Source: Phytohabitans houttuyneae (lineage in GTDB: Bacteria; Actinomycetota; Actinomycetes; Mycobacteriales; Micromonosporaceae). From it: a stretch of DNA of 64,000 nt. The notes beneath the pieces were generated by a model. The model did not search any database and was not told the DNA's origin. It worked only from the letters and a program-made list of their open reading frames with translations. The translations under genes were made by a program, and so were the position numbers. Within the stretch, counting starts at the first letter, position 1. Every line of letters starts with the position of its first letter. The stretch is taken from contig NZ_BLPF01000001.1 in the NCBI RefSeq assembly GCF_011764425.1, forward strand, positions 2,533,001 to 2,597,000, read 5' to 3'. Of this stretch, positions 1 through 64,000 are shown in pieces.

Positions 1-387
1 GGAGAGCAGCTCCTGGATGTCGAGCAGGCGGCAGGAGCTGCCGTTGATCTCGTACTCGCTCTCGCCCGAGCGGAACATCCGCCGCGTGATCGACACCTCG
101 GTGTAGTCGATCGGCAGCGCGCCATCGGTGTTGTCGATGGTGAGCGTGACCTCGGCGCGGCCCAGCGGCGCGCGGCCGGCCGTGCCGGCGAAGATCACGT
201 CTTCCATCTTGCCGCCACGTAGCGCCTTCGCGCCCTGCTCGCCCAGGACCCAGGCGATCGCGTCGACCACGTTGGACTTACCGGAGCCGTTGGGGCCCAC
301 CACGCAGGTGATACCCGGCTCCAGTCGCAACGTCGTGGCGGAGGCGAAGGACTTGAAGCCCTTCACCGTCAGGCTCTTTAAATGCAC
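1..387 (-). CDS. smc: Chromosome segregation ATPase SMC, N-terminal part (cut by window edge)
   Basis: Only the first 129 codons are present; the gene runs off the left edge. The product is the ATPase head of the SMC condensin, which compacts and segregates the chromosome. The start is GTG, giving [14 protein letters not shown]. The Walker A motif GPNGSGKSN lies at about residues 31-39 and is followed by the typical [20 protein letters not shown] stretch, so family assignment is firm. In many actinomycetes smc directly follows rnc-mutM; here about 8 kb of other genes and repeats separates mutM from smc, although the strand is the same. Confidence 0.95.
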
Positions 388-564
388 GTCTTTCTATCCG
401 CTCGCAGGTGACATCTCATTGGGAGAGTAACCCGACCGCAGGCCGGGCACCGGGCACGCCGCGCTCGCCCCCGTGGCTAACGATTCAGCGATGGCAAAAA
501 GCTGCGCGCCGCCACTTATTGTGTCGGCGCGCGATGTGTGCGTAGCGATTGAGTTGTCGGCGGT

Positions 565-586
565 GGGCGCCGGCAGGCCGGCGCCC
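565..586 (-). terminator. GC-rich hairpin downstream of the small coiled-coil gene
   Basis: A 10-base perfect inverted repeat (GGGCGCCGGC / GCCGGCGCCC, two bases between the arms) sits 6 bases past the stop of the minus-strand coiled-coil gene. No T-tract follows, as is common for actinobacterial terminators. It probably separates that gene from smc. Confidence 0.5.
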
Positions 587-592
587 GGGAGA

Positions 593-787
593 TCAGGTCA
601 ACGCCGGTTCGGGCAGCCTCAGCAGGTCTCCTGCTTCAGCGGCGGCCGCCGCAAGCCGGTCGTTTTCAGCTCGCAGCCTGGTGACCTCGAACTCCAGTGC
701 CTGAACCCTGGCACGCAGTCGGGTGACCTCGTCGAGGAGGCGCCGATCGGGCGCCGCACCAACGTGGCCGTAGAGGGCCTTCGCCAT
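593..787 (-). CDS. Small coiled-coil protein, conserved in actinobacteria, function unknown
   Basis: A 64-residue protein starting MAKALYGHVG. I chose the internal ATG because AAGGAG lies 7 bases before it; the open frame extends 30 codons further upstream without a ribosome site. After a short conserved N-terminus the rest is one amphipathic helix with repeated LRARVQALEFEV-type heptads (about residues 18-55). Proteins with the MAKAL-x-GHVG start are familiar in actinomycetes, with no function that I can state. It lies just upstream of smc on the same strand. Confidence 0.75.
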   Translation of the reverse strand: MAKALYGHVGAAPDRRLLDEVTRLRARVQALEFEVTRLRAENDRLAAAAAEAGDLLRLPEPALT

Positions 788-879
788 ATCGTCTCCTTGT
801 AATGCGCTGCCGGAGTGGCCGGCCAACGCGCGCCCAGCTAACTTCGCGACTATCAGCCCACGGGCACGCGTGGGCATGA

Positions 880-908
880 TTGGGCGCGACTGGCGACGCC
901 CCTATACT
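880..908 (+). promoter_or_regulatory. Predicted sigma-70-type promoter for the CAP-domain gene
   Basis: TTGGGC at 880-885 and TATACT at 903-908 are separated by 17 bases and point toward the CAP gene, whose start is about 195 bases downstream. The -10 element is a good match, the -35 only partial. Apart from this, 788-1102 shows no gene. Confidence 0.45.
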
Positions 909-1102
909 CCGCCGAGACGCCCCACTTCGTCAAGTTAACCGGGCCCACATCACCCCACGCTGCGTCGATTGGCGCACTCATTCCAGCCTGGCAGCCATGA
1001 TCAAGAGGATCCTTGGCGCCGGCTTAGATCTTCCTTAGGGCGATTGCCCAGGTGGGAGCGCACCCGTACCGTCCGGCTCGGCCCACCTACCGGAAGGACC
1101 CC

Positions 1103-1861
1103 ATGGACGCCGATGCGCCGACGAGGCACACCGGCCGGCACCGGCCGAGCGGCCGCCTGCCCGGCCCCCTCGCCCTCGCGCTGCTGGTCGGCGTCCTCCT
1201 GCTGGCCTTCGGCGCGGGTGCGGCGGTGCTCCGCCCCAACCTAAGCGGCGATTCTGGGTCCAATAGGACAGCTTCGGAGCGTACGGACGAAGCGGGCGGT
1301 ACCGGCGGTTTCGGCGTCGCGCTTGCCGCGACAGCGGGACCGACCGCGAGCCCGAAGGCGAGCCCCAAGCCGACACCCAGCAAGGCCAAGCCCCGCACCG
1401 CCACGAGCCCGACGCCGAAGCGCTCGCCGAGCCGGACGACCACCCGGGCTACCACCAGCGGCGGCAGCACCGCCCAGTCGGCCGACGAAAACAAGGTCGT
1501 CGACATCACCAACCAGGAGCGGGCGGCCGCCGGCTGCGGGCCTGTCAAGGTCAACACCAAGCTCGCCAGCGCGGCCGGGCTGCACAGCGAGGACCAGGCC
1601 GAGCACAACAACATGTCGCACACCGGCAGCGACGGCAGCTCGCCGTGGCAGCGCTCGGAGCGGGCCGGGTACACGAACGCGATCGGCGAGAACGTGGCCA
1701 TGGGCTACCGCACGCCGGCCGCGGTCATGGACGGCTGGATGAACAGCCCCGGCCACCGCGCCAACATCCTCAACTGCTCCGCGAAGGCGATCGGCGTCGG
1801 CCTGGCCTACGCGAGCGACGGCTCGCCGTACTGGACACAGATGTTCGGTTCGGTGGTCTGA
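1103..1861 (+). CDS. Secreted or membrane-anchored CAP (SCP/PR-1) domain protein
   Basis: A 252-residue protein. The ATG at 1103 is preceded by GGAAGGACC, which decides against the upstream in-frame codons. Residues 18-42 form one hydrophobic segment (signal peptide or anchor), followed by a Ser/Thr/Pro/Lys-rich linker (about 85-130) and a C-terminal CAP domain of about 120 residues with NQERAAAGC, SHTGSDGSSPWQR, GENVAMG and WMNSPGHRANIL. This is the YkwD-like bacterial CAP type. It acts outside the membrane; bacterial substrates are unknown. It is transcribed alone, divergent from the coiled-coil gene. Confidence 0.88.
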   Translation: MDADAPTRHTGRHRPSGRLPGPLALALLVGVLLLAFGAGAAVLRPNLSGDSGSNRTASERTDEAGGTGGFGVALAATAGPTASPKASPKPTPSKAKPRTATSPTPKRSPSRTTTRATTSGGSTAQSADENKVVDITNQERAAAGCGPVKVNTKLASAAGLHSEDQAEHNNMSHTGSDGSSPWQRSERAGYTNAIGENVAMGYRTPAAVMDGWMNSPGHRANILNCSAKAIGVGLAYASDGSPYWTQMFGSVV

Positions 1862-1926
1862 CCCTTCAGCTGTCGCGTAGCTGACAACCACCCCGCATCG
1901 GTTCGAACTCGATCGTTGCCCCCTGC

Positions 1927-3303
1927 ATGCGGGTTGCGCTCATAACGGACGACTCCTACCCGTACGTCAAGGGTGGTCCCGGCGACTGGTGCCAGCGGCT
2001 GCTGCACGGCCTGGACGGGCACACGTTCCACGTGGTCGCTCTCGGCACCGACCAGCCGCGGCGGGAGGCCGCGTACGCGCTGCCTGTGAACGCCCTCCTC
2101 CACCCGATCGCCGACCCCCGGCCCGCGCCGGCCGGACGGGCTGCCCGCCAGCACCGGCGGCGGGCGGCCACCGCGGCCGGGGTACTGCTCTGCCGGGGGC
2201 TGCTGACCGACGGTGAGCAGGGCGCGGCGATGTTCGCCGAGAGCCTGCGCCTGCTGGCAGACCTGGCCGCCGCGGGCGGGGCGCCGCTGCGCGGGGTACC
2301 CCTCGCCGACGTGCTGCTCGACGCCTGGCAGGTGGCCCGCTGCGAGCCGGCCCTGCCCCGCCTGTCGGTCCGGGACGCCCGGCACGCGGCCGCGCACCTC
2401 GACCACGCGCTGCGGCCACTGGCCGTACTGGCCCCGGCCGCCGACCTCTGCCACGCCGTCGCGGCCGGTCCACCGCTGCTCGTCGCGCTCGCGGCGCGGT
2501 GGCGTGCGGGCACGCCGTTCCTGCTCAGCGAGGACCGCCCGCACGTCGCGCCCGAGGGGCCGCCCGCGGTCAAGGCGGTACTGCTGCGCTACCACCGCGC
2601 GCTGCGCCGCCTCGGGTACGCCGAAGCCGCGCTGATCGCCTCCGCCAGCCGCTTCCACCAGCGCTGGGAGCTGCGCGACGGCGCGGACCCGGCGAAGGTC
2701 GTGGTCGTGCCCGGTGGCGTGGAGCCGGTGCGGTACGCGCCGCTGGACATCGAGCCGGTCGCGCCGGCGCTCGTCTGGGTCGGGCAGATCGCCCCGCACC
2801 AGGACCTGCACACGCTGATCCGCGCGTTCCGGCAGGTCCGCGACGCGGTGCCGCACGCCGCGCTCCGCCTGGCCGGACCCGAGGCGGACGCCGGGTACGC
2901 GGGCACCTGCCGCCGCCTTGTCGAGCGGCTGCGGCTCGGCGACAGCGTGACCTTCCTCGGCGCGGTGCCGTCCAGTCGCGAGGCGTACGCTGCGGGGCAC
3001 GTCGTCACCTCCTCGAGCGTCACCGAGCACACACCTGTCGCGCTGGTGGAGGCGATGTTCTGCGCCCGCGCCACGGTCAGCACCGACGTCGGCGCGGTGG
3101 CCGAGGCGGTGGGCGACGCCGGCGTCGTGGTGCCGCCCGGCGACCCTGTCGCGCTGGCCGCCGCCTGCGTCGAGCTGCTGCACGACCCCGAGCGGCGGCA
3201 GCGGCTGGGTGCCGCCGGGCGGGCGCGCGCGTTGCGCCTGTTCACAGTGGACGGGATGCGCCGCGCGTACGGCCACCTCTACCGGGACGCGGTGGCGGCG
3301 TGA
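1927..3303 (+). CDS. Family 4 glycosyltransferase with DUF3492-like N-terminus (PelF-related)
   Basis: A 458-residue cytoplasmic GT-B transferase. The N-terminal half starts MRVALITDDSYPYVKGG with a W at residue 23, the pattern of PelF-like DUF3492 proteins. The C-terminal half is a GT4 domain (about 250-450) with VWVGQIAPHQDLHTLI, FLGAVPSS, the donor-binding segment TEHTPVALVEAMFCARATVSTDVGAVAE and VVPPGDP. PelF uses UDP-sugars to make an exopolysaccharide; the substrate here cannot be read from sequence. The next gene overlaps its stop (GTGA), so they form an operon with the membrane protein and the spherulin-4-like gene. Confidence 0.82.
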   Translation: MRVALITDDSYPYVKGGPGDWCQRLLHGLDGHTFHVVALGTDQPRREAAYALPVNALLHPIADPRPAPAGRAARQHRRRAATAAGVLLCRGLLTDGEQGAAMFAESLRLLADLAAAGGAPLRGVPLADVLLDAWQVARCEPALPRLSVRDARHAAAHLDHALRPLAVLAPAADLCHAVAAGPPLLVALAARWRAGTPFLLSEDRPHVAPEGPPAVKAVLLRYHRALRRLGYAEAALIASASRFHQRWELRDGADPAKVVVVPGGVEPVRYAPLDIEPVAPALVWVGQIAPHQDLHTLIRAFRQVRDAVPHAALRLAGPEADAGYAGTCRRLVERLRLGDSVTFLGAVPSSREAYAAGHVVTSSSVTEHTPVALVEAMFCARATVSTDVGAVAEAVGDAGVVVPPGDPVALAAACVELLHDPERRQRLGAAGRARALRLFTVDGMRRAYGHLYRDAVAA

Positions 3304-4531
3304 CGGAGTCCCCGGTGTCCCCGGTGTCCCCGGTGTCCATGGCGTCCACGGCGTCCACGGCGTCCATGGCGTCCACGGTGGACGGTGCGGTCGCGGTCGC
3401 CGAGCTGGCCAAGCGGTTCGAGGGCGGCGTCGCCGACGTCGACGAGCTGGTCACCGCGCTGGAGTCGGCCGGCATCAGCGACCGGGTGGCCGCCCGGCGG
3501 TACGGGCAGCCGACGGTGTTCGCGCTCGGTGAGGCGGTCCTCGCCCTGCTGGACCAGCCGCCGGCCCGGGCACCCCGCCCCGGCCGTACCTGCGGGCCGC
3601 CCTGCGCCGCTCCGCGCTGCTGCTCGCCCCGGTCGCCGCCGCGCTCGCCGCCGCCGACGAGGTGGAGCGGGTCGGGTGGATGGTGCCCGCGCTCGCGGCG
3701 GTGCTCGGGTGGGGCGGCGCGCGTGGCCGGCTCTACACCGCGGCCGGCGCACCCCTGGTCGCGGCCGCGTGCCTGCTGGCGCCGGTGGGAGGCGCCGACC
3801 GCCGGCTGGCACTCGCGGTGGGGCTGACCGGGTACGCGCTGGTGGCCGGCGCCCGCACCGGGCTGCTCTGGGCGGTGCCGGCCTGGGCGGCCTCCGCGGC
3901 GCTGCTGGCCGGCGTGTGGGACCGGGTCGAGGTGCTCCCCGTGGCGGCCGCGTTGATGCTGGCCGGCGCGCTGCTGGTCCGCACGCACGCCCCGGTGACC
4001 GGCGTCGTCGCCGCGCTCTGCCAGGGCGCCGCGGCGGTGCTCGTGTGGCGAGCGGCGTCCGACGTGGCGGTGCTGGCATCGGGCGTACCCATGCTGGTTT
4101 TCGTGGTGTGCTGGCACGAAGCCCGCGCCGCCACCGCGGCGGACGCCCACGACGACCTGCGTGCCTTTCATCGTGAGGTGCGTGACCTTGGCACGGTGAC
4201 CGTGGGTGCGCTCGTGCCGCCGCTGGTCGCGGGCGTGGCGCTGGGCGCGGCGGCGTACCGGCTGCCGTACGAGCTGTCCGGCCACCCCGGCGCGCGCGGG
4301 CTGATGCTGAGCGGCGCGGCGGTGCTGCTGCTCGGCGGTGTGCTGGCGCTGACCGCCCTGCTCACCGCGCGCGGACGCCCGGTCGTGGCCGCGCTTGTCG
4401 CGGCCGCCCCACTCTCCGCCCTCGCCGCCGGCGGCACGCTCCTGCCGGCCACCGTCACCGCGCTCGCGGCCACCTACCTCGCCGGGCTGGTGCTGGCCGC
4501 GCACGCCGTCTTCGACCCCGAGCGCTACTGA
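3300..4531 (+). CDS. Multi-pass membrane protein of the glycosyltransferase cluster, with one apparent frameshift
   Basis: The GTG at 3300 overlaps the transferase stop. The N-terminus (VTESPVSPVSPVSMAST) is encoded by 9-base tandem repeats, then a soluble part (VDELVTALESAGISDRVAARRYGQPTVFALGEAVLAL) precedes about nine hydrophobic segments ending at 4531. The first part reads in frame 3 and the membrane part in frame 2. Adding one C to the run at 3573-3576 joins them as LLDQPPARAPPPRPYLRAALRR with no gap, so I treat it as one gene of about 410 residues. I do not recognise the family; a role in polysaccharide export or polymerisation is inferred only from its neighbours. Confidence 0.7.
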
Positions 4532-4953
4532 TGGAACGCTTCGCGAAGATCGACCTCGAGTACGGCGGGCGCCCGCTAGCCGACGTGCTGGACGCGGTCG
4601 AGCGGTGGGCGACGAAGCCGCACGACGGGGTCTTCCTGGACCGCGCGCCGGGCGACCTGGCCGGGCTCGGCGGCGTAGCGCTGGCGGTCCGGGTGGCCCG
4701 CCGCGCCGGGTTCGGGCTGGTGGTGCTCAACCCGGGCCGGCCGGTGGAACCCGCGTACCGCGCGCTGGACGCCGCGCTCTGCGTCTTCGACGGCGACTGG
4801 GGCGCCTACCAGCGGTGGTCCGGCGAGGGCGCGGCGCCCGGGGACGGCCACCTCGTCTACGGTGTGCCCGCCGCGCAGGCCGACACCGCCCGCAAGATGA
4901 TGGAATGGCGAGGTGCGGGCTTCGGCGTGGTAGCCGAAACCCGCACCTGGTAA
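4531..4953 (+). CDS. Short spherulin-4-like (glycosidase-fold) domain protein, N-terminally truncated
   Basis: A 140-residue protein whose ATG overlaps the upstream stop (TGATG). The segments YGGRPLADVLDAVERW, HDGVFLDRAPGD, LVVLNPGRPVEPAYRALDAALCVFDGDWGAYQRW match the second half of spherulation-specific family 4 proteins (YG-R, GIF-DE, NPG and fE-W-Y blocks). Full members are about 200-260 residues; the first barrel strands are missing and no signal peptide is visible. Whether this half domain is active is unknown. Its place behind a PelF-like transferase resembles exopolysaccharide clusters that pair a transferase with a glycosidase-fold protein. Confidence 0.6.
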   Translation: MERFAKIDLEYGGRPLADVLDAVERWATKPHDGVFLDRAPGDLAGLGGVALAVRVARRAGFGLVVLNPGRPVEPAYRALDAALCVFDGDWGAYQRWSGEGAAPGDGHLVYGVPAAQADTARKMMEWRGAGFGVVAETRTW

Positions 4954-4961
4954 CACCTTCC

Positions 4962-7157
4962 TCAGTGGACGGAGACGAGCTCCCGCTCCGGCTCCTCCGC
5001 GTGGCGGGCCGGCTGGCGCTTGCGCAGGAAGCGCGGCGCCCACCAGTTGGCGTCCCCGAGCAGCGTCATCACCGAGGGCAGCACGACCGCCCGGATGATT
5101 GTCGCGTCGAGCAGGATCGCCGCCGCGAGGCCGATGCCGAGCTGCTTCATGTCGATCGTGCTCAGCGTGGCGAAGATGGAGAACACCGCCACCATCACGA
5201 TCGCCGCGCTGCTGACCGTGCCGGCCGAGCTCGTGATGCCGTACGCCACCGCGTCCCGGTTGGACACTCCACGCTGGACGGCCTCGCGGATCCGGCTGAC
5301 CACGAAGACGTGATAGTCCATCGACAGTCCGAAGAGGACCACGAAGAGGAACAGCGGCAGCCAGGTCACGATCGACCCCATCGACGTGAAGCCGAGCAGC
5401 CCTTCCGCCCACGTGCCCTGGAAGACAAGCACCAGCAGGCCGTACGCGGCGCCCACCGACAGCAGGTTGAGCACGATCGAGGTCAGCGCCACCACCACCG
5501 AGCGGAACGTCAGCACCATCACCACGAACGTGAGGATGAGTACGAACGCCATCACCAGCGGCAGCTTCTTCGTGACGTGCGCGGCGTAGTCCACACTGCC
5601 GGCCACGTCACCGCCGACGGCATAGTCCACGTTGGACAGGCCGGCCATGGCCTCGGGCACGTACACGTCGCGGAGCTTGTCCAGCGACTGCCGGGCCTCG
5701 TCGGTGCGGCTGTGGTACGGCGTCGCCACCTGCAGCAGGCTCACCGTGCCGTCCGCGGACTGCTCGATGTCCGGCCCGTCGGCCTCGACCGGTGCGAAGA
5801 GCGGGTCGCCGCCGGCCTTCTGCGCCAGCGTGGTCAGCGCCGCCTTCACCTGCGCCGCCTCAGCCGCCGGCGCCTCCACGGCGAGGTAGTGCGCCGTACC
5901 GGTGCTCGGGAAGGCCGCGGTCAGCCGGTCGTACGCCTGCATGGCTGTTGTGGTGCGGGGCAGGTCCTCCATCCCCGGAAACTTCATCTTCATGCCAGCG
6001 GCGGGTGCCGCGAGCGCCAGCAGCACGCCGACCGAGATGACCAGGGCGAGCAGCGGGCGGCGCAGCGCCGGGCGCAGCAGGGCCGGCCAGATGCGCGGCG
6101 CACCCGAGCGACGCGCCTGCAGGCGCCACAGCAGCGGAACGCGCGGGCGGTCGACCCAGCGGCCGAGCTTGGCCAGCAGCGCCGGCAGCACGGTCAGCGA
6201 GCCGATCACCGAGACCGCGACGACCAGGATCGAGCCGACGGCCAGCGAGGAGAACACCACGTCGGTGGCGAGGAAGAGGCCGGCCATGGCGATCATGACG
6301 GCGATACCCGAAACCACCACCGCGTGCCCGGACGTCTCCGCCGCGATCTCGACGGCGTCGAGGTGGCCGCGCCCCTTGGCCCGCTCCTCACGCTCGCGGC
6401 GGATGTAGAACAGCGAGTAGTCGACGCCGACCGCGAGTCCGATCAGCAGGATCACGCTGTTTGTCGTGTCGGTCGCCGGCAGCAGGTGCGAGGCGAGCGT
6501 GGACAGGCCCATCGCCGCGAAGACCGACGACATGGCCAGCAGCACCGGTACGCCGGCCGCGATGAGCGCACCGAACGCGACGATCAGGATGGCCAGCGTC
6601 ACCGGCAGGCTCAGCAGCTCGGCCCGCTCGAAGTCCTTGCCGAGCGTCTCGTCGAGCGCCTTGTTGATGGACGGCCCGCCAACCTCCTCGATACGCACCT
6701 GCGGGTGCGCCCGCTGCAGCTCGGCGGTGGTCGCCTCCAGCGGCTGGAGGCGGTCCGACGCGGTGTCGGGGTCGCCCGCCATGGTGACCGCGATCAGCAA
6801 CGCCGACCCGTCCCGCGCCGGCACCGCCTCGTCCACCTTCGCCACGCCCGTGGTGGCCTTCATCTTGGCGATGGCGTCGGCCGCCGCCGCGTCCGCCGCG
6901 GCCTTGTCCAACTGTCCACTAGGGGCGGTGATGAGGACGTTCTCCACCGCCGGGTCGTCAAAGTCACCGTGGATCTCGATCACGGACGCCCGGCCGGCCT
7001 CGCCGATCGCCTGGTCCTCGTCGGTCGCCTCGTTGAGGCCGGCCGCGCTGCCGCCCACGAAGCAGACCGCAACGAACACCACCCACAACGCGATTGCGCG
7101 CCACGGGTGCTCCGCGCTCCATCGCGCGACCCGCACCGTTACCGGTCGCTTGCCCAT
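4962..7157 (-). CDS. MMPL family transporter (RND superfamily)
   Basis: A 731-residue inner-membrane protein starting MGKRPVTVRVARWSAEHPWRA; the ATG at 7157 follows GGAGGGGGAG, while the open frame runs 68 codons further without a site. Architecture: helix 1, a large extracytoplasmic loop, five helices (GLAVGVDYSLFYIRR is the conserved GxxxDY motif carrying the proton-relay aspartate), then a repeat of the same with VLFGLSMDYHVFVVSRIRE. MMPL proteins export lipids or small hydrophobic compounds using the proton gradient. The stop lies 9 bases past the convergent spherulin-like gene. The substrate is not predictable. Confidence 0.9.
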   Translation of the reverse strand: MGKRPVTVRVARWSAEHPWRAIALWVVFVAVCFVGGSAAGLNEATDEDQAIGEAGRASVIEIHGDFDDPAVENVLITAPSGQLDKAAADAAAADAIAKMKATTGVAKVDEAVPARDGSALLIAVTMAGDPDTASDRLQPLEATTAELQRAHPQVRIEEVGGPSINKALDETLGKDFERAELLSLPVTLAILIVAFGALIAAGVPVLLAMSSVFAAMGLSTLASHLLPATDTTNSVILLIGLAVGVDYSLFYIRREREERAKGRGHLDAVEIAAETSGHAVVVSGIAVMIAMAGLFLATDVVFSSLAVGSILVVAVSVIGSLTVLPALLAKLGRWVDRPRVPLLWRLQARRSGAPRIWPALLRPALRRPLLALVISVGVLLALAAPAAGMKMKFPGMEDLPRTTTAMQAYDRLTAAFPSTGTAHYLAVEAPAAEAAQVKAALTTLAQKAGGDPLFAPVEADGPDIEQSADGTVSLLQVATPYHSRTDEARQSLDKLRDVYVPEAMAGLSNVDYAVGGDVAGSVDYAAHVTKKLPLVMAFVLILTFVVMVLTFRSVVVALTSIVLNLLSVGAAYGLLVLVFQGTWAEGLLGFTSMGSIVTWLPLFLFVVLFGLSMDYHVFVVSRIREAVQRGVSNRDAVAYGITSSAGTVSSAAIVMVAVFSIFATLSTIDMKQLGIGLAAAILLDATIIRAVVLPSVMTLLGDANWWAPRFLRKRQPARHAEEPERELVSVH

Positions 7158-7659
7158 CGTGGGCTCCCCCTCCGCCTGAGTCCTGTTCACAGGAACTGAC
7201 GCTAGGGAGCCGAGCGCGCGACGACATCCGGGACCGACCCGCTGCGCCCCCGGAAGTAGCGCCTCAGGGAATACCCCGACCGATGCCCGCTTCGGGGCCA
7301 CCGGCGTCAGGGTGCCGCCGACCCGCGATCGTCCTCGGCCCAGCGCAACGGTCCGGACCACTCACATCGCGGCGGCCGGTGTCCTGAGTCGACGGCCCAG
7401 GGGAACCGGTGGCATGCCCGCGCCAGGGCGCCTCCTCAAGGGCCACGGGTCGGTCGCGATCTGGCCGGTTTGTTGTGGAGGTGCGTGACGGCGCGCGGTG
7501 GCGCGCCCTGCCGGACGCCATGGATGGCACGTTCGCGCGGACGCTGGCAGGGGGTGCACGTTGACGCGGACGCAGCTGGAACATCGAATGGCTGGTGTTG
7601 GTGGACTCGACGACAGTGCCGGGCGCATCCGCACGCCGCCGGGGTCCCGACGAGAGTTG

Positions 7660-7803
7660 CTCCCGCGGCCTCATCATCCGCGGTGGGCGAGCACGCCCCG
7701 GTTCTCGTTGAGATCGTGGTCGTTTGCTGCCCCTAGAGGGACAGCAAACGACCACGATCTGCTCTGTGGGGGCCTTTGTTAACGCCGATCAAGGAGCCAC
7801 TGT
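7660..7803 (+). repeat. Intergenic repeat block, left copy
   Basis: Begins with GTTGCTCCCGCGGCCTCA and GCGGTGGGCGAGC and ends with about 50 bases around CTCTGTGGGGGCCTTTG ... GATCAAGGAGCCA. The same modules occur reverse-complemented at 8306-8450; over the last 50 bases the two differ at two positions and by one G. This copy carries an extra hairpin insert between the modules. Confidence 0.75.
7711..7760. repeat. Perfect 19-base inverted repeat
   Basis: Arms AGATCGTGGTCGTTTGCTG (7711-7729) and CAGCAAACGACCACGATCT (7742-7760) are exact complements around a 12-base loop. It interrupts the left copy of the repeat block and is absent from the right copy. Lower GC than its surroundings; possibly a small palindromic insertion. 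Confidence 0.8.
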
Positions 7804-8305
7804 GGTCTGGAGACCTTTCGGGGTCGGGGTGGGTGGGATCTCCGCGGCCTTCAGTAAATCCAACCCGAACCAGACGCGAGCTACCGCGATGTCCGCAGTG
7901 GTCCGGACCGTCGCGCCGGGTCCCCGGGGAAACGTGGAGCGTTTTGGGTGCTTTCCCGCGGCCTCACCCTCCGCGGTCGCCCAGCTCACCCCGCTCCCGC
8001 AGATCCTCTTCCCCTACCCGTGCTTCTGCCGATCTTCCGAGGCGGGAGTGCACGAGTCCGCCCGCAACTCGGCACCGTCGTCGCGGTCGGTGACTGCCGA
8101 TCAGTTGGGCTCGCTGTGCGCTTCGAAATCTTGGTGAGTAAGCGCGTCATTTCGACGCCAACTTGCCAAGATCTGCCGGAGCGGGCTCCTGGGCTGAGCT
8201 GAGCGACCGCGGACGGTGAGGCAGCAACCGCCGCCGATCAGGAAAGCCGGTCTCACAGATCCGCCGAAGTTCGCCGCCCCGGGGCGATCTGGGCAATCGC
8301 AAGGG

Positions 8306-8450
8306 CACACTGGCTCCTTGATCGGCGTCAACAAAGGCCCCACAGAGCAGATCGTCCCCGAGGGGTGAGCTCGCCCACCGCGTAGGGCGAGGCCGCGGGA
8401 GCAACGGTCCGGACAACGACGGACATCGCGGTAGCCCGCATCAGTTTCGG
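8306..8450 (-). repeat. Intergenic repeat block, right (inverted) copy
   Basis: Read on the minus strand it gives CGGGCTACCGCGATGTCC, GTTGCTCCCGCGGCCTCG, GCGGTGGGCGAGCTCACC and then the CTCTGTGGGGCCTTTG / GATCAAGGAGCCA module of the left copy. The CTACCGCGATGTCCG module also recurs at 7881-7912 and 18992-19023. Confidence 0.75.
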
Positions 8451-8521
8451 TTGGATCTTTGAAGGGCCCGTGGGCGCACCGGTGCGCCCAGCTTGAGAGC
8501 CACCCCCGGCGCCCGGGCTCG

Positions 8522-9376
8522 CTAGGACGGTGTGCGGCGGGGGCGGGGCTGGCAGCGGGGGCAGCTGAAGGACGAGCGGTTCATAAAGGCCTCGCGCCGG
8601 ATCGGGGCGCCGCAGCGGTTGCAAGGCTCGCCCTCGCGGCCGTACACGTTGAGGGAGCGGTCGAAGTAGCCGCTCTCGCCGTTCACGTTGACGTAGAGGG
8701 CGTCGAAGCTGGTGCCGCCCGCGACCAGCGCCTCCGAGAGCACCTCGCGGACGTGGGCCAGCAGGCGCGCGGCGGCTGGCTTGGTGATGGCGTCGGTCGG
8801 GCGGGCGCCGTGCAGTTTGGAGCGCCACAGGGCCTCGTCGGCGTAGATGTTGCCGACCCCGGAGATCAGGGTCTGGTCCAGCAGCGCCCGCTTCACCTCG
8901 GTGCGCTTGCGGCGCAGGTTGGTCACGAAGTCGGCGTCGGAGAAAAGCGGGTCCATCGGGTCCCGGGCGATGTGCGCGATCTCGCCGGGCAGCTCGGCGC
9001 CGCCCGGTGAGACGGACAGGCCGCCGAACGTGCGCTGATCGACGAAGCGCAGCTCGGGGCCGTCGTCGTCGAAGCGGAAGCGGATGCGCAGATGTGCCTC
9101 GTCCGGTGCGCTCTCGGGCTGGAAGAGCAGCTGGCCGGACATGCCGAGGTGGCCGATGATCGCGTCGCCCGAGTCGAGGGGCAGCCACAGGTACTTGCCG
9201 CGGCGGCATACGTCGACCACCGTGTGGCCGGCGAGCACCGCCGAGAAGTGGTCGGCGCCGGGCAGGTGCCGGCGGATGGCGCGCGGGTGGTGCACCTCGA
9301 CCGACGCGATCCGCCGCCCGGTCACCCACTTGGCCAGGCCTTGGCGGACCGTCTCGACCTCAGGAAGCTCCGGCAC
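8522..9376 (-). CDS. mutM: Formamidopyrimidine-DNA glycosylase (Fpg/MutM)
   Basis: A 284-residue bifunctional base-excision enzyme that removes 8-oxoguanine and formamidopyrimidines. The GTG at 9376 gives (M)[13 protein letters not shown], with the catalytic N-terminal Pro and Glu3 after Met removal; the longer in-frame extension would bury that proline. The conserved lysine lies in [10 protein letters not shown] (about residue 61) and the C-terminal zinc finger is CNRCG ... SFSCPRC. The start overlaps the rnc stop by 17 bases, so the two are co-translated as in most actinomycetes. Confidence 0.97.
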
Positions 9377-10145
9377 TGTCCCCTCCAGACTGCGTGGCAC
9401 CCGGGGCGGGAGCGGGTGCCGAGGCTCCCGCCGCCTCACCGAACTTCGCGGACAGCGTGCGGTACGCCGCCTCGGCCGCCCGCTGCTCGGCCTCTTTCTT
9501 GCTGCGCCCGTCGGCCCCGCCGTACCGGTCGCCGGCCACCACCACCCAGGCGGTGAACGTCTTCGCGTGGTCCGGGCCGGCCTCGTCGATCCGGTACTCC
9601 GGCACGCCCAGCCCCAGCGAGGCGGTCAGCTCCTGGAGGCTCGTCTTCCAGTCCAGGCCCGCGCCCCGCCCGGCGGACTCAGCCATCAGCGGGTCGAAGA
9701 GGCGGTGGATCACCTCGGCGGCGATGTCCAGGCCGTACTGGAGGTAGATCGCGCCGAGCAGCGCCTCGAGCGTGTCGGCGAGGATGCTGGCCTTGTCCCG
9801 CCCGCCGGTGGTCTCCTCGCCCTTGCCCAGCAGCAGGTGCGGACCGAGGCCGCCGGGGCCGAGGCCGCGCGCCACGTCGGCGAGCGCCCGCATGTTGACC
9901 ACGCTGGCGCGCAGCTTGGCGAGCTGCCCCTCGGGCAGGTCGGGATGGTTGTGGAAGAGCGCGGTCGTGATCACCACCCCGAGCACCGAGTCGCCGAGAA
10001 ACTCGAGCCGCTCGTTGGTCGGCAGGCCACCGTTCTCGTACGCGTACGAGCGGTGGGTAAGGGCTCGCTCCAGCAGTTCCGCGTCGAAGGCGACGCCGAA
10101 GGCCGCCTCCAGGTGTTCGGCCGGTGGCCGCTTGCGCTTATCCAT
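9360..10145 (-). CDS. rnc: Ribonuclease III
   Basis: A 261-residue double-strand-specific endoribonuclease acting in rRNA and mRNA processing. The signature [13 protein letters not shown] is at residues 44-56 and the second acidic cluster is in [12 protein letters not shown]. The double-stranded RNA binding domain spans about 160-235 ([33 protein letters not shown] ... [17 protein letters not shown]), followed by an Ala/Pro-rich tail. The ATG overlaps the plsX stop. Confidence 0.97.
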
Positions 10146-11151
10146 GACTCACCCCTAGCAGCGTGGCGATCTCCGTGGCCGCGGAGCGGCGGTGCAGATG
10201 TGCGGCGAGAGCGATGCCCGAGGCGACGTCCGCCCCGGTCGCGGCGCCATGGCAGACGATGACGACGCCGCCGACCCCGACGAGCGCCGCCGCCCGCGGC
10301 GGCGCCTCGATGCGGTCCGGGCGGCATCGGTTGTACGTGCCCTCGATGCCCTTGAGCAGCACGTTTCCGGTGAAGCCGTCGGTGACTATCACGTCCGCGC
10401 GCTCGCCCAGCGAGGCTTCGTAGCCCTCGACGAGCCCGACGTACCGGGCCTCGGAGGGAAGGACCTGCGCCGCGATGAACGGGTCGGCGGCCCGCCGCGC
10501 CCGGTCACCCTTGCCCGGCTCGGTGCCGATCGACAGCAGGCCGACACGGGGACGCTTGATGTGGTGGACGGTGGCGGCGTACGCGGCGCCGAGCGCGGCG
10601 TTGCGGGCCAGCGTGCCGGGACGCGCCTCGACGGAAGCACCCACGTCGAGCAGCACCACGGGACCCGCCTCGGCGGGGAGGGTGGCGACGAGTGCGGGGC
10701 GGCGTACCCCCGTCCAGCGCCCGAGGCCCAGCACGGCGGCGGTGACTGTCGCGCCGCTGGCCCCGGCGGAGACGACGGCGTCGGCCGCCCCTTCGGCCAC
10801 CGCCGCGACGGCCGCGCGGACGGTGGTGTCGGGGCGCTTGGCGCCGGTGGGCGCGTCGGCCATGCCGACGACGGCCCGTACGTGGCGGACCGACACGCGC
10901 TCGCGATCGGCCTGTGGGAGCGCACCAACCAGCTCGCCGGCTACCTCAGGTGGGCCGACGAGCAGGAGGTGGAGGTCGGGATCGGCGCTGCATGCCCGCA
11001 GAGCGCCGTCAACCACGACGGCGGGTGCCCCGTCCCCGCCGAGGAGGTCAACGGCGATCCGCGCGATGCCCGGTTCTACGGGAACGCCGGCCGGGCGATG
11101 CCGGCCGGCGACTGGAACCGGAGCTTCCCGACCCGGGGTCGGGTGTTCCAC
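10138..11151 (-). CDS. plsX: Phosphate acyltransferase PlsX
   Basis: A 337-residue enzyme making acyl-phosphate from acyl-ACP for phospholipid synthesis. [12 protein letters not shown] opens the catalytic domain and [50 protein letters not shown] and [12 protein letters not shown] are the family blocks. GTG 11151 is the only plausible start, because no ATG, GTG or TTG lies between it and the conserved domain; this leaves a 30-residue unconserved leader. It lies between rpmF and rnc, the usual lipid/ribosome operon. Confidence 0.95.
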
Positions 11152-11163
11152 GCGCGGCTCGGG

Positions 11164-11337
11164 TCAGACCTCTAGGACCTGACGACCGTTGTACGTGCCG
11201 CAGACCGTGCACGCCGCGTGCGGGAGCTTCGGCGAACGGCACTGCGGGCACGCCACCGTCGCCACCGCAGTGGCCTTCCACTGCGCCCGGCGCGACCGGG
11301 TGTTGCTGCGCGACATCTTCCGCTTGGGGACCGCCAC
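11164..11337 (-). CDS. rpmF: 50S ribosomal protein L32
   Basis: A 57-residue ribosomal protein, start GTG (VAVPKRKMSRSNTRSRRAQW) with AGAGGAG 9 bases before it. It carries two CxxC pairs (CPQC and CTVC), the zinc-binding form. The open frame continues upstream into the YceD gene only because of the two base losses in that gene; the two are separate proteins with 5 bases between them. Confidence 0.96.
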   Translation of the reverse strand: MAVPKRKMSRSNTRSRRAQWKATAVATVACPQCRSPKLPHAACTVCGTYNGRQVLEV

Positions 11338-11342
11338 GGTTC

Positions 11343-11904
11343 CTACTCCTCTTTCTGGTGCAATTGAGTCAGGGCCGCCCACCGGGGTCGACCTGCTCGT
11401 GGCTGTGGCCAGCCGGCAGCTCGTCCCAGTGCACCCCACACTCGGGCACAGCCCTGGACAGTCGTCTCGGCACAACGGGGTGACGGGCAGTGCGAGCACC
11501 ACCGCATCCCGCAGCGCAGGCTCCAGGTCGACAAGGTCACCCTGCAACCGGCCGACCTCGTCCTCGTCGGTCGTCTCGTCCGTGGTGCTGTGCTCATACG
11601 CATACAGCTCCTGGATCGGGACGACCACCGAGTCGCTGATCGGGCGCAGGCACCGGCCACACTCACCCGCCGTGGGGGCGGACGCGGTGCCGGAGACGAG
11701 CACGCCCTCCGAGACCGACTCCATCCTCAGGTCGAGGGTGAGATCGGCGCCGTCGGGCACCCTGATCAGCTCCAGTCCGAGGTCCGCCGGTGCCGGCACC
11801 ACCCTCCTGACCGTACGCATCGCACCAGGCCGGCGTGGCAGCTCCCTCGTATCGAGGACCAGCGGCGACCTGGGGTCGAGGTGGGTCTGTGAGTGATTGG
11901 GCAT
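11343..11904 (-). CDS. YceD/DUF177 family protein, with two apparent one-base losses
   Basis: YceD proteins sit upstream of rpmF in most bacteria and are linked to 23S rRNA or large-subunit maturation. The start ATG 11904 gives MPNHSQTHLDPRSPLVLDTRELPRRPG; conserved blocks are CGRCLRPI and PLCRDDCPGLCP. The frame is then lost twice, at 11444-11446 and 11384-11387. Adding one base at each yields LCPECGVHWDELPAG and DPRWAALTQLHQKEE with a stop 5 bases before rpmF, exactly the family C-terminus and both cysteine pairs. Repaired length is about 187 residues. I regard it as an intact gene with two sequence errors. Confidence 0.85.
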
Positions 11905-11986
11905 CATGAGACTCCGGCCTGGTAGGAGGCCGACGGTCTACGGTACCCGACGACCCGTCCCGGTATCAAAAGGGCAGGTCCCCATG

Positions 11987-12484
11987 TCAGAACGGCAGCG
12001 GCCGCTCGTTTTCCTCGCCGGTGAAGGTGCCGATCTCACGCAGGGCGTGCATCTTGTCACGGCCCCGCTCGATCGAGGCGAGGGCACGGGTGAGGAACTG
12101 CTCGAAGTTGGCCAGCGCGGTGTCGACGTAGTCGTCGACCTCCTCGCGCAGCCGCTGGGCCTCCGCGCGGGCCTCGGCGACGATGCGGGCGCCCTCGTGC
12201 TCGGACGAGACAGTGATCTCGTTCACGGAGACGAGGCGGGCGTGCTCGGCCTCACCCTCGCTGATGATCCGGTCAGCCTCGCGGCGACCGGCATCGATAA
12301 TCTTGTCGCGCTCGTCCAGCAGCGCCGTGGCCCGCCGCAGCTCGCTGGGAAGCTCGGCGCGGAGCTGGTCGAGGGCATTGATCATCTCGCCGCGATCGAC
12401 CATGCAGTTGGTGCGCGACATGGGAACCGAGCGGGCGGCCTCCACGATGGCGATGATCTCGTCGATGCGGTCGAGCGGGTCCAC
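11987..12484 (-). CDS. DivIVA-like coiled-coil protein
   Basis: A 165-residue, highly charged protein; helical from about residue 40 to 150 (LRRATALLDERDKIIDAGRREADRIISEGEAEHARLV and EGARIVAEARAEAQRLREEVDDYVDTALANFEQFLTRAL). This is the actinobacterial type often labelled cell-division initiation protein or ATP-synthase-b-like. I chose GTG 12484 (VDPLDRIDEIIAIVEAARSVPMS) because AGGAG lies in front and the segment aligns with homologue starts as I remember them; an in-frame GTG at 12511 is the alternative. Conserved position between coaD and yceD/rpmF. Confidence 0.75.
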   Translation of the reverse strand: MDPLDRIDEIIAIVEAARSVPMSRTNCMVDRGEMINALDQLRAELPSELRRATALLDERDKIIDAGRREADRIISEGEAEHARLVSVNEITVSSEHEGARIVAEARAEAQRLREEVDDYVDTALANFEQFLTRALASIERGRDKMHALREIGTFTGEENERPLPF

Positions 12485-12578
12485 TGGCGCCTCACTCCTG
12501 TCGTTCCACAACCGACCCTCACATGATGAGGGTGCTCACCCCATGATGCGGTCCCGGGCGGAAGGTGCGCCCACTGGT

Positions 12579-12626
12579 TGTCCGCCGGGCGCGTCGCCGT
12601 CGGCGCTGTCCGCCGGGCGCGTCGCC
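12579..12626. repeat. Two 20-base direct repeats after coaD
   Basis: TGTCCGCCGGGCGCGTCGCC occurs at 12579-12598 and again at 12607-12626, period 28, just past the coaD stop (12643). No function is evident. Confidence 0.7.
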
Positions 12627-12642
12627 ATCCGCGCAGTGCCGG

Positions 12643-13119
12643 TCAGGAGGCCAGGCGGTCGGCCAGGCGGGCCGCCACCACGTCGGGCACGTGGGCCGAC
12701 ACGTCGCCGCCCCATTTTGCGACCTCCTTGACGAGGCTCGAGGAGAGAAACGAGTAGAGCGGGTTGGTGGGCATGAAGAGCGTCTCGACGCCGGCCAGCC
12801 CGATGTTCATCTGGGCCATCTGCAGCTCGTAGTCGAAGTCGCTGACCGCGCGCAGGCCCTTGACCACCACGGCCGCGTCGTGGGTGCGGCAGAAGTCGAC
12901 CAGCAGGCCGCGGAACGACAGCACCCGCACGTTGTCGTACCCCTTGGTGACCTCGCCGAGCATCTCGATGCGCTCGTCTTCGGTGAAGAGGCCGGTCTTC
13001 GCCTGGTTGATCAACACTCCGATGATGACCTCGTCGAAAAGCCGACTGGCCCGCCCGACGATGTCCAGGTGCCCGTTGGTCACCGGGTCGAAGGAGCCGG
13101 GACACACCGCACGTCTCAC
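12643..13119 (-). CDS. coaD: Phosphopantetheine adenylyltransferase
   Basis: A 158-residue enzyme for the penultimate step of coenzyme A synthesis (4'-phosphopantetheine plus ATP to dephospho-CoA). MRRAVCPGSFDPVTNGHLDI carries the (H/T)xGH nucleotide motif at residues 14-17; later blocks are VVKGLRAVSDFDYELQMAQMN and YSFLSSSLVKEVAKWGGDVS. GTG 13119 overlaps the rsmD stop as GTGA; a TTG 18 bases upstream is unlikely. Confidence 0.96.
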   Translation of the reverse strand: MRRAVCPGSFDPVTNGHLDIVGRASRLFDEVIIGVLINQAKTGLFTEDERIEMLGEVTKGYDNVRVLSFRGLLVDFCRTHDAAVVVKGLRAVSDFDYELQMAQMNIGLAGVETLFMPTNPLYSFLSSSLVKEVAKWGGDVSAHVPDVVAARLADRLAS

Positions 13120-13679
13120 GATCGGCGACCGTACCAAAGTGTCGTCTCCCCGTAACGCCGGCTGTGCTCGCCGGTGATCCCTTTCACCCAGGTCACAGGC
13201 CCGGACCGGGTGCCTCGCTCGAACACGACCACGGCGTCCTCGGCCAGCCAGCCGCCGTCGACGAGCGCGGCCTGCACGGCGGTGACCTCGTCGTCCGCCA
13301 CCGCGTACGGCGGGTCGGCGAACACCACGTCGTAGCCGTCCCCGTCCGGCCCGGCGGCCAACGCGGCACCCACCTTGGCCGTGGTGAGCCGGGTGGCGGA
13401 GCCGACGCCCAGCGCCGCGATGTTTTGCCGCACGACGCGCGCCACCCGCGGGTCCGACTCCACCAGCAGCACGTGTGCCGCGCCCCGCGACAGCGCCTCG
13501 AGGCCGACCGCGCCGGAGCCCGCGAACAGGTCGGCGAAGCGCGCACCCTCCAGGTCGACCATCGACTCCAGCGCACTGAACAGTGCCTCCCGCACCCGGT
13601 CGGACGTGGGACGGGTGCGGTCGCCGGCCGGCGCCGCGATCCGGCGGCCGCCGAGAGTGCCGGCCACGATGCGGGTCAT
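13116..13679 (-). CDS. rsmD: 16S rRNA (guanine-966-N2) methyltransferase
   Basis: A 187-residue S-adenosylmethionine-dependent methyltransferase. MTRIVAGTLGGRRI opens the protein; the SAM site is FADLFAGSGAVGLEALSRGA (about 48-67) and the catalytic DPPY motif is in VVFADPPYAV. It is translationally coupled to coaD through a GTGA overlap, the common actinobacterial pair. Confidence 0.95.
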   Translation of the reverse strand: MTRIVAGTLGGRRIAAPAGDRTRPTSDRVREALFSALESMVDLEGARFADLFAGSGAVGLEALSRGAAHVLLVESDPRVARVVRQNIAALGVGSATRLTTAKVGAALAAGPDGDGYDVVFADPPYAVADDEVTAVQAALVDGGWLAEDAVVVFERGTRSGPVTWVKGITGEHSRRYGETTLWYGRRS

Positions 13680-13983
13680 GGGAGTGACGCTACGCCACGC
13701 GGCGCCCGAGTCACACCAGTCACTCCACTACACAGAGGTATCACGCGATATCACTCCGGCCATCGAAGATTACGAGTTCACAACGGGATTCTTAGTTCGT
13801 CTTCAATTCCTCTGCGTCACTTCAGGAACCGCTAAGGTCGTGCGCTGTGTCGGCAGCGTCCTCGCCGGCACGACGACCTGGGGAGGCGTCGGACGCGTCA
13901 CGGCTGGAGTTCGCCGTGGCCGGCTGTGCCATGCCTGAGCCCCGGGCCGCGCCCTGAAAGCCCCCCTTTGTTCAGGAGTTCGC
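13680..13983. other. Intergenic region with an AT-richer segment, probable divergent promoters
   Basis: No gene seen. Around 13725-13850 the GC content drops visibly, including GGTATCACGCGATATCACT and a run of TTC/AAT-rich sequence, so promoters for rsmD (left) and the LPVTG protein (right) probably lie here. Confidence 0.5.
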
Positions 13984-15038
13984 GTGAACCGTACAAAGCT
14001 GTCGTCGCGGCAACCGATCGCCGCTCTCGGCGCGGCCGTGCTCGGCCTCGCGGCCGCCGTCGCCCTCTCCTCCCCGCCAGCGCGCACCACCCCATCGTGT
14101 CCGGTACCGGCAGCTGCATCATCGACGGCGAGTGGAAGGCCACCTGGACCGTCTTCAACAGCGAGGACGACCTCGAAGGCAAGATCGTCAAGGTCGAGCC
14201 CACCGCCGTCGAGGGCATCGCGGAGGGCGCCACTCTCCCGCGCTCGATCGACGGCGGCCTGACCGGCAAGCAGACCCTCTCCGCCGAGACCGAGAGCGTG
14301 ACGCTCAAGGTCAAGGTCCGGTGGAAGCGCGACGGCGTGATCCACACCAAGTGGGCCGAGGGCACCGCCACGCCCCGCAAGCACTGCGGCGAGAAGCCGG
14401 ACGCGACGTTCACGCCGGAGTGCGACGGCTCCGTGGTCGTGACGCTCGACAACACCAAGGGCACCCGCAAGGCCAAGATGACCGTCTCGGCGGGCGAGTT
14501 CAGCGAGAGCGTCGAGGTCCCCGCCGGACAGACGCTGGGCGGCATCGTCGTGCCGGCCGGCTCGGGCGAGATCACCGTCGTCAAGGGCGAAAAGGTGATC
14601 AAGACCTACACCTGGGAAAAGCCGGGTGACTGCGGGCTTCCCACCCCCAGCGACAAGTCGACCTGTGACGAACTCGTCTACATCCTGGAAAACCCGAAGG
14701 ACGGCCGGGACATCACGGTCACGCTGACGCCGAACACGGGCGCGCCGCAGACCATCACCGCCAAGCCGGGTGAGACCAAGGAAGCCCGCTTCCCGGCCGC
14801 CGAGGGCCTCGTGGTCGTCCCCTCGGTCGGCGAGGCCCAGGGCAAGCCCATCACCTGGGAAAAGCCCGACAACTGCGCCACACCGCCCCCGCCCCCGGGT
14901 GAGGGTGGCGGCGGCCCCGAGCTGCCGGTGACCGGCGTCGCGGCCGGTGGCATCGCCGGTGGCGCGCTGGTGCTGCTGGCCATCGGCGCGGTGCTGTTCT
15001 TCATGGCCCGCCGGCGGCGCACGACCTTCACCGCCTGA
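13984..15038 (+). CDS. Cell-wall-anchored surface protein with LPVTG sorting signal, one apparent frameshift
   Basis: The N-terminus MNRTKLSSRQPIAALGAAVL starts a signal peptide in frame 1; the mature part is in frame 3. Adding one C to the run at 14072-14075 makes SSPASA-HHPIVSGTGSC, restoring an A-S-A cleavage site exactly at the junction. The mature part (about 320 residues) has beta-rich modules with paired cysteines, two TWEKP-GDC/DNC repeats, a Pro/Gly linker, LPVTG, a hydrophobic helix and RRRR. This is a sortase substrate of actinobacterial type. The ligand or role is unknown; it is isolated between convergent recG and divergent rsmD. Confidence 0.82.
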
Positions 15039-15062
15039 GCCGTAAGGCGTTACACCCCCTCC

Positions 15063-15099
15063 GCGGCCCGCGACGACACCCCCGGTCGTCGCGGGCCGC
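15063..15099. terminator. Bidirectional hairpin terminator
   Basis: Arms GCGGCCCGCGACGAC and GTCGTCGCGGGCCGC (15 base pairs) around a 7-base loop, located between the convergent ends of the LPVTG gene and recG. Confidence 0.8.
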
Positions 15100-15119
15100 A
15101 CCCGTCTCCGGGCGCGGGC

Positions 15120-17302
15120 TCAGCCCTTTTCGAGGTACTCGGCGCGCTCCTCGTCGACCAGGGCTGCCACGGACGCGGCGAGTGCGGGATGCCGCTCCAG
15201 CTCCGGGTCGTCCTCGACGAGCGAGATTGCCTCCGCGCGGGCGTCGTTGATGAGCTTGGTGTCGTGCAGCAGCGACAGCAGCCGCAGGTGTGAACGCCGG
15301 CCCGACTGGGTGGCGCCCAGCACGTCACCCTCCCGTCGCTGCTCCAGGTCGATCTCGGCGAGCCGGAAGCCGTCGGTGGTGGAGGCGACCGCGTCAAGCC
15401 GCTCGCGGGCGGGCGTGCCCTCCTGCGCCTCGGTGACCAGCAGGCACAGGCCCGGCGCGGAGCCGCGACCCACCCGGCCGCGAAGCTGGTGCAGCTGGGA
15501 GACGCCGAAGCGGTCGGCGTCGAGGACCACCATGACGGTCGCGTTGGGCACGTTGACTCCGACTTCAATGACCGTGGTGGCGACGAGCACGTCGAGCTTG
15601 CCCGCCGCGTACGCCCGCATCACCGTGTCCTTCTCGTCCGCCGGCAGCTTGCCGTGGAGCACGCCGATGCGCAGGCCGTGCAGCGGGCCCTCGGACAGCA
15701 GCGGGGCCACGTCGAGCACCGCCACCGGCGGGCGCCGCCCGTTGTCGTCCGCCCCGTCCGGCGCGTCCTCTTCGGACGAGCCGGTGTCGCCGATGCGCGG
15801 ACACACCACGTACGCCTGGTGGCCGGCCGTGACCTCCTCGCGGATCCGCTTCCACGCGCGCTCCAGGAAAGCCGGCTTGTCCGCGGCGGGCACCACGTGC
15901 GAGGCGATCGGCGAGCGGCCCTGCGGGAGCTGGGACAGCGTGGACACCTCAAGGTCGCCGTAGACGGTCATCGCCACCGTGCGCGGGATCGGCGTCGCCG
16001 TCATCACCAGCACGTGCGGCGGCTGCTCGGCCTTGGCGCGCAGGGCGTCGCGCTGCTCCACGCCGAAACGGTGCTGCTCGTCGACCACCACCAGGCCGAG
16101 GTCGGCGAAGTCGATGCCTTCGTACAGCAAGGCGTGCGTGCCCACCACGATGCCCGAACGGCCGGTCGAGATCTCCTCCAGCGCCCGCCGGCGGGCCGCC
16201 GCGCCCAGCGAGCCGGTGACGAGCGTGACGCGGGTGGCACCCTCGGCCGAGTCGAGCTCGCCGGCGCGGCCGAGCGGGCCGAGCAGCTCGGTGATGCCGC
16301 GGTAGTGCTGGGCGGCGAGCACCTCCGTGGGCGCGAGCATCGCGGCCTGGCCACCGGCGTCGACGACCTGGAGCATCGCGCGCACGGCCACGAGCGTCTT
16401 GCCCGAACCCACCTCGCCCTGCAACAGCCGGTGCATCGGGTGCGGCGTGGACAGGTCTTCGGCGATCTCCTCGCCGACCGTGCGCTGGCCGGCGGTCAGC
16501 TCGTACGGCAACGTGGCGTCGAACGCGGCCAGCAGCCCTTCCTGCTTGCGCCGGCGGGGGCGGGCCGGCCAGGCGGCCGCGCGGTGCTTTCGCTGCACGA
16601 GCGTGAGCTGCACCGCGAACGCCTCGTCCCACTTGAGCCGCCGCCGCGCCCGGTACAGGTCCTCTTTGGACGACGGCCGGTGGATCTCGCGCAGCGCGGT
16701 GGCGATGTCGACGAGGTTGCCGTGGGCGCGCACGGTCGACGGCAGCGGGTCCTCCGGCGGGGTCACCACCTGCAGCAGCACGCCGACGCAGCGCGCGATC
16801 GTCCAGGTCGGCACCTTGGCGGCCGCGGGGTACACCGGGATCAGCGCGCCGGCGAACTCCTCGACCTCCTCCGACGCCTCGCCCTCTTCGGAAAAGAGCA
16901 CGTACTGCGCGCCGTTGAGCTGGCGCTTGCCCCGAAACTCGGTCACCTTGCCGGCGAACAGCCCCCACCGGCCGGGGCGCAGCTCGCGCTCGCGCCAGAC
17001 CTGGCGACGCCCGAAGTACGTCAGCATGAGCTGGCCGCCCGCCCCGTCGCCGACCGTCACCTCGAGCATCTCGTCGGCGCCGCCCCGGATGCGGCGGCGG
17101 CTGGCGGCGCGCACCTGCGCCATCACGGTGACGTCCTCGCCGACCTCCAGCGAGCGGATGTCGGTGTGGTCGCCACGCTCGTCGTACCGCCGGGGAAGTG
17201 GTAAAGCAGGTCGCCCGCCGTGTGCAGGTCGAGGTGTGTGGCGAGGGCCTTGGCCGTGTTGGCGCCGAGCACCTTGGTCAGTGGGGTGTCCACGTCGGTC
17301 AT
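15120..17302 (-). CDS. recG: ATP-dependent DNA helicase RecG, one apparent frameshift near the start
   Basis: RecG remodels stalled forks and Holliday junctions. The true start is ATG 17302 (MTDVDTPLTKVLGANTAKAL), overlapping the DAK gene stop as ATGA. The reading frame breaks at the G run 17192-17195; one added base gives LLYHFPRRYDERGDHTDIRSLE, the conserved wedge-domain start, and joins the 668-residue downstream frame. Helicase motifs seen: LLQGEVGSGKT (Walker A), VVDEQHRFG (DExH), VMTATPIPRT, VATTVIEVGVNVPNA and HQLRGRVGRG. Repaired length is about 727 residues, normal for the family. Confidence 0.93.
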
Positions 17303-18870
17303 TCGATGCCTACCAGGAGCGGATAGGTGGGTTGGCCGCCGTCGTAGATCTGCACCTCCACGAACGGCCAGCGCTGCGTGAGATGCTCGCTCAGCTCGTC
17401 GCCGAGGCCGGGTGGCGCGCCGTCGCCGAGCAGGAGCGTGACCAGCTCGCCGCCCCCGCCCAGCATGCGGTCGAGCAGGTCGAGGCAGGTCTGGCCGAGC
17501 TCGGTGCCGATGATGTGCACCTCGTCTTCGACCAGCGCGAGCACGTCGCCCGGGCGGCAGCGGCCGGCCATGGTGAGCGCTTCGCGGCTGGCGTAGCAAA
17601 CCTCCGCGTACCGGCAGGCGCCCGCCGCCTCGGCCATCGCGATCACGTCGTCTTCGAAGCCGCGGCCGGCGTCGCGCACCGCCAGCGCGGCCAGCGCCTG
17701 CACCGGCGAGCGGGTGGGCACGACACTGACCCGCACGCCCCGCGCCTGCGCCTCGCGCGCCGCCGCACCGGCCACCGCCTGGGTGTCGGGGTCGTCGGGC
17801 AGCACCACCACCCGCCCGGCCCGCGTGGCGAGCACGGCGTCGAGGATCTCGGCGGTCGACGGGTTGGCGCCGATCACCCGCGCGCCCTCGCCGCCGAAGA
17901 GCTCGACAAGCCCGGGACCGGCGGCGACCACCACGGCACCCCGCCCGTCCGGGTCGAGCGGCGGCGCCTGGTCCTCAAACCGCGTGACCGTGATCCGGTG
18001 TGGCCGACCCGCCTCCACGCCGGCCTCGATGGCGGCGCCGACGTCGTTGACGTGGACGTGCACATTCCACGTGGGCTCCGCACCCACCACGACGAGCGAG
18101 TCGCCCAGGTCGGCCAGGGTCGCCCGCAGCCGGTCGACGGAAGCGGAGTCGGCGTCGAGGAGGTACTGCACCTCGTACCCGTACTCCGAGGATCCGGTCT
18201 CGCGTGCGGCGATGACGGGGCGGCGGACGGTGACCGGTGCGGACACCACCTCCTGCCCGGTGACGACCGCAACCAGCGCGTCGAGCAGCACGCAGAGCCC
18301 CCGCCCGCCGGCGTCGACCACACCGGCCCGAGCCAGCGCCGGCAGCTGCTCGGGCGTGCGGGCCAGCGCGCGGGCGGCCGCCCCGGCCGCCGAACGCGCC
18401 ACCGCGTCGAGGTCGTCCGAGCCGGTCGCCGTGGCACCCTCCGCGGCGGCTGAGGCGACGGTCAGGATCGTCCCCTCGACCGGCTTGGCCACCGCCGCCC
18501 GGGCCGCCGTGGCCGCCTCACCCAGCGCCTCGGCGAGCGCCCGCCCGCGGACCGCACCGGCGTCGACGAGCGCGTCAGCCATGCCGCGCAGCAGCTGGGA
18601 GACGATCACACCGGAGTTGCCCCGCGCGCCCAGGAGCGCGCCGCGCGACATGAGCCGCAGGACGCCGCCGCTGTCGTCGCCGCCGTTGACCGCGTCGTTG
18701 GCGATGGCCTGCTGCGCGGACGCGACGGTGAGCACGAGGTTGGTGCCGGTGTCGCCGTCGGGCACGGGATAGACGTTGAGCTGGTCGATCTCTTGCTGGT
18801 GCAGGCGCAGCGACTCCAACCCGGCCGCGCACCACCGGCGCACCGCCTCCGCGTCGAACGTCTCCAGCAC
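17299..18870 (-). CDS. DAK2-domain kinase protein (FakA/YloV-like)
   Basis: A 523-residue protein. The N-terminal DAK2 ATP-binding domain contains the metal/phosphate motif NVYPVPDGDTGTNLVLT (residues 32-48) and SRGALLGARGNSGVIVSQLLRG. A middle region (SSEYGYEVQYLLDADS ... SLVVVGAEPTWNVHVHVNDVG) and a C-terminal DegV-like part follow. Family members include fatty acid kinase subunit FakA, which uses a separate lipid-binding FakB; none is in the window. GTG start 18870. It sits between rpmB and recG, the standard actinobacterial order. Confidence 0.88.
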   Translation of the reverse strand: MLETFDAEAVRRWCAAGLESLRLHQQEIDQLNVYPVPDGDTGTNLVLTVASAQQAIANDAVNGGDDSGGVLRLMSRGALLGARGNSGVIVSQLLRGMADALVDAGAVRGRALAEALGEAATAARAAVAKPVEGTILTVASAAAEGATATGSDDLDAVARSAAGAAARALARTPEQLPALARAGVVDAGGRGLCVLLDALVAVVTGQEVVSAPVTVRRPVIAARETGSSEYGYEVQYLLDADSASVDRLRATLADLGDSLVVVGAEPTWNVHVHVNDVGAAIEAGVEAGRPHRITVTRFEDQAPPLDPDGRGAVVVAAGPGLVELFGGEGARVIGANPSTAEILDAVLATRAGRVVVLPDDPDTQAVAGAAAREAQARGVRVSVVPTRSPVQALAALAVRDAGRGFEDDVIAMAEAAGACRYAEVCYASREALTMAGRCRPGDVLALVEDEVHIIGTELGQTCLDLLDRMLGGGGELVTLLLGDGAPPGLGDELSEHLTQRWPFVEVQIYDGGQPTYPLLVGIE

Positions 18871-19260
18871 GCGATGAGCCTACTGTCGCCCACCGACAGC
18901 GGCGCGTTCTCCCATCGCCCGCCGTGGCATGTCGCCGCGGGCCGCTCACGCCGCATGGTGGGGCCAGGTCACACGCGCAAAACCGATGCGGGCTACCGCG
19001 ATGTCCGCCGTGGTCCGGACCGTTGCTCCCGCGGCCTCACCCGCCGCGGGGGTCGGGCTTGGCCCGCGGACCTCGCAGCGGAGGCCGGGGATCTCGGCGA
19101 GCCCTGCGAGCCGCCGGCCGCAGCGGTGCCCGCGGGAAAGCACCCAAAGAAAACGCTCCGCTGCGCTCCACGTTTCCCCCGGGGCCCGCGCATGCGGTCC
19201 GCAGGTGGCGCGGACCGGGGCACATCCGCTTGAAAGGAACGTAATGAGGCCGGGCACAGA
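18871..19260. repeat. Mosaic of three intergenic repeat families
   Basis: No gene here. The stretch joins a CGGGCTACCGCGATGTCCG module (18990 on) found also at 7.9 and 8.4 kb, a GCAGCGGAGG ... GGGATCTCGGCGAGC module (19072 on) shared with 27.3, 44.2 and 45.2 kb, and a GGAAAGCACCCAAA ... CGTTTCCCC segment (19136-19186) that is the reverse complement of 7926-7962. The last splits the second module compared with its other copies. Confidence 0.7.
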
Positions 19261-19295
19261 CGTAGCCGCCGGATCGGTGTGATCCGGCGGCTACG
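19261..19295 (-). terminator. rpmB terminator hairpin
   Basis: CGTAGCCGCCGGATC and GATCCGGCGGCTACG form a perfect 15-pair stem with a 5-base loop, 25 bases past the rpmB stop. Confidence 0.8.
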
Positions 19296-19319
19296 GAAGC
19301 TACTCGTCTGGGGCGCGCC

Positions 19320-19511
19320 TCAGGCGCGGACGACCTTGCCCGCCTTGATGCACGAGGTGCAGACCTGCATCTTGCGGGTGGTGCCGCCACCGGCCGGCGT
19401 GCGGACGGTCTGGATGTTGGGGTCCCAGCGCCGCTTGGTCTTCTTCTTGGACCACGGCACGTTGTGGCCGAAGCCCGGCCCCTTGCCGCAGACGTCGCAC
19501 ACGCTAGCCAC
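19320..19511 (-). CDS. rpmB: 50S ribosomal protein L28
   Basis: A 63-residue ribosomal protein, start GTG 19511 (VASVCDVCGKGPGFGHNVPW) with AGGAGAG before it. The zinc form with CDVC and CTSC is present, matching the zinc form of L32 in this window. It is monocistronic, closed by a strong hairpin. Confidence 0.96.
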   Translation of the reverse strand: MASVCDVCGKGPGFGHNVPWSKKKTKRRWDPNIQTVRTPAGGGTTRKMQVCTSCIKAGKVVRA

Positions 19512-19625
19512 GGAACTCTCCTGGGATTGTCGATCATGATGTCGCCGACGGATGCGGTCCGGGCAACCTGACCAGGGTAGCCGATCCCCCGCGCGCCGAG
19601 CCAATCGGGCCCCGCGAGGGCGGCC

Positions 19626-20696
19626 TCAGCGGTCGCCGACCGTGGCGACCACCTTCTGGGTCCAGGTGGCCTGGTAGGTCACGTCCGGGTCCAGCTTCGG
19701 GACACCCGGGCCCGAGACGATCTTCAGGTCGGCGTCGAGCGTCACCGAGCGCCGGCCCACGGCGGAGCCCGTGGCGGGGTCGAAGAGGATCTCGTCGCCG
19801 ACGCCCCGCTCGGTGTGCCGCACGGCCACGAGCCGCCGCCCGTCGATCGTCGTCTCGCTGGAGGTGATGCCCCGCAGCCCGGTGAACGACAGTAGCAGCG
19901 CCGCACGCAGCTCCGGCGTCATCAGCAGGTCGCTGGTGAAGTAGAAGTCCTGCAGCGCGTTCCAGAGCGAGTGGTCGGTGGACCAGGCCCCGCCCTCGCC
20001 GGCGAGCTCACGCAGCTTGCCGCGAAGCTGCTCCGGGTCGGTGGGCAGCCCGGCGATCCACTCGGGCGTCGGCGCCCTGAGCCCCAGGTCGGTCGGCTCG
20101 ACCTGCCCGCGATCGCCGCCGGTGCCCAGCTCCTTGCTGCCGTCGGTGATGGACCGCGGGACCATGCCCTGCGGGTCAAACCACATCTCCCGGATCTGCC
20201 GCTCGATCGTGCCGCTCTCCAAATTCGCCTCGGGCGGTGCGGCCCCGGCGGCGCCCTCGCCCTTGGCGCCACCCGCGTTCGCCTGGAACGAGGCCGCCCA
20301 CCCGTCGTGGTACACGAAGATCAACTGCCCGGGCCGCACCTTGGCGGCGGCCGGGCCGTGCTTCGCGGCCTCGGCGAGGGCGTGGAGGACGGCGACCGTC
20401 TGCGGTGACGCGGGCGTCAGGTTGGGCTCGGCGGTCTTTTCGTCGGAGGGCGAGCCGGCCTCCAGGTCGCCGCCGCCCCCGTCCGGCCGGAAAAGCGCGG
20501 CGCCGCCCACCACCAGGCCCGCGACGAGCGCCGCGGCCATCGCGGGGACGAGGATCCGGGAGGGGGTACGCGCCCGCGCCGGCTTGCGCTGCGCCGTGAT
20601 CCGGTGCCAGGTGCGGCTGACCGACTCGTCGGTCGGCTCAGGGAGGCCGGGCGGGAGGTCCCGCACGGCGATGATGTCTGAATCGTCGCGGCTCAT
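19626..20696 (-). CDS. CU044_5270-type membrane protein, partner of the ECF sigma factor
   Basis: A 356-residue protein overlapping the sigma gene stop as ATGA (MSRDDSDIIAVRDLPPGLPEPTDESVSRTW). It has an N-terminal cytoplasmic part of about 50 residues, one membrane helix (ILVPAMAAALVAGLVVGGAALF), and a large extracytoplasmic domain with WIAGLPTDPEQLRGKL and VGRRSVTLDADLKIVSGP. Such proteins are common behind actinobacterial ECF sigma factors and probably act as membrane-bound regulators or sensors; I see no zinc anti-sigma motif (HxxxCxxC). Confidence 0.78.
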   Translation of the reverse strand: MSRDDSDIIAVRDLPPGLPEPTDESVSRTWHRITAQRKPARARTPSRILVPAMAAALVAGLVVGGAALFRPDGGGGDLEAGSPSDEKTAEPNLTPASPQTVAVLHALAEAAKHGPAAAKVRPGQLIFVYHDGWAASFQANAGGAKGEGAAGAAPPEANLESGTIERQIREMWFDPQGMVPRSITDGSKELGTGGDRGQVEPTDLGLRAPTPEWIAGLPTDPEQLRGKLRELAGEGGAWSTDHSLWNALQDFYFTSDLLMTPELRAALLLSFTGLRGITSSETTIDGRRLVAVRHTERGVGDEILFDPATGSAVGRRSVTLDADLKIVSGPGVPKLDPDVTYQATWTQKVVATVGDR

Positions 20697-21235
20697 CGCG
20701 CGTCTCCTTCGGCGAGGGCGGCCCGCACCTTGGCGCGGGCACGGTGCAGTGCCGACTGGACCGATCCCAGGGGAATCTGCAGGGCCTCGGCGATCTCCGC
20801 GTACTCCAGCTCGGCCACCGCGAAGAGCATCAGCACATCGCGCTGCCGCCGCGGCAGTTTCGCGAGTACGGCGGAGAGCCGCCCCACCGCCCGCTCGGCG
20901 TCCACCCGGTCGGTGGCGCGCTGTGCCGGTCCCTCCGCCGCCCGCGCTCCCCCGTCCGCGTGCGCGAGCGCCCGGAGTGCCCGGATCTCGGTGCGGCGGT
21001 GGCGGCGCAGCAGGTTGGTGGCGATGCCGTAGAGCCACGGCAGCACCTCACCCCGGCTGGCGTCGTAGCGGTCGCGCCGCTCGTACGCGACGAGGAATGT
21101 CTCGGCCACCACGTCCTCGGCGACCTGCTCACCCACCCGGCGCGTGCAGTAGCGCAGCAGGTCCCTGGCGTACCGGTCGAACACCCCCGCGAGATCAGCC
21201 GGATCGATCGCGACGGGGGTCGTCGGCGTCGTCAT
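20693..21235 (-). CDS. ECF-type RNA polymerase sigma factor
   Basis: About 180 residues. Sigma region 2 (AGVFDRYARDLLRYCTRRVGEQVAEDVVAETFLVAYERRDRYD ... VLPWLYGIATNLLRRHRR) and region 4 (LPRRQRDVLMLFAVAELEYAEIAEALQIPLGSVQSALHRARAKVR) are complete. ATG 21235 was chosen by the spacing to GGCAAG; ATG 21241 or an upstream codon at 21259 are alternatives. Its target promoters are unknown; co-translation with the downstream membrane protein implies signal-dependent release. Confidence 0.9.
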   Translation of the reverse strand: MTTPTTPVAIDPADLAGVFDRYARDLLRYCTRRVGEQVAEDVVAETFLVAYERRDRYDASRGEVLPWLYGIATNLLRRHRRTEIRALRALAHADGGARAAEGPAQRATDRVDAERAVGRLSAVLAKLPRRQRDVLMLFAVAELEYAEIAEALQIPLGSVQSALHRARAKVRAALAEGDAR

Positions 21236-21271
21236 GCCCATACTTGCCGCGCGGCGCACGCCATGTTCCCG

Positions 21272-22207
21272 TCAGAAGTGCTGCCAGCCGGTGGGGCCCT
21301 TGAACGGCTTGCCGTCGGCGGTCACACCCGTACCCTCGCGCACCTCGCCCACCACCCGCCACCGCGGTGGCAGCGCCACCCCGACCGGAAACGTGGCGAC
21401 AAGCGCGTGGTCCTCGCCGCCCGCGAGCACCCAGGTGTAGGGGTCGACGCCCAGCGCGTACGCCGCGTCGCGCATCTGCCGCGGCACCTCGAACGCGTCC
21501 CGCCGCAGGTCGATCGCCACCCCGCTGCCGCGGGCCACGTGGCCGGCGTCGGCCAGCAGGCCGTCAGACACGTCGATCATGGCGGTCGCGCCCAGCTCGG
21601 CCGCCTCCGGGCCGGCGTCGTAGGGCACCTCAGGCCGCCGGTACGCGTCCACGAGCACCTTCGGCGTGCGGAAGCCGCGGGAGAGCACGGTGTAGCCGGC
21701 GGCCGCGTACCCCACCCGCCCGCACATGGCGACCACGTCTCCCGGCCGCGCGCCGGTGCGCACGACGGGCGCCCGCCCCCGCAGGTCGCCGAGCGCGGTG
21801 ACCGCGATCGTGAGCGTGGGGCTGCCGGACATGTCTCCGCCGACGACGGCCGCGCCCACGAGGGCGGCCTCCTCGCCGAGCCCGTCGGCCAGCTCCTCCG
21901 CCCAGGTGGCGTCGAGGTTGGGCGGCACGCAGAGCGCGACGAGCAGTGCCGTCGCTGTGGCGCCCATCGCGGCGATGTCCGCGAGGTTGGCGGCAGCGGC
22001 GCGGTGCCCCACATCCTGCGCCGTGCACCAGTCGCGCCGGAAGTGCCGCCCCTCCACCAGCACGTCGGTCGATGCCACGACCCGCCCGTCCTCCGCCTTG
22101 ACCACGGCCGCGTCGTCGCCGGGCCCCAGCAGGGTCCCGGGGCTGGTCGGTAGGCGCGCGGTGACGCGGGCGATCAGTCCGAACTCACCGGCTTTCGCCA
22201 CACTCAC
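21272..22207 (-). CDS. thiL: Thiamine-monophosphate kinase
   Basis: A 311-residue enzyme phosphorylating thiamine monophosphate to the diphosphate. Blocks: GEFGLIARVTARLP, LGPGDDAAVV (metal site), STDVLVEGRHFRRDW, AAAANLADIAAMGATATAL, MIDVSDGLLADAGHVARGSGVAIDL and VLAGGEDHALVATFP. GTG 22207 has AGGAGG 6 bases before it. Divergent from the Lrp-like gene with a short intergenic region. Confidence 0.95.
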   Translation of the reverse strand: MSVAKAGEFGLIARVTARLPTSPGTLLGPGDDAAVVKAEDGRVVASTDVLVEGRHFRRDWCTAQDVGHRAAAANLADIAAMGATATALLVALCVPPNLDATWAEELADGLGEEAALVGAAVVGGDMSGSPTLTIAVTALGDLRGRAPVVRTGARPGDVVAMCGRVGYAAAGYTVLSRGFRTPKVLVDAYRRPEVPYDAGPEAAELGATAMIDVSDGLLADAGHVARGSGVAIDLRRDAFEVPRQMRDAAYALGVDPYTWVLAGGEDHALVATFPVGVALPPRWRVVGEVREGTGVTADGKPFKGPTGWQHF

Positions 22208-22299
22208 TCCGGCCTCCTGTGCACCATCGACGATCCTGTTCCGCTCCGTACGGTAGTTTCACGGTCGAGCCGCTGGCTGCGGCGGAGAGGAGGCGGATC

Positions 22300-22533
22300 G
22301 TGGTCCAGGCATACATCCTCATCCAGACCGAGGTCGGAAGGGCGCGTGACGTGGCCGCGGCGATCAAGGATGTCTCCGGAGTGGTGCGGGTCGACGCCGT
22401 CACGGGGCCGTACGACGTGGTGGTCCTCACCGAGGCACACACGGTCGACGAGCTGGGCAAAATGATCGTCAGCAAAGTGCAGATGGTGCCCGGCATCACG
22501 CGCACACTCACCTGCTCGGTGGTGCACTTATAG
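22300..22533 (+). CDS. Lrp/AsnC ligand-binding (RAM) domain protein without DNA-binding domain
   Basis: A 77-residue protein starting VVQAYILIQTEVGRARDVAAAI, the stand-alone ligand-binding half of Lrp/AsnC regulators; GPYDVVVLTEAHTVDELGKMIVSKVQMVPGI is the second half of the fold. GGAGAGGAGG precedes the GTG. Such proteins form the same dimers and octamers as Lrp and can bind amino acids; a target is unknown. It ends directly before the DUF3515 gene. Confidence 0.88.
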   Translation: MVQAYILIQTEVGRARDVAAAIKDVSGVVRVDAVTGPYDVVVLTEAHTVDELGKMIVSKVQMVPGITRTLTCSVVHL

Positions 22534-23094
22534 ATGGACCGCACCACCCGCCGGGCGGCACTGTGGGCCACGCTGGTCGCGGTGCCGGTGACGCTGGTCG
22601 TGGCGCTGGTCGCCTTCCTCGCCGTCCGCCCCGATGACACCCCGGCCGCCGACTCGAGCCCGACGCCACCCCGGCCCCAGTCGACCACCCCGGTCGCGAT
22701 GGACGCTCCGAAGCTCTCGGAGCGGGCCACGCTGGTCTGCCGCGCCCTTGTGTCCCAGCTGCCCACCGCCGTGCGCGACCTGCGCATCCGCCCGGTGTCC
22801 GCGGGCCCCGAGCAAAACGCCGCCTACGGCGACCCGGCCGTCACCGTCTCGTGCGGCGTGCCCAAGGCCACCTACCAGCCGACCGACCAGGTCTACCAGC
22901 TCAGCCGCGTCTGCTGGCACCAGGTCGACCGCCCCGAAGCGACCGAGTGGACGACGGTGGACCGCGAGGTCCCGGTGCGCGTCACGGTCCCGAAGTTCTA
23001 CGACACGCCAGGCCAGTGGACGACAGCCTTCTCCGCGACGGTGACCGCCACGGTGCGGTCGCTGGACCAGATCCCGACCGGCTGCAAGCCCTGA
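22534..23094 (+). CDS. DUF3515 family membrane-anchored protein
   Basis: A 186-residue protein whose ATG follows the previous stop without a gap. One N-terminal helix (WATLVAVPVTLVVALVAFLAV), a Pro/Thr-rich linker, then a domain with CRALVSQLPTAVRDLRIRPV, AYGDPAVTVSCGVP, VCWHQVDRPEATEWTTVDREVPVRVTVP and a C-terminal GCKP. These are DUF3515 features; the family is mainly actinobacterial and often adjacent to thiL and ddl, with unknown role. Confidence 0.88.
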   Translation: MDRTTRRAALWATLVAVPVTLVVALVAFLAVRPDDTPAADSSPTPPRPQSTTPVAMDAPKLSERATLVCRALVSQLPTAVRDLRIRPVSAGPEQNAAYGDPAVTVSCGVPKATYQPTDQVYQLSRVCWHQVDRPEATEWTTVDREVPVRVTVPKFYDTPGQWTTAFSATVTATVRSLDQIPTGCKP

Positions 23095-24257
23095 CGCGCA
23101 GGCCCGCCCTTGCAGGGTGGCGGTTTCCACGGGGGCGGCCTGTCCGCGGGGGCGGCCTGTCCGCGGGGGCGGCCTGTCCGCGGGGAGCGCACTGCTGGCG
23201 GTCTCCACGCTGGCGCTGAGGAGCGGCGCCGCTCGATTTGCCCACCGCGGTCGCTCGGCTCCCCCTGGTGGCTGGCTGCGGCGGTTGGTCGACGACCCGT
23301 CGGCGGGCGAGTTTCCGATGCCGATCGACGCGGTGGGCACCGACCCGTCGTGGGCCGGGTTGCCGGGCTGCGCCGTGGTGAGGTCGCCGCGATCGGCGCC
23401 CACTCCGCGGAGATCTCGTCGGGCACGTCGAACATCGCCACGTAGACACCGTCAAACACCTCGGACGTGAGGGCCTTGCCTCGCTCGGGGCGAGGAGGGT
23501 GCGTCGCCGCGGTCGCTCTCAACCTGGGCGCACCAATGCGCCCACCCACGACGCCGGTTGGTGAGCACACCAGGGCTCGCCGCCGCGGCGGCCAGCGACG
23601 TGACGCCACTCCGCCGGCCGGCCGCCAACGCTTGCACCATGAGGCGGCGGGCCGGTTCGGCGCAGGCGTTGCGCACCCCCACGCCATGCGAAGTCTGCCC
23701 CCGACTGATGGCCGGGGTGGGGCGCGCCGCATCGGTCCTTGATCGGCGGACAGCACGGAGACCTCGGACAACCCGCACGCAAGCACGGGCCTGGCCACCC
23801 GCCACCCGCCGGCCGATTAGGCCGGACGAGTAGCCCTGACCCGGTTTCGGGCAGCGGCACGGGTGAAGGTGTTGATGATCAGCTTGTGGCAGCCGACCCG
23901 TTCCTGCCCGCACCCTGCACGCGACGCACCCACTGCTCCGGGCCGGTCCAAGGCCCCTTGTCTGCGGTTTCCGTATCCGCCACCCAGTCCAGGTACAGCA
24001 CGTGCCTGAGAAGGGTCGGCCCCGCTGCTGGAGCGCATCTTGACCGGTACCCCAGCCAGGCTGCCGATTACCTGGGCGTTGACCATGCCGAAGGTCGATC
24101 AACGACACGTCCCGGCCGAGCCGGACCACCGCCGTGGAGATCGTGGTACGGATCGGCCCTCAGAGGGGCGAATCTGACGAGGCCACGGCCCGGATCACCG
24201 CCGGCCGCTCCAACCGTCCTACCGCAACCGCACGCCACGCCCGGAGCCCGGGGCTGC
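23095..24257. other. 1.16-kb region without a convincing gene; tandem repeats and possible coding relics
   Basis: All frames are open over long stretches because of GC content, but none shows a ribosome site and family-like sequence. Short protein-like pieces appear on the minus strand in different frames (for example GKALTSEVFDGVYVAMFDVPDEI ending at about 23490 and LIINTFTRAAARNRV at about 23850), which suggests a decayed gene or genes. I could not identify them. The left end has a 17-base tandem repeat. Confidence 0.5.
23131..23181. repeat. Three exact 17-base tandem repeats
   Basis: GGGGGCGGCCTGTCCGC is repeated at 23131-23147, 23148-23164 and 23165-23181, 37 bases past the DUF3515 gene stop. 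Runs of five G are intact here. Confidence 0.9.
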
Positions 24258-25358
24258 CTAGTGCAGGCCGGTCCCGCGGTTGAGTGCCGTACGCAACAGG
24301 CGGCTCACCAGCTTCGGGTAAGCCAGGCCGGTCTCGGCCCACATGCGCGGAAACATCGACGTCGGCGTGAAGCCCGGCATCGTGTTGATCTCGTTGAGGT
24401 AGACGTCGAGCTCGGGCGTCACGAAAAAGTCGACGCGCGCCAGCCCCGCGCAGTCGAGCGCCGTAAACGTGCGGCACGCGTAGTCCTGCACCTGCCGCGT
24501 CACCTCCGGAGGCAGGCCGGCCGGGATGTCGTACTCGCAGGAGTCGTCCAGGTACTTCGCCTCGAAGTCGTAGAACTCATGGCCCGACACGACCCGCACC
24601 TCGGCCAGGAGCGACGCCTCGGGCGCGCCGCCGGTCTCGGCCTCCAGCACGCCGCACTCGATCTCGCGGCCCACGATCGCCGCCTCGACCAGCACCTTGG
24701 GGTCGATCTGGCGGGCCTCGGTCACGGCGGCGTCCAGCTCGGACCAGTCGTTGACCTTGGAGATGCCGTACGACGAGCCGGCGCGGGAGGGTTTGACGAA
24801 GACGGGCAGGCCCAGCCGCTCCTTGTCCGCCTCGGAGAGCGAGACACCGGAGCGCAGCACCGCGTACGGCCCGACGGGGATGCCCTCGGCGACCGCGAGC
24901 TTCTTCGTAAACTCCTTGTCCATGGCCGCGGCCGAGGCGAAGACGTTCGCCCCTACGTACGGAATGCCCGCCATCTCCAACATGCCCTGGATCGTGCCGT
25001 CCTCCCCGTACGCCCCGTGGAGTGCCGGAAACACGACATCGACGCCTGCGAGTGCCTGGGGGCCAGCGGCGGCATCGAGCACCATGAGACCATTGGCCGT
25101 AGGATCGGCGGGTAGCACAACCGCCTTGCCGGTCTCGGGCGTGATCTCCGGAAGGCGGCGGTCGGCGATGGCCAGCTCGGCCGGGTCGCCGGCGGTGAGC
25201 ACCCACTGGCCGGCGCGAGTGATCCCTACCGGGATGACCTCAAACTCGTCGGGATCGAGGGCGGCCATAATGCTGCCCGCGCTCACGCACGAAATGGCGT
25301 GCTCGGTGCTGCGTCCGCCGAAGACAAGGGCTACGCGGGTCTTCCGTGGGCTGCTCAC
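24258..25358 (-). CDS. ddl: D-alanine--D-alanine ligase
   Basis: A 366-residue ATP-grasp ligase making the D-Ala-D-Ala dipeptide for peptidoglycan. VALVFGGRSTEHAISCVSA, PALHGAYGEDGTIQGMLEM, VKPSRAGSSYGISKV, EFYDFEAKYLDD and NEINTMPGFTPTSMFP are visible. The tyrosine in the EFYDFEAKY segment is typical of dipeptide ligases rather than vancomycin-resistance D-lactate ligases. In minus direction it precedes the relic region, away from the usual thiL neighbourhood by only that region. Confidence 0.95.
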   Translation of the reverse strand: MSSPRKTRVALVFGGRSTEHAISCVSAGSIMAALDPDEFEVIPVGITRAGQWVLTAGDPAELAIADRRLPEITPETGKAVVLPADPTANGLMVLDAAAGPQALAGVDVVFPALHGAYGEDGTIQGMLEMAGIPYVGANVFASAAAMDKEFTKKLAVAEGIPVGPYAVLRSGVSLSEADKERLGLPVFVKPSRAGSSYGISKVNDWSELDAAVTEARQIDPKVLVEAAIVGREIECGVLEAETGGAPEASLLAEVRVVSGHEFYDFEAKYLDDSCEYDIPAGLPPEVTRQVQDYACRTFTALDCAGLARVDFFVTPELDVYLNEINTMPGFTPTSMFPRMWAETGLAYPKLVSRLLRTALNRGTGLH

Positions 25359-25412
25359 GCGGGTGACCCTACTCTGAGTGGGCGGCTTTCGCGCTCAAGG
25401 AGCGAGGAGTCC

Positions 25413-26003
25413 ATGAGACCGACACTCCATGTGATCGAATGGCACGGACCAGGGCGGTTGGCGACGATGTCGCACCCCCGCGGTGGCGACTGGCTGGAGG
25501 ACGAAATGTCCGCCCTGGTCGACGCCGACGTCGACGTGCTCGTCTCCGCGCTGACCTCGGAGGAGTCCGACCGCCTCGCCCTCACCCAGGAGCGGGAGGC
25601 GGCCAAGGCAGCCGGCATCACCTTCATCCCCTTCCCGATCCCGGACCGGGGCGTGCCCGAGCCGGGTCCGGCGGCGATCGAGCTGGCCATCAGGCTGGCG
25701 GCGCACGTGCGCGCGGGGCGGTTCGTGGTCACGCACTGCTTCGCGGGCATCGGGCGGGCGTCCCTGCTGGCCGCCGCGACGCTCGTCACGCTGGGCGCCC
25801 GGCCGGCCCACGCCCTCCACCTGATCGCCGTCGCCCGCGGCCTGGAGGTCCCCGACACCGACGCCCAGCGGGAGTGGCTCTTCGACTTCGCGGCCGCGCA
25901 CGCGTGTTACCGGGAGCGCGCCTGGCCAGGACGCCTGATGGCGCCCCAGCCGCGGATGCCCGCGAGCGGGAGCGCCACCGTCAGCAGCGCGGGTCACCAG
26001 TAG
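25413..26003 (+). CDS. Dual-specificity/tyrosine phosphatase-like protein
   Basis: A 196-residue protein with the cysteine-phosphatase loop HCFAGIGR (Cys109 to Arg115, HCx5R). MSHPRGGDWLEDEMSALVDADVDVLVSALTSEE and FPIPDRGVPEP supply the general-acid loop. GAGGAG precedes ATG 25413. Substrates could be phosphotyrosine or phosphoinositide; not predictable. Divergent from ddl. Confidence 0.85.
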   Translation: MRPTLHVIEWHGPGRLATMSHPRGGDWLEDEMSALVDADVDVLVSALTSEESDRLALTQEREAAKAAGITFIPFPIPDRGVPEPGPAAIELAIRLAAHVRAGRFVVTHCFAGIGRASLLAAATLVTLGARPAHALHLIAVARGLEVPDTDAQREWLFDFAAAHACYRERAWPGRLMAPQPRMPASGSATVSSAGHQ

Positions 26004-26278
26004 CGGCGACGGCCCTTCTTCTTCGGCCGGTAGTGGCCGTGGTACCCGTAGTGCCCGTGCCCACCCTTCGGCCGGTAATGCCCGTGGTACCCATAATGTC
26101 CGGGTCCCGGAGCAGGCCCAGGGCCGTATCCGTGGCCATATCCGTGCCCGTGGCCGCCGCGGCGGTGTAGCTCGTGCTCGAGGTAGCGGGCCGCGGTGGA
26201 GTGCCCGCGGCGGTGAAGCATGCGGCCGAGCTTGGCCGCGAGGATCGAGAAGAACATGCCCTTCAGGTGGCGCCTCAT
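25994..26278 (-). CDS. Small His/Gly/Tyr-rich protein
   Basis: A 94-residue protein, MRRHLKGMFFSILAAKLGRMLHRRG at the start, then a low-complexity tail: GHGHGYGHGYGPGPAPGPG and two copies of HYGYHGHYRPK, ending KKKGRRRYW. It overlaps the convergent phosphatase gene by 10 bases. The His-rich repeats could bind metal, but no family is recognised and the coding status rests on the ATG, composition and repeat pattern. Confidence 0.5.
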   Translation of the reverse strand: MRRHLKGMFFSILAAKLGRMLHRRGHSTAARYLEHELHRRGGHGHGYGHGYGPGPAPGPGHYGYHGHYRPKGGHGHYGYHGHYRPKKKGRRRYW

Positions 26279-26354
26279 GGGACAAGGGTAGGGAGCCCAC
26301 GCCACGCCGCCCTGTGGGCGAGCTGTGAGTTTTCTGAGCGCCATCTACACGTTC

Positions 26355-26398
26355 GTCAACCTGGGTTGACAAGACGCCGTTTGTCAACGTAGGTTGAC
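26355..26398 (+). promoter_or_regulatory. Twin palindromic operators overlapping a promoter
   Basis: GTCAACCTGGGTTGAC (26355-26370) and GTCAACGTAGGTTGAC (26383-26398) share 6-base arms GTCAAC/GTTGAC with 4-base centres and are 28 bases apart. TTGACA (26366-26371) inside the first and TAGGTT (26390-26395) inside the second form a promoter with 18-base spacing, 3 bases before the HTH gene start. A dimeric repressor bound here would block polymerase; the HTH protein encoded next is the obvious candidate. Confidence 0.75.
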
Positions 26399-26401
26399 GG
26401 C

Positions 26402-26637
26402 ATGACTGAGGCAACCGAGCTCGCCGCGGCGGCAGGAAGCACCGACCCCGGGTCGGCCTCCGCTCGGTGCTGGCCCTCCGCCGCCTGCTGGAGACCCTCG
26501 AGGTGCTCCAGGTCGACAACGCGCGGCGGCAGGGCTGGTCGTGGCAGGAGATCGCGGACGCGCTCGACGTGACAAAGCAGGCAGTCCACAAGAAGCACGC
26601 CGGCCGGCCGCCGGTGGGCACACGGCGGGAGGCGTGA
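26402..26637 (+). CDS. Small HTH regulator paired with a Clp_N protein, one apparent frameshift
   Basis: Begins MTEATELAAAAGSTDP at 26402, three bases after the second palindrome. One C added to the run 26446-26449 gives DPRVGLRSVLALRRLLETLEVLQVDNARRQGWSWQEIADALDVTKQAVHKKHAG, a complete helix-turn-helix, stop at 26637, 78 residues. The stop overlaps the next ATG. HTH plus Clp_N pairs are common in actinobacteria. Autoregulation through the twin palindromes is inference. Confidence 0.82.
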
Positions 26638-27242
26638 TGTTCGAGCGGTTCACCGATCGGGCCCGGGACGCGGTCAAGGGCGCTCAGGACGAGGCGCGCG
26701 AGCTGCGCCATCGCTACATCGGCACCGAGCACATCCTGCTGGCGCTGCTCGGCGAGAGCGGCGGCCTGGCCGCGACTGTCCTGCGTGACGCCGGCGTCTT
26801 CCCCGAGCAGGTCCGCGCCGACGTGCTGGCCGCCGTGGGCGTGCGCCGCGAGCCGCTGGGCGTGGCCGACGCGGAGGCGCTGCGGGCGATCGGCATCGAC
26901 CTCGACGCCGTGCGGGAAAAGGTCGAGGAGTCGTTCGGCGAGGGCGCGCTGGAGCCGCCACCGGTGTTTCCGCTACGGCGGAGGGGACTTTTCCGCCGCG
27001 TGCAGCAGGTGCCGGTGCCGGGCCCCGGGCACATCCCCTTCACCCCGCGGGCGAAGAAGGTGCTGGAGCTGTCGCTGCGCGAGGCCCTGTTTCTCAAGCA
27101 CAAGCACATCGGCACCGAGCACATCCTGCTCGGCCTCATCCGCGAGGGCGAGGGGCTGGCCGCCATGGTGCTCACCAAAGCCGGCCTCAGCCTCGAAGAC
27201 CTCCGCCGGCACGTGCTGGACGCGATGGACCGCGCCGCCTGA
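26637..27242 (+). CDS. Clp N-terminal (double Clp_N repeat) protein without AAA+ domain
   Basis: A 201-residue protein: MFERFTDRARDAVKGAQDEARELRHRYIGTEHILLALLGE (first Clp_N repeat) and TPRAKKVLELSLREALFLKHKHIGTEHILLGLIREGEGLAAMVL (second repeat), linked by an Arg/Pro segment. There is no Walker motif. Such proteins may act as adaptors or substrate sinks for ClpC-type chaperones. It is in operon with the HTH gene and likely stress-regulated. Confidence 0.9.
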   Translation: MFERFTDRARDAVKGAQDEARELRHRYIGTEHILLALLGESGGLAATVLRDAGVFPEQVRADVLAAVGVRREPLGVADAEALRAIGIDLDAVREKVEESFGEGALEPPPVFPLRRRGLFRRVQQVPVPGPGHIPFTPRAKKVLELSLREALFLKHKHIGTEHILLGLIREGEGLAAMVLTKAGLSLEDLRRHVLDAMDRAA

Positions 27243-27274
27243 CGTTCATTTTCAAAGCACATGTTTGCCCCGGT

Positions 27275-27390
27275 CCGCCTCAGCCGCGGACCGCATGCTC
27301 CCGCGGGCACCGCGGTGGCCGGCGGCGAGCTTGGCGCTCGCCGAGTTCCCCGACCTCCGCTGCCGGGTCCGCGGGGACAAGCCCGGCCGG
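27275..27390 (-). repeat. Dispersed intergenic repeat, copy 2
   Basis: Minus strand reads GCCGGGCTTGTCC ... GCAGCGGAGGTCGGGGA ... CTCGGCGAGCGCCAAGCTCG ... GCCCGCGGGAGCATGCGGTC. Other copies: 19072-19214, 44150-44272 and 45215-45336. Confidence 0.75.
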
Positions 27391-27393
27391 CGG

Positions 27394-28494
27394 TCAGGCG
27401 GCGTCGAGAGCGGCGGTGAGGTCGGCCACCAGATCGGCGGTGTCCTCGATGCCGCACGAGATGCGCAGGAAGCCCGGCGGGGTGTCGTCGCCCCACTGGG
27501 CGCGGCGGTCGGCGGTCGTGTGCAGGCCGCCGAAGGAGGTCGCGGCGAAGACAAGCTTCGACGCCTTCAGGAAGGTGGCCACCCGCTCGGCGGAGCCCAG
27601 GTCGACCGAGACGAGCCCGGGGATCCGCCGCATCTGCCGCTCGGCGACCACATAGGACGGGTCGTCCGGCAGGCCGGGCCAGCGGACGCTCTCCACATCG
27701 GACCGCGCTGCGAGCGCCACCGCGACCGCCGCCGCGTTCGCTGACTGGCGGGCCAGGCGGAGGTCCAATGTGGCCAGCGAGCGGTGCGCCAGCCACGCGT
27801 CGAACGCACCCGGAATCGCACCGGCCTGCGTGCGCCACGTGGTGATCCGCTCGAGCAGGCCGGCGTCGCGGGTGGCGGCGTACCCCAGCAGCAGGTCGGA
27901 GTGGCCGGTCAGCGCCTTGGTACCGGAGGCGACCGAGACGTCCGCGCCGAGGTCGAGCGGGCGCTGGCCGAGCGGGGTGGCCGTGGTGTTGTCGACGGCC
28001 ACGAGCGCGCCCGCCGCCTTCGCCGCCGCCGCGAGCGCCGCCACGTCGCACACGTCGAGGCCGGGGTTTGACGGCGTCTCCAGCAGCACCAGCCGCACGC
28101 CGTCGAAAGACGGGTACGGCCCGGCTGTGGGCACATAGGACACCCGCACGCCGAGCCCGTCCAGTGTGGAGGCGGCGAACGAGCGCACCGCGTAGTACCC
28201 ATCGGCGGGCAGCACCACCGTGTCGCCGGGGCGCAGCACGGTCATCAGCACGGCGGTGATGGCCGCCTGCCCGCTGGCGAAGGCGCGCGCCTGGCCACCC
28301 TCCAGCTCACCGATCGCCGCCTCCAGCAGGCGGCGCGTCGGGTTGTCCGGGCGGCCGTAGCCGTTGAGGCCGGGGCCGGCGTCCGGATCCAGGTGGTACG
28401 GCGCGGCGAAGACCGGCCCCGGCAGAAACGGCTGCCCCGGCTCGGGCGCGGGCAGTCCAGCGTGGACGGCTCTCGTCCCGTCCCCGTAACTCAT
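27394..28494 (-). CDS. Cystathionine gamma-synthase/lyase family PLP enzyme
   Basis: A 366-residue Cys/Met metabolism enzyme, start MSYGDGTRAVHAGLP at ATG 28494. GYGRPDNPTRRLLEAAIGELEGG, FASGQAAITAVL, VLLETPSNPGLDVCDV, VAVDNTTATPLGQRPLDLGADVSVASGTKALTGHSDLLLGY (PLP lysine in SGTKALTGHSD) and SLGG-like SFGGLHTTADRRAQWGDD are seen. Such enzymes make or cleave cystathionine, or act as methionine gamma-lyase; which one is not decided by sequence. Separated from gpsA by a repeat-type leader. Confidence 0.88.
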   Translation of the reverse strand: MSYGDGTRAVHAGLPAPEPGQPFLPGPVFAAPYHLDPDAGPGLNGYGRPDNPTRRLLEAAIGELEGGQARAFASGQAAITAVLMTVLRPGDTVVLPADGYYAVRSFAASTLDGLGVRVSYVPTAGPYPSFDGVRLVLLETPSNPGLDVCDVAALAAAAKAAGALVAVDNTTATPLGQRPLDLGADVSVASGTKALTGHSDLLLGYAATRDAGLLERITTWRTQAGAIPGAFDAWLAHRSLATLDLRLARQSANAAAVAVALAARSDVESVRWPGLPDDPSYVVAERQMRRIPGLVSVDLGSAERVATFLKASKLVFAATSFGGLHTTADRRAQWGDDTPPGFLRISCGIEDTADLVADLTAALDAA

Positions 28495-28496
28495 GG

Positions 28497-28520
28497 CCGT
28501 CCTCGCTTCGCTGCGGGCGG
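28497..28520. repeat. 24-base leader repeat next to the PLP enzyme start
   Basis: The 24 bases containing CCTCGCTTCGCTGCGGGCGG are identical at 55322-55345. On the minus strand both copies end with GAGGACGG directly before an ATGAGTT start, so the repeat supplies the ribosome site of two unrelated genes. Confidence 0.8.
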
Positions 28521-28570
28521 CCACGAGCTGCCAAGCACACCGAGTTCGATAATTCGCTCGCTGCGCTCGC

Positions 28571-29566
28571 TCATTCCGGCTTCGTCTCCCGGCTCATGAG
28601 CGCGATCAGCGCGCTGCGCGGGTTGACACCCTCGTGGCAGACAAGCTCGACCTGCTCGGTGATGGGCATGTCCACATTGTGCGTACGCGCCAGGTCACGG
28701 ATCGCCAGGCAGCTCTTCACACCTTCAGCGGTCTGCCGCGTGGCCGCCTGCGCCTGCTCCAGCGTCTCGCCGCGCCCCAGGTGCTCGCCGAACGTACGGT
28801 TGCGCGACAGCGGCGACGAGCACGTGGCCACCAGGTCCCCCAGCCCGGCCAGCCCGGAGAAGGTGAGCGGGTCCGCGCCCAGCGCCACGCCAAGCCGCGC
28901 CGTCTCCGCCAGCCCGCGGGTGATGAGCGTGGCCTTGGTGTTGTCGCCCAGGCGCATGGCGGTGGCGATGCCGTACGCCAGGGCGATCACGTTCTTGACC
29001 GCGCCGCCCAGCTCGCAGCCGAGCACGTCCTTGTTGGTGTACGGCCGGAAGTACGGCGTCGTCACCGCACGCTGCACGAACGTCGCGCGCGCCCCGTCGA
29101 TGCAGGCGACCACCGTGGCGGCCGGCTGCTCGGCGGCGATCTCGGCGGCCAGGTTGGGCCCCGAGACAACCGCGACCCGGTCGGCCGGCACGCCGGCGGC
29201 CTCCACGATCACCTCGCTCATCCGCTTGGTGGTGCCGAGCTCGACACCCTTCATGAGCGACACGAGCGTCGCGTCGGGCGCGAGGTGCGCGGTCCAGTCC
29301 GCGAGGTTTGCGCGCAGCGTCTGCGACGGCACCGCGAGCACGACAAGATCGGCGCCGGCGATCGCGGTGGCCGCGTCGGAGGTGGCGGTGACCCGCTCGG
29401 GCAGCCGCACGGCGGGCAGGTAGTCGGGGTTGGTGCCGTACTCCCGGATGGCGGCCGCCACGGACTCGCGCCGGGCCCAGATCGTGACGTCGGTACCGGC
29501 GTCGGCGAGGACCTTCGCGAACGCGGTACCCCATGATCCAGCGCCGAGCACGGCGGCGGTGGTCAT
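28571..29566 (-). CDS. gpsA: Glycerol-3-phosphate dehydrogenase [NAD(P)+]
   Basis: A 331-residue enzyme providing sn-glycerol-3-phosphate for lipid synthesis. [19 protein letters not shown] is the nucleotide site; [60 protein letters not shown] (catalytic Lys region ELGGAVKN) and [26 protein letters not shown] follow. ATG 29566 overlaps the plsC stop (ATGA), so acyltransferase and dehydrogenase of phospholipid synthesis are coupled. Confidence 0.96.
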
Positions 29567-30272
29567 GCCTTCTCCCCTTCGCCGGCGCCCACAGCGGCGG
29601 CGGCGTCTCGCCGCGGATCCCGGCCAGCAGGTCGCGGACGCGCAGCATGATCTCGTCGGTCATCTCGTCGAGGGTGGCCCGCGTGGGCTCCGCGCCGGCC
29701 CAGCGGGAGAGGTCGACCGGCGGCCCGGCGGCGATCGTGATCGGCGTCCGCGGCCGCACCCGGACCTTCTTGGTGCGCGTGTCGTAGAAGCCCTGCGCAC
29801 CCCACTGCGCGATCGGGATGACCGGAGCGCCGGTGGCCAGCGCGAGCCGGGCCGCGCCGGTCTTGCCCCGCATCGGCCACAGGTCGGGCTCGCGCGTGGT
29901 CGTACCCTCCGGATAGATGATCACGGCGCCGCCGTCCTTCAGCGCCGCGGTGAGCGCTTCCAGCGACTTCACCGCGTCGACGCTGCCCCGCTCGACCGGG
30001 ATCTGCTGCACCCGCAGGATCAGCCGCCCGATCACCGGTACCCGAAAAACGCTGGCCTTGCCCAGGAAGCGCGGCCACCGGTGTGCGTCGTAGACGAAGT
30101 GCGCCATCACCAGCGGGTCGGCGTGGGAGAGATGGTTGGGCGCCAGGATCACCCCGCCGGTGGGCGGAATGTGCTCCTGGCCGGTCCATGTGCGCCTGGT
30201 CATCGGTGTCATGACCGACTTGACCAAAATCACCACGAACCGCCGCAATGGCCCCAGCCGCTTGACGGCCAT
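29563..30272 (-). CDS. 1-acyl-sn-glycerol-3-phosphate acyltransferase (PlsC family), apparent base loss at the 3' end
   Basis: Membrane-associated acyltransferase making phosphatidic acid. [27 protein letters not shown], the catalytic [10 protein letters not shown] (HxxxxD), [26 protein letters not shown] (substrate block) and [13 protein letters not shown] are present. The frame runs past the expected end because one G is missing at 29574-29577; adding it gives LWAPAKGEKA and a stop overlapping gpsA as ATGA. Repaired length 236 residues. Confidence 0.9.
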
Positions 30273-30414
30273 CCCTCGCTCCCGTCCGGCACCCCCACCG
30301 GGCACCCGCAGCGAAATCATGCCTGCTGAAGCTGGGTACGGCCAGCGCGGGATGCCGGTACCCGGCACCGACGGTTCGGGCGGGACGCTGGCAGGATTGG
30401 GCCGTGGAACGGAC

Positions 30415-31041
30415 ATGGGGGTGGTACTGCCGGTCAAGCGCCTCACCGCGGCCAAAAGCCGGCTGCGGGGAGCGCTCACCGGTGTGCCGCACGAGCGTTT
30501 GGCGCTGGCGCTGGCCCAGGACACCGTCGCCGCGGCCCTGGCCAGCGCCGAGGTGGCCGAGGTGCTCGCGGTGACCGACGACCCGGCGGTGGGCCAGGCG
30601 CTGGCCGCGCTCGGTGCACGGGTCGTGCCGGATGTGCCCGGTGGTGGGCTGAACGCCGCTTTCGCGTACGGCGCGAGCCTGCTCGCCCACCGGCCGGTGG
30701 CCGCGCTCGCCGCCGACCTGCCGACCCTGTGCCCCGCCGACCTCTCCGAGGCGCTGCGCGAGGCCGCCGGTCCGGGCCGGCATTTCGTGGCGGACGCGCC
30801 CGGCACCGGCACTGTGCTGCTCACCGCGCAGGCCGGGGTCCGGCTCGACCCGCGCTTCGGTCCCGGCTCGGCGGCCGCCCACCGCAGGTCAGGCGCGGTG
30901 CCACTGGCCGGCGACTGGCCTAGCTTGCGCCGCGACGTGGACACGGCCGCCGACCTCGAGGCCGCGACCCGGCTGGGGCTCGGACCGCACTCCGCGGAAG
31001 TTGCCGGGCAGATTGGCTCGGCGAGCTGCTCTCACACGTAG
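30415..31041 (+). CDS. cofC: 2-phospho-L-lactate/phosphoenolpyruvate guanylyltransferase (CofC/FbiD)
   Basis: A 208-residue nucleotidyltransferase of coenzyme F420 synthesis. MGVVLPVKRLTAAKSRLRGAL is the nucleotide loop; VTDDPAVGQALAALGARVVPDVPGGGLNAAFAYG and ALAADLPTLCPADLSEAL, FVADAPGTGTVLLTA and FGPGSAAAHRRSGAVPL are family blocks. In actinobacteria the substrate is phosphoenolpyruvate (then called FbiD). ATG 30415 is the first start fitting the domain; longer starts at 30352 or above are possible. F420-using oxidoreductases lie near 60 kb. Confidence 0.92.
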   Translation: MGVVLPVKRLTAAKSRLRGALTGVPHERLALALAQDTVAAALASAEVAEVLAVTDDPAVGQALAALGARVVPDVPGGGLNAAFAYGASLLAHRPVAALAADLPTLCPADLSEALREAAGPGRHFVADAPGTGTVLLTAQAGVRLDPRFGPGSAAAHRRSGAVPLAGDWPSLRRDVDTAADLEAATRLGLGPHSAEVAGQIGSASCSHT

Positions 31042-31050
31042 GCTGGGCAC

Positions 31051-31248
31051 ATGCAGGGCACCGTCGCCACCTACGACCCGCAGACCCGGGCCGGCACCCT
31101 CCTGCTCGACGACGGCACCGAGCTGGCCTATCCGGCGGAGGCGTTCGCCACCTCCGGCCTGCGGCTGCTCCGGCTGGGCCAGCGCGTCCGCATCGACCGT
31201 GACGAGTCCGGCCAGGTGACGCGGTTAACGTTGCCGACGTTCGACTGA
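31051..31248 (+). CDS. Small cold-shock-domain-like protein
   Basis: A 65-residue OB-fold protein, MQGTVATYDPQTRAGTLLLDDGTELAYPAEAF ... LRLLRLGQRVRIDRD. The opening resembles cold-shock proteins (G-T/V-V..Y....G.G.L..DDG) but lacks the full RNP1 KGFGFI, so RNA binding is uncertain. It lies 9 bases after cofC and before ppk, where this protein is often found in actinobacteria. Confidence 0.75.
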   Translation: MQGTVATYDPQTRAGTLLLDDGTELAYPAEAFATSGLRLLRLGQRVRIDRDESGQVTRLTLPTFD

Positions 31249-31263
31249 TCTCATCGCTCCCGA

Positions 31264-31285
31264 ATTCACTTCGCGTTAACCGTTT
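31264..31285 (+). promoter_or_regulatory. Possible PHO box upstream of ppk
   Basis: Two adjacent 11-base units ATTCACTTCGC and GTTAACCGTTT lie 19 bases before the ppk GTG. They resemble the GTTCACC-type 11-base direct repeats bound by PhoP in Streptomyces, where ppk is phosphate-controlled. The match is partial, so this is a prediction. Confidence 0.4.
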
Positions 31286-31303
31286 ACGGGTGATGATTGG
31301 TCG

Positions 31304-33565
31304 GTGAGTGAAACGCCTCCCGGCCAGCCCCCTCGGCAGCGCCCCGCACCCGGTGCGGTGGTCGCGTCCATCCCGCTTCGCGGCATCGACGGGCGGTTCG
31401 TGAAGGCACCACCCGAGCTCACCCGTCCCGCGGAGTCGCCAATGTCCAGCACCGACGACGCCGACCGCCCGCCGCCCGGCGACCAGCCGGTCGTGCTCGA
31501 CGACCCGTTGCCCGAAGACCGCTTTCTCAACCGGGAACTGTCCTGGTTGGACTTCAACGCCCGGGTGCTCGCCCTCGCCGAGGACCCGGACACGCCGCTG
31601 CTGGAGCGGGCCAAGTTTCTGGCCATCTTCGCCAGCAACCTCGACGAGTTCTACATGGTGCGGGTCGCCGGGCTCAAGCGCCGCCTCCAGGCCGGCCTGC
31701 CGGTGCGTGGCGGCGACCAGATGCCGCTGCGCACCCAGCTGGAGCTCATCGCGGAAAAGACCAGCGAGCTGATCGCCCGGCACGCGCGCTGTTTCGCCGA
31801 AGAGGTGCAGCCCAAGCTCGCCGCCGAGGGCATCCAGCTGGTCGGCTGGTCGGATCTGGACGGCGACGAGCGCGACCGCCTCCGTACCTACTTCCGCGAG
31901 GTCGTCTTCCCGGTACTGACCCCGCTCGCGGTCGACGTGGCCCACCCGTTCCCGTACATTTCGAGCCGCTCGCTCAACCTGGCCGTGACGGTGCGCGACC
32001 CCGACGGCGGGCCGGAGCTGTTCGCCCGGGTCAAGGTGCCCAACAACGTGCCGCGCTTCGTCGTGGTGGAAAACTCCGCCCGGGTGGCCCGCTTCCTGCC
32101 GCTGGAAGAGCTCATCTCCACCCAGCTCGGGCAGCTCTTCTCCGGCATGCAGGTGGTCGAGACCCACCTTTTCCGAGTGACCCGCAACGCCGACCTGGAG
32201 GTCGACGAGGACCGCGACGAAGACCTGCTCCAGGCACTGGAGCGGGAGCTGGCGCAGCGCCGCTTCGGCCCGCCGGTACGGCTGGAGGTCGCCTCGACAA
32301 TCTCCCAGCAGATGCTCGACACGCTCGTGCACGAGCTGGACATGGACAGCCACGACGTCATCGAGGTGCCGGGACTGCTCGACCTGTCCGCGCTCTGGCA
32401 GATGTACAACGCGGTCGACCGCCCCACCCTCAAGGACCGCCCTTTCGTGCCGGCGACCCACCCGCGCTTCGCCGAAGGCGAGGTGCCGAGGAGCGTCTTC
32501 GCCACACTGCGCGACGGCGACGTGCTCGTGCACCACCCGTACCACTCTTTCTCGACGAGCGTGCAGCGCTTCATCGAGCAGGCCGCGGCCGACCCAAACG
32601 TCCTGGCCATCAAGCAGACGCTCTACCGCACCAGCGGCGACTCCCCGATCGTCGACGCGCTTGTCGAGGCGGCGGCCGCGGGCAAGCAGGTGGTGGTGCT
32701 CGTCGAGGTCAAGGCGCGCTTCGACGAGCAGGCCAACATCGGCTGGGCGCGCACGCTGGAGCGGGCCGGCTGCCACGTGGTGTACGGGCTGGTGGGGCTC
32801 AAGACGCACTGCAAGACCTCGCTGGTCGTGCGGCAGGAGGGCAACCAGATCCGCCGGTACTGCCACATCGGCACGGGCAACTACCACCCCAAGACCGCCC
32901 GGCTGTACGAGGACTTCGGCATGCTCACCGCCGACGCGGAGGTGGGCAAGGACGTCACGGACCTGTTCAACGTGCTGACCGGCTACAGCCGCCAGACCGC
33001 GTACCGGAGGCTGCTTGTCGCCCCGCACGGAGTCCGCGCCGGCATCATCGGCCGCATCGACCGGGAGATCGAGCACGCCCGCCTCGGCGGGCGGGGCCTC
33101 GTCCAGATAAAGGTGAACTCGCTGGTGGACGAGGAGGTCGTGGACACGCTGTACCGGGCCTCGCAGGCCGGCGTGCAGGTCGACCTCATCATCCGGGGCA
33201 TGTGCATGCTGCGTCCCGGCGTGCCCGGCCTGTCGGAAAACATCCGGGTCCGCTCGATCCTGGGCCGATTCCTGGAGCACTCGCGCATCTTCCGCTTCGG
33301 CAACAACGGCTCGACCGAGTTCTGGATCGGCTCGGCCGACCTCATGCACCGCAACCTCGACCGCCGGGTAGAGGCGCTGGTGCAGGTCACCGACCCGGTC
33401 GCCCGCGCCGAGCTCGACCAGGTGATCTCGCTGTCTATGAGCGAAGAGTGCGAGGCTTTCGACCTCCAGCCGGACGGTACGTGGGTCCGCCGCCAAGGCG
33501 AGATCCACCTCCAGGAGGCGCTGCTGCGTCACGTACTGGGGGCATCGAAGTCTCGCACTGAGTAG
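31304..33565 (+). CDS. ppk: Polyphosphate kinase 1
   Basis: A 753-residue enzyme that reversibly transfers the ATP gamma-phosphate to polyphosphate. An unconserved N-terminus of about 70 residues precedes [23 protein letters not shown] and [74 protein letters not shown] with the phosphorylated His502, and [21 protein letters not shown] form the active site. Start GTG 31304. The next gene codes for a CHAD protein, a polyphosphate-binding type. Confidence 0.97.
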
Positions 33566-33574
33566 GCTGATCGG

Positions 33575-35104
33575 ATGCTGGAGGAGGAACGCAAGTACGA
33601 GGTGGAGCCGCGCTTCACGCTGCCCGATCTGACCCCGTGCCTGCCCTCCGGCGGCCGGGTCGAGGAGCGGCCGCCGGTCACCCTCACCGCCACCTACTAC
33701 GACGCGCCCGACCTGCGCCTCGCGCGGGCCGGCGTCTCGCTGCGGCACCGCAAGGGCGACGCCGAGCCGTGGACCGTCAAGCTGCCCGCCGACTCACCGG
33801 GCGTGCGCCACGAGATATCGCGCGGCGGCGGGCCCGGCATGCCACCGGCCGACCTCGTCGCGCTCGTCACCGCGTACTCGCGGGGTGCCGACCTCGAGCC
33901 CGCCGCGGTGGTGCGCACGGTCCGCCGGGCCTACGAGCTGCGCGACAGCGACGACCGCGTGCTCGTCGAAATCGCCGACGACGCGGTCACGGTCCTCGAA
34001 GACCGCAAGGTGAAGTTGAAGTTCCGCGAGATAGAGGCGGAGCGCAAGGGCGGCGGCCGCAAGCTGCTCGACCGGGTCGAGGAAGTGCTGCGCGAGGCGG
34101 GCGCTGTCGCCGGCGGGTTCACGCCCAAGCACGTGCGGGCGCTGGGCGAGGCGGCGGCCGGTCCGCCGGACCTTGTGCGCGCCGGTGAGCTGCCGCGCAA
34201 GCCGCGGGCCGGCGACGTGGTCACCGCGGCCATCCGCAAGGGCATCGAGCGGGTGCTGACCCACGACCCGCTCGTGCGGCTGCGCGCCCCGGTCGGCGAC
34301 AACGACACCGCCGTGCACCAGATGCGGGTCGGCTGCCGGCGGCTGCGCAGCGACCTCAAGACGTTCGGGCCGCTGGTCGACGCGGGGTGGGCAAAGCCGC
34401 TCCGGGACGAGCTCGGCTGGGTGGCGGGGCTGCTCGGTGGCGCCCGCGACGCCGAGGTGATGCGGGCCCGGCTGCGCCGCACCGCCACCGCCGACCCGCT
34501 CAGCCCGCCCGACGAGGCGTCCGTCGCGCGGATCGACGCCGACCTCGCCGCCCGCCACGAGGAGTCGCTCGTGGCGCTGGAGGAGGGGCTCCGCTCGGAC
34601 CGGTACGCGAAGCTCGTCGACAGCCTCGTCTCCGCCGCCCGCGAGCCGCAGCTCACTCCCCTCGCCCGGGAGCGCGCGGTCGACGTGCTGCCCAAGCTCG
34701 TGTCGCGGCCGTGGCACACGTTCGCGCTCGGCGCCAAGGGTGTCGACGGCGCGGCCGACCTCGACCCGTACGCGCCGGACGAGCAGTGGCACGCCGTGCG
34801 CATCAACGGCAAGCGCGCCCGGTACGCCGTGGAGGCGGTCGCCGGCGTGCTCGGCGGTGCGGCACCCGAGCTGGCCAAGGCGCTCGCCGGCGTGCAGGAT
34901 CTGCTCGGCGAGCACCAGGACGCGGCGACTGCGGCCGAGACGTGGCTGTCCATCGCGATGTCCGATCCCGACGACCACTCGCTCGCGGTGACCGTGGGCC
35001 GGCTCTTCGAGCGCGAGCGCACCGCGATCCGCACAGTCCGGGCCGAGTTTCCCGAGGCCTGGCGCAAGGCGACGAAGCCACGGATGACAGCTTGGCTTCC
35101 GTAG
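33575..35104 (+). CDS. CYTH and CHAD domain fusion protein
   Basis: A 509-residue protein. The CYTH triphosphate-tunnel domain (about 1-195) carries ExExK as EEERK (residues 3-7) and SLRHRKGDAEPWTVKLP, LVEIADDAVTVL and FREIEAE. The CHAD helical domain (about 215-505) has conserved His/Arg/Lys sites: DNDTAVHQMRVGCRRLRSDLKTF, WVAGLLGGARDAEVM, HAVRINGKRARYAVEA and LGEHQDAATA. CHAD domains bind polyphosphate and CYTH enzymes cleave triphosphates, fitting the adjacent ppk 9 bases upstream. Confidence 0.92.
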   Translation: MLEEERKYEVEPRFTLPDLTPCLPSGGRVEERPPVTLTATYYDAPDLRLARAGVSLRHRKGDAEPWTVKLPADSPGVRHEISRGGGPGMPPADLVALVTAYSRGADLEPAAVVRTVRRAYELRDSDDRVLVEIADDAVTVLEDRKVKLKFREIEAERKGGGRKLLDRVEEVLREAGAVAGGFTPKHVRALGEAAAGPPDLVRAGELPRKPRAGDVVTAAIRKGIERVLTHDPLVRLRAPVGDNDTAVHQMRVGCRRLRSDLKTFGPLVDAGWAKPLRDELGWVAGLLGGARDAEVMRARLRRTATADPLSPPDEASVARIDADLAARHEESLVALEEGLRSDRYAKLVDSLVSAAREPQLTPLARERAVDVLPKLVSRPWHTFALGAKGVDGAADLDPYAPDEQWHAVRINGKRARYAVEAVAGVLGGAAPELAKALAGVQDLLGEHQDAATAAETWLSIAMSDPDDHSLAVTVGRLFERERTAIRTVRAEFPEAWRKATKPRMTAWLP

Positions 35105-35982
35105 GCACTATCCGGGCCGCCGGCGGCGTCGTCTGGCGGCCGGGGCCGCGCGGCGGTGTCGAGGTGTGCCTTGTGCATCGGCCGCGCTACGACGACTGGT
35201 CACTGCCCAAAGGCAAGCTCACCGCCCGCGAGCATCCGCTCGCCGCCGCGGTGCGCGAGGTCGAGGAGGAGACATCGGTACGGGCGCGGCCGCAGCTGCG
35301 CCTGCCATCGGTTCGGTACCGGCGTGACGGCCAGCCGAAGGTCGTCGACTACTGGACGATGCGCGCGCTGTCGGCGGCGCGCTTCTTCCCCAACTCCGAG
35401 GTCGACCGGCTGCGCTGGGTCTCGCCCGAGACGGCCGAGCGCACGGTGTCGTACCCGCACGACCAGCGCGTGCTGCGCCACTTCGCGAGCCTGCCCAAGG
35501 TGACCTCGGTGATCGTGCTGGTACGCCACGCGCTGGCGGGCAAGCGCGGCACGTGGAGCGGGCCGGATAGTGCCCGCCCGCTCGACCAGCCCGGTCGCGC
35601 GCAGGCGCGGGCGCTCGGCCCGATCCTGGCCGAGATGGCGCCGGAGCTGATCCTGTCCGCGTCCGCCCGCCGGTGCACGCAGACGATCGAGCCGGCTGCG
35701 GCCCGCCTCGACCTGCCGATCGAGGTCGACTCGCTGTTCGACGAGCCCAAGCCGGGCCAGGACCCTGCCGACGTCACCGCCGGCGCGGCCGCCCGCCTCG
35801 CCGAGCTGGCCACCGGGTACGAGTCGGTGCTCGTGTGCAGCCAGGGCAAGGTGATTCCGCCCGCTCTGGCCCGCCTGTCCGGCCTGGGCTCGGCGAAGGC
35901 GTGGGCCACGCCGAAGGGCACCGGCTGGCTGCTCGCCTTCGCCGGCATGCACCTGGCCGGCGCGGACCGCATCGTCGTCTGA
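35092..35982 (+). CDS. Nudix hydrolase fused to a histidine phosphatase domain (MutT1-like)
   Basis: About 296 residues. The Nudix domain has the box GKLTAREHPLAAAVREVEEETSV (G5xE7xREUxEExGU) within the first 60 residues; the second half is a histidine phosphatase with LVRHALAGKRG and SARRCTQT. Mycobacterial MutT1 of this architecture hydrolyses 8-oxo-dGTP and diadenosine polyphosphates. The only usable start before the domain is TTG 35092, which overlaps the CHAD gene end by 13 bases; start confidence is low. Third gene of the polyphosphate cluster. Confidence 0.88.
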   Translation: MASVGTIRAAGGVVWRPGPRGGVEVCLVHRPRYDDWSLPKGKLTAREHPLAAAVREVEEETSVRARPQLRLPSVRYRRDGQPKVVDYWTMRALSAARFFPNSEVDRLRWVSPETAERTVSYPHDQRVLRHFASLPKVTSVIVLVRHALAGKRGTWSGPDSARPLDQPGRAQARALGPILAEMAPELILSASARRCTQTIEPAAARLDLPIEVDSLFDEPKPGQDPADVTAGAAARLAELATGYESVLVCSQGKVIPPALARLSGLGSAKAWATPKGTGWLLAFAGMHLAGADRIVV

Positions 35983-36074
35983 CCACCCAGTCCTCGATCG
36001 GTAGCGGTGGGGGTACGGGCACCTCGCTCCCAGGAGGGAGGCGGACCATCGCCGGGGCGGGTGATACTTCGACG

Positions 36075-37215
36075 GTGAGCTTGCTGAGCACGCTTCGGGC
36101 GCGCGCGGCGGTGGTGCCCACGCGCATCGTCGACGCGGGTTTCGCGCTGCTGTGCTACGTGCTGATGGCCATCTCGGTCGGCGCGCACACCGAGACCCAG
36201 CCGCTCTCGCTGCTGCTCATCGCGGTGGCCACGCTCCCGCTGATCTGGCGGCGCCGGTGGCCGCTGCCGGTGACCGCGGTGTGCGGCGTGGGCACCGTGT
36301 CGCTCACGCTGCTCGACCGGCTCGGCGACCTGCCTTACAGCCAGCTCGTCGCGACGTACACGCTGGCGGCGTTCTCCGGTCCGCTGGCCCGGCTGCTGGG
36401 CGTGGCCGGCACGGTGATCGGCATCGGTGTCTCGTTCATCGGCCACCAGGAAAAGCTCGTGCAGCTGCCGATCGTCGCGCTGCTGTTCATCGGGGCCTAC
36501 GCATTGGGCACCGCCACCCGCGCCCGCCACGACCGCATCGCCCTGCTGGAGGAGCGAAACCGGCGGCATGCCGAGGAGCGCGAGGCGGCCGCGGCCCGCG
36601 AGCGCGAGCGGATCGCCCGCGACATGCACGACATCCTGGCCCACTCGATCAGCCTCATCGCGGTGCAGGCCGAGGCTGGCCCGGTGCTCGTGCGGGCCGA
36701 CCCGGCGCGCGCCGAGCGGGTGTTCGACACGATCGGCGAGACCGCTCGCGAGACGCTGACCCAGCTGCGCCGCACCCTCGGCATCCTGCGCGGCGAGGCG
36801 GGCAGCCGCGCACCGCAGCCCGACCTCGACGGCCTCGCGGCCCTGGCCGAGCGCGCCCGGGAGGCGGGTCTCGCGGTCGCGGTCGAGGAGCGCGGCGACA
36901 AGCGCCCCCTGCCGCCGGAGCTGGGGCTGGCCGCCTATCGCGTGGTGCAGGAGTCCCTGACCAACGTGGTGCGCCACGCGCGTGCCAAGCGCGTGTGGAT
37001 CCGCCTCGACTGGGCACCCGACCAGCTGGGCGTCGAGGTCCGCGACGACGGCCGCGGCCCCGGCGGCGCCAAGCCCGGCGGCGGCCACGGCATCATGGGC
37101 ATGCACGAGCGCGTCGGCGCCGTCGGCGGCGCGCTGCGCACCGGCCCAGGCCCCGGCGGCGCCGGCTTCCAGGTCACCGCCACCCTCCCCGCGAGCCTCG
37201 ACAAGGACCAGGTCC

Positions 37216-37223
<8 letters not shown>
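36075..37223 (+). CDS. Sensor histidine kinase (HisKA_3 / NarL partner type)
   Basis: A 382-residue membrane kinase. Four to five helices in residues 18-150 form the sensor, followed by a coiled segment and the dimerisation/phosphoacceptor helix ARERERIARDMHDILAHSISLIAVQAEAG with His185. The ATPase domain shows LGLAAYRVVQESLTNVVRHARAKRV (N box) and VRDDGRGPGGAKPGGGHGIMGMHERVGAVGG (G boxes). Start GTG 36075 has only a weak ribosome site. The 3' end overlaps the response regulator by 8 bases. Confidence 0.92.
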
Positions 37224-37944
<721 letters not shown>

Positions 37945-38509
37945 GGCGGCGGGCCACCGTGCCGGGGCCGGTCAGCGGCCGCGCGTGAACGGCCAAGTCC
38001 GACCACGCGACCGGACGCGAGGCAACAACCTCCGACCAGCCAGCGGACACGGCGAACGAGGCCGACCCAACCCGCAGCCGGGCGCGAAGCAGCAACCTCC
38101 GAGTGAGGCGGCCGGCCACGACGGCGGGGCGTCCCAACCCACGGCCGGACGCGGAGCAACAACCTCCAACTGAGCTGGCCGGGTACCTCGACGTGCTCGC
38201 TCACCGGCCTCCCGAAACGCCGCCTCCGACTGCCCAACCGGACACGACCGCGTCGGCGCCCCCAACCCCGGGCCCGATGCGAAGCAGCACAGCCGTTCGC
38301 GTGCGCCGGCGGGTTGAGCCGATCTCGGCCGGCTGCCCGTTTGGGGTTTGTTGCTTCGCGGCCGGACGCGAAGCATCACAGTAAGAACGGCCGCCTCAGT
38401 CGGAGGTTGAGCCGGCCGGCGAGCGGAACCACTCCGTCGCAGGACTGAGTCGCGACTCCACTCTCAGCGGCGATCCGCCGGGTGGGTACACCGGACGAGC
38501 ATCGGCACC

Positions 38510-40594
38510 ATGCTTAAGTCAGTCACAGGATTCGCGATCCGGCGGCCGCGCATCGTCGTCGTCGCCTGGATACTCGCGCTGGTCGCCGGCTTCGGGATCG
38601 GCATCGGCGTCTTCGAGCGTCTCACCGCCGAAGTCAGCTCCGGCTCCGGCACGGAGTCGGCGCGTGGCGGCGACCGCATCGCCGCTACCGGGCCTGAGCA
38701 GTCGGCGATCACCGCCGTCGTGCATGGGAAGCCGGCCGACGACCCGGCCGTGCGGGCGCAGGTCGACGACGCCATCGCCGACGTGCGGGCGATTCCCGGC
38801 GTGGTCGAGGTCAGCCCACCGCAGCCTTCCGCGCGCACCGGTGAGGCCCTGATCCTCAGCGTCACGCTGCGCTCGGAGGACGAGACCGAGGCCGCAGAGG
38901 CGGCGGCCGAACGGCTGCGCGAGATCTCCGCCGCGCAGGTCGCCGTCTCCGGTGGTCCGCTGACCGAGGAGGAGTACGGCACGCAGGCCGAACAGGACGT
39001 GCAGCGCGCGGAGATGCTGACCACGCCGGTCGTCCTGGTACTGCTGCTGCTCATCTTCGGCGGACTGATCGCGGCCGGGCTCCCGCTGCTCATCGCGGTC
39101 GCCGGCGTGGGCGGCACGTTCGGCATCCTCTACGGCTTCTCCGAGGTCACCGACGTCTCCGTGTACGCCATCCAGGTCACCACGATGATGGCGGTCGGCC
39201 TCGGCGTGGACTACGCGCTGCTGATGGTCAACCGCTTCCGCGAGGAGCGCGCGATCGACCCGGACGTACGTGGCGCCGTGACCCGCACCGCCGCGAGTGC
39301 CGGCCGTACCGTCCTGTTCGCCGGCCTCACCGTCGCCCTCGCGCTGGCCGGGCTGGTGGTCTTCTCCGACCCGTTCCTGCGCTCGATGGGCTTCGCGGGC
39401 ATGGCGGTCGTGCTGGTGGACATGCTCGCCGCGCTCACCCTGCTGCCCGCGCTGCTGGTGCTGCTCGGTCGCCGCATCAAGCCGGGCAAGCCGCAGGCCG
39501 GCGGCGGCTTCTTCGCCCGCGTCGCGCGGCGGGTGCAGCGGCGCCCGATGGCCACGATGCTCGTGACCGCCGCCGCGCTTGTGTTCGTCGCGCTGCCCGC
39601 GCTCGACCTGCGGCTCGGCCTCGGCGACCCGCGCATGCTGCCCGCGGACTCCGGCACGCGCCAGCTCTACGACGCGCTGTCGACGCACTACCCCGAGGGC
39701 AACGCGCCCGACCCGATCGAGGCCGTGGTCACCGCGCCCTCGACCGACCCGGGCATCGCCGAGCTGCGCGACCGGATCGCGGGTGTGGACGGTATCGCGC
39801 GCGTCGAAGCGGTTCCCGCGGGCGCTGACCTCACGGTGCTCAACGCCTACCCGGTCGACATCACCCCGTCGGACCGTACGAAGGAGGCGGTGACCGCGAT
39901 CCGCGACCTGCCGGCGCCGTTCGAGGTGTTGGTGACCGGCGACGCCGCACACCTCGTGGACTACGAGTCGATGCTGGTGGAGCGGGCGCCGTGGGCGATC
40001 GGCGTGGTGGTGCTGGGCACGCTCTTGCTGCTGTTCGCCTTCACCGGCTCGGTGCTGTTGCCGATCAAGGCGGTGGTCACCAACATGCTCAGCATCGGCG
40101 CCGCCCTCGGCGTGGTGGTCTGGGTGTTCCAGGACGGCAACCTGGCTAGCGTCTTCGGCACCAGTGGACTCGGATACCTCAACCTCACCGTGCCTGTGCT
40201 CGTCGCCGCAATCGCGTTCGGGCTGTCCGTGGACTACGAGGTGTTCCTGCTCTCCCGCATCCGCGAACGCTGGCTGGCCGGCGTACCCGCCGATCGCGCG
40301 GTGGCGGAGGGGATACAGCGCACCGGGCGCATCATCACCTCGGCGGCGCTGTTGCTGGTGGTCGTGTTCGCCGGTTTCCTGGTCGGCGGTTTCGTGCCCA
40401 TCAAGGGCATCGGCCTGGGGCTCGTGCTCGCCGTCGCGATCGACGCCACCGTGGTACGGATGCTATTGGTACCAGCCACGATGACCGTGCTCGGCCGGTA
40501 CAACTTCTGGGCGCCAGGTCCGCTGCGCCGCCTGCACAAGCGGATCGAGGTGACCGAGGAGGCCCCGGCGGAAAGGGAGCCGGCGCTCGTCTGA
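38510..40594 (+). CDS. MMPL family transporter (RND superfamily), second copy
   Basis: A 694-residue membrane protein. MLKSVTGFAIRRPRIVVVAWILALVAGF is helix 1; MMAVGLGVDYALLMVNRFREER and FGLSVDYEVFLLSRIRERW carry the two GxxxDY motifs. The protein ends soon after the last helix (GRYNFWAPGPLRRLHKRIEV). It differs clearly from the copy at 5-7 kb. Substrate unknown; it follows the repeat series and ends at a strong terminator. Confidence 0.92.
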   Translation: MLKSVTGFAIRRPRIVVVAWILALVAGFGIGIGVFERLTAEVSSGSGTESARGGDRIAATGPEQSAITAVVHGKPADDPAVRAQVDDAIADVRAIPGVVEVSPPQPSARTGEALILSVTLRSEDETEAAEAAAERLREISAAQVAVSGGPLTEEEYGTQAEQDVQRAEMLTTPVVLVLLLLIFGGLIAAGLPLLIAVAGVGGTFGILYGFSEVTDVSVYAIQVTTMMAVGLGVDYALLMVNRFREERAIDPDVRGAVTRTAASAGRTVLFAGLTVALALAGLVVFSDPFLRSMGFAGMAVVLVDMLAALTLLPALLVLLGRRIKPGKPQAGGGFFARVARRVQRRPMATMLVTAAALVFVALPALDLRLGLGDPRMLPADSGTRQLYDALSTHYPEGNAPDPIEAVVTAPSTDPGIAELRDRIAGVDGIARVEAVPAGADLTVLNAYPVDITPSDRTKEAVTAIRDLPAPFEVLVTGDAAHLVDYESMLVERAPWAIGVVVLGTLLLLFAFTGSVLLPIKAVVTNMLSIGAALGVVVWVFQDGNLASVFGTSGLGYLNLTVPVLVAAIAFGLSVDYEVFLLSRIRERWLAGVPADRAVAEGIQRTGRIITSAALLLVVVFAGFLVGGFVPIKGIGLGLVLAVAIDATVVRMLLVPATMTVLGRYNFWAPGPLRRLHKRIEVTEEAPAEREPALV

Positions 40595-40605
40595 CCCCGG
40601 ACACA

Positions 40606-40644
40606 GCGAAAGAGGGCACCCCACCGTGGGGTGCCCTCTTTCGC
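40606..40644. terminator. Strong bidirectional terminator
   Basis: Perfect 18-pair stem (GCGAAAGAGGGCACCCCA / TGGGGTGCCCTCTTTCGC) with a 3-base loop between the convergent MMPL and HU genes. The A-rich left arm and T-rich right arm supply tracts for both directions. Confidence 0.92.
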
Positions 40645-40651
40645 CGCTTGC

Positions 40652-41161
40652 TTAGCGCTTCGGCGCGGCCTTGCGGGCCGGGGCCTTCTTCGCGGGGGCC
40701 TTCTTGGCCGCCGCGGACGCGCGGGCGGTGGTGCTCTTGGTCGCGGCCTTCTTGGCGGGGGCGGCAGCGGCCTTCTTGGTCGCCGTAGCCTTGGCCGGTG
40801 CGGCGGCCTTCTTGGTGGCCGTGGTGGCCTTGGCGGTGGTGGCCTTCGAGGCGGTGGTCTTCTTGGCGGCGGCCACCTTCGGCACCCGGCCGCTCGCGAC
40901 CATCTCCTTGAAGCCGGCGCCGGCGCGGAATGCCGGGACCGACGTCTTCTTCACCTTCACCGCTTCACCGGTGCGCGGGTTGCGAGCTGTTCGCGCGCCA
41001 CGGACCCGCTTCTCGAAGACGCCGAAGCCGGTGATGGCCACTCGGTCGCCCTTGGTGACAGCCTGCTGGACTTCTGCCAGCACCGCGTCGAGCGCCGCCG
41101 TCGCCGCCTTCTTGTCCCCCAAGCGGGCGGCGAGCGCCTCGATGAGCTCGGCCTTGTTCAC
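40652..41161 (-). CDS. HU-family DNA-binding protein with Lys/Ala-rich tail
   Basis: A 169-residue nucleoid protein. The HU domain (1-95) starts [88 protein letters not shown]. The tail (about 100-169) is a histone-H1-like series of KKA/TTA/AKKA repeats, as in the HupS type of Streptomyces and mycobacterial HupB. GTG 41161 has GGGAGGG before it. Confidence 0.94.
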
Positions 41162-41278
41162 GTTTTCCCTCCCGTACTTAACTTCGGACTCAACTCGAGC
41201 CCATTCTGCGCGCACCGTATGCCCTTTGCCCAGTCTGAGCAAACATCCGCGCGAAAAAAGTCGTTGTGTCGTAACGGA

Positions 41279-41311
41279 TTCGCCCCTGTCGGATGATCCG
41301 ACAGGGGCGAA
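41279..41311 (-). terminator. leuCD operon terminator
   Basis: TTCGCCCCTGTCGGAT and ATCCGACAGGGGCGAA form a 16-base inverted repeat with one base between, 28 bases past the leuD stop; the right-hand T-tract of the minus strand is short. It also separates leuD from the HU gene promoter. Confidence 0.85.
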
Positions 41312-41338
41312 AACGGCCAGGTACGGGGTACTGCAGGG

Positions 41339-41926
41339 CTAAGAAACCACTGGCAGGAAGGGCAGTCGACGCTCTTCGTACGAGGTAATCGCGTCCTCGT
41401 GGCGCAGCGTCAGTCCAATGTCGTCCAACCCCTCCATCAGCCGCCAACGGCTGAAATCGTCGAGAGGAAAGGACCAAGTGCTGTCATCGGCCCGTACTTC
41501 CCGCGCCGTCAGGTCCACCGTGACCTGCGCGGTCGGGTCGTTCTCGACGAGATCCCACAGCGCTTCCACAGCTTTGAGTTCGAGCTCGACCGGCAGCAGA
41601 CCCTCCTTCAAGGCGTTGCCGCGGAAGATGTCGCCGAAGCGAGGTGAGATGACCGCCTTGAAACCGTAGTCACGCAACGCCCACACGGCGTGCTCGCGCG
41701 ACGACCCAGTGCCGAACTCGGGGCCGGCCAGCAGGATCGAGGCGCCCGCGAAGGCGGGGTTGTTGAGCACGAAGGCGGGATCCTCGCGCCACGCGCTGAA
41801 CAGCCCGTCCTCGAAGCCCGTGCGGGTCACGCGCTTGAGGTAGACGGCCGGGATGATCTGGTCGGTATCCACGTTGGACCGGCGCAGCGGGAGCGCGGTG
41901 CCGGAGTGAACGGTGAACTTTTCCAT
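41339..41926 (-). CDS. leuD: 3-isopropylmalate dehydratase small subunit
   Basis: A 195-residue subunit of the leucine pathway isomerase. [97 protein letters not shown] are the swivel-domain blocks. It follows leuC after 14 bases. Confidence 0.96.
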
Positions 41927-41940
41927 GAACTACTCACGCC

Positions 41941-43389
41941 CTAGTTCAGGTCGGCGGGCGCGGCGAGGCGGCCCACGACGGCGGTTGCGGCGGCGACCGG
42001 GGGCGAGACGAGGTGGGTACGACCACCGCGCCCCTGCCGGCCCTCGAAGTTGCGGTTGGAGGTGGACGCCGAGCGCTCACCGGGCTTGAGCGTGTCGGGG
42101 TTCATGCCGAGGCACATGGAGCAGCCGGCGAACCGCCACTCGGCACCCGCGTCGGTGAAGACCTTGTCCAGCCCCTCGTGCTCGGCCGCTTCGCGCACGG
42201 CGGCGGAGCCGGGCACCACGAGCATGCGCACGCCGTCGGCCACCTTGTGACCGCGCAGCACCTCGGCGGCGGCGCGCAGGTCCTCCAGACGTCCGTTGGT
42301 GCACGAGCCGACGAAGACCACGTCGACGGCGACGTCGCGAAGGCGCGTGCCCGGCTCGAGCGCCATGTACTCCAGGGCGCGGCGGGCGGCCGAACGCTCG
42401 ACCTCCTCGACGAACTCCTCCGGGTCCGGCACGGCGCCGTTGAGCGCGATGCCCTGCCCCGGGTTGGTGCCCCACGTGACGAACGGGCTGATCTGCGAGG
42501 CGTCCAGCACCACCTCGGTGTCGAACGTGGCGCCTTCGTCGGTCGTGAGGCTCTGCCAGTGCTCGACGGCCGCGTCCCACGCCTCACCCTGCGGCGCGTT
42601 GGGGCGCCCCTTCAGGTAAGCGAACGTGGTCTCGTCCGGAGCGATCATGCCGGCCTTGGCGCCCCACTCGATCGACATGTTGCAAATCGTCATGCGCCCT
42701 TCCATGGAAAGCGCGCGGATGGCTTCGCCGCGGTACTCCACGATGTGGCCGCGCCCGCCGCCGGTGCCCACCTTGGCGATCAACGCCAGCACAAGGTCCT
42801 TGGCCGTGACGCCGGGGCCGAGCGCCCCTTCGACGGTCACCGCCATCGTCTTCGGCCGCGCCTGCGGCAGCGTCTGCGTGGCGAGCACGTGCTCGACCTC
42901 ACTCGTGCCTATGCCGAACGCGAGCGCGCCGAACGCGCCGTGCGTCGCGGTGTGCGAGTCGCCACAGACGATCGTGAGACCGGGCTGGGTGAGACCGAGT
43001 TGCGGGCCGATCACGTGAACGATGCCCTGCTGCGCGTCGCCCAGCGGGTGCAGCTTCACGCCGAACTCGGCGCAGTTGCGGCGCAGCGTCTCAATCTGCG
43101 TGCGCGACGTGGTGTCGGCGATCGTCAGAAGATCGCCGCGACGGTTGTTGAAGGACGGATCCGCGTACCCGGTCGGAGTGTTGTGGTCCTCGGTCGCGAG
43201 CGTCAGGTCCGTGCGCCGGACGGAACGTCCGGCCATCCGCAGGCCGTCGAATGCCTGCGGGCTGGTCACTTCGTGGAGCAAGTGAAGGTCGATGAACAGC
43301 AGATCCGGCTCACCCTCGGCGGATCGCACCACATGGGCGTCCCACACCTTCTCGGCGAGGGTCCTTGGTTTCTGCGTGTCTCCCACCAT
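41941..43389 (-). CDS. leuC: 3-isopropylmalate dehydratase large subunit
   Basis: A 482-residue aconitase-family subunit holding the [4Fe-4S] cluster. [64 protein letters not shown] and the cluster cysteines in [14 protein letters not shown] and [12 protein letters not shown] are present. It is divergent from the IclR regulator, with a 49-base intergenic region that must hold both promoters. Confidence 0.97.
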
Positions 43390-43438
43390 CTGGACATCCT
43401 AAATTCTGGGAGGTATGTTTCGGCTTGTGGGACACAGT

Positions 43439-44125
43439 ATGAGCGGTGTCGGCGTTCTCGACAAGGCGGTGGTCATCCTGGCCGCATGTGTCGACGGCGC
43501 CAGCTTGGCCGAACTCGTCGAGCGCACCAAGCTGCCCCGGGCCACCGCGCACCGGCTTGCGCAAGCACTGGAAATCCACCGGATGCTGGTGCGTGACACC
43601 CAGGGACGGTGGCGCCCCGGGCCGCGTCTGGGCGAGCTGGCCAACGCCGCGCCCGACGTCCTGCTGACCGCCGCCGAGCCACTTCTGGCCGCGCTGCGCG
43701 ACGCGACCGGCGAGAGCGCACAGCTTTACCTGCGCCGCGCGGACGAGCGCATCTGCGTGGGCGCCGCCGAGCGCGCGAGTGGCCTGCGCGACACCGTGCC
43801 GGTGGGCGCGGTGCTCCCGATGACGGCGGGCTCGGCCGCACAGGTGCTGCTCGCCTGGGAGCCGCCCGAGGCTGTGATGCCACTGTTGCCGCGGTGCAAG
43901 TTCACCGGCCGGACGCTGGCCGAGGTGCGCCGCCGCGGCTGGGCGCAGAGCGTGGCCGAGCGCGAGGCCGGCGTGGCAAGCGTTTCCGCCCCGATCCGCG
44001 ACCGCACGGGCCGCGTCATCGCCGCGATCAGCGTCTCCGGCCCGATAGAGCGCCTCGGCCGCCGCCCCGGCGACCGCCACGCGATGGCCGTCGTGCGCGC
44101 CGGCCAGCGCCTGAGCGGCCTCTGA
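43439..44125 (+). CDS. ndgR: IclR-family regulator of leuCD (NdgR/LtbR type)
   Basis: A 228-residue regulator: HTH in MSGVGVLDKAVVILAACVDGASLAELVERTKLPRATAHRLAQALEIHRML, effector domain with TGESAQLYLRRADERICVGAAERASGLRDTVPVGAVLPMTAGSAAQVLLAWEP and RRRGWAQSVAEREAGVASVSAPIRDRTGRVIAAISVSGPIERLGR. This pattern matches Streptomyces NdgR, which controls leuCD from the same divergent position. ATG 43439 has GTGGGA at good distance; ATG 43415 has its GGGAGG too close. Confidence 0.93.
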   Translation: MSGVGVLDKAVVILAACVDGASLAELVERTKLPRATAHRLAQALEIHRMLVRDTQGRWRPGPRLGELANAAPDVLLTAAEPLLAALRDATGESAQLYLRRADERICVGAAERASGLRDTVPVGAVLPMTAGSAAQVLLAWEPPEAVMPLLPRCKFTGRTLAEVRRRGWAQSVAEREAGVASVSAPIRDRTGRVIAAISVSGPIERLGRRPGDRHAMAVVRAGQRLSGL

Positions 44126-44149
44126 GGATCCTTCGAGCGGCTTTACCCC

Positions 44150-44272
44150 CGTCCGCGTCACCTGCGGACCGCACGCTCCCGCGGGCCACGCGGAGGTCGG
44201 CGGCTCGCCAGGGCTCGCCGAGATCCCCGACCTCCGCTGCCGACTCCGCGCGACAAGCCCAACCCGGGATCG
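44150..44272 (-). repeat. Dispersed intergenic repeat, copy 3
   Basis: Minus strand reads GGTTGGGCTTGTCGCGCGGA ... GCAGCGGAGGTCGGGGATCT ... GCGGGAGCGTGCGGTCCGCA. It directly follows the ndgR stop by 25 bases and borders the 62-bp array. Confidence 0.75.
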
Positions 44273-44318
44273 GCGCCAGACCCACGCGCCGGCCAGCCAC
44301 AACCGGCCCACCACAAGG

Positions 44319-45025
44319 GCATCACCCTGCCCGCTCGCCGAAAGCACACCGTGGCAACGCCACACCGGCCAACCACAGCGCATCACCGCGCCCGTCTGCC
44401 GGAAGGCACGCCAGGGCAACGCCACGCCGGGCAACCGCCGAGCAGCGCGATGAACCCGGCGGTGGAGCGGGCGATGACGTTGGCGATGCCGCGTCCTGGA
44501 CCCGGCGGGGGCTGCCCGTGGTGGACCGACAGGGCATCACCGCGCCCGCCCGCCGAGAAGCACACCATGGCAATGCCGTCCGGCTGGCCACAGGAGCATC
44601 ACCGCGCCCGACCGCCGGAAAGCACGCCGCGGCAACGCCACGCCGGCCCGCAAAAGGGCATCACCCTGCCGCCGCCGGAAGCACGCCGTGGCAACTCCAC
44701 GCCGGCCAGCCGCAGGGCATCGCCGAGCGCCTGACCGTCGGAAGGCCCGCCGTGGCAAGGCCGTCCGGCCAGCCACGGGGCATCACTGCGGCCGCGCCGC
44801 GATCACACCGCGGCAACGCCACGCCGGCCGACCACAGGGGCATCACCGCGCGTGCCCGTCGGAGGCGCACCGTGGCAATGCCGTGCGGTCGGCCACCGGG
44901 GCGTCGCCGTGGCTGCCCGCCGGAAAGCACGCCGTGGTAACGCGGCGCCGGCCGGCCACAGCGCATCACCGTGGCTGCCCGCTGGAAGGCGCGCCGTGGC
45001 AAGGCCGTCCGGGCTCGCCAGCCGC
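44319..45025. repeat. Ten-copy degenerate tandem array, unit about 62 bases
   Basis: Unit starts (GCATCACC or close variant) at 44319, 44380, 44534, 44596, 44658, 44717, 44780, 44840, 44901 and 44963; spacing 59-63 except a non-repeat insert of about 95 bases at 44438-44533. Each unit continues CGCCCG-CCGCCGGAAAGCAC, GCCGTGGCAACGCCACGCC and GGCCAACCACAGG. On the minus strand the units read as a repeating ALPRRAFRRSGAVM-like peptide, but frames shift from unit to unit, so coding is doubtful. Confidence 0.85.
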
Positions 45026-45214
45026 CCCGAGATGGCCTCCGGCGACTTGGTTGGCCTAGCTTTGGCTGTGTCGCTGCTCTTCCTCGACGGCGTGGGCGCT
45101 TCGCCGGTCGCGACGCGACGTTCGGCGACGGCACAAGGCTCTCGCTGATCGGCCGGGCGGTGGCCGCCATCCGGTCAGCCGATGTGCCGCTGACCCGCGG
45201 CCGCACTGCGCTGT

Positions 45215-45336
45215 CGGGGTTGTCCTTGTCGCGCGGAGCCGGCAGCGGAGGTCGGGGATCTCGGCGAGCGCCAAGCTCGCCGCCGACCGGAGCGGTGCCC
45301 GCGGGAGCATGCGGTCCGCAGGTGACGCGGACGCGG
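45215..45336 (+). repeat. Dispersed intergenic repeat, copy 4
   Basis: Contains GTTGTCCTTGTCGCGCGGAG, GCAGCGGAGGTCGGGGATCT, CGGCGAGCGCCAAGCTCGCC and GCGGGAGCATGCGGTCCGCA. Opposite orientation to the copy at 44.2 kb; together they bracket the 62-bp array. Confidence 0.75.
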
Positions 45337-45360
45337 GCAAATCCTGGCTCTGAAAACGAT

Positions 45361-45388
45361 CGAGGCCCGCACCTGTGTGCGGGCCTCG
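45361..45388 (-). terminator. tRNA operon terminator hairpin
   Basis: CGAGGCCCGCAC and GTGCGGGCCTCG pair over 12 bases around CTGT, 7 bases past the 3' end of tRNA-Glu. Confidence 0.85.
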
Positions 45389-45395
45389 CCAGATG

Positions 45396-45468
45396 TAGCC
45401 CCGACCGGATTCGAACCGGCGCTACCGCCTTGAGAGGGCGGCGTCCTAGGCCGCTAGACGACGGGGCC
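45396..45468 (-). tRNA. tRNA-Glu (anticodon CTC)
   Basis: A 73-base cloverleaf: acceptor GGCCCCG / CGGGGCT (closing G-U) with discriminator A, D-arm GTCTAGCGGCCTAGGAC, anticodon arm CCGCC-CTCTCAA-GGCGG, T-arm GCCGG-TTCGAAT-CCGGT. No CCA is encoded. Confidence 0.95.
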
Positions 45469-45556
45469 AGGACTTTCTTTGCTCCGCTGCCCTATCGGAC
45501 AACGGTGCTGAACTCTACCAGAGGGCCAGCACCGGCGTCCTCACGGACAACGGCTG

Positions 45557-45627
45557 CTGGGGTACCAGGACTCGAACCTAGACTAACTGAACCAGAATCA
45601 GTTGGGCTGCCAATTACCCCATACCCA
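45557..45627 (-). tRNA. tRNA-Gln (anticodon CTG), one acceptor base apparently missing
   Basis: Read on the minus strand: TGGGTAT ... GGTAATTGGCAG ... ACTGA-TTCTGGT-TCAGT ... TAGGTTCGAGTCCT ... TACCCCAG. The 3' acceptor strand is TACCCCA, so the 5' strand should be TGGGGTA; only three G are present at 45624-45626. With one G added the molecule is a standard 72-base tRNA-Gln. It is 88 bases upstream of tRNA-Glu, a common actinobacterial pair. Confidence 0.9.
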
Positions 45628-45705
45628 TTGGCACGTGCCCATCGGGCCGTACCGGAGGGGAACTCTACCCGACTGGACGGCTCCCACCCAAATCGACCCG
45701 CGCGG

Positions 45706-46482
45706 TCAGTCGAGCCCCACGACGGGGTTGGCCAGGTCACCGATGCCCTCGACCCGCACCATCACCGTGTCGCCGGCCGTGATGGGACTCACGCCCGCGG
45801 GCGTGCCGGTGAGGATCACGTCGCCGGGCAGGAGGGTCATGACGTGTGACACGTAGGAGACCAGGGTGGGCACGTCGAAGACCATGTCCTTGGTGCGGCC
45901 CAGCTGGCGGACCTCCTCGTTGACCTCGCAGCGCACCTCGAGGTCGCTCACGTCGAGGCCGGTGCTGATCCACGGGCCGAGCGGGCAAAACGAGTCGAAG
46001 CCCTTCGCGCGCGTGAACTGCACGTCGGCTTTCTGCAGGTCGCGGGCGGTGACGTCGTTGGCGCAGGTGTACCCGAAGATCGCCCGCTCGGCCGCCGCCC
46101 GGTCGGCGCGCCGCGCGCCCGGCGGGCCGATGACCACCGCGAGCTCGGCCTCGTGCTCGACCTGCTTGGACTGGGGTGGCAGCCGGATTGCGTCGCGCGG
46201 CCCGATCACCGACGTGGAGGGCTTGAGGAAGAGCAGCGGCTCTTTCGGCACCTCGTTGCCCAGCTCGGCCGCGTGATCGGCGTAGTTGCGCCCGACGCAC
46301 ACCACCTTGCTCGGCAGGATCGGCGACAGCAGCCGCACGTCGGCGAGCGCCCAGCGCTGGGTGGTGAACGAGATCTGCCCGAACGGGTGGCCCTCGATCT
46401 CGGCGACCGTCAGCCCGTCGGGGTCGCCCTCCACGACGCCGAAGGACATCCCACCGGCATGAACGAAACGAGCGATACGCAC
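45706..46482 (-). CDS. Fumarylacetoacetate hydrolase family protein
   Basis: A 258-residue metal-dependent hydrolase or isomerase. Start GTG 46482 (VRIARFVHAGGMSFGVVEG). VCVGRNYADHAAELGNEVPKEPLLFLKPSTSVIGP, EHEAELAVVIG (metal-binding E..E), GYTCANDVTARDLQ, GFDSFCPLGPWI and LLPGDVILTGTPAGVSPI are typical of the YcgM/FahD-like group acting on acylpyruvates or oxaloacetate. Upstream of the tRNA pair on the same strand and divergent from the next gene. Confidence 0.92.
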   Translation of the reverse strand: MRIARFVHAGGMSFGVVEGDPDGLTVAEIEGHPFGQISFTTQRWALADVRLLSPILPSKVVCVGRNYADHAAELGNEVPKEPLLFLKPSTSVIGPRDAIRLPPQSKQVEHEAELAVVIGPPGARRADRAAAERAIFGYTCANDVTARDLQKADVQFTRAKGFDSFCPLGPWISTGLDVSDLEVRCEVNEEVRQLGRTKDMVFDVPTLVSYVSHVMTLLPGDVILTGTPAGVSPITAGDTVMVRVEGIGDLANPVVGLD

Positions 46483-46505
46483 AACCGCCAACCTACCCTG
46501 GACCG

Positions 46506-47345
46506 GTGCAGGTCCTGGACGCCACCGAGTGGCAAGCGCGCCGCGCGGCGCACGAGGCGCGCGTGGACGCGTGGCTGGCGCCACACCTCGCCCGCCGCCG
46601 GGCCGGCGTCAAGCACCCGGTCGAGGACTTCCTGTTCACGTACTACTCGTTTCGCCCCGCCCAGCTGCGCCGCTGGCACCCGGGCGCCGGCGTGGTCCTC
46701 GAAGGCGGCGAGCCAGACCGCGACTACATCACGGCCGGCACAGGCGTCACCCTCGACCCCACGATCGCCAAGCGCCGGTCGGTCGAGTGGATCAGGACGC
46801 TGATCGAGCGGACGGCGAGTCGGCCGCCCAACTACGGGTGCTTCGGGATGCACGAGTGGGCGATGGTCTACCGCACCGAGGGGGTACGCCACGGGCAGGT
46901 GCCACTGCGCCTCTCCCCCGACGAGACGGCGCGCGTGGTGGACGAAAACCGGGTGCGGTGCAGCCACTTCGACGCGTTCCGCTTCTTCACGCCCGCCGCC
47001 CGCCCGCTCAACCTCATCCAGCCGAGCCGCGAGTCACAGCACGACAACGAGCAGCCGGGCTGCCTGCACGCCAACATGGATCTCTACAAGTGGGCGTACA
47101 AGCTGTCGCCGCTCGTGGAGAGCGAACTCGTCGCGGACGCCTTCGCGCTGGCCCGCGACATCCGGGCGCTGGACATGCGCGCCAGCCCTTATGACCTGGC
47201 CGCCCTCGGCTACGAGCCGGTGCGGGTGGAGACCGCCGAGGGGCGGCAGGAGTACGCGCGAGCTCAGCGTGCCTTCGCCGACCGCGCGGCACCACTGCGC
47301 GCCCGCCTCATTGCTGCCCTCGATCGTCTCGACGACTCTTCTTGA
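46506..47345 (+). CDS. Conserved actinobacterial protein commonly labelled 3-methyladenine DNA glycosylase
   Basis: A 279-residue protein with KHPVEDFLFTYYSFRPAQLRRWHPGAGVVLEG, NYGCFGMHEWAMVYR, RCSHFDAFRFFTPAARPLNLIQPSR, EQPGCLHANMDLYKWAYKLSPLV and DMRASPYDLAALGYEPV. These strongly conserved blocks define a family annotated by name as a glycosylase in actinomycete genomes, but I see no HhH-GPD or AAG motif, so the enzymatic label is doubtful. GTG start 46506; divergent from the FAH gene. Confidence 0.75.
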   Translation: MQVLDATEWQARRAAHEARVDAWLAPHLARRRAGVKHPVEDFLFTYYSFRPAQLRRWHPGAGVVLEGGEPDRDYITAGTGVTLDPTIAKRRSVEWIRTLIERTASRPPNYGCFGMHEWAMVYRTEGVRHGQVPLRLSPDETARVVDENRVRCSHFDAFRFFTPAARPLNLIQPSRESQHDNEQPGCLHANMDLYKWAYKLSPLVESELVADAFALARDIRALDMRASPYDLAALGYEPVRVETAEGRQEYARAQRAFADRAAPLRARLIAALDRLDDSS

Positions 47346-47736
47346 TCGCGGAGCGGCGCCGCTTGTCGTCCAGGCGCCGCTGCTTGGCCGCGCGGCTCGG
47401 CTTGGTGGGACGCCGCGGCGGCGGTGGCGGCGCAATCGCCGCACGCAGCAGCTCGGCCAGCCGCTCCCGCGCCGCCTCCCGGTTGGCAAGCTGCGCCCGG
47501 TGCTCACTCGCCGCGATCGTGAGCACCCCGTCGACGAGCCGCCCGGCCAGCCGCGCCAGGGCACGCGCACGCAGGTCGGCCGGGATCGCGGGCGAGCCGG
47601 CCACGTCGAACGACAGCTCCACCCGGCTGTCCGTCGTGTTGACGCCCTGCCCGCCCGGCCCGGACGAGCGGGAGAAGCGCTCGCGGAGCTCACCGCCGGG
47701 GATGAGGAGGCGGTCGCTCACGCGCAGGTCGTTCAT
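47308..47736 (-). CDS. arfB: Alternative ribosome-rescue factor (ArfB/YaeJ-type peptidyl-tRNA hydrolase)
   Basis: A 142-residue protein with the GGQ motif in SSGPGGQGVNTTDSRVELSFDV and a basic C-terminal tail (KPSRAAKQRRLDDKRRRSAIKKSRR) that enters the empty mRNA channel. It releases peptides from ribosomes stalled at mRNA ends. ATG 47736 (MNDLRVSDRLLIPGGELRERF) was chosen; an ATG at 47763 is the alternative. The 3' end overlaps the convergent upstream gene by 38 bases. Confidence 0.93.
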   Translation of the reverse strand: MNDLRVSDRLLIPGGELRERFSRSSGPGGQGVNTTDSRVELSFDVAGSPAIPADLRARALARLAGRLVDGVLTIAASEHRAQLANREAARERLAELLRAAIAPPPPPRRPTKPSRAAKQRRLDDKRRRSAIKKSRRDDRGQQ

Positions 47737-48167
47737 CCCCCTAGTAAAGCGCCCGGTCGGCATGTGCGTGAGGCGTGGACGCCGATCGAGGAACACGCCG
47801 CGCCGTCGCTTGCGCGCTTCACGTTCAGCGCCGACTAACCTGACCCCTGCCGCTGGTCGCACCCGCTCGGGGTCGCCCCCACATCGAACATGGCCTGAGC
47901 AGCGCCTATGGGCGATTTGTGCCGCCCAACCATTCGGAGTAGCCGGCATTAGAGCAGGGGCAGGCGCGGAGTTCGGAGCGCTATTCCACGCAGCTGATAG
48001 AGATGCGACAACGAGAAGCAGCGCCACACCTCCCAACGAGCGCGAGTGTGTCCACAGTGCAGCACTGCCACGCGGCCGTCCCTGCGTATCGACTCGGCGC
48101 AAGCAGCTCCGAATTCCCTGCGCGCAGGGCCAGGCCGCGGGCGCTGGCCACCGGGAGCGGCGTTGCG
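47737..48167. other. Intergenic stretch, nothing recognised
   Basis: No protein-like frame, repeat family or strong hairpin is seen in these 431 bases between arfB and the DUF1345 gene. GC is slightly lower than average around 47820-48060. Confidence 0.5.
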
Positions 48168-48833
48168 CTAGTTGAGGGCGTTCACGGCGCGGGCGATGAC
48201 CAGGACCACGATGAGGAACGACATGCACGCCTGCACCGTCATCGCCAGCTTTGCCCACCGAGCCAGCGGCATCGTGTCCGTCGGGCTGAAGGCGGTGGAG
48301 TTGGTGAAGGCGAGGTACAGGTAGTCGACGTAGAGCGGCCGCCACTCGCTGTGGGTGAGGTCGGGCGTGGTCATCTGCGGGAAGAGGAACTCCGGCTGGA
48401 TTTTGCGCGCGTTGGCCCTGGCGGCGGGGCCGCCGCGGTCGGTCAGCCAGTACCAGATGGAGAAGACGATCACGTTGGTGAGCCAGATGACGGCGCCGCT
48501 GAGCAGCACGTTGCCGGGGTCTTCGTCCTCGCCGCGGACCAGCACCAGCACGAGGCGGCCGGTGGACCAGAGCAGCGCCACGGTGGCCACGCAGACCAGC
48601 GCGACCCCCAGCATCCGCAGCACGGCCGACTCGCGGTCGATCCGGAACGGGTTGACGACCAGCACGCCGAGCAGCAGCGCGACCTCGACGGCCGGCAGCA
48701 GCCACTTCGGGTCGAACGCCAGGTCCTGTGGGGTCAGAAACTGCAGGAGGATGGCGAAGGCGATGGCCAGCGCGACCGGCCAGCGATGCTCTCCCTGGTG
48801 GGGCCGCTTCCAGGCCGGGGGCTGATCACTCAC
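48168..48833 (-). CDS. DUF1345 family membrane protein
   Basis: A 221-residue protein with five or six membrane helices (VALAIAFAILLQFL, LLPAVEVALLLGVLVVNPF, LGVALVCVATVALLWST, VLLSGAVIWLTNVIVFSIWYWLTDRGGP, MTVQACMSFLIVVLVIARAVN) and the family block YVDYLYLAFTNSTAFSPTDTMPLARWAKLAM. The role is unknown. The start is GTG 48833; divergent from the pectate lyase genes. Confidence 0.85.
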   Translation of the reverse strand: MSDQPPAWKRPHQGEHRWPVALAIAFAILLQFLTPQDLAFDPKWLLPAVEVALLLGVLVVNPFRIDRESAVLRMLGVALVCVATVALLWSTGRLVLVLVRGEDEDPGNVLLSGAVIWLTNVIVFSIWYWLTDRGGPAARANARKIQPEFLFPQMTTPDLTHSEWRPLYVDYLYLAFTNSTAFSPTDTMPLARWAKLAMTVQACMSFLIVVLVIARAVNALN

Positions 48834-48859
48834 GCGTCCATTGTGTACGCGATGACCGA

Positions 48860-48906
48860 TTGACAACCCTGTTACGGCTTTCTATCGTGACCGGAAAGCG
48901 CTTTCC
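48860..48906 (+). promoter_or_regulatory. Promoter with LacI-type palindromic operator upstream of the pectate lyase genes
   Basis: TTGACA (48860-48865) and TATCGT (48883-48888) are 17 bases apart. The perfect 14-base palindrome GGAAAGCGCTTTCC (48893-48906) covers the expected transcription start. Its symmetric CG-centred form is typical of LacI-family repressors, so the lyases are probably repressed until a plant-derived sugar appears. No LacI gene lies in the window. Confidence 0.75.
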
Positions 48907-48977
48907 AGCCAGGGGCGCCTCTCCCCACGTCACGAGGGTCTGCCACCTCGCCTTCCCGCACGAAAGGCAGACCCCGC

Positions 48978-49997
48978 ATGCCTCGAGCCACCGTGCTCCG
49001 GCCCGCCATCGCCGCCGTGCTCGTCGCGGCCGGCCTCACCGCCGTCACGCCCGCCGCCCCGGCCATGGCCGCCGACACCGCGCCCATCGGCTTCGCCGCC
49101 GTCAACGCCCTCGGCCAGAACGGCACCACCGGCGGCGCCGGCGGCCCCACCGTCACGGCCACCACCACGGCGCAGTTCCTCGACTACATCGCCCGCCCCG
49201 GCCCGTACGTCATCCAGATCACCGGCTCGATCACGCTGCCCACCGGCAACAGCGACGGCATGCACAACGTGACCTCGGACAAGACCATCATCGGCGTGGG
49301 TGCGAACGCCCGCCTCGTCGGCGGCGGCCTCAACATCGGCGTACCGGTCGACGACGACGTGACGAGCCCGCCTGCCAACGCCGTGCACAACGTGATCATC
49401 CGGAACGTGCACATCACCGGCGCGACCGACGACCTGATCAACGTGCAGATGTACAGCCACCACGTGTGGATCGACCACAGCACGTTCTCGAACGGCGACG
49501 ACGGCGCGATCGACATCAAGCGCGGCTCGGACTACATCACCGTCTCGTGGAACCACTTCTTCGACCACGACAAGACGCTGCTGGTCGGCCACGACGACGA
49601 CAACGCCGCACAGGACCGCGGGCGGCTGCGCGTGACGTACCACCACAACTTCTTCGACGGCTCGGACCAGCGCAACCCGCGCGTGCGCTTCTCCCCGCTC
49701 GTGCACGTCTACAACAACTACTACGACGACAACAGCTACGGCATCGCGTCGACAATGGACTCCGGCGTCTGGGCCGAAGGCAACTACTTCTACAGCGTCA
49801 ACAACCCCGGACGCGTCGACTTCAGCGGCGACCTCGGCCGCATGTTCCAGCGGGACAACATCCTCGTCGCCTGCAACCACGCCATCGAGGTACGCGGCAC
49901 CGTGACCGACCCGCGCACCTATTACCCGTACACGGCGGGTCCCGCCTCCACGGTCCCCACGGTCGTCCCGGCCGGCGCCGGCGTCGGAAAGATCTGA
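48978..49997 (+). CDS. Secreted pectate lyase, polysaccharide lyase family 1
   Basis: A 339-residue protein with a signal peptide (cleavage after APAMA, residue 31). The beta-helix domain has PIGFAAVNALGQNGTTGGAGG, TIIGVGANARLVGGG, HHVWIDHSTFSNGDDGAIDIKRGSDYITVSWNHFFDHDKTLLVGH and the catalytic RxPxxR as QRNPRVRFS (Arg232, Arg237). It cleaves polygalacturonate by beta-elimination with calcium. The second lyase gene starts 10 bases after the stop, so both share the operator-bearing promoter. Confidence 0.95.
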   Translation: MPRATVLRPAIAAVLVAAGLTAVTPAAPAMAADTAPIGFAAVNALGQNGTTGGAGGPTVTATTTAQFLDYIARPGPYVIQITGSITLPTGNSDGMHNVTSDKTIIGVGANARLVGGGLNIGVPVDDDVTSPPANAVHNVIIRNVHITGATDDLINVQMYSHHVWIDHSTFSNGDDGAIDIKRGSDYITVSWNHFFDHDKTLLVGHDDDNAAQDRGRLRVTYHHNFFDGSDQRNPRVRFSPLVHVYNNYYDDNSYGIASTMDSGVWAEGNYFYSVNNPGRVDFSGDLGRMFQRDNILVACNHAIEVRGTVTDPRTYYPYTAGPASTVPTVVPAGAGVGKI

Positions 49998-50007
49998 GGT
50001 GCCCGCC

Positions 50008-51577
50008 ATGAAGCGCATCATCGTCCCGGCCGCGGCGGCCGTTCTCGCCGTAGCCGCCGTCACCTTCACCGCCGGCGGCGCGCAGGCGGCGACGCTGTTC
50101 AGCGACAACTTCGAAGACGGCAACAGCAGCGGCTGGACCACGAGCGGCGGTACCTGGGCGGTCGCCGCTGACGGCTCGCAGCTGTTGCGGCAGTCCGGCA
50201 CCAGCAGCGACGCCCGCGCGCGGGCCGGGCAGGCGAGCTGGACCGACTACACGGTCACGGCAAAGGTGAAGCCGACCGCGTTCAGCGGCAGCAACCGCTT
50301 CGCCGCCGTGCTCGCCCGCGCGCAGTCGGCCACCAGCTACTACTACGTGGCGCTGCGCTCCAACAACACCGTCGAGCTCAAGAAGCTCGTCAACGGCACC
50401 GCCACCACGCTCGCCTCGGGCTCGCTGACGGTCTCGGCCGGCACCACCTACACGGTCAGCCTCCAGGTGGCCGGCTCGACCCTGCGCTCCACGGTCAACG
50501 GCAGCGCCGCGCTGAGCGCCACGGACACGGCGTTCGCGGCCGGCGGGGTCGGCGTCGCCACCTTCTATACGGCGGCCAACTTCGACGACGTCTCCGTGGA
50601 CACGGCCGCGACGCCGACCACCCCGCCGCCGAGCAGCGCCAACCCGACCACGCCGCCCCGACCACGCCGCCCCGACGACTCCTCCGCCGGCGCCGGGCGG
50701 CGGGCCGATCGGGTTCGCCTCGCTGAACGCGCTCGGGCAGAACGGCGTGACCGGCGGCGCCGGCGGGCGCACGGTCACAGCGACGAACGCGACGGAGTTC
50801 CTGGACTACATCGACAGCACGGAAACGCTGATCATCCGGGTGGCCGGGCAGATCAACATCACGAGCAAGCAAGGGGTACGGCCGAACAAGACGATCATCG
50901 GCGTCGGCACCTCGGGCCACATCAACGGCGGCGGGCTGGACTTCTACCGCTCGTACAACGTGATCGTGCGGAACCTCCGCTTCACCAACGCCGAGGACGA
51001 CGCGGTAAACGTCGGGCAGGAGTCGCACCACATCTGGATCGACCACAACTCCTTCTCCGGCGCGGTCGACGGCTCGATCGACATCGTGCGCGGCGCCGAC
51101 TACGTGACCGTGTCGTGGAACCACTTCGACCACTCCGACAAGAGCATGCTGATCAGCCACTCGGACGGGGCGGCCTCCACCGACATCGGCCACCTGAAGG
51201 TGACCATCCACCACAACTTCTTCGACAACAGCCGGCAGCGCCACCCGCGCATCCGCTTCGGCGAGCCGGTGCACGTGTTCAACAACTACTTCCTGAACAA
51301 CGAGCTCTACGGCGTCGCCTCGGTACAGCAGGCCGGCGCGGTGGTGGAGAACAACTACTTCGAGAACGTGCCGTTCCCGTGCTTCTCCGCCAGCGGGTAC
51401 GCCGACAGCGGGCCGGGACGGCTCGTGCACCGGGGCAACACGTTCGTCAACTCGGGCACCTGTGAGGCGGCCGGTTCGGTCGTGGAGCCGCGCACCTACT
51501 ACTCGTACACGATGGACAGCGCCGCCAGCGTCCCCGGCCTCGTGCGGGCCGGCGCCGGCTACGGCAAGGTCAGTTGA
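50008..51577 (+). CDS. Secreted pectate lyase (PL1) with N-terminal LamG/CBM-like module, two apparent one-base losses in the linker
   Basis: Signal peptide MKRIIVPAAAAVLAVAAVTFTAGGAQA, then a beta-sandwich module of about 170 residues (ATLFSDNFEDGNSSGWTTSGGTWAVA ... GVGVATFYTAANFDDVSVD), a Thr/Pro linker, and a PL1 domain starting PIGFASLNALGQNGVTGGAGG. The module is in frame 1 and the lyase in frame 2. Adding one C to each run at 50656-50659 and 50670-50673 gives a clean TTPPPTTPPPTTPPPAPGGGPIGF linker. Lyase motifs: HHIWIDHNSFSGAVDGSIDI and QRHPRIRFG. Repaired length about 523 residues. ATG 50008 follows GAGGTG. The 3' end overlaps the convergent kinase gene by 19 bases. Confidence 0.9.
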
Positions 51578-52770
51578 TCCGGAGGTGAGCGCAGGGGCGA
51601 CACCGACGGCGCGGGAGCGTCGTCGGTGCGGTCCCGGGCCGGCAGCCACAGCACGAACGTGCTGCCGGCCCCGAGCGTCGAGAAGACCGACACGTGACCG
51701 CCGTGCGACTCGGTGATCTGCCGCACGATGGCGAGGCCGAGTCCGGTACGGCGGTCACGGGACGGATGCGCGCCGCGCCAGAAGCGGTCGAAGACGCGCG
51801 GCTGGTCGTCGTCGGAGATCCCCGGCCCCTCGTCGGCGATGGCCAGCCACAGCCACCCGCTCTCCTGCCCCGTCCCCACGGCCACCGTGCCGCCCTCGGG
51901 TGACAGGCGCACCGCGTTCGACAGAAGGTTGCCGGCGGCCCGGCGCAGCGCGTCGTGGTCGCCGATGAGCATCAGGTCGCCGCGCACGTCGTACCGGATA
52001 TGGACGTTGCGGTCCGCGGCGATGGCCGCGAAGTCCTCCCCCGCCTCGCGCGCGACGGCGCCGAGGTCCACGTCGCTGTCGGCGAGCGCGACCGCGTTGC
52101 GCCGCGCGGTGGCCAGCAGGTCCTCGACGAGCCGCGACATGCGCGTGGTGGCCCGGTCGATGACCGCGACCGCCCGCTGCTTCTCCGGCTCGGTGGCGTC
52201 CGGCGCGTCCATCAGCGAGGCGTCCAGGTTGGCGCGGATCACCGCGAGCGGGCTGCGCAGCTCGTGCGAGGCGTCGTCGATGAGCTGCCGCTGCGCGCGG
52301 AACGCCTCGTCCAGCCGGTCGAGCATCGAGTCGATCGTTTCGCCGAGGTCGCGCAGCTCGTCCCGCGGGCCGCTGAGCCGGATGCGGCGGGACAGGTCGG
52401 TGGCCTGGATCTCCCGCGCGGTGCGCGCGATCGCCCCCACCGGCCGCAGCGCCCGGCCGGACAGCACCCACCCGATGCCCAGGCTGGCGACGAAGAGGCC
52501 GCCGAGCGCGATCGCCGAGTAGTTGCGCAGCGTCTCCAGCGTGCTGAAGTTGACCGCCGACTCGATCTCGTCCACCTCGGCGACCGTCATCGTGCCGGTG
52601 AACTGGCCGTACTTGTAGGTCTTCGCCTCGTACGACTGGGTGATCGGCTTGGGGTCGGTGGTGCGCTCGACCGCCACGTACGTCACCGCGAGCCCGCCGC
52701 CGGCGAGCGCGAACAGCAGCGTGGAGTAGAGCACCGTGAGCCGGAAGCGAATCGTGCGGACAAAACGCAT
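51559..52770 (-). CDS. Sensor histidine kinase (EnvZ/PhoR-like) of the HtrA operon
   Basis: A 403-residue protein: helix 1 (about 11-33), extracytoplasmic domain of about 50 residues, helix 2 (about 85-103), HAMP (RALRPVGAIARTAREIQATDLSRRI), HisKA with His169 in DDASHELRSPLAVIRANLD, and HATPase_c with NLLSNAVRLSPEGG, IADEGPGISDDDQPRVFDRFWRG and TGLGLAIVRQITESHGG. The ATG overlaps the regulator stop (TAATG). Third gene of a serine protease/regulator/kinase operon. Confidence 0.94.
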   Translation of the reverse strand: MRFVRTIRFRLTVLYSTLLFALAGGGLAVTYVAVERTTDPKPITQSYEAKTYKYGQFTGTMTVAEVDEIESAVNFSTLETLRNYSAIALGGLFVASLGIGWVLSGRALRPVGAIARTAREIQATDLSRRIRLSGPRDELRDLGETIDSMLDRLDEAFRAQRQLIDDASHELRSPLAVIRANLDASLMDAPDATEPEKQRAVAVIDRATTRMSRLVEDLLATARRNAVALADSDVDLGAVAREAGEDFAAIAADRNVHIRYDVRGDLMLIGDHDALRRAAGNLLSNAVRLSPEGGTVAVGTGQESGWLWLAIADEGPGISDDDQPRVFDRFWRGAHPSRDRRTGLGLAIVRQITESHGGHVSVFSTLGAGSTFVLWLPARDRTDDAPAPSVSPLRSPPDQLTLP

Positions 52771-53447
52771 TACGACTCCTTCAACCGGTAGCCGCGACCC
52801 ACCACGGTCTCGATGGCGTCACCGCCGAGCTTGCGGCGCAGCGTGCCCACCGTCACCCGCACGGTCTGGGTGAACGGGTCGGCGTTTTCGTCCCACACGT
52901 GCTCGAGCAGTTCCTCGGCCGGGACGACATGTCCCGGGCGGGTCATCAGGTACTCCAGCACCCCGAACTCCTTGGGCGTAAGGTGCAGCGCCTCGCCGGC
53001 CACGCTCGCCTCGTGCCGGGCCACGTCGAGGCGGATGCCACCCACCTCCAGCACGGCGGTGCCGCCGCCGGTGTCGCGGCGCAGCAGCGCGCGCACGCGG
53101 GCGAGCAGCTCCGCCAGCGCGAACGGCTTCACCAGGTAGTCGTCGGCCCCCTCGTCCAGCCCGCGCACCCGGTCGTGCAGCGCGCCGCGCGCGGTGAGCA
53201 TCAGCACCCGCAGGTCCGCGCCGCCCTCGACGGGCACCTCGCCGCGCCGAATCGCGTGGCACACGCCGAACCCGTCGGCGTCGGGCAGGTTGATGTCGAG
53301 CAGCATCAGGTCGTACGCGTTGACGGCCAAACGGTCGTACGCCTGCGCCGCGTCGCCGGCCACGTCCACCGCGTAACCGGCGCGGACCAGGCCGAGGCGC
53401 ACGGCCTCGGCCAGGTCTTCTTCGTCTTCCACCACGAGCAGGCGCAT
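52770..53447 (-). CDS. OmpR/PhoB-family response regulator
   Basis: A 225-residue regulator: receiver with MRLLVVEDEEDL, phosphoacceptor Asp51 in LMLLDINLPDADG, LVKPFALAELLARVRALLRR; winged helix with LTPKEFGVLEYLMTRPGHVVPAEELLEHVWDENADPFTQTVRVTVGTLRRKLGGDAIETVVGRGYRL. Its ATG is 9 bases after the HtrA stop. Confidence 0.95.
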   Translation of the reverse strand: MRLLVVEDEEDLAEAVRLGLVRAGYAVDVAGDAAQAYDRLAVNAYDLMLLDINLPDADGFGVCHAIRRGEVPVEGGADLRVLMLTARGALHDRVRGLDEGADDYLVKPFALAELLARVRALLRRDTGGGTAVLEVGGIRLDVARHEASVAGEALHLTPKEFGVLEYLMTRPGHVVPAEELLEHVWDENADPFTQTVRVTVGTLRRKLGGDAIETVVGRGYRLKES

Positions 53448-53456
53448 GGCTGAACG

Positions 53457-54347
53457 CTATCCGCCGCCGGCGATGATGCGCTCAGCCGCCTGCTGGGCCT
53501 GCTCGATCGGGATGGCGAAGCCGATACCGATGTTGCCGCTGCCCTCCAGAGTGGCGATCGCGGTGTTCACGCCGACCACCTCGCCGCGGGCGTTCACCAG
53601 CGGGCCGCCGGAGTTGCCCGGGTTGATCGAGGCGTCGGTCTGTATCGCGTTGCGCCGGGCACCCGAGCTGCCGAGGCGGACCTGGCGGTCGAGCGCGCTC
53701 ACGATCCCCGCGGTGACCGTGCCGGAGAGCCCGAGCGGCGAGCCGACGGCAAGCACCGGCTCGCCGACCCGGGTGCTGCCGGGCTGCGCCAGCGCGAGAG
53801 GGCGCAGCCCGGACGACGGATCCACCCGCAGTACCGCGATGTCGCTTCCCGGGTCGCGGCCGACCACCTCGGCCGGCAGCCGCCGGCCGTCCGGGCCGAC
53901 CACGGTCACCGAGCCGCCACCCTCGACCACGTGGTTGTTGGTGATGATGTGGCCCTGGTCGTCGACCGCGAAACCGGAGCCGCCCGAGCTGCCCACCCGG
54001 ACCTGCACGACGCCGGCGAGCGCGGTCGCGGCCGCGCCGACCAGGTCACCCGGCACGCCACCGGCGGCGGGCGGCGGTGCGCTCGTGGCCGGCCCGGGTG
54101 CGGGCGGCGTCGCCGAGGCCGTGGTTGCCTCGTCGTCGTCCGCCACCACGCCGCCGGCGATCGCGCCCGACGCCGCGGATACCGCCACCACGGCGAGGCC
54201 GGCAAGCAGCATGCGCGGCCACCGCGCCGGGTCACCCTTCGCGGCCGCACCACCGGGTACGCCGGGGCGCGGCTGGCCCCAAGCATCGAGCTCCGGAGAG
54301 ATGAAGCCCGGCCCGCGCGGTTCTCCGAGTCCTCGTAGGTCAGTCAT
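53457..54347 (-). CDS. Membrane-anchored HtrA/DegP-like serine protease without PDZ domain
   Basis: A 296-residue protein: cytoplasmic Pro/Gly-rich N-terminus, one helix (LLAGLAVVAVSAASGAIAGGVVA), linker and a trypsin-fold domain with catalytic His in IITNNHVVEGGG, Asp in DPGSDIAVLRV and Ser in QTDASINPGNSGGPLVNARGEV. It ends directly after the protease domain (AEQIIAGGG-like end), so the PDZ domain usual in HtrA is absent. ATG 54347 has GGAGGG before it. As first gene of the operon it probably acts on envelope proteins in the response controlled by the downstream kinase pair. Confidence 0.92.
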   Translation of the reverse strand: MTDLRGLGEPRGPGFISPELDAWGQPRPGVPGGAAAKGDPARWPRMLLAGLAVVAVSAASGAIAGGVVADDDEATTASATPPAPGPATSAPPPAAGGVPGDLVGAAATALAGVVQVRVGSSGGSGFAVDDQGHIITNNHVVEGGGSVTVVGPDGRRLPAEVVGRDPGSDIAVLRVDPSSGLRPLALAQPGSTRVGEPVLAVGSPLGLSGTVTAGIVSALDRQVRLGSSGARRNAIQTDASINPGNSGGPLVNARGEVVGVNTAIATLEGSGNIGIGFAIPIEQAQQAAERIIAGGG

Positions 54348-54359
54348 GGCCACCCTCCA

Positions 54360-55319
54360 CTAAGGAATTCTCGAGAACCAGAACATCGAGGCGGCCGCCG
54401 CCATCAGCGCGAGCACCAGCCCGACGCCGATGAAGCGGGCCGAGACGTCCTGCCGCTCGGTGGTGAACCCGACCGAGCTGCCGATGTCCTCGTACACCGC
54501 GCGGAGCTCGTCCGAGCTGCCGGCCTGGTGGTACGTGCCGCCGGTGCCCTGCGCCACGGCTTCGAGCGTCTCGCCGTCCACCGGCACGCTCATGCTCCGG
54601 CCGGGGCCCTCGATGGCGCCGGACTCCGTACCGAAGGCGATCGTGTCCACCGGCACCCCGGCCGAGGTTGCCGCCTGCGACGCCTCGTCCGGGTCGCGCC
54701 CGGCGGTGTTGGCGCCGTCGGAGAGCACGACGACCCGCGCCGGTGGCGGCTCCTCGGCGGCCTCCGCGTCCAGCGACTGGATCGAGCCCAGCGCCGCGTA
54801 GATCGCCTCGCCGATCGCCGTACCCTGCTCGCCCGCGCTCCCCTCCTCCAGCCGCTCGATGCCGTTGTACATGGCCTCCCGATCGGTCACCGGCGCCACG
54901 AACACGGACGCGTTGCCGGCGAAGCCGACCAGCCCGACGTTGAACTCCTCGGGCAGCCCTTCGACGAAGTCGCGCGCCGCGGTCTTGGCCGAGGTCAGGC
55001 GATCCGGCGCCACGTCGGTGGCCAACATGGACAGTGACACGTCCACCGCCACGATGACCGTGGCCCGCTCGCGCGGCACCCGCACGTCGTCGGTCGGTCG
55101 GGCGAACCCGACCACCAGCAGCGCCATCATCGCCAGGAACAGCGTCGCCGCGACGTGCCGCCGCCAGCCCGGGCGCTTGGGCGCGACCCGGTCGAGCAGG
55201 CGCAGGTTGGTGAAGCGCACCGCGTACCTGCTGCGGCGACGCTGCAGCACCAGGTAAAGCGCGGCTATGGCTGCTACGCCGACGAGCAGCCAGAGCCGCA
55301 CCGGACTCTCGAAACTCAT
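54360..55319 (-). CDS. VWA-domain membrane protein (BatA-like)
   Basis: A 319-residue protein. MSFESPVRLWLLVGVAAIAALYLVLQRRRSRYAVRFTNL and a second helix (VAATLFLAMMALLVVGFARP) precede a von Willebrand A domain with the metal site DVSLSMLATDVAPDRL and VVVLSDGANTAG; a C-terminal helix (FIGVGLVLALMAAAASMFWFSRI) follows. In minus order it is the last of a small-protein/MoxR/DUF58/VWA operon, a set known from Bat-type systems. Start preceded by GAGGACGG from the 24-base leader repeat. Confidence 0.92.
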   Translation of the reverse strand: MSFESPVRLWLLVGVAAIAALYLVLQRRRSRYAVRFTNLRLLDRVAPKRPGWRRHVAATLFLAMMALLVVGFARPTDDVRVPRERATVIVAVDVSLSMLATDVAPDRLTSAKTAARDFVEGLPEEFNVGLVGFAGNASVFVAPVTDREAMYNGIERLEEGSAGEQGTAIGEAIYAALGSIQSLDAEAAEEPPPARVVVLSDGANTAGRDPDEASQAATSAGVPVDTIAFGTESGAIEGPGRSMSVPVDGETLEAVAQGTGGTYHQAGSSDELRAVYEDIGSSVGFTTERQDVSARFIGVGLVLALMAAAASMFWFSRIP

Positions 55320-55321
55320 AC

Positions 55322-55345
55322 CCGTCCTCGCTTCGCTGCGGGCGG
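55322..55345. repeat. 24-base leader repeat, second copy
   Basis: Identical to 28497-28520. Bases 55373-55400 (TTCGCTCGCTTCGCTCCCTC) also echo 28552-28570. It separates the VWA and DUF58 genes. Confidence 0.8.
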
Positions 55346-55395
55346 GCGTGAGCCACTTGACACGCTGTGCCCAATGGTTCGCTCGCTTCGCTCCC

Positions 55396-56367
55396 TCACG
55401 CTGAACCCCTCTTCGGTGTTGCCGCCATCGCGAGGCGGCGCTGGGCGTACACGTGGCGCACGATGTCGGCCACCCAGTCCCGGTCCGTCCGAAGTGGAAG
55501 GTGTGCCGCACCGGCCCGGCGCAGGGCCCGCCGCACGGTTTCCCGCTGGACGGCGGCCGCCGCCGCGTACCGCTCCCGCAGCCGCCGGTCGCCTGTGGAC
55601 ACTTCGCGCCGCCGCCCGCTCTCCGGGTCGACGAGCGTGATGAGCCCGACGTCGGGCAGCTCCAGCTCGCGCGGGTCGGTCACCTCGACGGCCAGCACCT
55701 GGTGCCGTACCGCCACGCGGCGCAGCTCCTCTTCCCACTCCGGCCGGGCCTCGGGGTCGTCCGACTCCGGCAGGCCGTCCAGGAAGTCCGAGACCACGAC
55801 CACAAGACCCCGCCGCAGCGCCGACCGCCGCAGGCCAGCGATCGCCTCGGCCAGCGCGGGTGGCTGGACTCCTTCACCCACACGGGGTACGGCGAGCAGC
55901 GTGCGCAGCAGGCCGAGCAGGTGGATGCGACCTGTGCGGGCCGGGTAGCGCCGGATCGACTCCACGCCGAGCAGGTGCGCGCCGAGCCGGTTGCCTGAGC
56001 CAGCGGTCAGGAAGCCGACCGCCGCGGTCGCCGCCACGGCCAGCTCCCGCTTCTCGATCTCCGCCGTGCCGAAGTCCATGCTCGGCGTGGCGTCCGCGAG
56101 CAGCCAGGTGGTCAGCTCGCGGTCCGCCTCGACCTCGCGGACGTGCGGCACCGTCGTACGCGCGGTGACCGCCCAGTCCATGCGGCGCACCTCGTCCTCG
56201 CCCGGCCGGTACTCCCGGCTGCCGGCCAGCTCGCTGCCCGCTCCGGGGAGCAGGCCGAGGTACTGGCCGTGCAGCAGCCCGTCGAGCCGCCGGGTGATGG
56301 TGAGCTCCAGCCGCCGCAGCCGCCGTTCCGGGGCAAGGTCGTGGATGGACGCGTACCCCTCGTTCAT
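55396..56367 (-). CDS. DUF58 family protein (BatA/MoxR operon)
   Basis: A 323-residue soluble protein starting MNEGYASIHDLAPERRLRRLEL. The DUF58 blocks GLLPGAGSELAGSREYRPGEDEVRRMDWAVTARTTVPHVREVEADRELTTWLLADATPSMDFG form a VWA-like fold with a DxTxS metal-like site. Its ATG overlaps the MoxR stop. DUF58 proteins always travel with MoxR ATPases; role unknown, probably chaperone-like assembly of envelope components. Confidence 0.9.
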   Translation of the reverse strand: MNEGYASIHDLAPERRLRRLELTITRRLDGLLHGQYLGLLPGAGSELAGSREYRPGEDEVRRMDWAVTARTTVPHVREVEADRELTTWLLADATPSMDFGTAEIEKRELAVAATAAVGFLTAGSGNRLGAHLLGVESIRRYPARTGRIHLLGLLRTLLAVPRVGEGVQPPALAEAIAGLRRSALRRGLVVVVSDFLDGLPESDDPEARPEWEEELRRVAVRHQVLAVEVTDPRELELPDVGLITLVDPESGRRREVSTGDRRLRERYAAAAAVQRETVRRALRRAGAAHLPLRTDRDWVADIVRHVYAQRRLAMAATPKRGSA

Positions 56368-57389
56368 GCCGCTGCTTTTTCGGCTTGATGGGGTGCGATC
56401 TGCGGCGGTGGCACGGCCTCGACAAGCCGGCGCACCACGGTGTCCGCGCCCACGCCGTCGGCGACCGCGTCGAACGACAGCACCAGCCGGTGCGAAAGCA
56501 CGTCCACCGCCAGGTCGGTGATGTCCGCCGGCAGCACGTAGTCGCGCCCGCGCAGCAGCGCCAGCGCCCGCGAGGCGGCGACAAGCCCGAGCGTGGCGCG
56601 CGGGCTCGCGCCGTACGCCAGCCGCGACCTCACGTCTCCCGCGCCGAACCGCTCCGGCTGCCGCGTGGAGACGACGAGCCGCACGATGTACTCGGCGAGC
56701 GCGTGGTGCACGAACACACCCCGCGCCAGCTCCTGCAGCGCCCGAAGTCGCACCGGGTCGAGCACGGTGCGCGGTTCCGGCCGCTTCGTGCCCATCCGGT
56801 AGAGGATGCCGAGTTCCTCCTCGTCGGTCGGGTAGTCGACCACGACCTTCATCAGGAAGCGGTCGCGCTGTGCCTCCGGCAGCTGGTAGACGCCCTCGGA
56901 CTCGATCGGGTTCTGGGTCGCGAGGACCAGGAACGGATCGGGTACCGGGTACGACCGCCCGCCGATCGAGACCTGGCGCTCGGCCATCGCCTCCAGAAGC
57001 GCGGACTGCACCTTGGCGGGCGCCCGGTTGATCTCGTCGGCGAGGACGAGGTTGGCCATCACCGGCCCCAGCTCCACGTCGAAGGTCTCCTTCGACGACC
57101 GGTAGATCCTGGTCCCGACGATGTCCGACGGCACCAGGTCCGGCGTGAACTGGATCCGGCTGAAGCTCCCGCCCACCGCGGTCGCCAGCGTCTGCGCGGC
57201 GAGCGTCTTCGCCACGCCGGGCACGCCTTCGAGCAGGCAGTGCCCTTCCGCCAGCAGCGCGGTCAGCAGCCGCTCAACCAGCCGGTCCTGCCCGACGATC
57301 ACCCGCTTGACCTCGAACAGCGCCTGTTCGAGCTGCACGTGCGGCGGCGTCGCCTCCAGGTCGGCGAGGGTAAGCGCGTTCTCGGTCAC
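56364..57389 (-). CDS. MoxR family AAA+ ATPase
   Basis: A 341-residue ATPase with Walker A GVPGVAKTLAAQTLA, Walker B VLADEINRAPAKVQSALLEAM, sensor 1 LATQNPIESEGVYQLPEAQRDRFLMKV and a C-terminal lid (DVRSRLAYGASPRATLGLVAASRALALLRGRDYVLPADI). GTG 57389 overlaps the upstream small gene stop (GTGA); AGGAG precedes it. It probably remodels or activates the DUF58/VWA partners. Confidence 0.95.
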   Translation of the reverse strand: MTENALTLADLEATPPHVQLEQALFEVKRVIVGQDRLVERLLTALLAEGHCLLEGVPGVAKTLAAQTLATAVGGSFSRIQFTPDLVPSDIVGTRIYRSSKETFDVELGPVMANLVLADEINRAPAKVQSALLEAMAERQVSIGGRSYPVPDPFLVLATQNPIESEGVYQLPEAQRDRFLMKVVVDYPTDEEELGILYRMGTKRPEPRTVLDPVRLRALQELARGVFVHHALAEYIVRLVVSTRQPERFGAGDVRSRLAYGASPRATLGLVAASRALALLRGRDYVLPADITDLAVDVLSHRLVLSFDAVADGVGADTVVRRLVEAVPPPQIAPHQAEKAAA

Positions 57390-57601
57390 AGGTTCTCCTG
57401 CGCCGGCGCGCCACCGTCGCTGCCGCCGTTCTTCTCGGGGCAGTCCTCGGCCGACCCGCCGACCCCTGCACCGCCCTGCTCGATCTTGACCGTCGTGCCC
57501 GCGCCACCGGTGTCGTCGGCGGCGTACGCCACCCCACCGGCCACCGCGACCGCGGCGACCGCACCGGCGAAGCTCAGGCCCACGATTGTCTTGATCCGCA
57601 T
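57386..57601 (-). CDS. Small secreted protein leading the MoxR operon
   Basis: A 71-residue protein, MRIKTIVGLSFAGAVAAVAVAGGVAYA as a signal peptide, then an acidic Gly-rich tail (DDTGGAGTTVKIEQGG ... AEDCPEKNGGSDGG) with one cysteine. GGAGGG stands before ATG 57601. Its stop overlaps the MoxR start. I know no family; presence in the operon suggests it may be a substrate or ligand of the MoxR/VWA system. Confidence 0.65.
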   Translation of the reverse strand: MRIKTIVGLSFAGAVAAVAVAGGVAYAADDTGGAGTTVKIEQGGAGVGGSAEDCPEKNGGSDGGAPAQENL

Positions 57602-57947
57602 TGATCCGTTCCCTCCGTCGAACCTCGCCGTAGAAAGCCGGCGCTTCCGTACGGGCGCCCGTGTTCCGTCAGCTGGGGGCAGCACCACGGGCGCCCGCAT
57701 ATGCCCCATGTCATCAGGGACGGCCGAAAGACAGCCGAAGACGGCGAAGGAACTCCTCAGGAATCCAACAGATCGCGCAGCTGCGCGCGGCGGGGGCCGG
57801 AGACGCATCCGGCGCCTCACCCTCCAGGGAGCGATCAGGTCACCCTCGCCACGCTCTCGCCGCCTCCACCTCGGCGACCTCGTGGACCGTTCCCGTTGCG
57901 ATGTCCCATAGAACGTCGGCTTTCTGCCACCGCGTTAGGGTCGGATC
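57602..57947. other. Divergent intergenic region with inverted GGGCGCCCGTG elements
   Basis: GGGCGCCCGTG at about 57653-57663 and CACGGGCGCCC at about 57686-57696 form an 11-base inverted repeat with 22 bases between; the first is also part of the palindrome ACGGGCGCCCGT. No gene is seen in the remaining 250 bases. Promoters for the MoxR operon and the MBL gene must lie here. Confidence 0.5.
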
Positions 57948-58574
57948 ATGCGACTGACCAAGTACACGCATGCGTGCGTGCGCCTCGACGACGGTGACCG
58001 GCGGCTCGTGATCGACCCGGGCATCTGGAGTGAGGGCGCCGCGCTCGAAGGGGTCTCGCACGTGCTCATCACGCACGAGCACTTCGACCACGTCGACGTC
58101 GACAAGCTCGCCGCGGCCCAGCTCGCCAACGCCGGCCTCAAGGTGTACGCGCACGCCGACGTGGCCGCCCAGCTGGAAAAGCTCGGCGATGCCGTGGTGA
58201 CCGTGGCCAGCGGCGACGAGTTCGACGCGGGCGGTTTCGCGGTGCGGGTCGTGGGTGGCGCGCATGCGGAGATCTACGACGGGCTGCCCGGCTGCGCCAA
58301 CGTCGGGTTCGTCGTGGAGGGCGTGTACCACCCCGGTGACTCGCTGTTCGTACCGGACGTGCCGGTGACCACGCTGCTGGTGCCGACCAGCGCGCCGTGG
58401 CTGAAGCTGGCCGAGGGCATCGAGTTCGTACGGGCCGTGGGGCCGGCACGGGCGCACTCCATCCACGACGCGATGCTCAGCGACAAGGGCGAGCAGATCA
58501 TCGACCGCTGGCACGACCTGAAGGGCGGGACCGAGTACTCGCGGATCCCCGTCGGCGGGACCGTCGACCTCTGA
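57948..58574 (+). CDS. MBL-fold metal-dependent hydrolase
   Basis: A 208-residue protein of the YcaO/UlaG-like beta-lactamase-fold group: MRLTKYTHACVRL, VIDPGIW, zinc motif THEHFDHVD (HxHxDH), VYHPGDSLFVPDV and AHSIHDAMLSDKG with further metal histidines. Substrate unknown. Confidence 0.9.
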   Translation: MRLTKYTHACVRLDDGDRRLVIDPGIWSEGAALEGVSHVLITHEHFDHVDVDKLAAAQLANAGLKVYAHADVAAQLEKLGDAVVTVASGDEFDAGGFAVRVVGGAHAEIYDGLPGCANVGFVVEGVYHPGDSLFVPDVPVTTLLVPTSAPWLKLAEGIEFVRAVGPARAHSIHDAMLSDKGEQIIDRWHDLKGGTEYSRIPVGGTVDL

Positions 58575-58582
58575 AAAGCGCG

Positions 58583-58613
58583 GAGGCGCGGCGGCCAGTG
58601 GCCGCCGCGCCTC
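58583..58613. terminator. Bidirectional terminator between MBL and xylanase genes
   Basis: GAGGCGCGGCGGCC and GGCCGCCGCGCCTC form a perfect 14-pair stem around AGT. Confidence 0.85.
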
Positions 58614-58631
58614 ATGTCAGCTGTCCGGGTG

Positions 58632-59657
58632 TCAACCCGTGGCGCAGGTCGCGGTTGGTGTGGTGTTGTTGCCGTTCTTATAAAGCGTGATGCCGAAGTT
58701 GTTGCCGCTGCCGTTGGGCCGCGCGGTCAGTGTGCCGCTGGTGCCGCTGACCGAGGCGTTCCAGCTGTTTTGCAGGCTCTGGCCGCCGTTGGTGCGGATG
58801 GTGACGACCCAGTTGCTGGCGCCGGTGACGTTGAACGTCGTGTTGAAGCGGTCGGTCCACTCCTGGCCGCGGGTGACGCTTACCGAGCAGCTGCCGCCCG
58901 GGTTTCCGGGACCGGAGGTCGTCGGGTTCGGGTTGGGGTTGCTGCCTTCGCGGACGGTAATGTCGGAGCTGCCCTGGCTCTGGTAGCCCTCGGTCGCCAT
59001 CACCTGGTAAGCCCAGCTGCTGCCGAGGTTCAAACCAGCACGCGCCCACGCGTCGACGTGGTTGGCGAAGGTGATGGTGCCACTGCTGCGCTTCTGCTGG
59101 CGCACACTCCAGTACTGGTAGAACGTGGCAGTGCCATCGATCGACGGCTGGTTCACCCGCTGGCTGCGCAGAATGTCATAGGTGCCGCCGTCAGTAGTGA
59201 CCGTGCCGAGCCGCTGGGCGCCGCTGCTCGGGTTGTAGCTGCCGAAGTTCTCCACCACGTAGTACTCGATCAGCGAGTTCCGCGTCCACCCGTACAAGGC
59301 CAGGTACGTGTTGTTGTTACCCGGGTTGTACGTACCGGAGTAGCTGACCGTCCTCCGCGAACCAGTGGCCCAACCCTTACCGCCAACCCAGTTGTTCGTG
59401 CTCCTGCTCCAAGAGCTGGAGTAACGGCCATTCTCGCGCAACGTCATACAGGCGTCGCCACTGTCCTTCCAGAACGAGAAGTAGAACCCGTTGTGCGTGC
59501 CAGTAGTGTTCGAGCAGACCTGCCGGTCCGCCTCGGCGTACGCGTTTGTCGCGACCGTTGTGCCGCCGACGGCCAGCACCAGGGCGCAGGCGGCGCCGAT
59601 GAGCATCCTGGTGCGGCCGCGCCTGCGGCGACCAGGTTGGGCAGGGGCGTCGTTCAT
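58632..59657 (-). CDS. Secreted endo-1,4-beta-xylanase, GH11 with CBM2
   Basis: A 341-residue enzyme. Signal peptide ending at TNAYA (residue 41; twin-arginine-rich N-terminus RRRRGRTRM). The GH11 jelly roll contains the nucleophile Glu131 in [11 protein letters not shown] and acid/base Glu223 in [16 protein letters not shown] linker ([14 protein letters not shown]) joins a C-terminal CBM2 cellulose/xylan-binding module ([32 protein letters not shown] ... CATG). Together with the pectate lyases it points to plant cell-wall use. Confidence 0.95.
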
Positions 59658-59800
59658 CTTCGTGCTTCCTCCTCGTGAGCGCTGGCAAGGCGGCGGCCCG
59701 GTGGCGCCACTGAGGACGCGCCGGATGGCCGGTCGACGACATGAGGACCAGGTCTGGTGGGTGACCTGGATCGACAGCAGCTAATGCCTGTCGATGGCAC

Positions 59801-59830
59801 AGTATTGTTTCGGGCTCGTCACATTGTCAA
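59801..59830 (-). promoter_or_regulatory. Predicted xylanase promoter
   Basis: On the minus strand TTGACA (59830-59825) and AATACT (59806-59801) are 18 bases apart, about 145 bases before the xylanase ATG. The spacer holds GCCCGAAAC, half of a GAAA/TTTC-type element. Confidence 0.55.
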
Positions 59831-59937
59831 CAGTTCCCGGAACGATTGCGAAACCTTAACCGGGAAAGTACCCCTGTACCTGCTAGAACCAGGGCCCAAG
59901 CACGCGGCAGACCCAATGTGGATCACGTGAGCCGCAG

Positions 59938-59950
59938 CCGAAAGTTTCGG
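59938..59950. promoter_or_regulatory. Palindrome CCGAAAGTTTCGG in the xylanase/PPOX intergenic region
   Basis: A perfect 13-base palindrome, followed by a further TTTCGG. It resembles CGAAA-N-TTTCG elements I recall upstream of actinomycete xylanase genes and may bind a LacI-type xylan regulator. It lies 108 bases upstream of the predicted -35, and just past the PPOX gene stop. Confidence 0.45.
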
Positions 59951-59964
59951 AAACATTTCGGGGG

Positions 59965-60369
59965 TTACGAGGCACTCCAGTCGCGCCACCTGCGGACGGT
60001 CACCTCGATGATCGGGCCGGGCAGCTCCACCGTGCGGTACTGCGCGTACTTCTCCCGGAGCAGCCGCACCGCGCGGTCCACCGCCGGCGCCTGCTCGGTC
60101 ACCACGGCAAGGCCGTCGGCGCGCACCCACCACAGCGCCGACCACTCCTCGTCCCAGTGCTGCGCCAGCAGGCTCACCCGCGGGTTGGCGCGGATGTTGT
60201 CCAGCCGGCGCAGCGCGCGGCTCCGCTTGGGCTTGGCGTCCACCGCCGACCACACCGTGTCGCCGTCCAACGCGAACGTCACCGGCACCACATGCGGCGC
60301 GCCCGCACTGTCCACCGTGGCCAGTGTCGCGACGCGGGCGGCGGCGAAGCGCGCGCGGGCCGGCGTCAC
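59965..60369 (-). CDS. PPOX-class F420-dependent oxidoreductase (TIGR03668-like)
   Basis: A 134-residue split-barrel flavin/F420-binding protein: ARFAAARVATLATVDSAGAPHVVPVTFALDGDTVWSAVDAKPKRSRALRRLDNIRANPRVSLLAQHWDEEWSALWWVRADGLAVV. GTG 60369 overlaps the luciferase-like gene stop (GTGA), so both F420-type enzymes are co-translated. Substrate unknown. Confidence 0.88.
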   Translation of the reverse strand: MTPARARFAAARVATLATVDSAGAPHVVPVTFALDGDTVWSAVDAKPKRSRALRRLDNIRANPRVSLLAQHWDEEWSALWWVRADGLAVVTEQAPAVDRAVRLLREKYAQYRTVELPGPIIEVTVRRWRDWSAS

Positions 60370-61219
60370 AGCACCACGTCGGCCAGCCGGTCCACCTCGT
60401 CGACCGACGGCACGGTGGGGTCGAGGACCAGCTCGGTCACCCCCACGTCGGCGAACGCGCGCACCGCCGCGCGGATCGCGTCCGGCGAGCGCAACGCCGA
60501 GACCGCGACGCCCTCGCCGCCGTCCGGCAGGAACGAGTAGTAGCGGCGCAGCGACCCCATCGAGACCTCCGCGTCGCCGAGTCCGAAGTAGACGAGCGCG
60601 CTGATCCGCGGCTCGCCCTCGCGCCCCGCCTCCTGCCACGCCTGCCGTACCTTCGCGATCATCGGCCCGACCCGGTCGGGGCTCGCCCCGCCCGCGGTCC
60701 AACCCTCCCGTACGCCACCGTGCGCCGCACCGCCGCGTCCGAGCTGCCACCGATGAGCACCCGCACGCGGTTGCCCGCCGCCGGCTCGGGGCCTACCGGA
60801 TGCTCGTCGCCGGTCACGCTCTCGCCGGCCCAGGCGCGGTGGAGAAGGTCGAGCGTCTCGTCCATCAGCTTGCCGCGCCGCTCGACCGGCCGCTCCATCG
60901 CGGCGAAGTCGTCCGGCCGGTTGCCCACCCCGAGCCCCAGCGTCAACCGCCCGCCGGAGAGCGCGTCGAGGCTCGCCGTCGCCTTGGCCAGCCACACCGG
61001 CGGGTACACCGGCGTGAGCAGGATGTCAGGGAAGAGCCGGATCCGCGAGGTGGCGCCCGCGGCGGCCGCGAGGGCGGTGAGCGAGTCGTACGACGGGTAC
61101 ACGATCCGGTCGATCGTCGCCAGCGAGCTGAACCCCCGCGCCTCCGCGCGGCGCGCCCACTCGACAACATCCTGGCCATTGATGTGCAACGTGTTCGGCA
61201 GCCCGATCGCTATGTCCAC
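60366..61219 (-). CDS. Luciferase-like (LLM) F420-dependent oxidoreductase, one apparent frameshift
   Basis: MDIAIGLPNTLHINGQDVVEWARRAEARGFSSLATIDRIVYPSYDSL opens a TIM-barrel LLM domain; SGGRLTLGLGVGNRPDDFAA and VLIGGSSDAAVRRTVAYG follow. The frame is then lost; adding one G at 60707-60709 gives AYGEGWTAGGASPDRVGPMIAKVRQAWQEAG and runs on to the stop at 60366. Repaired length 284 residues, normal for the family. Confidence 0.88.
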
Positions 61220-61266
61220 AAGGTCTCACCGTACGCGCTGGGCAGGCCCCGCGAGCCGGTACCGGC

Positions 61267-62205
61267 TCACCAGATCATCGTCACCACGCGCTCGAAGTTT
61301 GCGAACCCCGCCCGCTCGAACGCGCGCGCCATCGGCACGTTGCCCACGTCCGTCGAGGCCCGGATGCGTGGCACGTCCTGGCCGGCCAGGAAGCGCGTGG
61401 CCTCGCCGAGCAGGTCGTCGATGTAGCCCTTGCCGCGGTGGCCCGGCCGCACCGCGATGTAGCCGACGATCGGCCCGTATTCGTTGCGCGCCGGGCACGC
61501 GAAGCCGACCGGCTCCCCGTCCGGCAGCGTGCCCACCAGCCACCAGTCGCGCGGGCTGCGGTAGTGCGCGAGCTCCCCGTCGAAGTGGCTGCGCGCCGCC
61601 TCGCGCGGTGACATCGTGCGCAGGTCGTTGCGGCTGTGGCCGTCGAGCGTGCCCTCCAGCACCTCGGTCATCAGGTCGATCATCTCGCCCTCGTCGCGCA
61701 CCGGTCGAAACGCCAGCCGCCCGCGCGGCTCGGGCAGCGGCGTGCCCGGCCGCCACTCAAACCGCAGCCGCTCCACCAGCGGCCGCGCGCCGGCGTCCGC
61801 GAGGATCGCCAGCCGCTCCTGCACCGGCACCGGGTCGTCGTGCCAGTCCGGCGGGACCATGCGCAGGTACTCCGGCGGCGTCTGTCCCTCGGGCACGACC
61901 GCGGCCATGGCCGCGGCGACCAGCCGCTCACCCACCGCCCGCCGGTCCGGCGCCGCATCATCAAGATCAAAAATATCGAGCAGCAGGGGTACGGGCTCCG
62001 ACTCCCTCCCCCACCAGGCGATCCGTGCCACGACACGGTCACCTCGCACCGCGACCCACATCCACGCGGCTTGCCGCCGCCCGGCCGCGAGGTCGTCTTC
62101 CAACTCCTCGTTCAGGACGTAGGGCAGCGTGTTGAAAAGGCTCAGCTCGTCCGGCCCGCTGATCGGCCGGATCGTCAGATTCTCAGTCAAGACCACAGTC
62201 TGCAC
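61267..62205 (-). CDS. GNAT family acetyltransferase, two-domain
   Basis: A 312-residue protein with two GNAT-like halves; the C-terminal one is complete (ERLRFEWRPG ... DWWLVGTLPDGEPVGFACPARN and the acetyl-CoA loop VRPGHRGKGYIDDLLGEA, then RASTDVGNVPMARAFERAGF). The N-terminal half (NLTIRPISGPDELSLFNTLPYVLNEEL) seems degenerate. Substrate unknown. Start GTG 62205. Confidence 0.85.
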   Translation of the reverse strand: MQTVVLTENLTIRPISGPDELSLFNTLPYVLNEELEDDLAAGRRQAAWMWVAVRGDRVVARIAWWGRESEPVPLLLDIFDLDDAAPDRRAVGERLVAAAMAAVVPEGQTPPEYLRMVPPDWHDDPVPVQERLAILADAGARPLVERLRFEWRPGTPLPEPRGRLAFRPVRDEGEMIDLMTEVLEGTLDGHSRNDLRTMSPREAARSHFDGELAHYRSPRDWWLVGTLPDGEPVGFACPARNEYGPIVGYIAVRPGHRGKGYIDDLLGEATRFLAGQDVPRIRASTDVGNVPMARAFERAGFANFERVVTMIW

Positions 62206-62282
62206 AGAACCCCCACACCCCCTACAACCGATTTACCCGGTTCCGTCACGCCCCTGTCGATCACCGTGGCTACCGTCAGGGC

Positions 62283-63242
62283 ATGGCGAGATGGCTGACG
62301 GTGCTCTGCTGGGCGGTGGCCGTGCCGGGCGTGCTGTGGGCCGCGGTGCGGCTGCTCGGCGTGGAGCGCGGGCCGCTCGTGCAGCTGCTCGCCTTCACCC
62401 CGTACGCCGCCGCGTGGAGCCTCGGCCCCCTGGTGCTCGCCCTCGCCCTGCGGCGCTGGTGGCCGGCGGGCGTGGCGGCCGTCGCCGCGGTGGCGCTTGT
62501 CGCGGTCGTGGTGCCGCGCGCGATCGGCGGCCCGGCCGGCGGCGACGGCCCCACCCTCCGCGTACTGACCGCCAACCTGCTCGCCGGCGCGGGTGACGCC
62601 GAGACGCTCGTACGGATCGTGCGCGAGCGCGAGGTGGACGTGCTGGCGGTGCAGGAGTTCACGCCCGCGGCGGCCGCCCGCCTCGACGCGCTGGGGCTGG
62701 CCGCTCTGCTGCCGCACCGGCGGCTCAACCCGATCGCCGGCACGGAGGGCTCCGGGCTGTACTCCCGCTACCCGCTCACCGCCACCGGCGTGCGGCAGAA
62801 CCCGGGCGGCTTCACGCAGGCGTACGGCACGCTGACCGCGCCCGGCGCCGCACCTACCACAGTGGAGTCCGTGCACCCGGCCGCGCCGTACTCGCTTGGC
62901 CAGCTGCGCGCCTGGGAGCGGGATCTCGACGCGCAGCCGCGGGCCACGCCGAGCGGGCCGGTGCGCGTCCTCGCCGGCGACTTCAACGCCACGCTCGACC
63001 ACGCGCCGCTGCGCCGGCTGATCGACTCCGGCTACCGCGACGCGGCCGACGCCGCCGGCGCGGGGCTCACCGGCACATGGGGGCCGTATGACGGCGATCG
63101 GATCCCGCCCGTCACCATCGACCACGTGCTGGTGGACCGCCGCGTCGGCGTACGCGACGTGTCCGTGCTCCGCCTGCCGGGCAGCGACCACCGCCCGGTC
63201 TACGCGGAGCTGGCGCTACCGCGCGCTGATCTGGGCGGGTGA
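62283..63242 (+). CDS. Membrane-anchored endonuclease/exonuclease/phosphatase family protein
   Basis: A 319-residue protein with three N-terminal helices (LTVLCWAVAVPGVLWAAVRLLG, LLAFTPYAAAWSLGPLVLALAL, GVAAVAAVALVAVVVP) and an EEP domain with LTANLLAGAGDAETL (metal Asn), AVQEFTPAA (Glu), SVHPAAP, LAGDFNATLDHAPL and DHVLVDRRV ... SDHRPVYAEL (catalytic His). Likely an extracytoplasmic nuclease or phosphodiesterase. ATG 62283. Confidence 0.9.
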   Translation: MARWLTVLCWAVAVPGVLWAAVRLLGVERGPLVQLLAFTPYAAAWSLGPLVLALALRRWWPAGVAAVAAVALVAVVVPRAIGGPAGGDGPTLRVLTANLLAGAGDAETLVRIVREREVDVLAVQEFTPAAAARLDALGLAALLPHRRLNPIAGTEGSGLYSRYPLTATGVRQNPGGFTQAYGTLTAPGAAPTTVESVHPAAPYSLGQLRAWERDLDAQPRATPSGPVRVLAGDFNATLDHAPLRRLIDSGYRDAADAAGAGLTGTWGPYDGDRIPPVTIDHVLVDRRVGVRDVSVLRLPGSDHRPVYAELALPRADLGG

Positions 63243-64000
63243 CAGCCCGTACGTGAGCGCGTCGACGAGCGCGTGCCAGCTCGCCTCGACAACGTTTTCG
63301 TGGACGCCCACCGTGGTCCAGTCGCGGCCGCCACCGTCGGCGGTCTCGACGAGCACCCGCGTGACCGCGCCACTGCCGTGGGAGCCCTCGAGGATCCGCA
63401 CCTTGTAGTCGGCGAGCTCGAAGTGGGCAAGCGCCGGGTAGTGCCGGCGCAGCGCCACCCGCAGCGCCTCGTCGAGGGCGTTGACCGGGCCGTTGCCCTC
63501 GGCGGTGGCGATGACCCGCTCGCCGCGCACCCGCACCTTGACGGTGGCCTCGGAGACGACCGCGCCGTCCTCGCGGTGCTCGACCTGCACGCGGTACGAC
63601 TCCAGGGCGAACGGCTTCGCCGTGCTCTCACCCGGCAGCTCCGAGCGGACGAGAAGCTCGAAGGACGCGTCCGCGGCCTCGAACGACCACCCGCGCGCCT
63701 CCAGCTCCTTGACCCGGCGCGTGACAGCGGAGAGGGCTTCCGGATGGCCGGCCAGGTCCAGACCGAGCTCGCGACTCTTGAGCTCGATGCTGGCCCGGCC
63801 GGCCATCTCGGTCACCAGGATCCGCATGTCGTTGCCCACAATGGATGGATCAATGTGGTTGTACAGCACCGGGTCCACTTTGATCGCGCTCGCGTGCAGC
63901 CCCGCCTTGTGAGCGAATGCCGCGGCCCGACGTAAGCCTGGTGGGTGTCGGGGCGATGTTGGCGATCTCGGCGACGGCGTGCGAGACGCGCACCGTCTGT
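63216..64000 (-). CDS. cimA: Citramalate synthase-type (LeuA-related) enzyme, 3' part, two apparent one-base losses, cut by window edge
   Basis: The C-terminal 220 residues are in one frame: KVDPVLYNHIDPSIVGNDMRILVTEMAGRASIELKSRELG and the LeuA-dimer regulatory domain (SFEAADASFELLVRSEL ... YKVRILEGSHGSGAVTRVLVET ... HENVVEASWHALVDALTYGL). Upstream at the right edge, QTVRVSHAVAEIANIAP then breaks; adding one base at 63950-63953 and one at 63926-63928 restores IAPDTHQAYVGAAAFAHKAGLHASA. Lack of the start leaves size unknown. The type fits citramalate synthase (isoleucine from pyruvate and acetyl-CoA); isopropylmalate synthase is less likely because of the ASAIKVDP-YNHIDPS segment. It overlaps the convergent EEP gene by 27 bases. 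Confidence 0.85.
   Translation of the reverse strand, partial: RRCASRTPSPRSPTSPRHPPGLRRAAAFAHKAGLHASAIKVDPVLYNHIDPSIVGNDMRILVTEMAGRASIELKSRELGLDLAGHPEALSAVTRRVKELEARGWSFEAADASFELLVRSELPGESTAKPFALESYRVQVEHREDGAVVSEATVKVRVRGERVIATAEGNGPVNALDEALRVALRRHYPALAHFELADYKVRILEGSHGSGAVTRVLVETADGGGRDWTTVGVHENVVEASWHALVDALTYGLSPAQISAR

What the first reader, a model, noticed from the sequence alone, without database searches (positions are those of the whole stretch)
3573..63953. Thirteen one-base losses, all in short C/G runs, break otherwise conserved loci
Sites: 3573-3576, 11384-11387, 11444-11446, 14072-14075, 17192-17195, 26446-26449, 29574-29577, 45624-45626 (a tRNA), 50656-50659, 50670-50673, 60707-60709, 63926-63928 and 63950-63953. 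Every one is a loss, never a gain, in a run of three or four C or G, and one added base restores a conserved protein or stem. They hit essential genes (recG, yceD next to rpmF, tRNA-Gln). This pattern fits consensus under-calling of homopolymers rather than biology. Any automated annotation of this assembly will create false pseudogenes, false fusions and truncated proteins.
Basis: seen in the sequence. Interest (0 to 1): 0.75.

Follow-up and report, generated by a model that had tools for sequence, protein, structure and literature searches.

The report
Missing bases in a long-read assembly
The broken genes in this stretch are almost certainly sequencing-assembly mistakes, each a single base dropped next to a short run of C or G, and sister genomes of the same make carry the same kind of mistake, so gene lists built on them will contain false pseudogenes and false split genes.

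Summary
At 9 of 13 sites every relative aligned across the site is one base longer. Two sites (3573, 60707) rest on one relative, and two (50656, 50670) are supported only as a pair.

A screen of 184 kb of this genome (154 gene alignments) for frame-breaking indels private to one genome found 11 losses and 1 gain here. Three sister assemblies have 20, 23 and 15 losses with 1, 0 and 1 gains; a 100-contig same-genus draft has 1 and 1. Of the 69 losses, 62 touch a C/G run of three or more, against 15-18% expected. Outside the window such losses also break rpoC, rpsL and rplV, each found at one place only.

Size and scaffold number match Phytohabitans houttuyneae NBRC 108639. It and the three sisters match one PacBio RSII/Canu 1.4 study (PMC7692728), whose authors asked whether the genus's split PKS/NRPS genes are artefacts. 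In two NRPS loci compared here, the frame breaks sit at such losses.

Verdict: a known kind of artefact, useful to flag, not biology.

The parts
3573..3581 (+). frame break in an unnamed G+C-rich gene (about 3304-4531)
   Evidence: G002 one base longer; mismatch phase shift. One relative only.
11384..11387 (-). one-base loss in yceD (second of two)
   Evidence: 4 of 4 relatives longer; YceD by Pfam on the G005 copy
11444..11446 (-). one-base loss in yceD (first of two)
   Evidence: 4 of 4 relatives longer
14072..14075 (+). one-base loss near the start of an unnamed gene ending at 15038
   Evidence: 2 of 2 relatives longer, third; no Pfam family
17192..17195 (-). one-base loss near the start of recG; the remaining 668-aa frame lacks the wedge-domain match of the intact G002 copy
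   Evidence: 4 of 4 relatives longer
26446..26449 (+). one-base loss in a gene with Clp N-terminal domains
   Evidence: 3 of 3 relatives longer; Clp_N in G003 and window frames
29574..29577 (-). one-base loss at the end of an acyltransferase gene; its stop is missed and the frame runs on to 28725 (739 aa against 461 aa in G005)
   Evidence: 4 of 4 relatives longer
45624..45626 (-). one-base loss in the acceptor stem of tRNA-Gln(CTG), gene 45556-45628
   Evidence: 5 of 5 relatives longer; tRNA call
   Evidence: one frame in the 3 relatives that hold both halves, two frames in the window; Pfam
60707..60709 (-). one-base loss in a luciferase-like monooxygenase gene
   Evidence: G002 one base longer, the only relative aligned; Pfam match cut short at position 185 of 314 against 285 in G002
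63926..63928 (-). one-base loss in leuA
   Evidence: 5 of 5 relatives longer; LeuA domains
63950..63953 (-). second one-base loss in leuA
   Evidence: 5 of 5 relatives longer

Best explanation
The 13 breaks are consensus errors of the assembly. Single-molecule (PacBio RSII) reads lose bases at short C/G runs; in a genome of about 72% G+C such runs are everywhere; a Canu consensus, with no polishing step described, kept the shorter call. The living strain very probably has intact genes. Shown here: the breaks are private to this assembly, nearly all losses, at C/G runs, found also in universal genes present once, and shared in kind with three sister assemblies. Inferred: the identity of the genome (P. 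houttuyneae NBRC 108639, by size and scaffold number), the absence of polishing (none is named in the methods section), and the read-level cause.
For: Relatives one base longer at 9 of 13 sites without exception. Private losses/gains: 11/1 here, 20/1, 23/0, 15/1 in sisters, 1/1 in draft G005; 69 against 1 losses p 7e-6, this genome alone 11 against 1 p 0.007, losses against gains 69:3 p 3e-17, 62 of 69 at C/G runs of 3 or more against 15-18%. rpoC, rpsL and rplV broken, each at one place in the genome. Four assemblies match one PacBio RSII P6/Canu 1.4 study. The assembly with most losses has the lowest completeness (G003, 89%). Published precedent in Streptomyces with PacBio data.
Against: No raw reads were seen. 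How G005 was sequenced is unknown. G008, a one-contig genome of another genus, shows 4 private losses in 71.1 kb (two of them two-base), 0.056 per kb against 0.074 here; I read them as alignment noise at gene ends but did not test it, so that genome is a weak control. Completeness does not follow the loss rate exactly: G004 (96%) has more losses per kb than this genome (95.4%). Sites 3573 and 60707 rest on one relative; 50656/50670 could be one gain.
Confidence: 0.96

Rival explanations
1. Real, recent frameshift mutations: the strain is losing genes or has a mutator phenotype biased to deletions.
For: The breaks are absent from relatives, as recent mutations would be.
Against: They hit rpoC, rpsL and rplV, present once each; three sister species have their own private sets at similar rates; runs of 3-5 are too short for common slippage, and slippage gives gains as well (general knowledge), against 69:3 seen.
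Confidence: 0.01
2. Programmed ribosomal frameshifting: the genes are made from two frames on purpose.
For: The breaks lie at short runs, where programmed shifts can occur (general knowledge).
Against: Relatives have one open frame at the same place; many unrelated genes and a tRNA are hit, and a tRNA is not translated.
Confidence: 0.003
3. The losses come from sequencing but are caused by a chemical modification of the DNA in this genus that makes the polymerase skip bases.
For: Four assemblies of one genus are affected alike; at 16 of 24 unanimous sites the lost base looks like a lone base between runs rather than a run member.
Against: No motif search was run and no kinetics were seen; by eye the contexts share only C/G runs. 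Of the 14 lone-base cases whose codon position could be read, 10 are third positions, where the strain may differ. Ordinary run errors suffice.
Confidence: 0.025

Closest known systems
Residual indels in PacBio-only assemblies of high-G+C actinomycetes (PMC4832174, PMC6923854; passages seen)
   Same: PacBio genomes of Streptomyces; PMC4832174 (P6-C4) corrected 205 remaining indels with Illumina reads, nearly all in G or C homopolymers; PMC6923854 found the vast majority of 70, 295 and 335 changes to be single-base insertions in homopolymers, which I read as bases missing from the PacBio version.
   Different: PMC4832174 had polished with Quiver before that count, and both had Illumina data. 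Here no polishing is described and the density is higher (0.07 to 0.19 per kb in the screen, against about 0.03 per kb from 205 in 7.17 Mb).
Gene-fragmenting errors in long-read assemblies found by comparison with references (Kastor, PMC12007338; passages seen)
   Same: Same logic: frame breaks absent from relatives are taken as errors; homopolymer-linked deletions give false pseudogenes.
   Different: That tool also uses raw reads, and the errors it profiles by k-mer are from nanopore assemblies.

Membership tests
Long-read consensus deletion artefact | Losses far outnumber gains | tested here: met
   69 losses, 3 gains in four assemblies
Long-read consensus deletion artefact | Errors sit at homopolymer runs | tested here: met
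   62 of 69 touch a C/G run of 3 or more; 15-18% expected
Long-read consensus deletion artefact | The lost base is a member of the run | tested here: inconclusive
   Unanimous relatives: 8 run members, 16 other bases; of 14 of the 16 with readable codon position, 10 third positions
Long-read consensus deletion artefact | Breaks indispensable single-copy genes | tested here: met
   rpoC, rpsL, rplV
Long-read consensus deletion artefact | Same-genus genome of other make lacks it | tested here: inconclusive
   G005: 1 loss, 1 gain in 136.7 kb, but its sequencing method is unknown
Long-read consensus deletion artefact | Accurate reads show the longer run | not testable with these tools
   No reads available
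Genuine pseudogenes | Confined to dispensable genes | tested here: not met
   rpoC, rpsL, rplV broken
Programmed frameshifting | Break conserved in relatives | tested here: not met
   Relatives longer by one base at 9 of 13 sites in every relative printed

The most novel reading that the evidence does not exclude
The losses mark a real chemical property of Phytohabitans DNA (for instance a base or backbone modification at C/G-rich spots) that makes the sequencing polymerase skip a base, so the error map would be a map of the modification.
Probability: 0.025. Interest if true: 0.5.

Novelty: not a real feature. Interest (0 to 1): 0.27.

Why it matters
As biology it is nothing: the breaks are artefacts. 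It matters for use of the records. The authors of the four genomes noted that PKS and NRPS genes of the genus look split over many proteins and could not say whether this was artefact (PMC7692728, Discussion passage). In the two NRPS loci compared here the frame breaks coincide with one-base losses of single assemblies, which answers the question in part and shows how to finish it. Pseudogene counts and completeness values of these genomes should be read with this in mind.

Tried and rejected
Pairwise mismatch-phase calling over the whole window was too noisy where breaks lie close together; it even assigned some losses to the wrong genome (for example 11383 to G004). Replaced by per-gene multiple alignment. 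A first gene selection by summed bit score took spurious long antisense frames; replaced by an identity-based choice, to which 8 spans chosen by hand were added in the window, some overlapping others, so a few bases count twice; no event is listed twice. Left out of the screen: two spans skipped for too few relatives (one in each of the two outer blocks), and 3385-4953 and 59965-61225, where only G002 aligned. Considered and rejected: pseudogenes, mutator strain, programmed frameshifting. The idea that most losses are lone bases between runs was weakened by the codon-position check. In one search the G005 frame picked for the gene at 18647-20743 of the ribosomal block was a wrong one, so that gene is not named. 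The second half of the luciferase-like gene gave no Pfam match (protein 1). Literature: a search for residual Canu/Quiver errors with 5 of 6 terms found nothing; one for 'Phytohabitans houttuyneae' with 'pseudogene' found nothing; some searches were seen as listings. Read: PMC7692728 outline, sections 2.1 and 3.1 and passages; PMC4832174, PMC6923854 and PMC12007338 passages only.

Full report
What was checked. The window is bases 2,533,001-2,597,000 of contig 1 of an 11.34-Mb, five-contig genome. LeuC is 88% identical to Plantactinospora and Micromonospora proteins, so the organism is an actinomycete close to the Micromonosporaceae. All 13 runs are present as described.

Comparison with relatives. 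Syntenic stretches of four same-genus genomes (G002-G005) and one of another genus (G008) were fetched and aligned. At 9 of 13 sites every relative printed across the site is one base longer: 11384, 11444, 14072, 17192, 26446, 29574, 45624, 63926, 63950. Sites 3573 and 60707 rest on G002 alone; for 3573 the third-position mismatch phase changes in window coordinates but stays constant in G002 coordinates. Sites 50656 and 50670 lie in a variable linker. One open frame spans it in the 3 relatives that hold both halves, and the window changes frame across it, which fits two losses but also one gain.

Genes hit. Pfam on relatives' copies and on window frames gives yceD (two losses), recG, a Clp N-domain gene, an acyltransferase, a pectate-lyase-like gene, a luciferase-like monooxygenase and leuA (two losses); the genes at 3573 and 14072 got no firm name. 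The acyltransferase loses its stop, so its frame runs on through the next gene (739 aa against 461 aa in G005). The tRNA-Gln(CTG) acceptor stem is one base short; the next best match in the genome is 77% identical over 66 bases.

More than chance. Frame-breaking one- or two-base indels private to one genome were sought in three blocks: the window, the next 60 kb, and 60 kb around the ribosomal and RNA polymerase genes. There were 154 gene alignments, with G002, G003, G004, G005 and G008 in 147, 125, 138, 143 and 78 of them. Losses/gains: this genome 11/1 in 149.4 kb, G002 20/1 in 144.2 kb, G003 23/0 in 121.0 kb, G004 15/1 in 130.8 kb, G005 1/1 in 136.7 kb, G008 4/0 in 71.1 kb. Two of the G008 losses are two-base. 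I take the G008 calls for noise at gene ends but did not test it; its rate (0.056 per kb) is not far below this genome's (0.074), so G005 is the better control. Losses in the four near-closed assemblies against G005: 69 against 1, p 7e-6; this genome alone 11 against 1, p 0.007; losses against gains 69:3, p 3e-17. Of the 69 losses, 62 touch a C/G run of three or more, against 15-18% for random places in the window. The other 8 fall outside its filters (too few relatives, a tRNA, a repeat-rich linker, gene ends).

Why it cannot be biology. In this genome a loss splits rpoC into two frames (one of 1,307 aa in G005), puts the start of rpsL out of frame with the rest, and splits rplV. Whole-genome searches give one place for each: S12 once, the rpoC domain once in a 756-aa frame, L22 only as two overlapping pieces of one gene. 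Sister assemblies carry their own: rpoB and rpsL in G003, rpoC in G004.

Where it comes from. A 2020 paper reports PacBio RSII (P6) genomes assembled with Canu 1.4 for four Phytohabitans type strains: 9.6 Mb in one scaffold, 10.7 in three, 11.3 in five, 10.2 in one (PMC7692728, sections 2.1 and 3.1). These match G003, G004, this genome (P. houttuyneae NBRC 108639) and G002, by size and scaffold number only. No polishing is named in section 2.1, and 'Illumina' does not occur in the main text; the earlier procedure that section cites was not read. Published Streptomyces work found residual PacBio indels mostly in homopolymers.

An open question touched. The paper says that some PKS and NRPS genes of the genus look split on many proteins and that it is unclear whether this is artefact. 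In one NRPS locus G005 has one frame of 3,706 codons, G003 two (one loss) and G004 three (three losses). In another, compared only between this genome and G002, this genome has frames of 6,639 and 3,083 codons where G002 has five losses and more, shorter frames; this genome has one loss of its own there. That is 2 loci, not all clusters.

What stays open. Whether the lost base is a run member: unanimous relatives give 8 run members and 16 other bases, but of the 14 of those 16 with readable codon position, 10 are third positions, where this strain may simply differ. Reads would settle it.

Noticed in passing
window 44126-45352: Two repeats of about 120 bases in inverted orientation (44139-44265 and 45217-45344) enclose an array of imperfect units about 62 bases apart (roughly 44306-45035). 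Copies of the 120-base repeat occur at many places in this genome and in the same-genus relatives (capped list). In 4 of 4 same-genus relatives no aligned block over 300 bases covers the stretch. Six open frames in it gave no Pfam match over a cut-off.
   Followed up: partly
L147, L148, L149 and G000:C2:2084001-2120000 (L150, L151): NRPS genes open in one assembly and interrupted at one-base losses in another, relevant to the published remark on split PKS/NRPS genes in the genus.
   Followed up: partly
G004:C1:3681122-3681493: The ribosomal S8 match of the sister assembly G004 stops at model position 119 of 126 and sits in a 324-aa open frame, unlike the other five genomes: perhaps another false fusion.
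   Followed up: no
window 50723-51577 and 58632-59657: Pectate-lyase-like and family 11 glycosyl hydrolase (xylanase-type) domains within 9 kb: plant cell-wall-degrading enzymes, fitting a plant-associated actinomycete.
   Followed up: no
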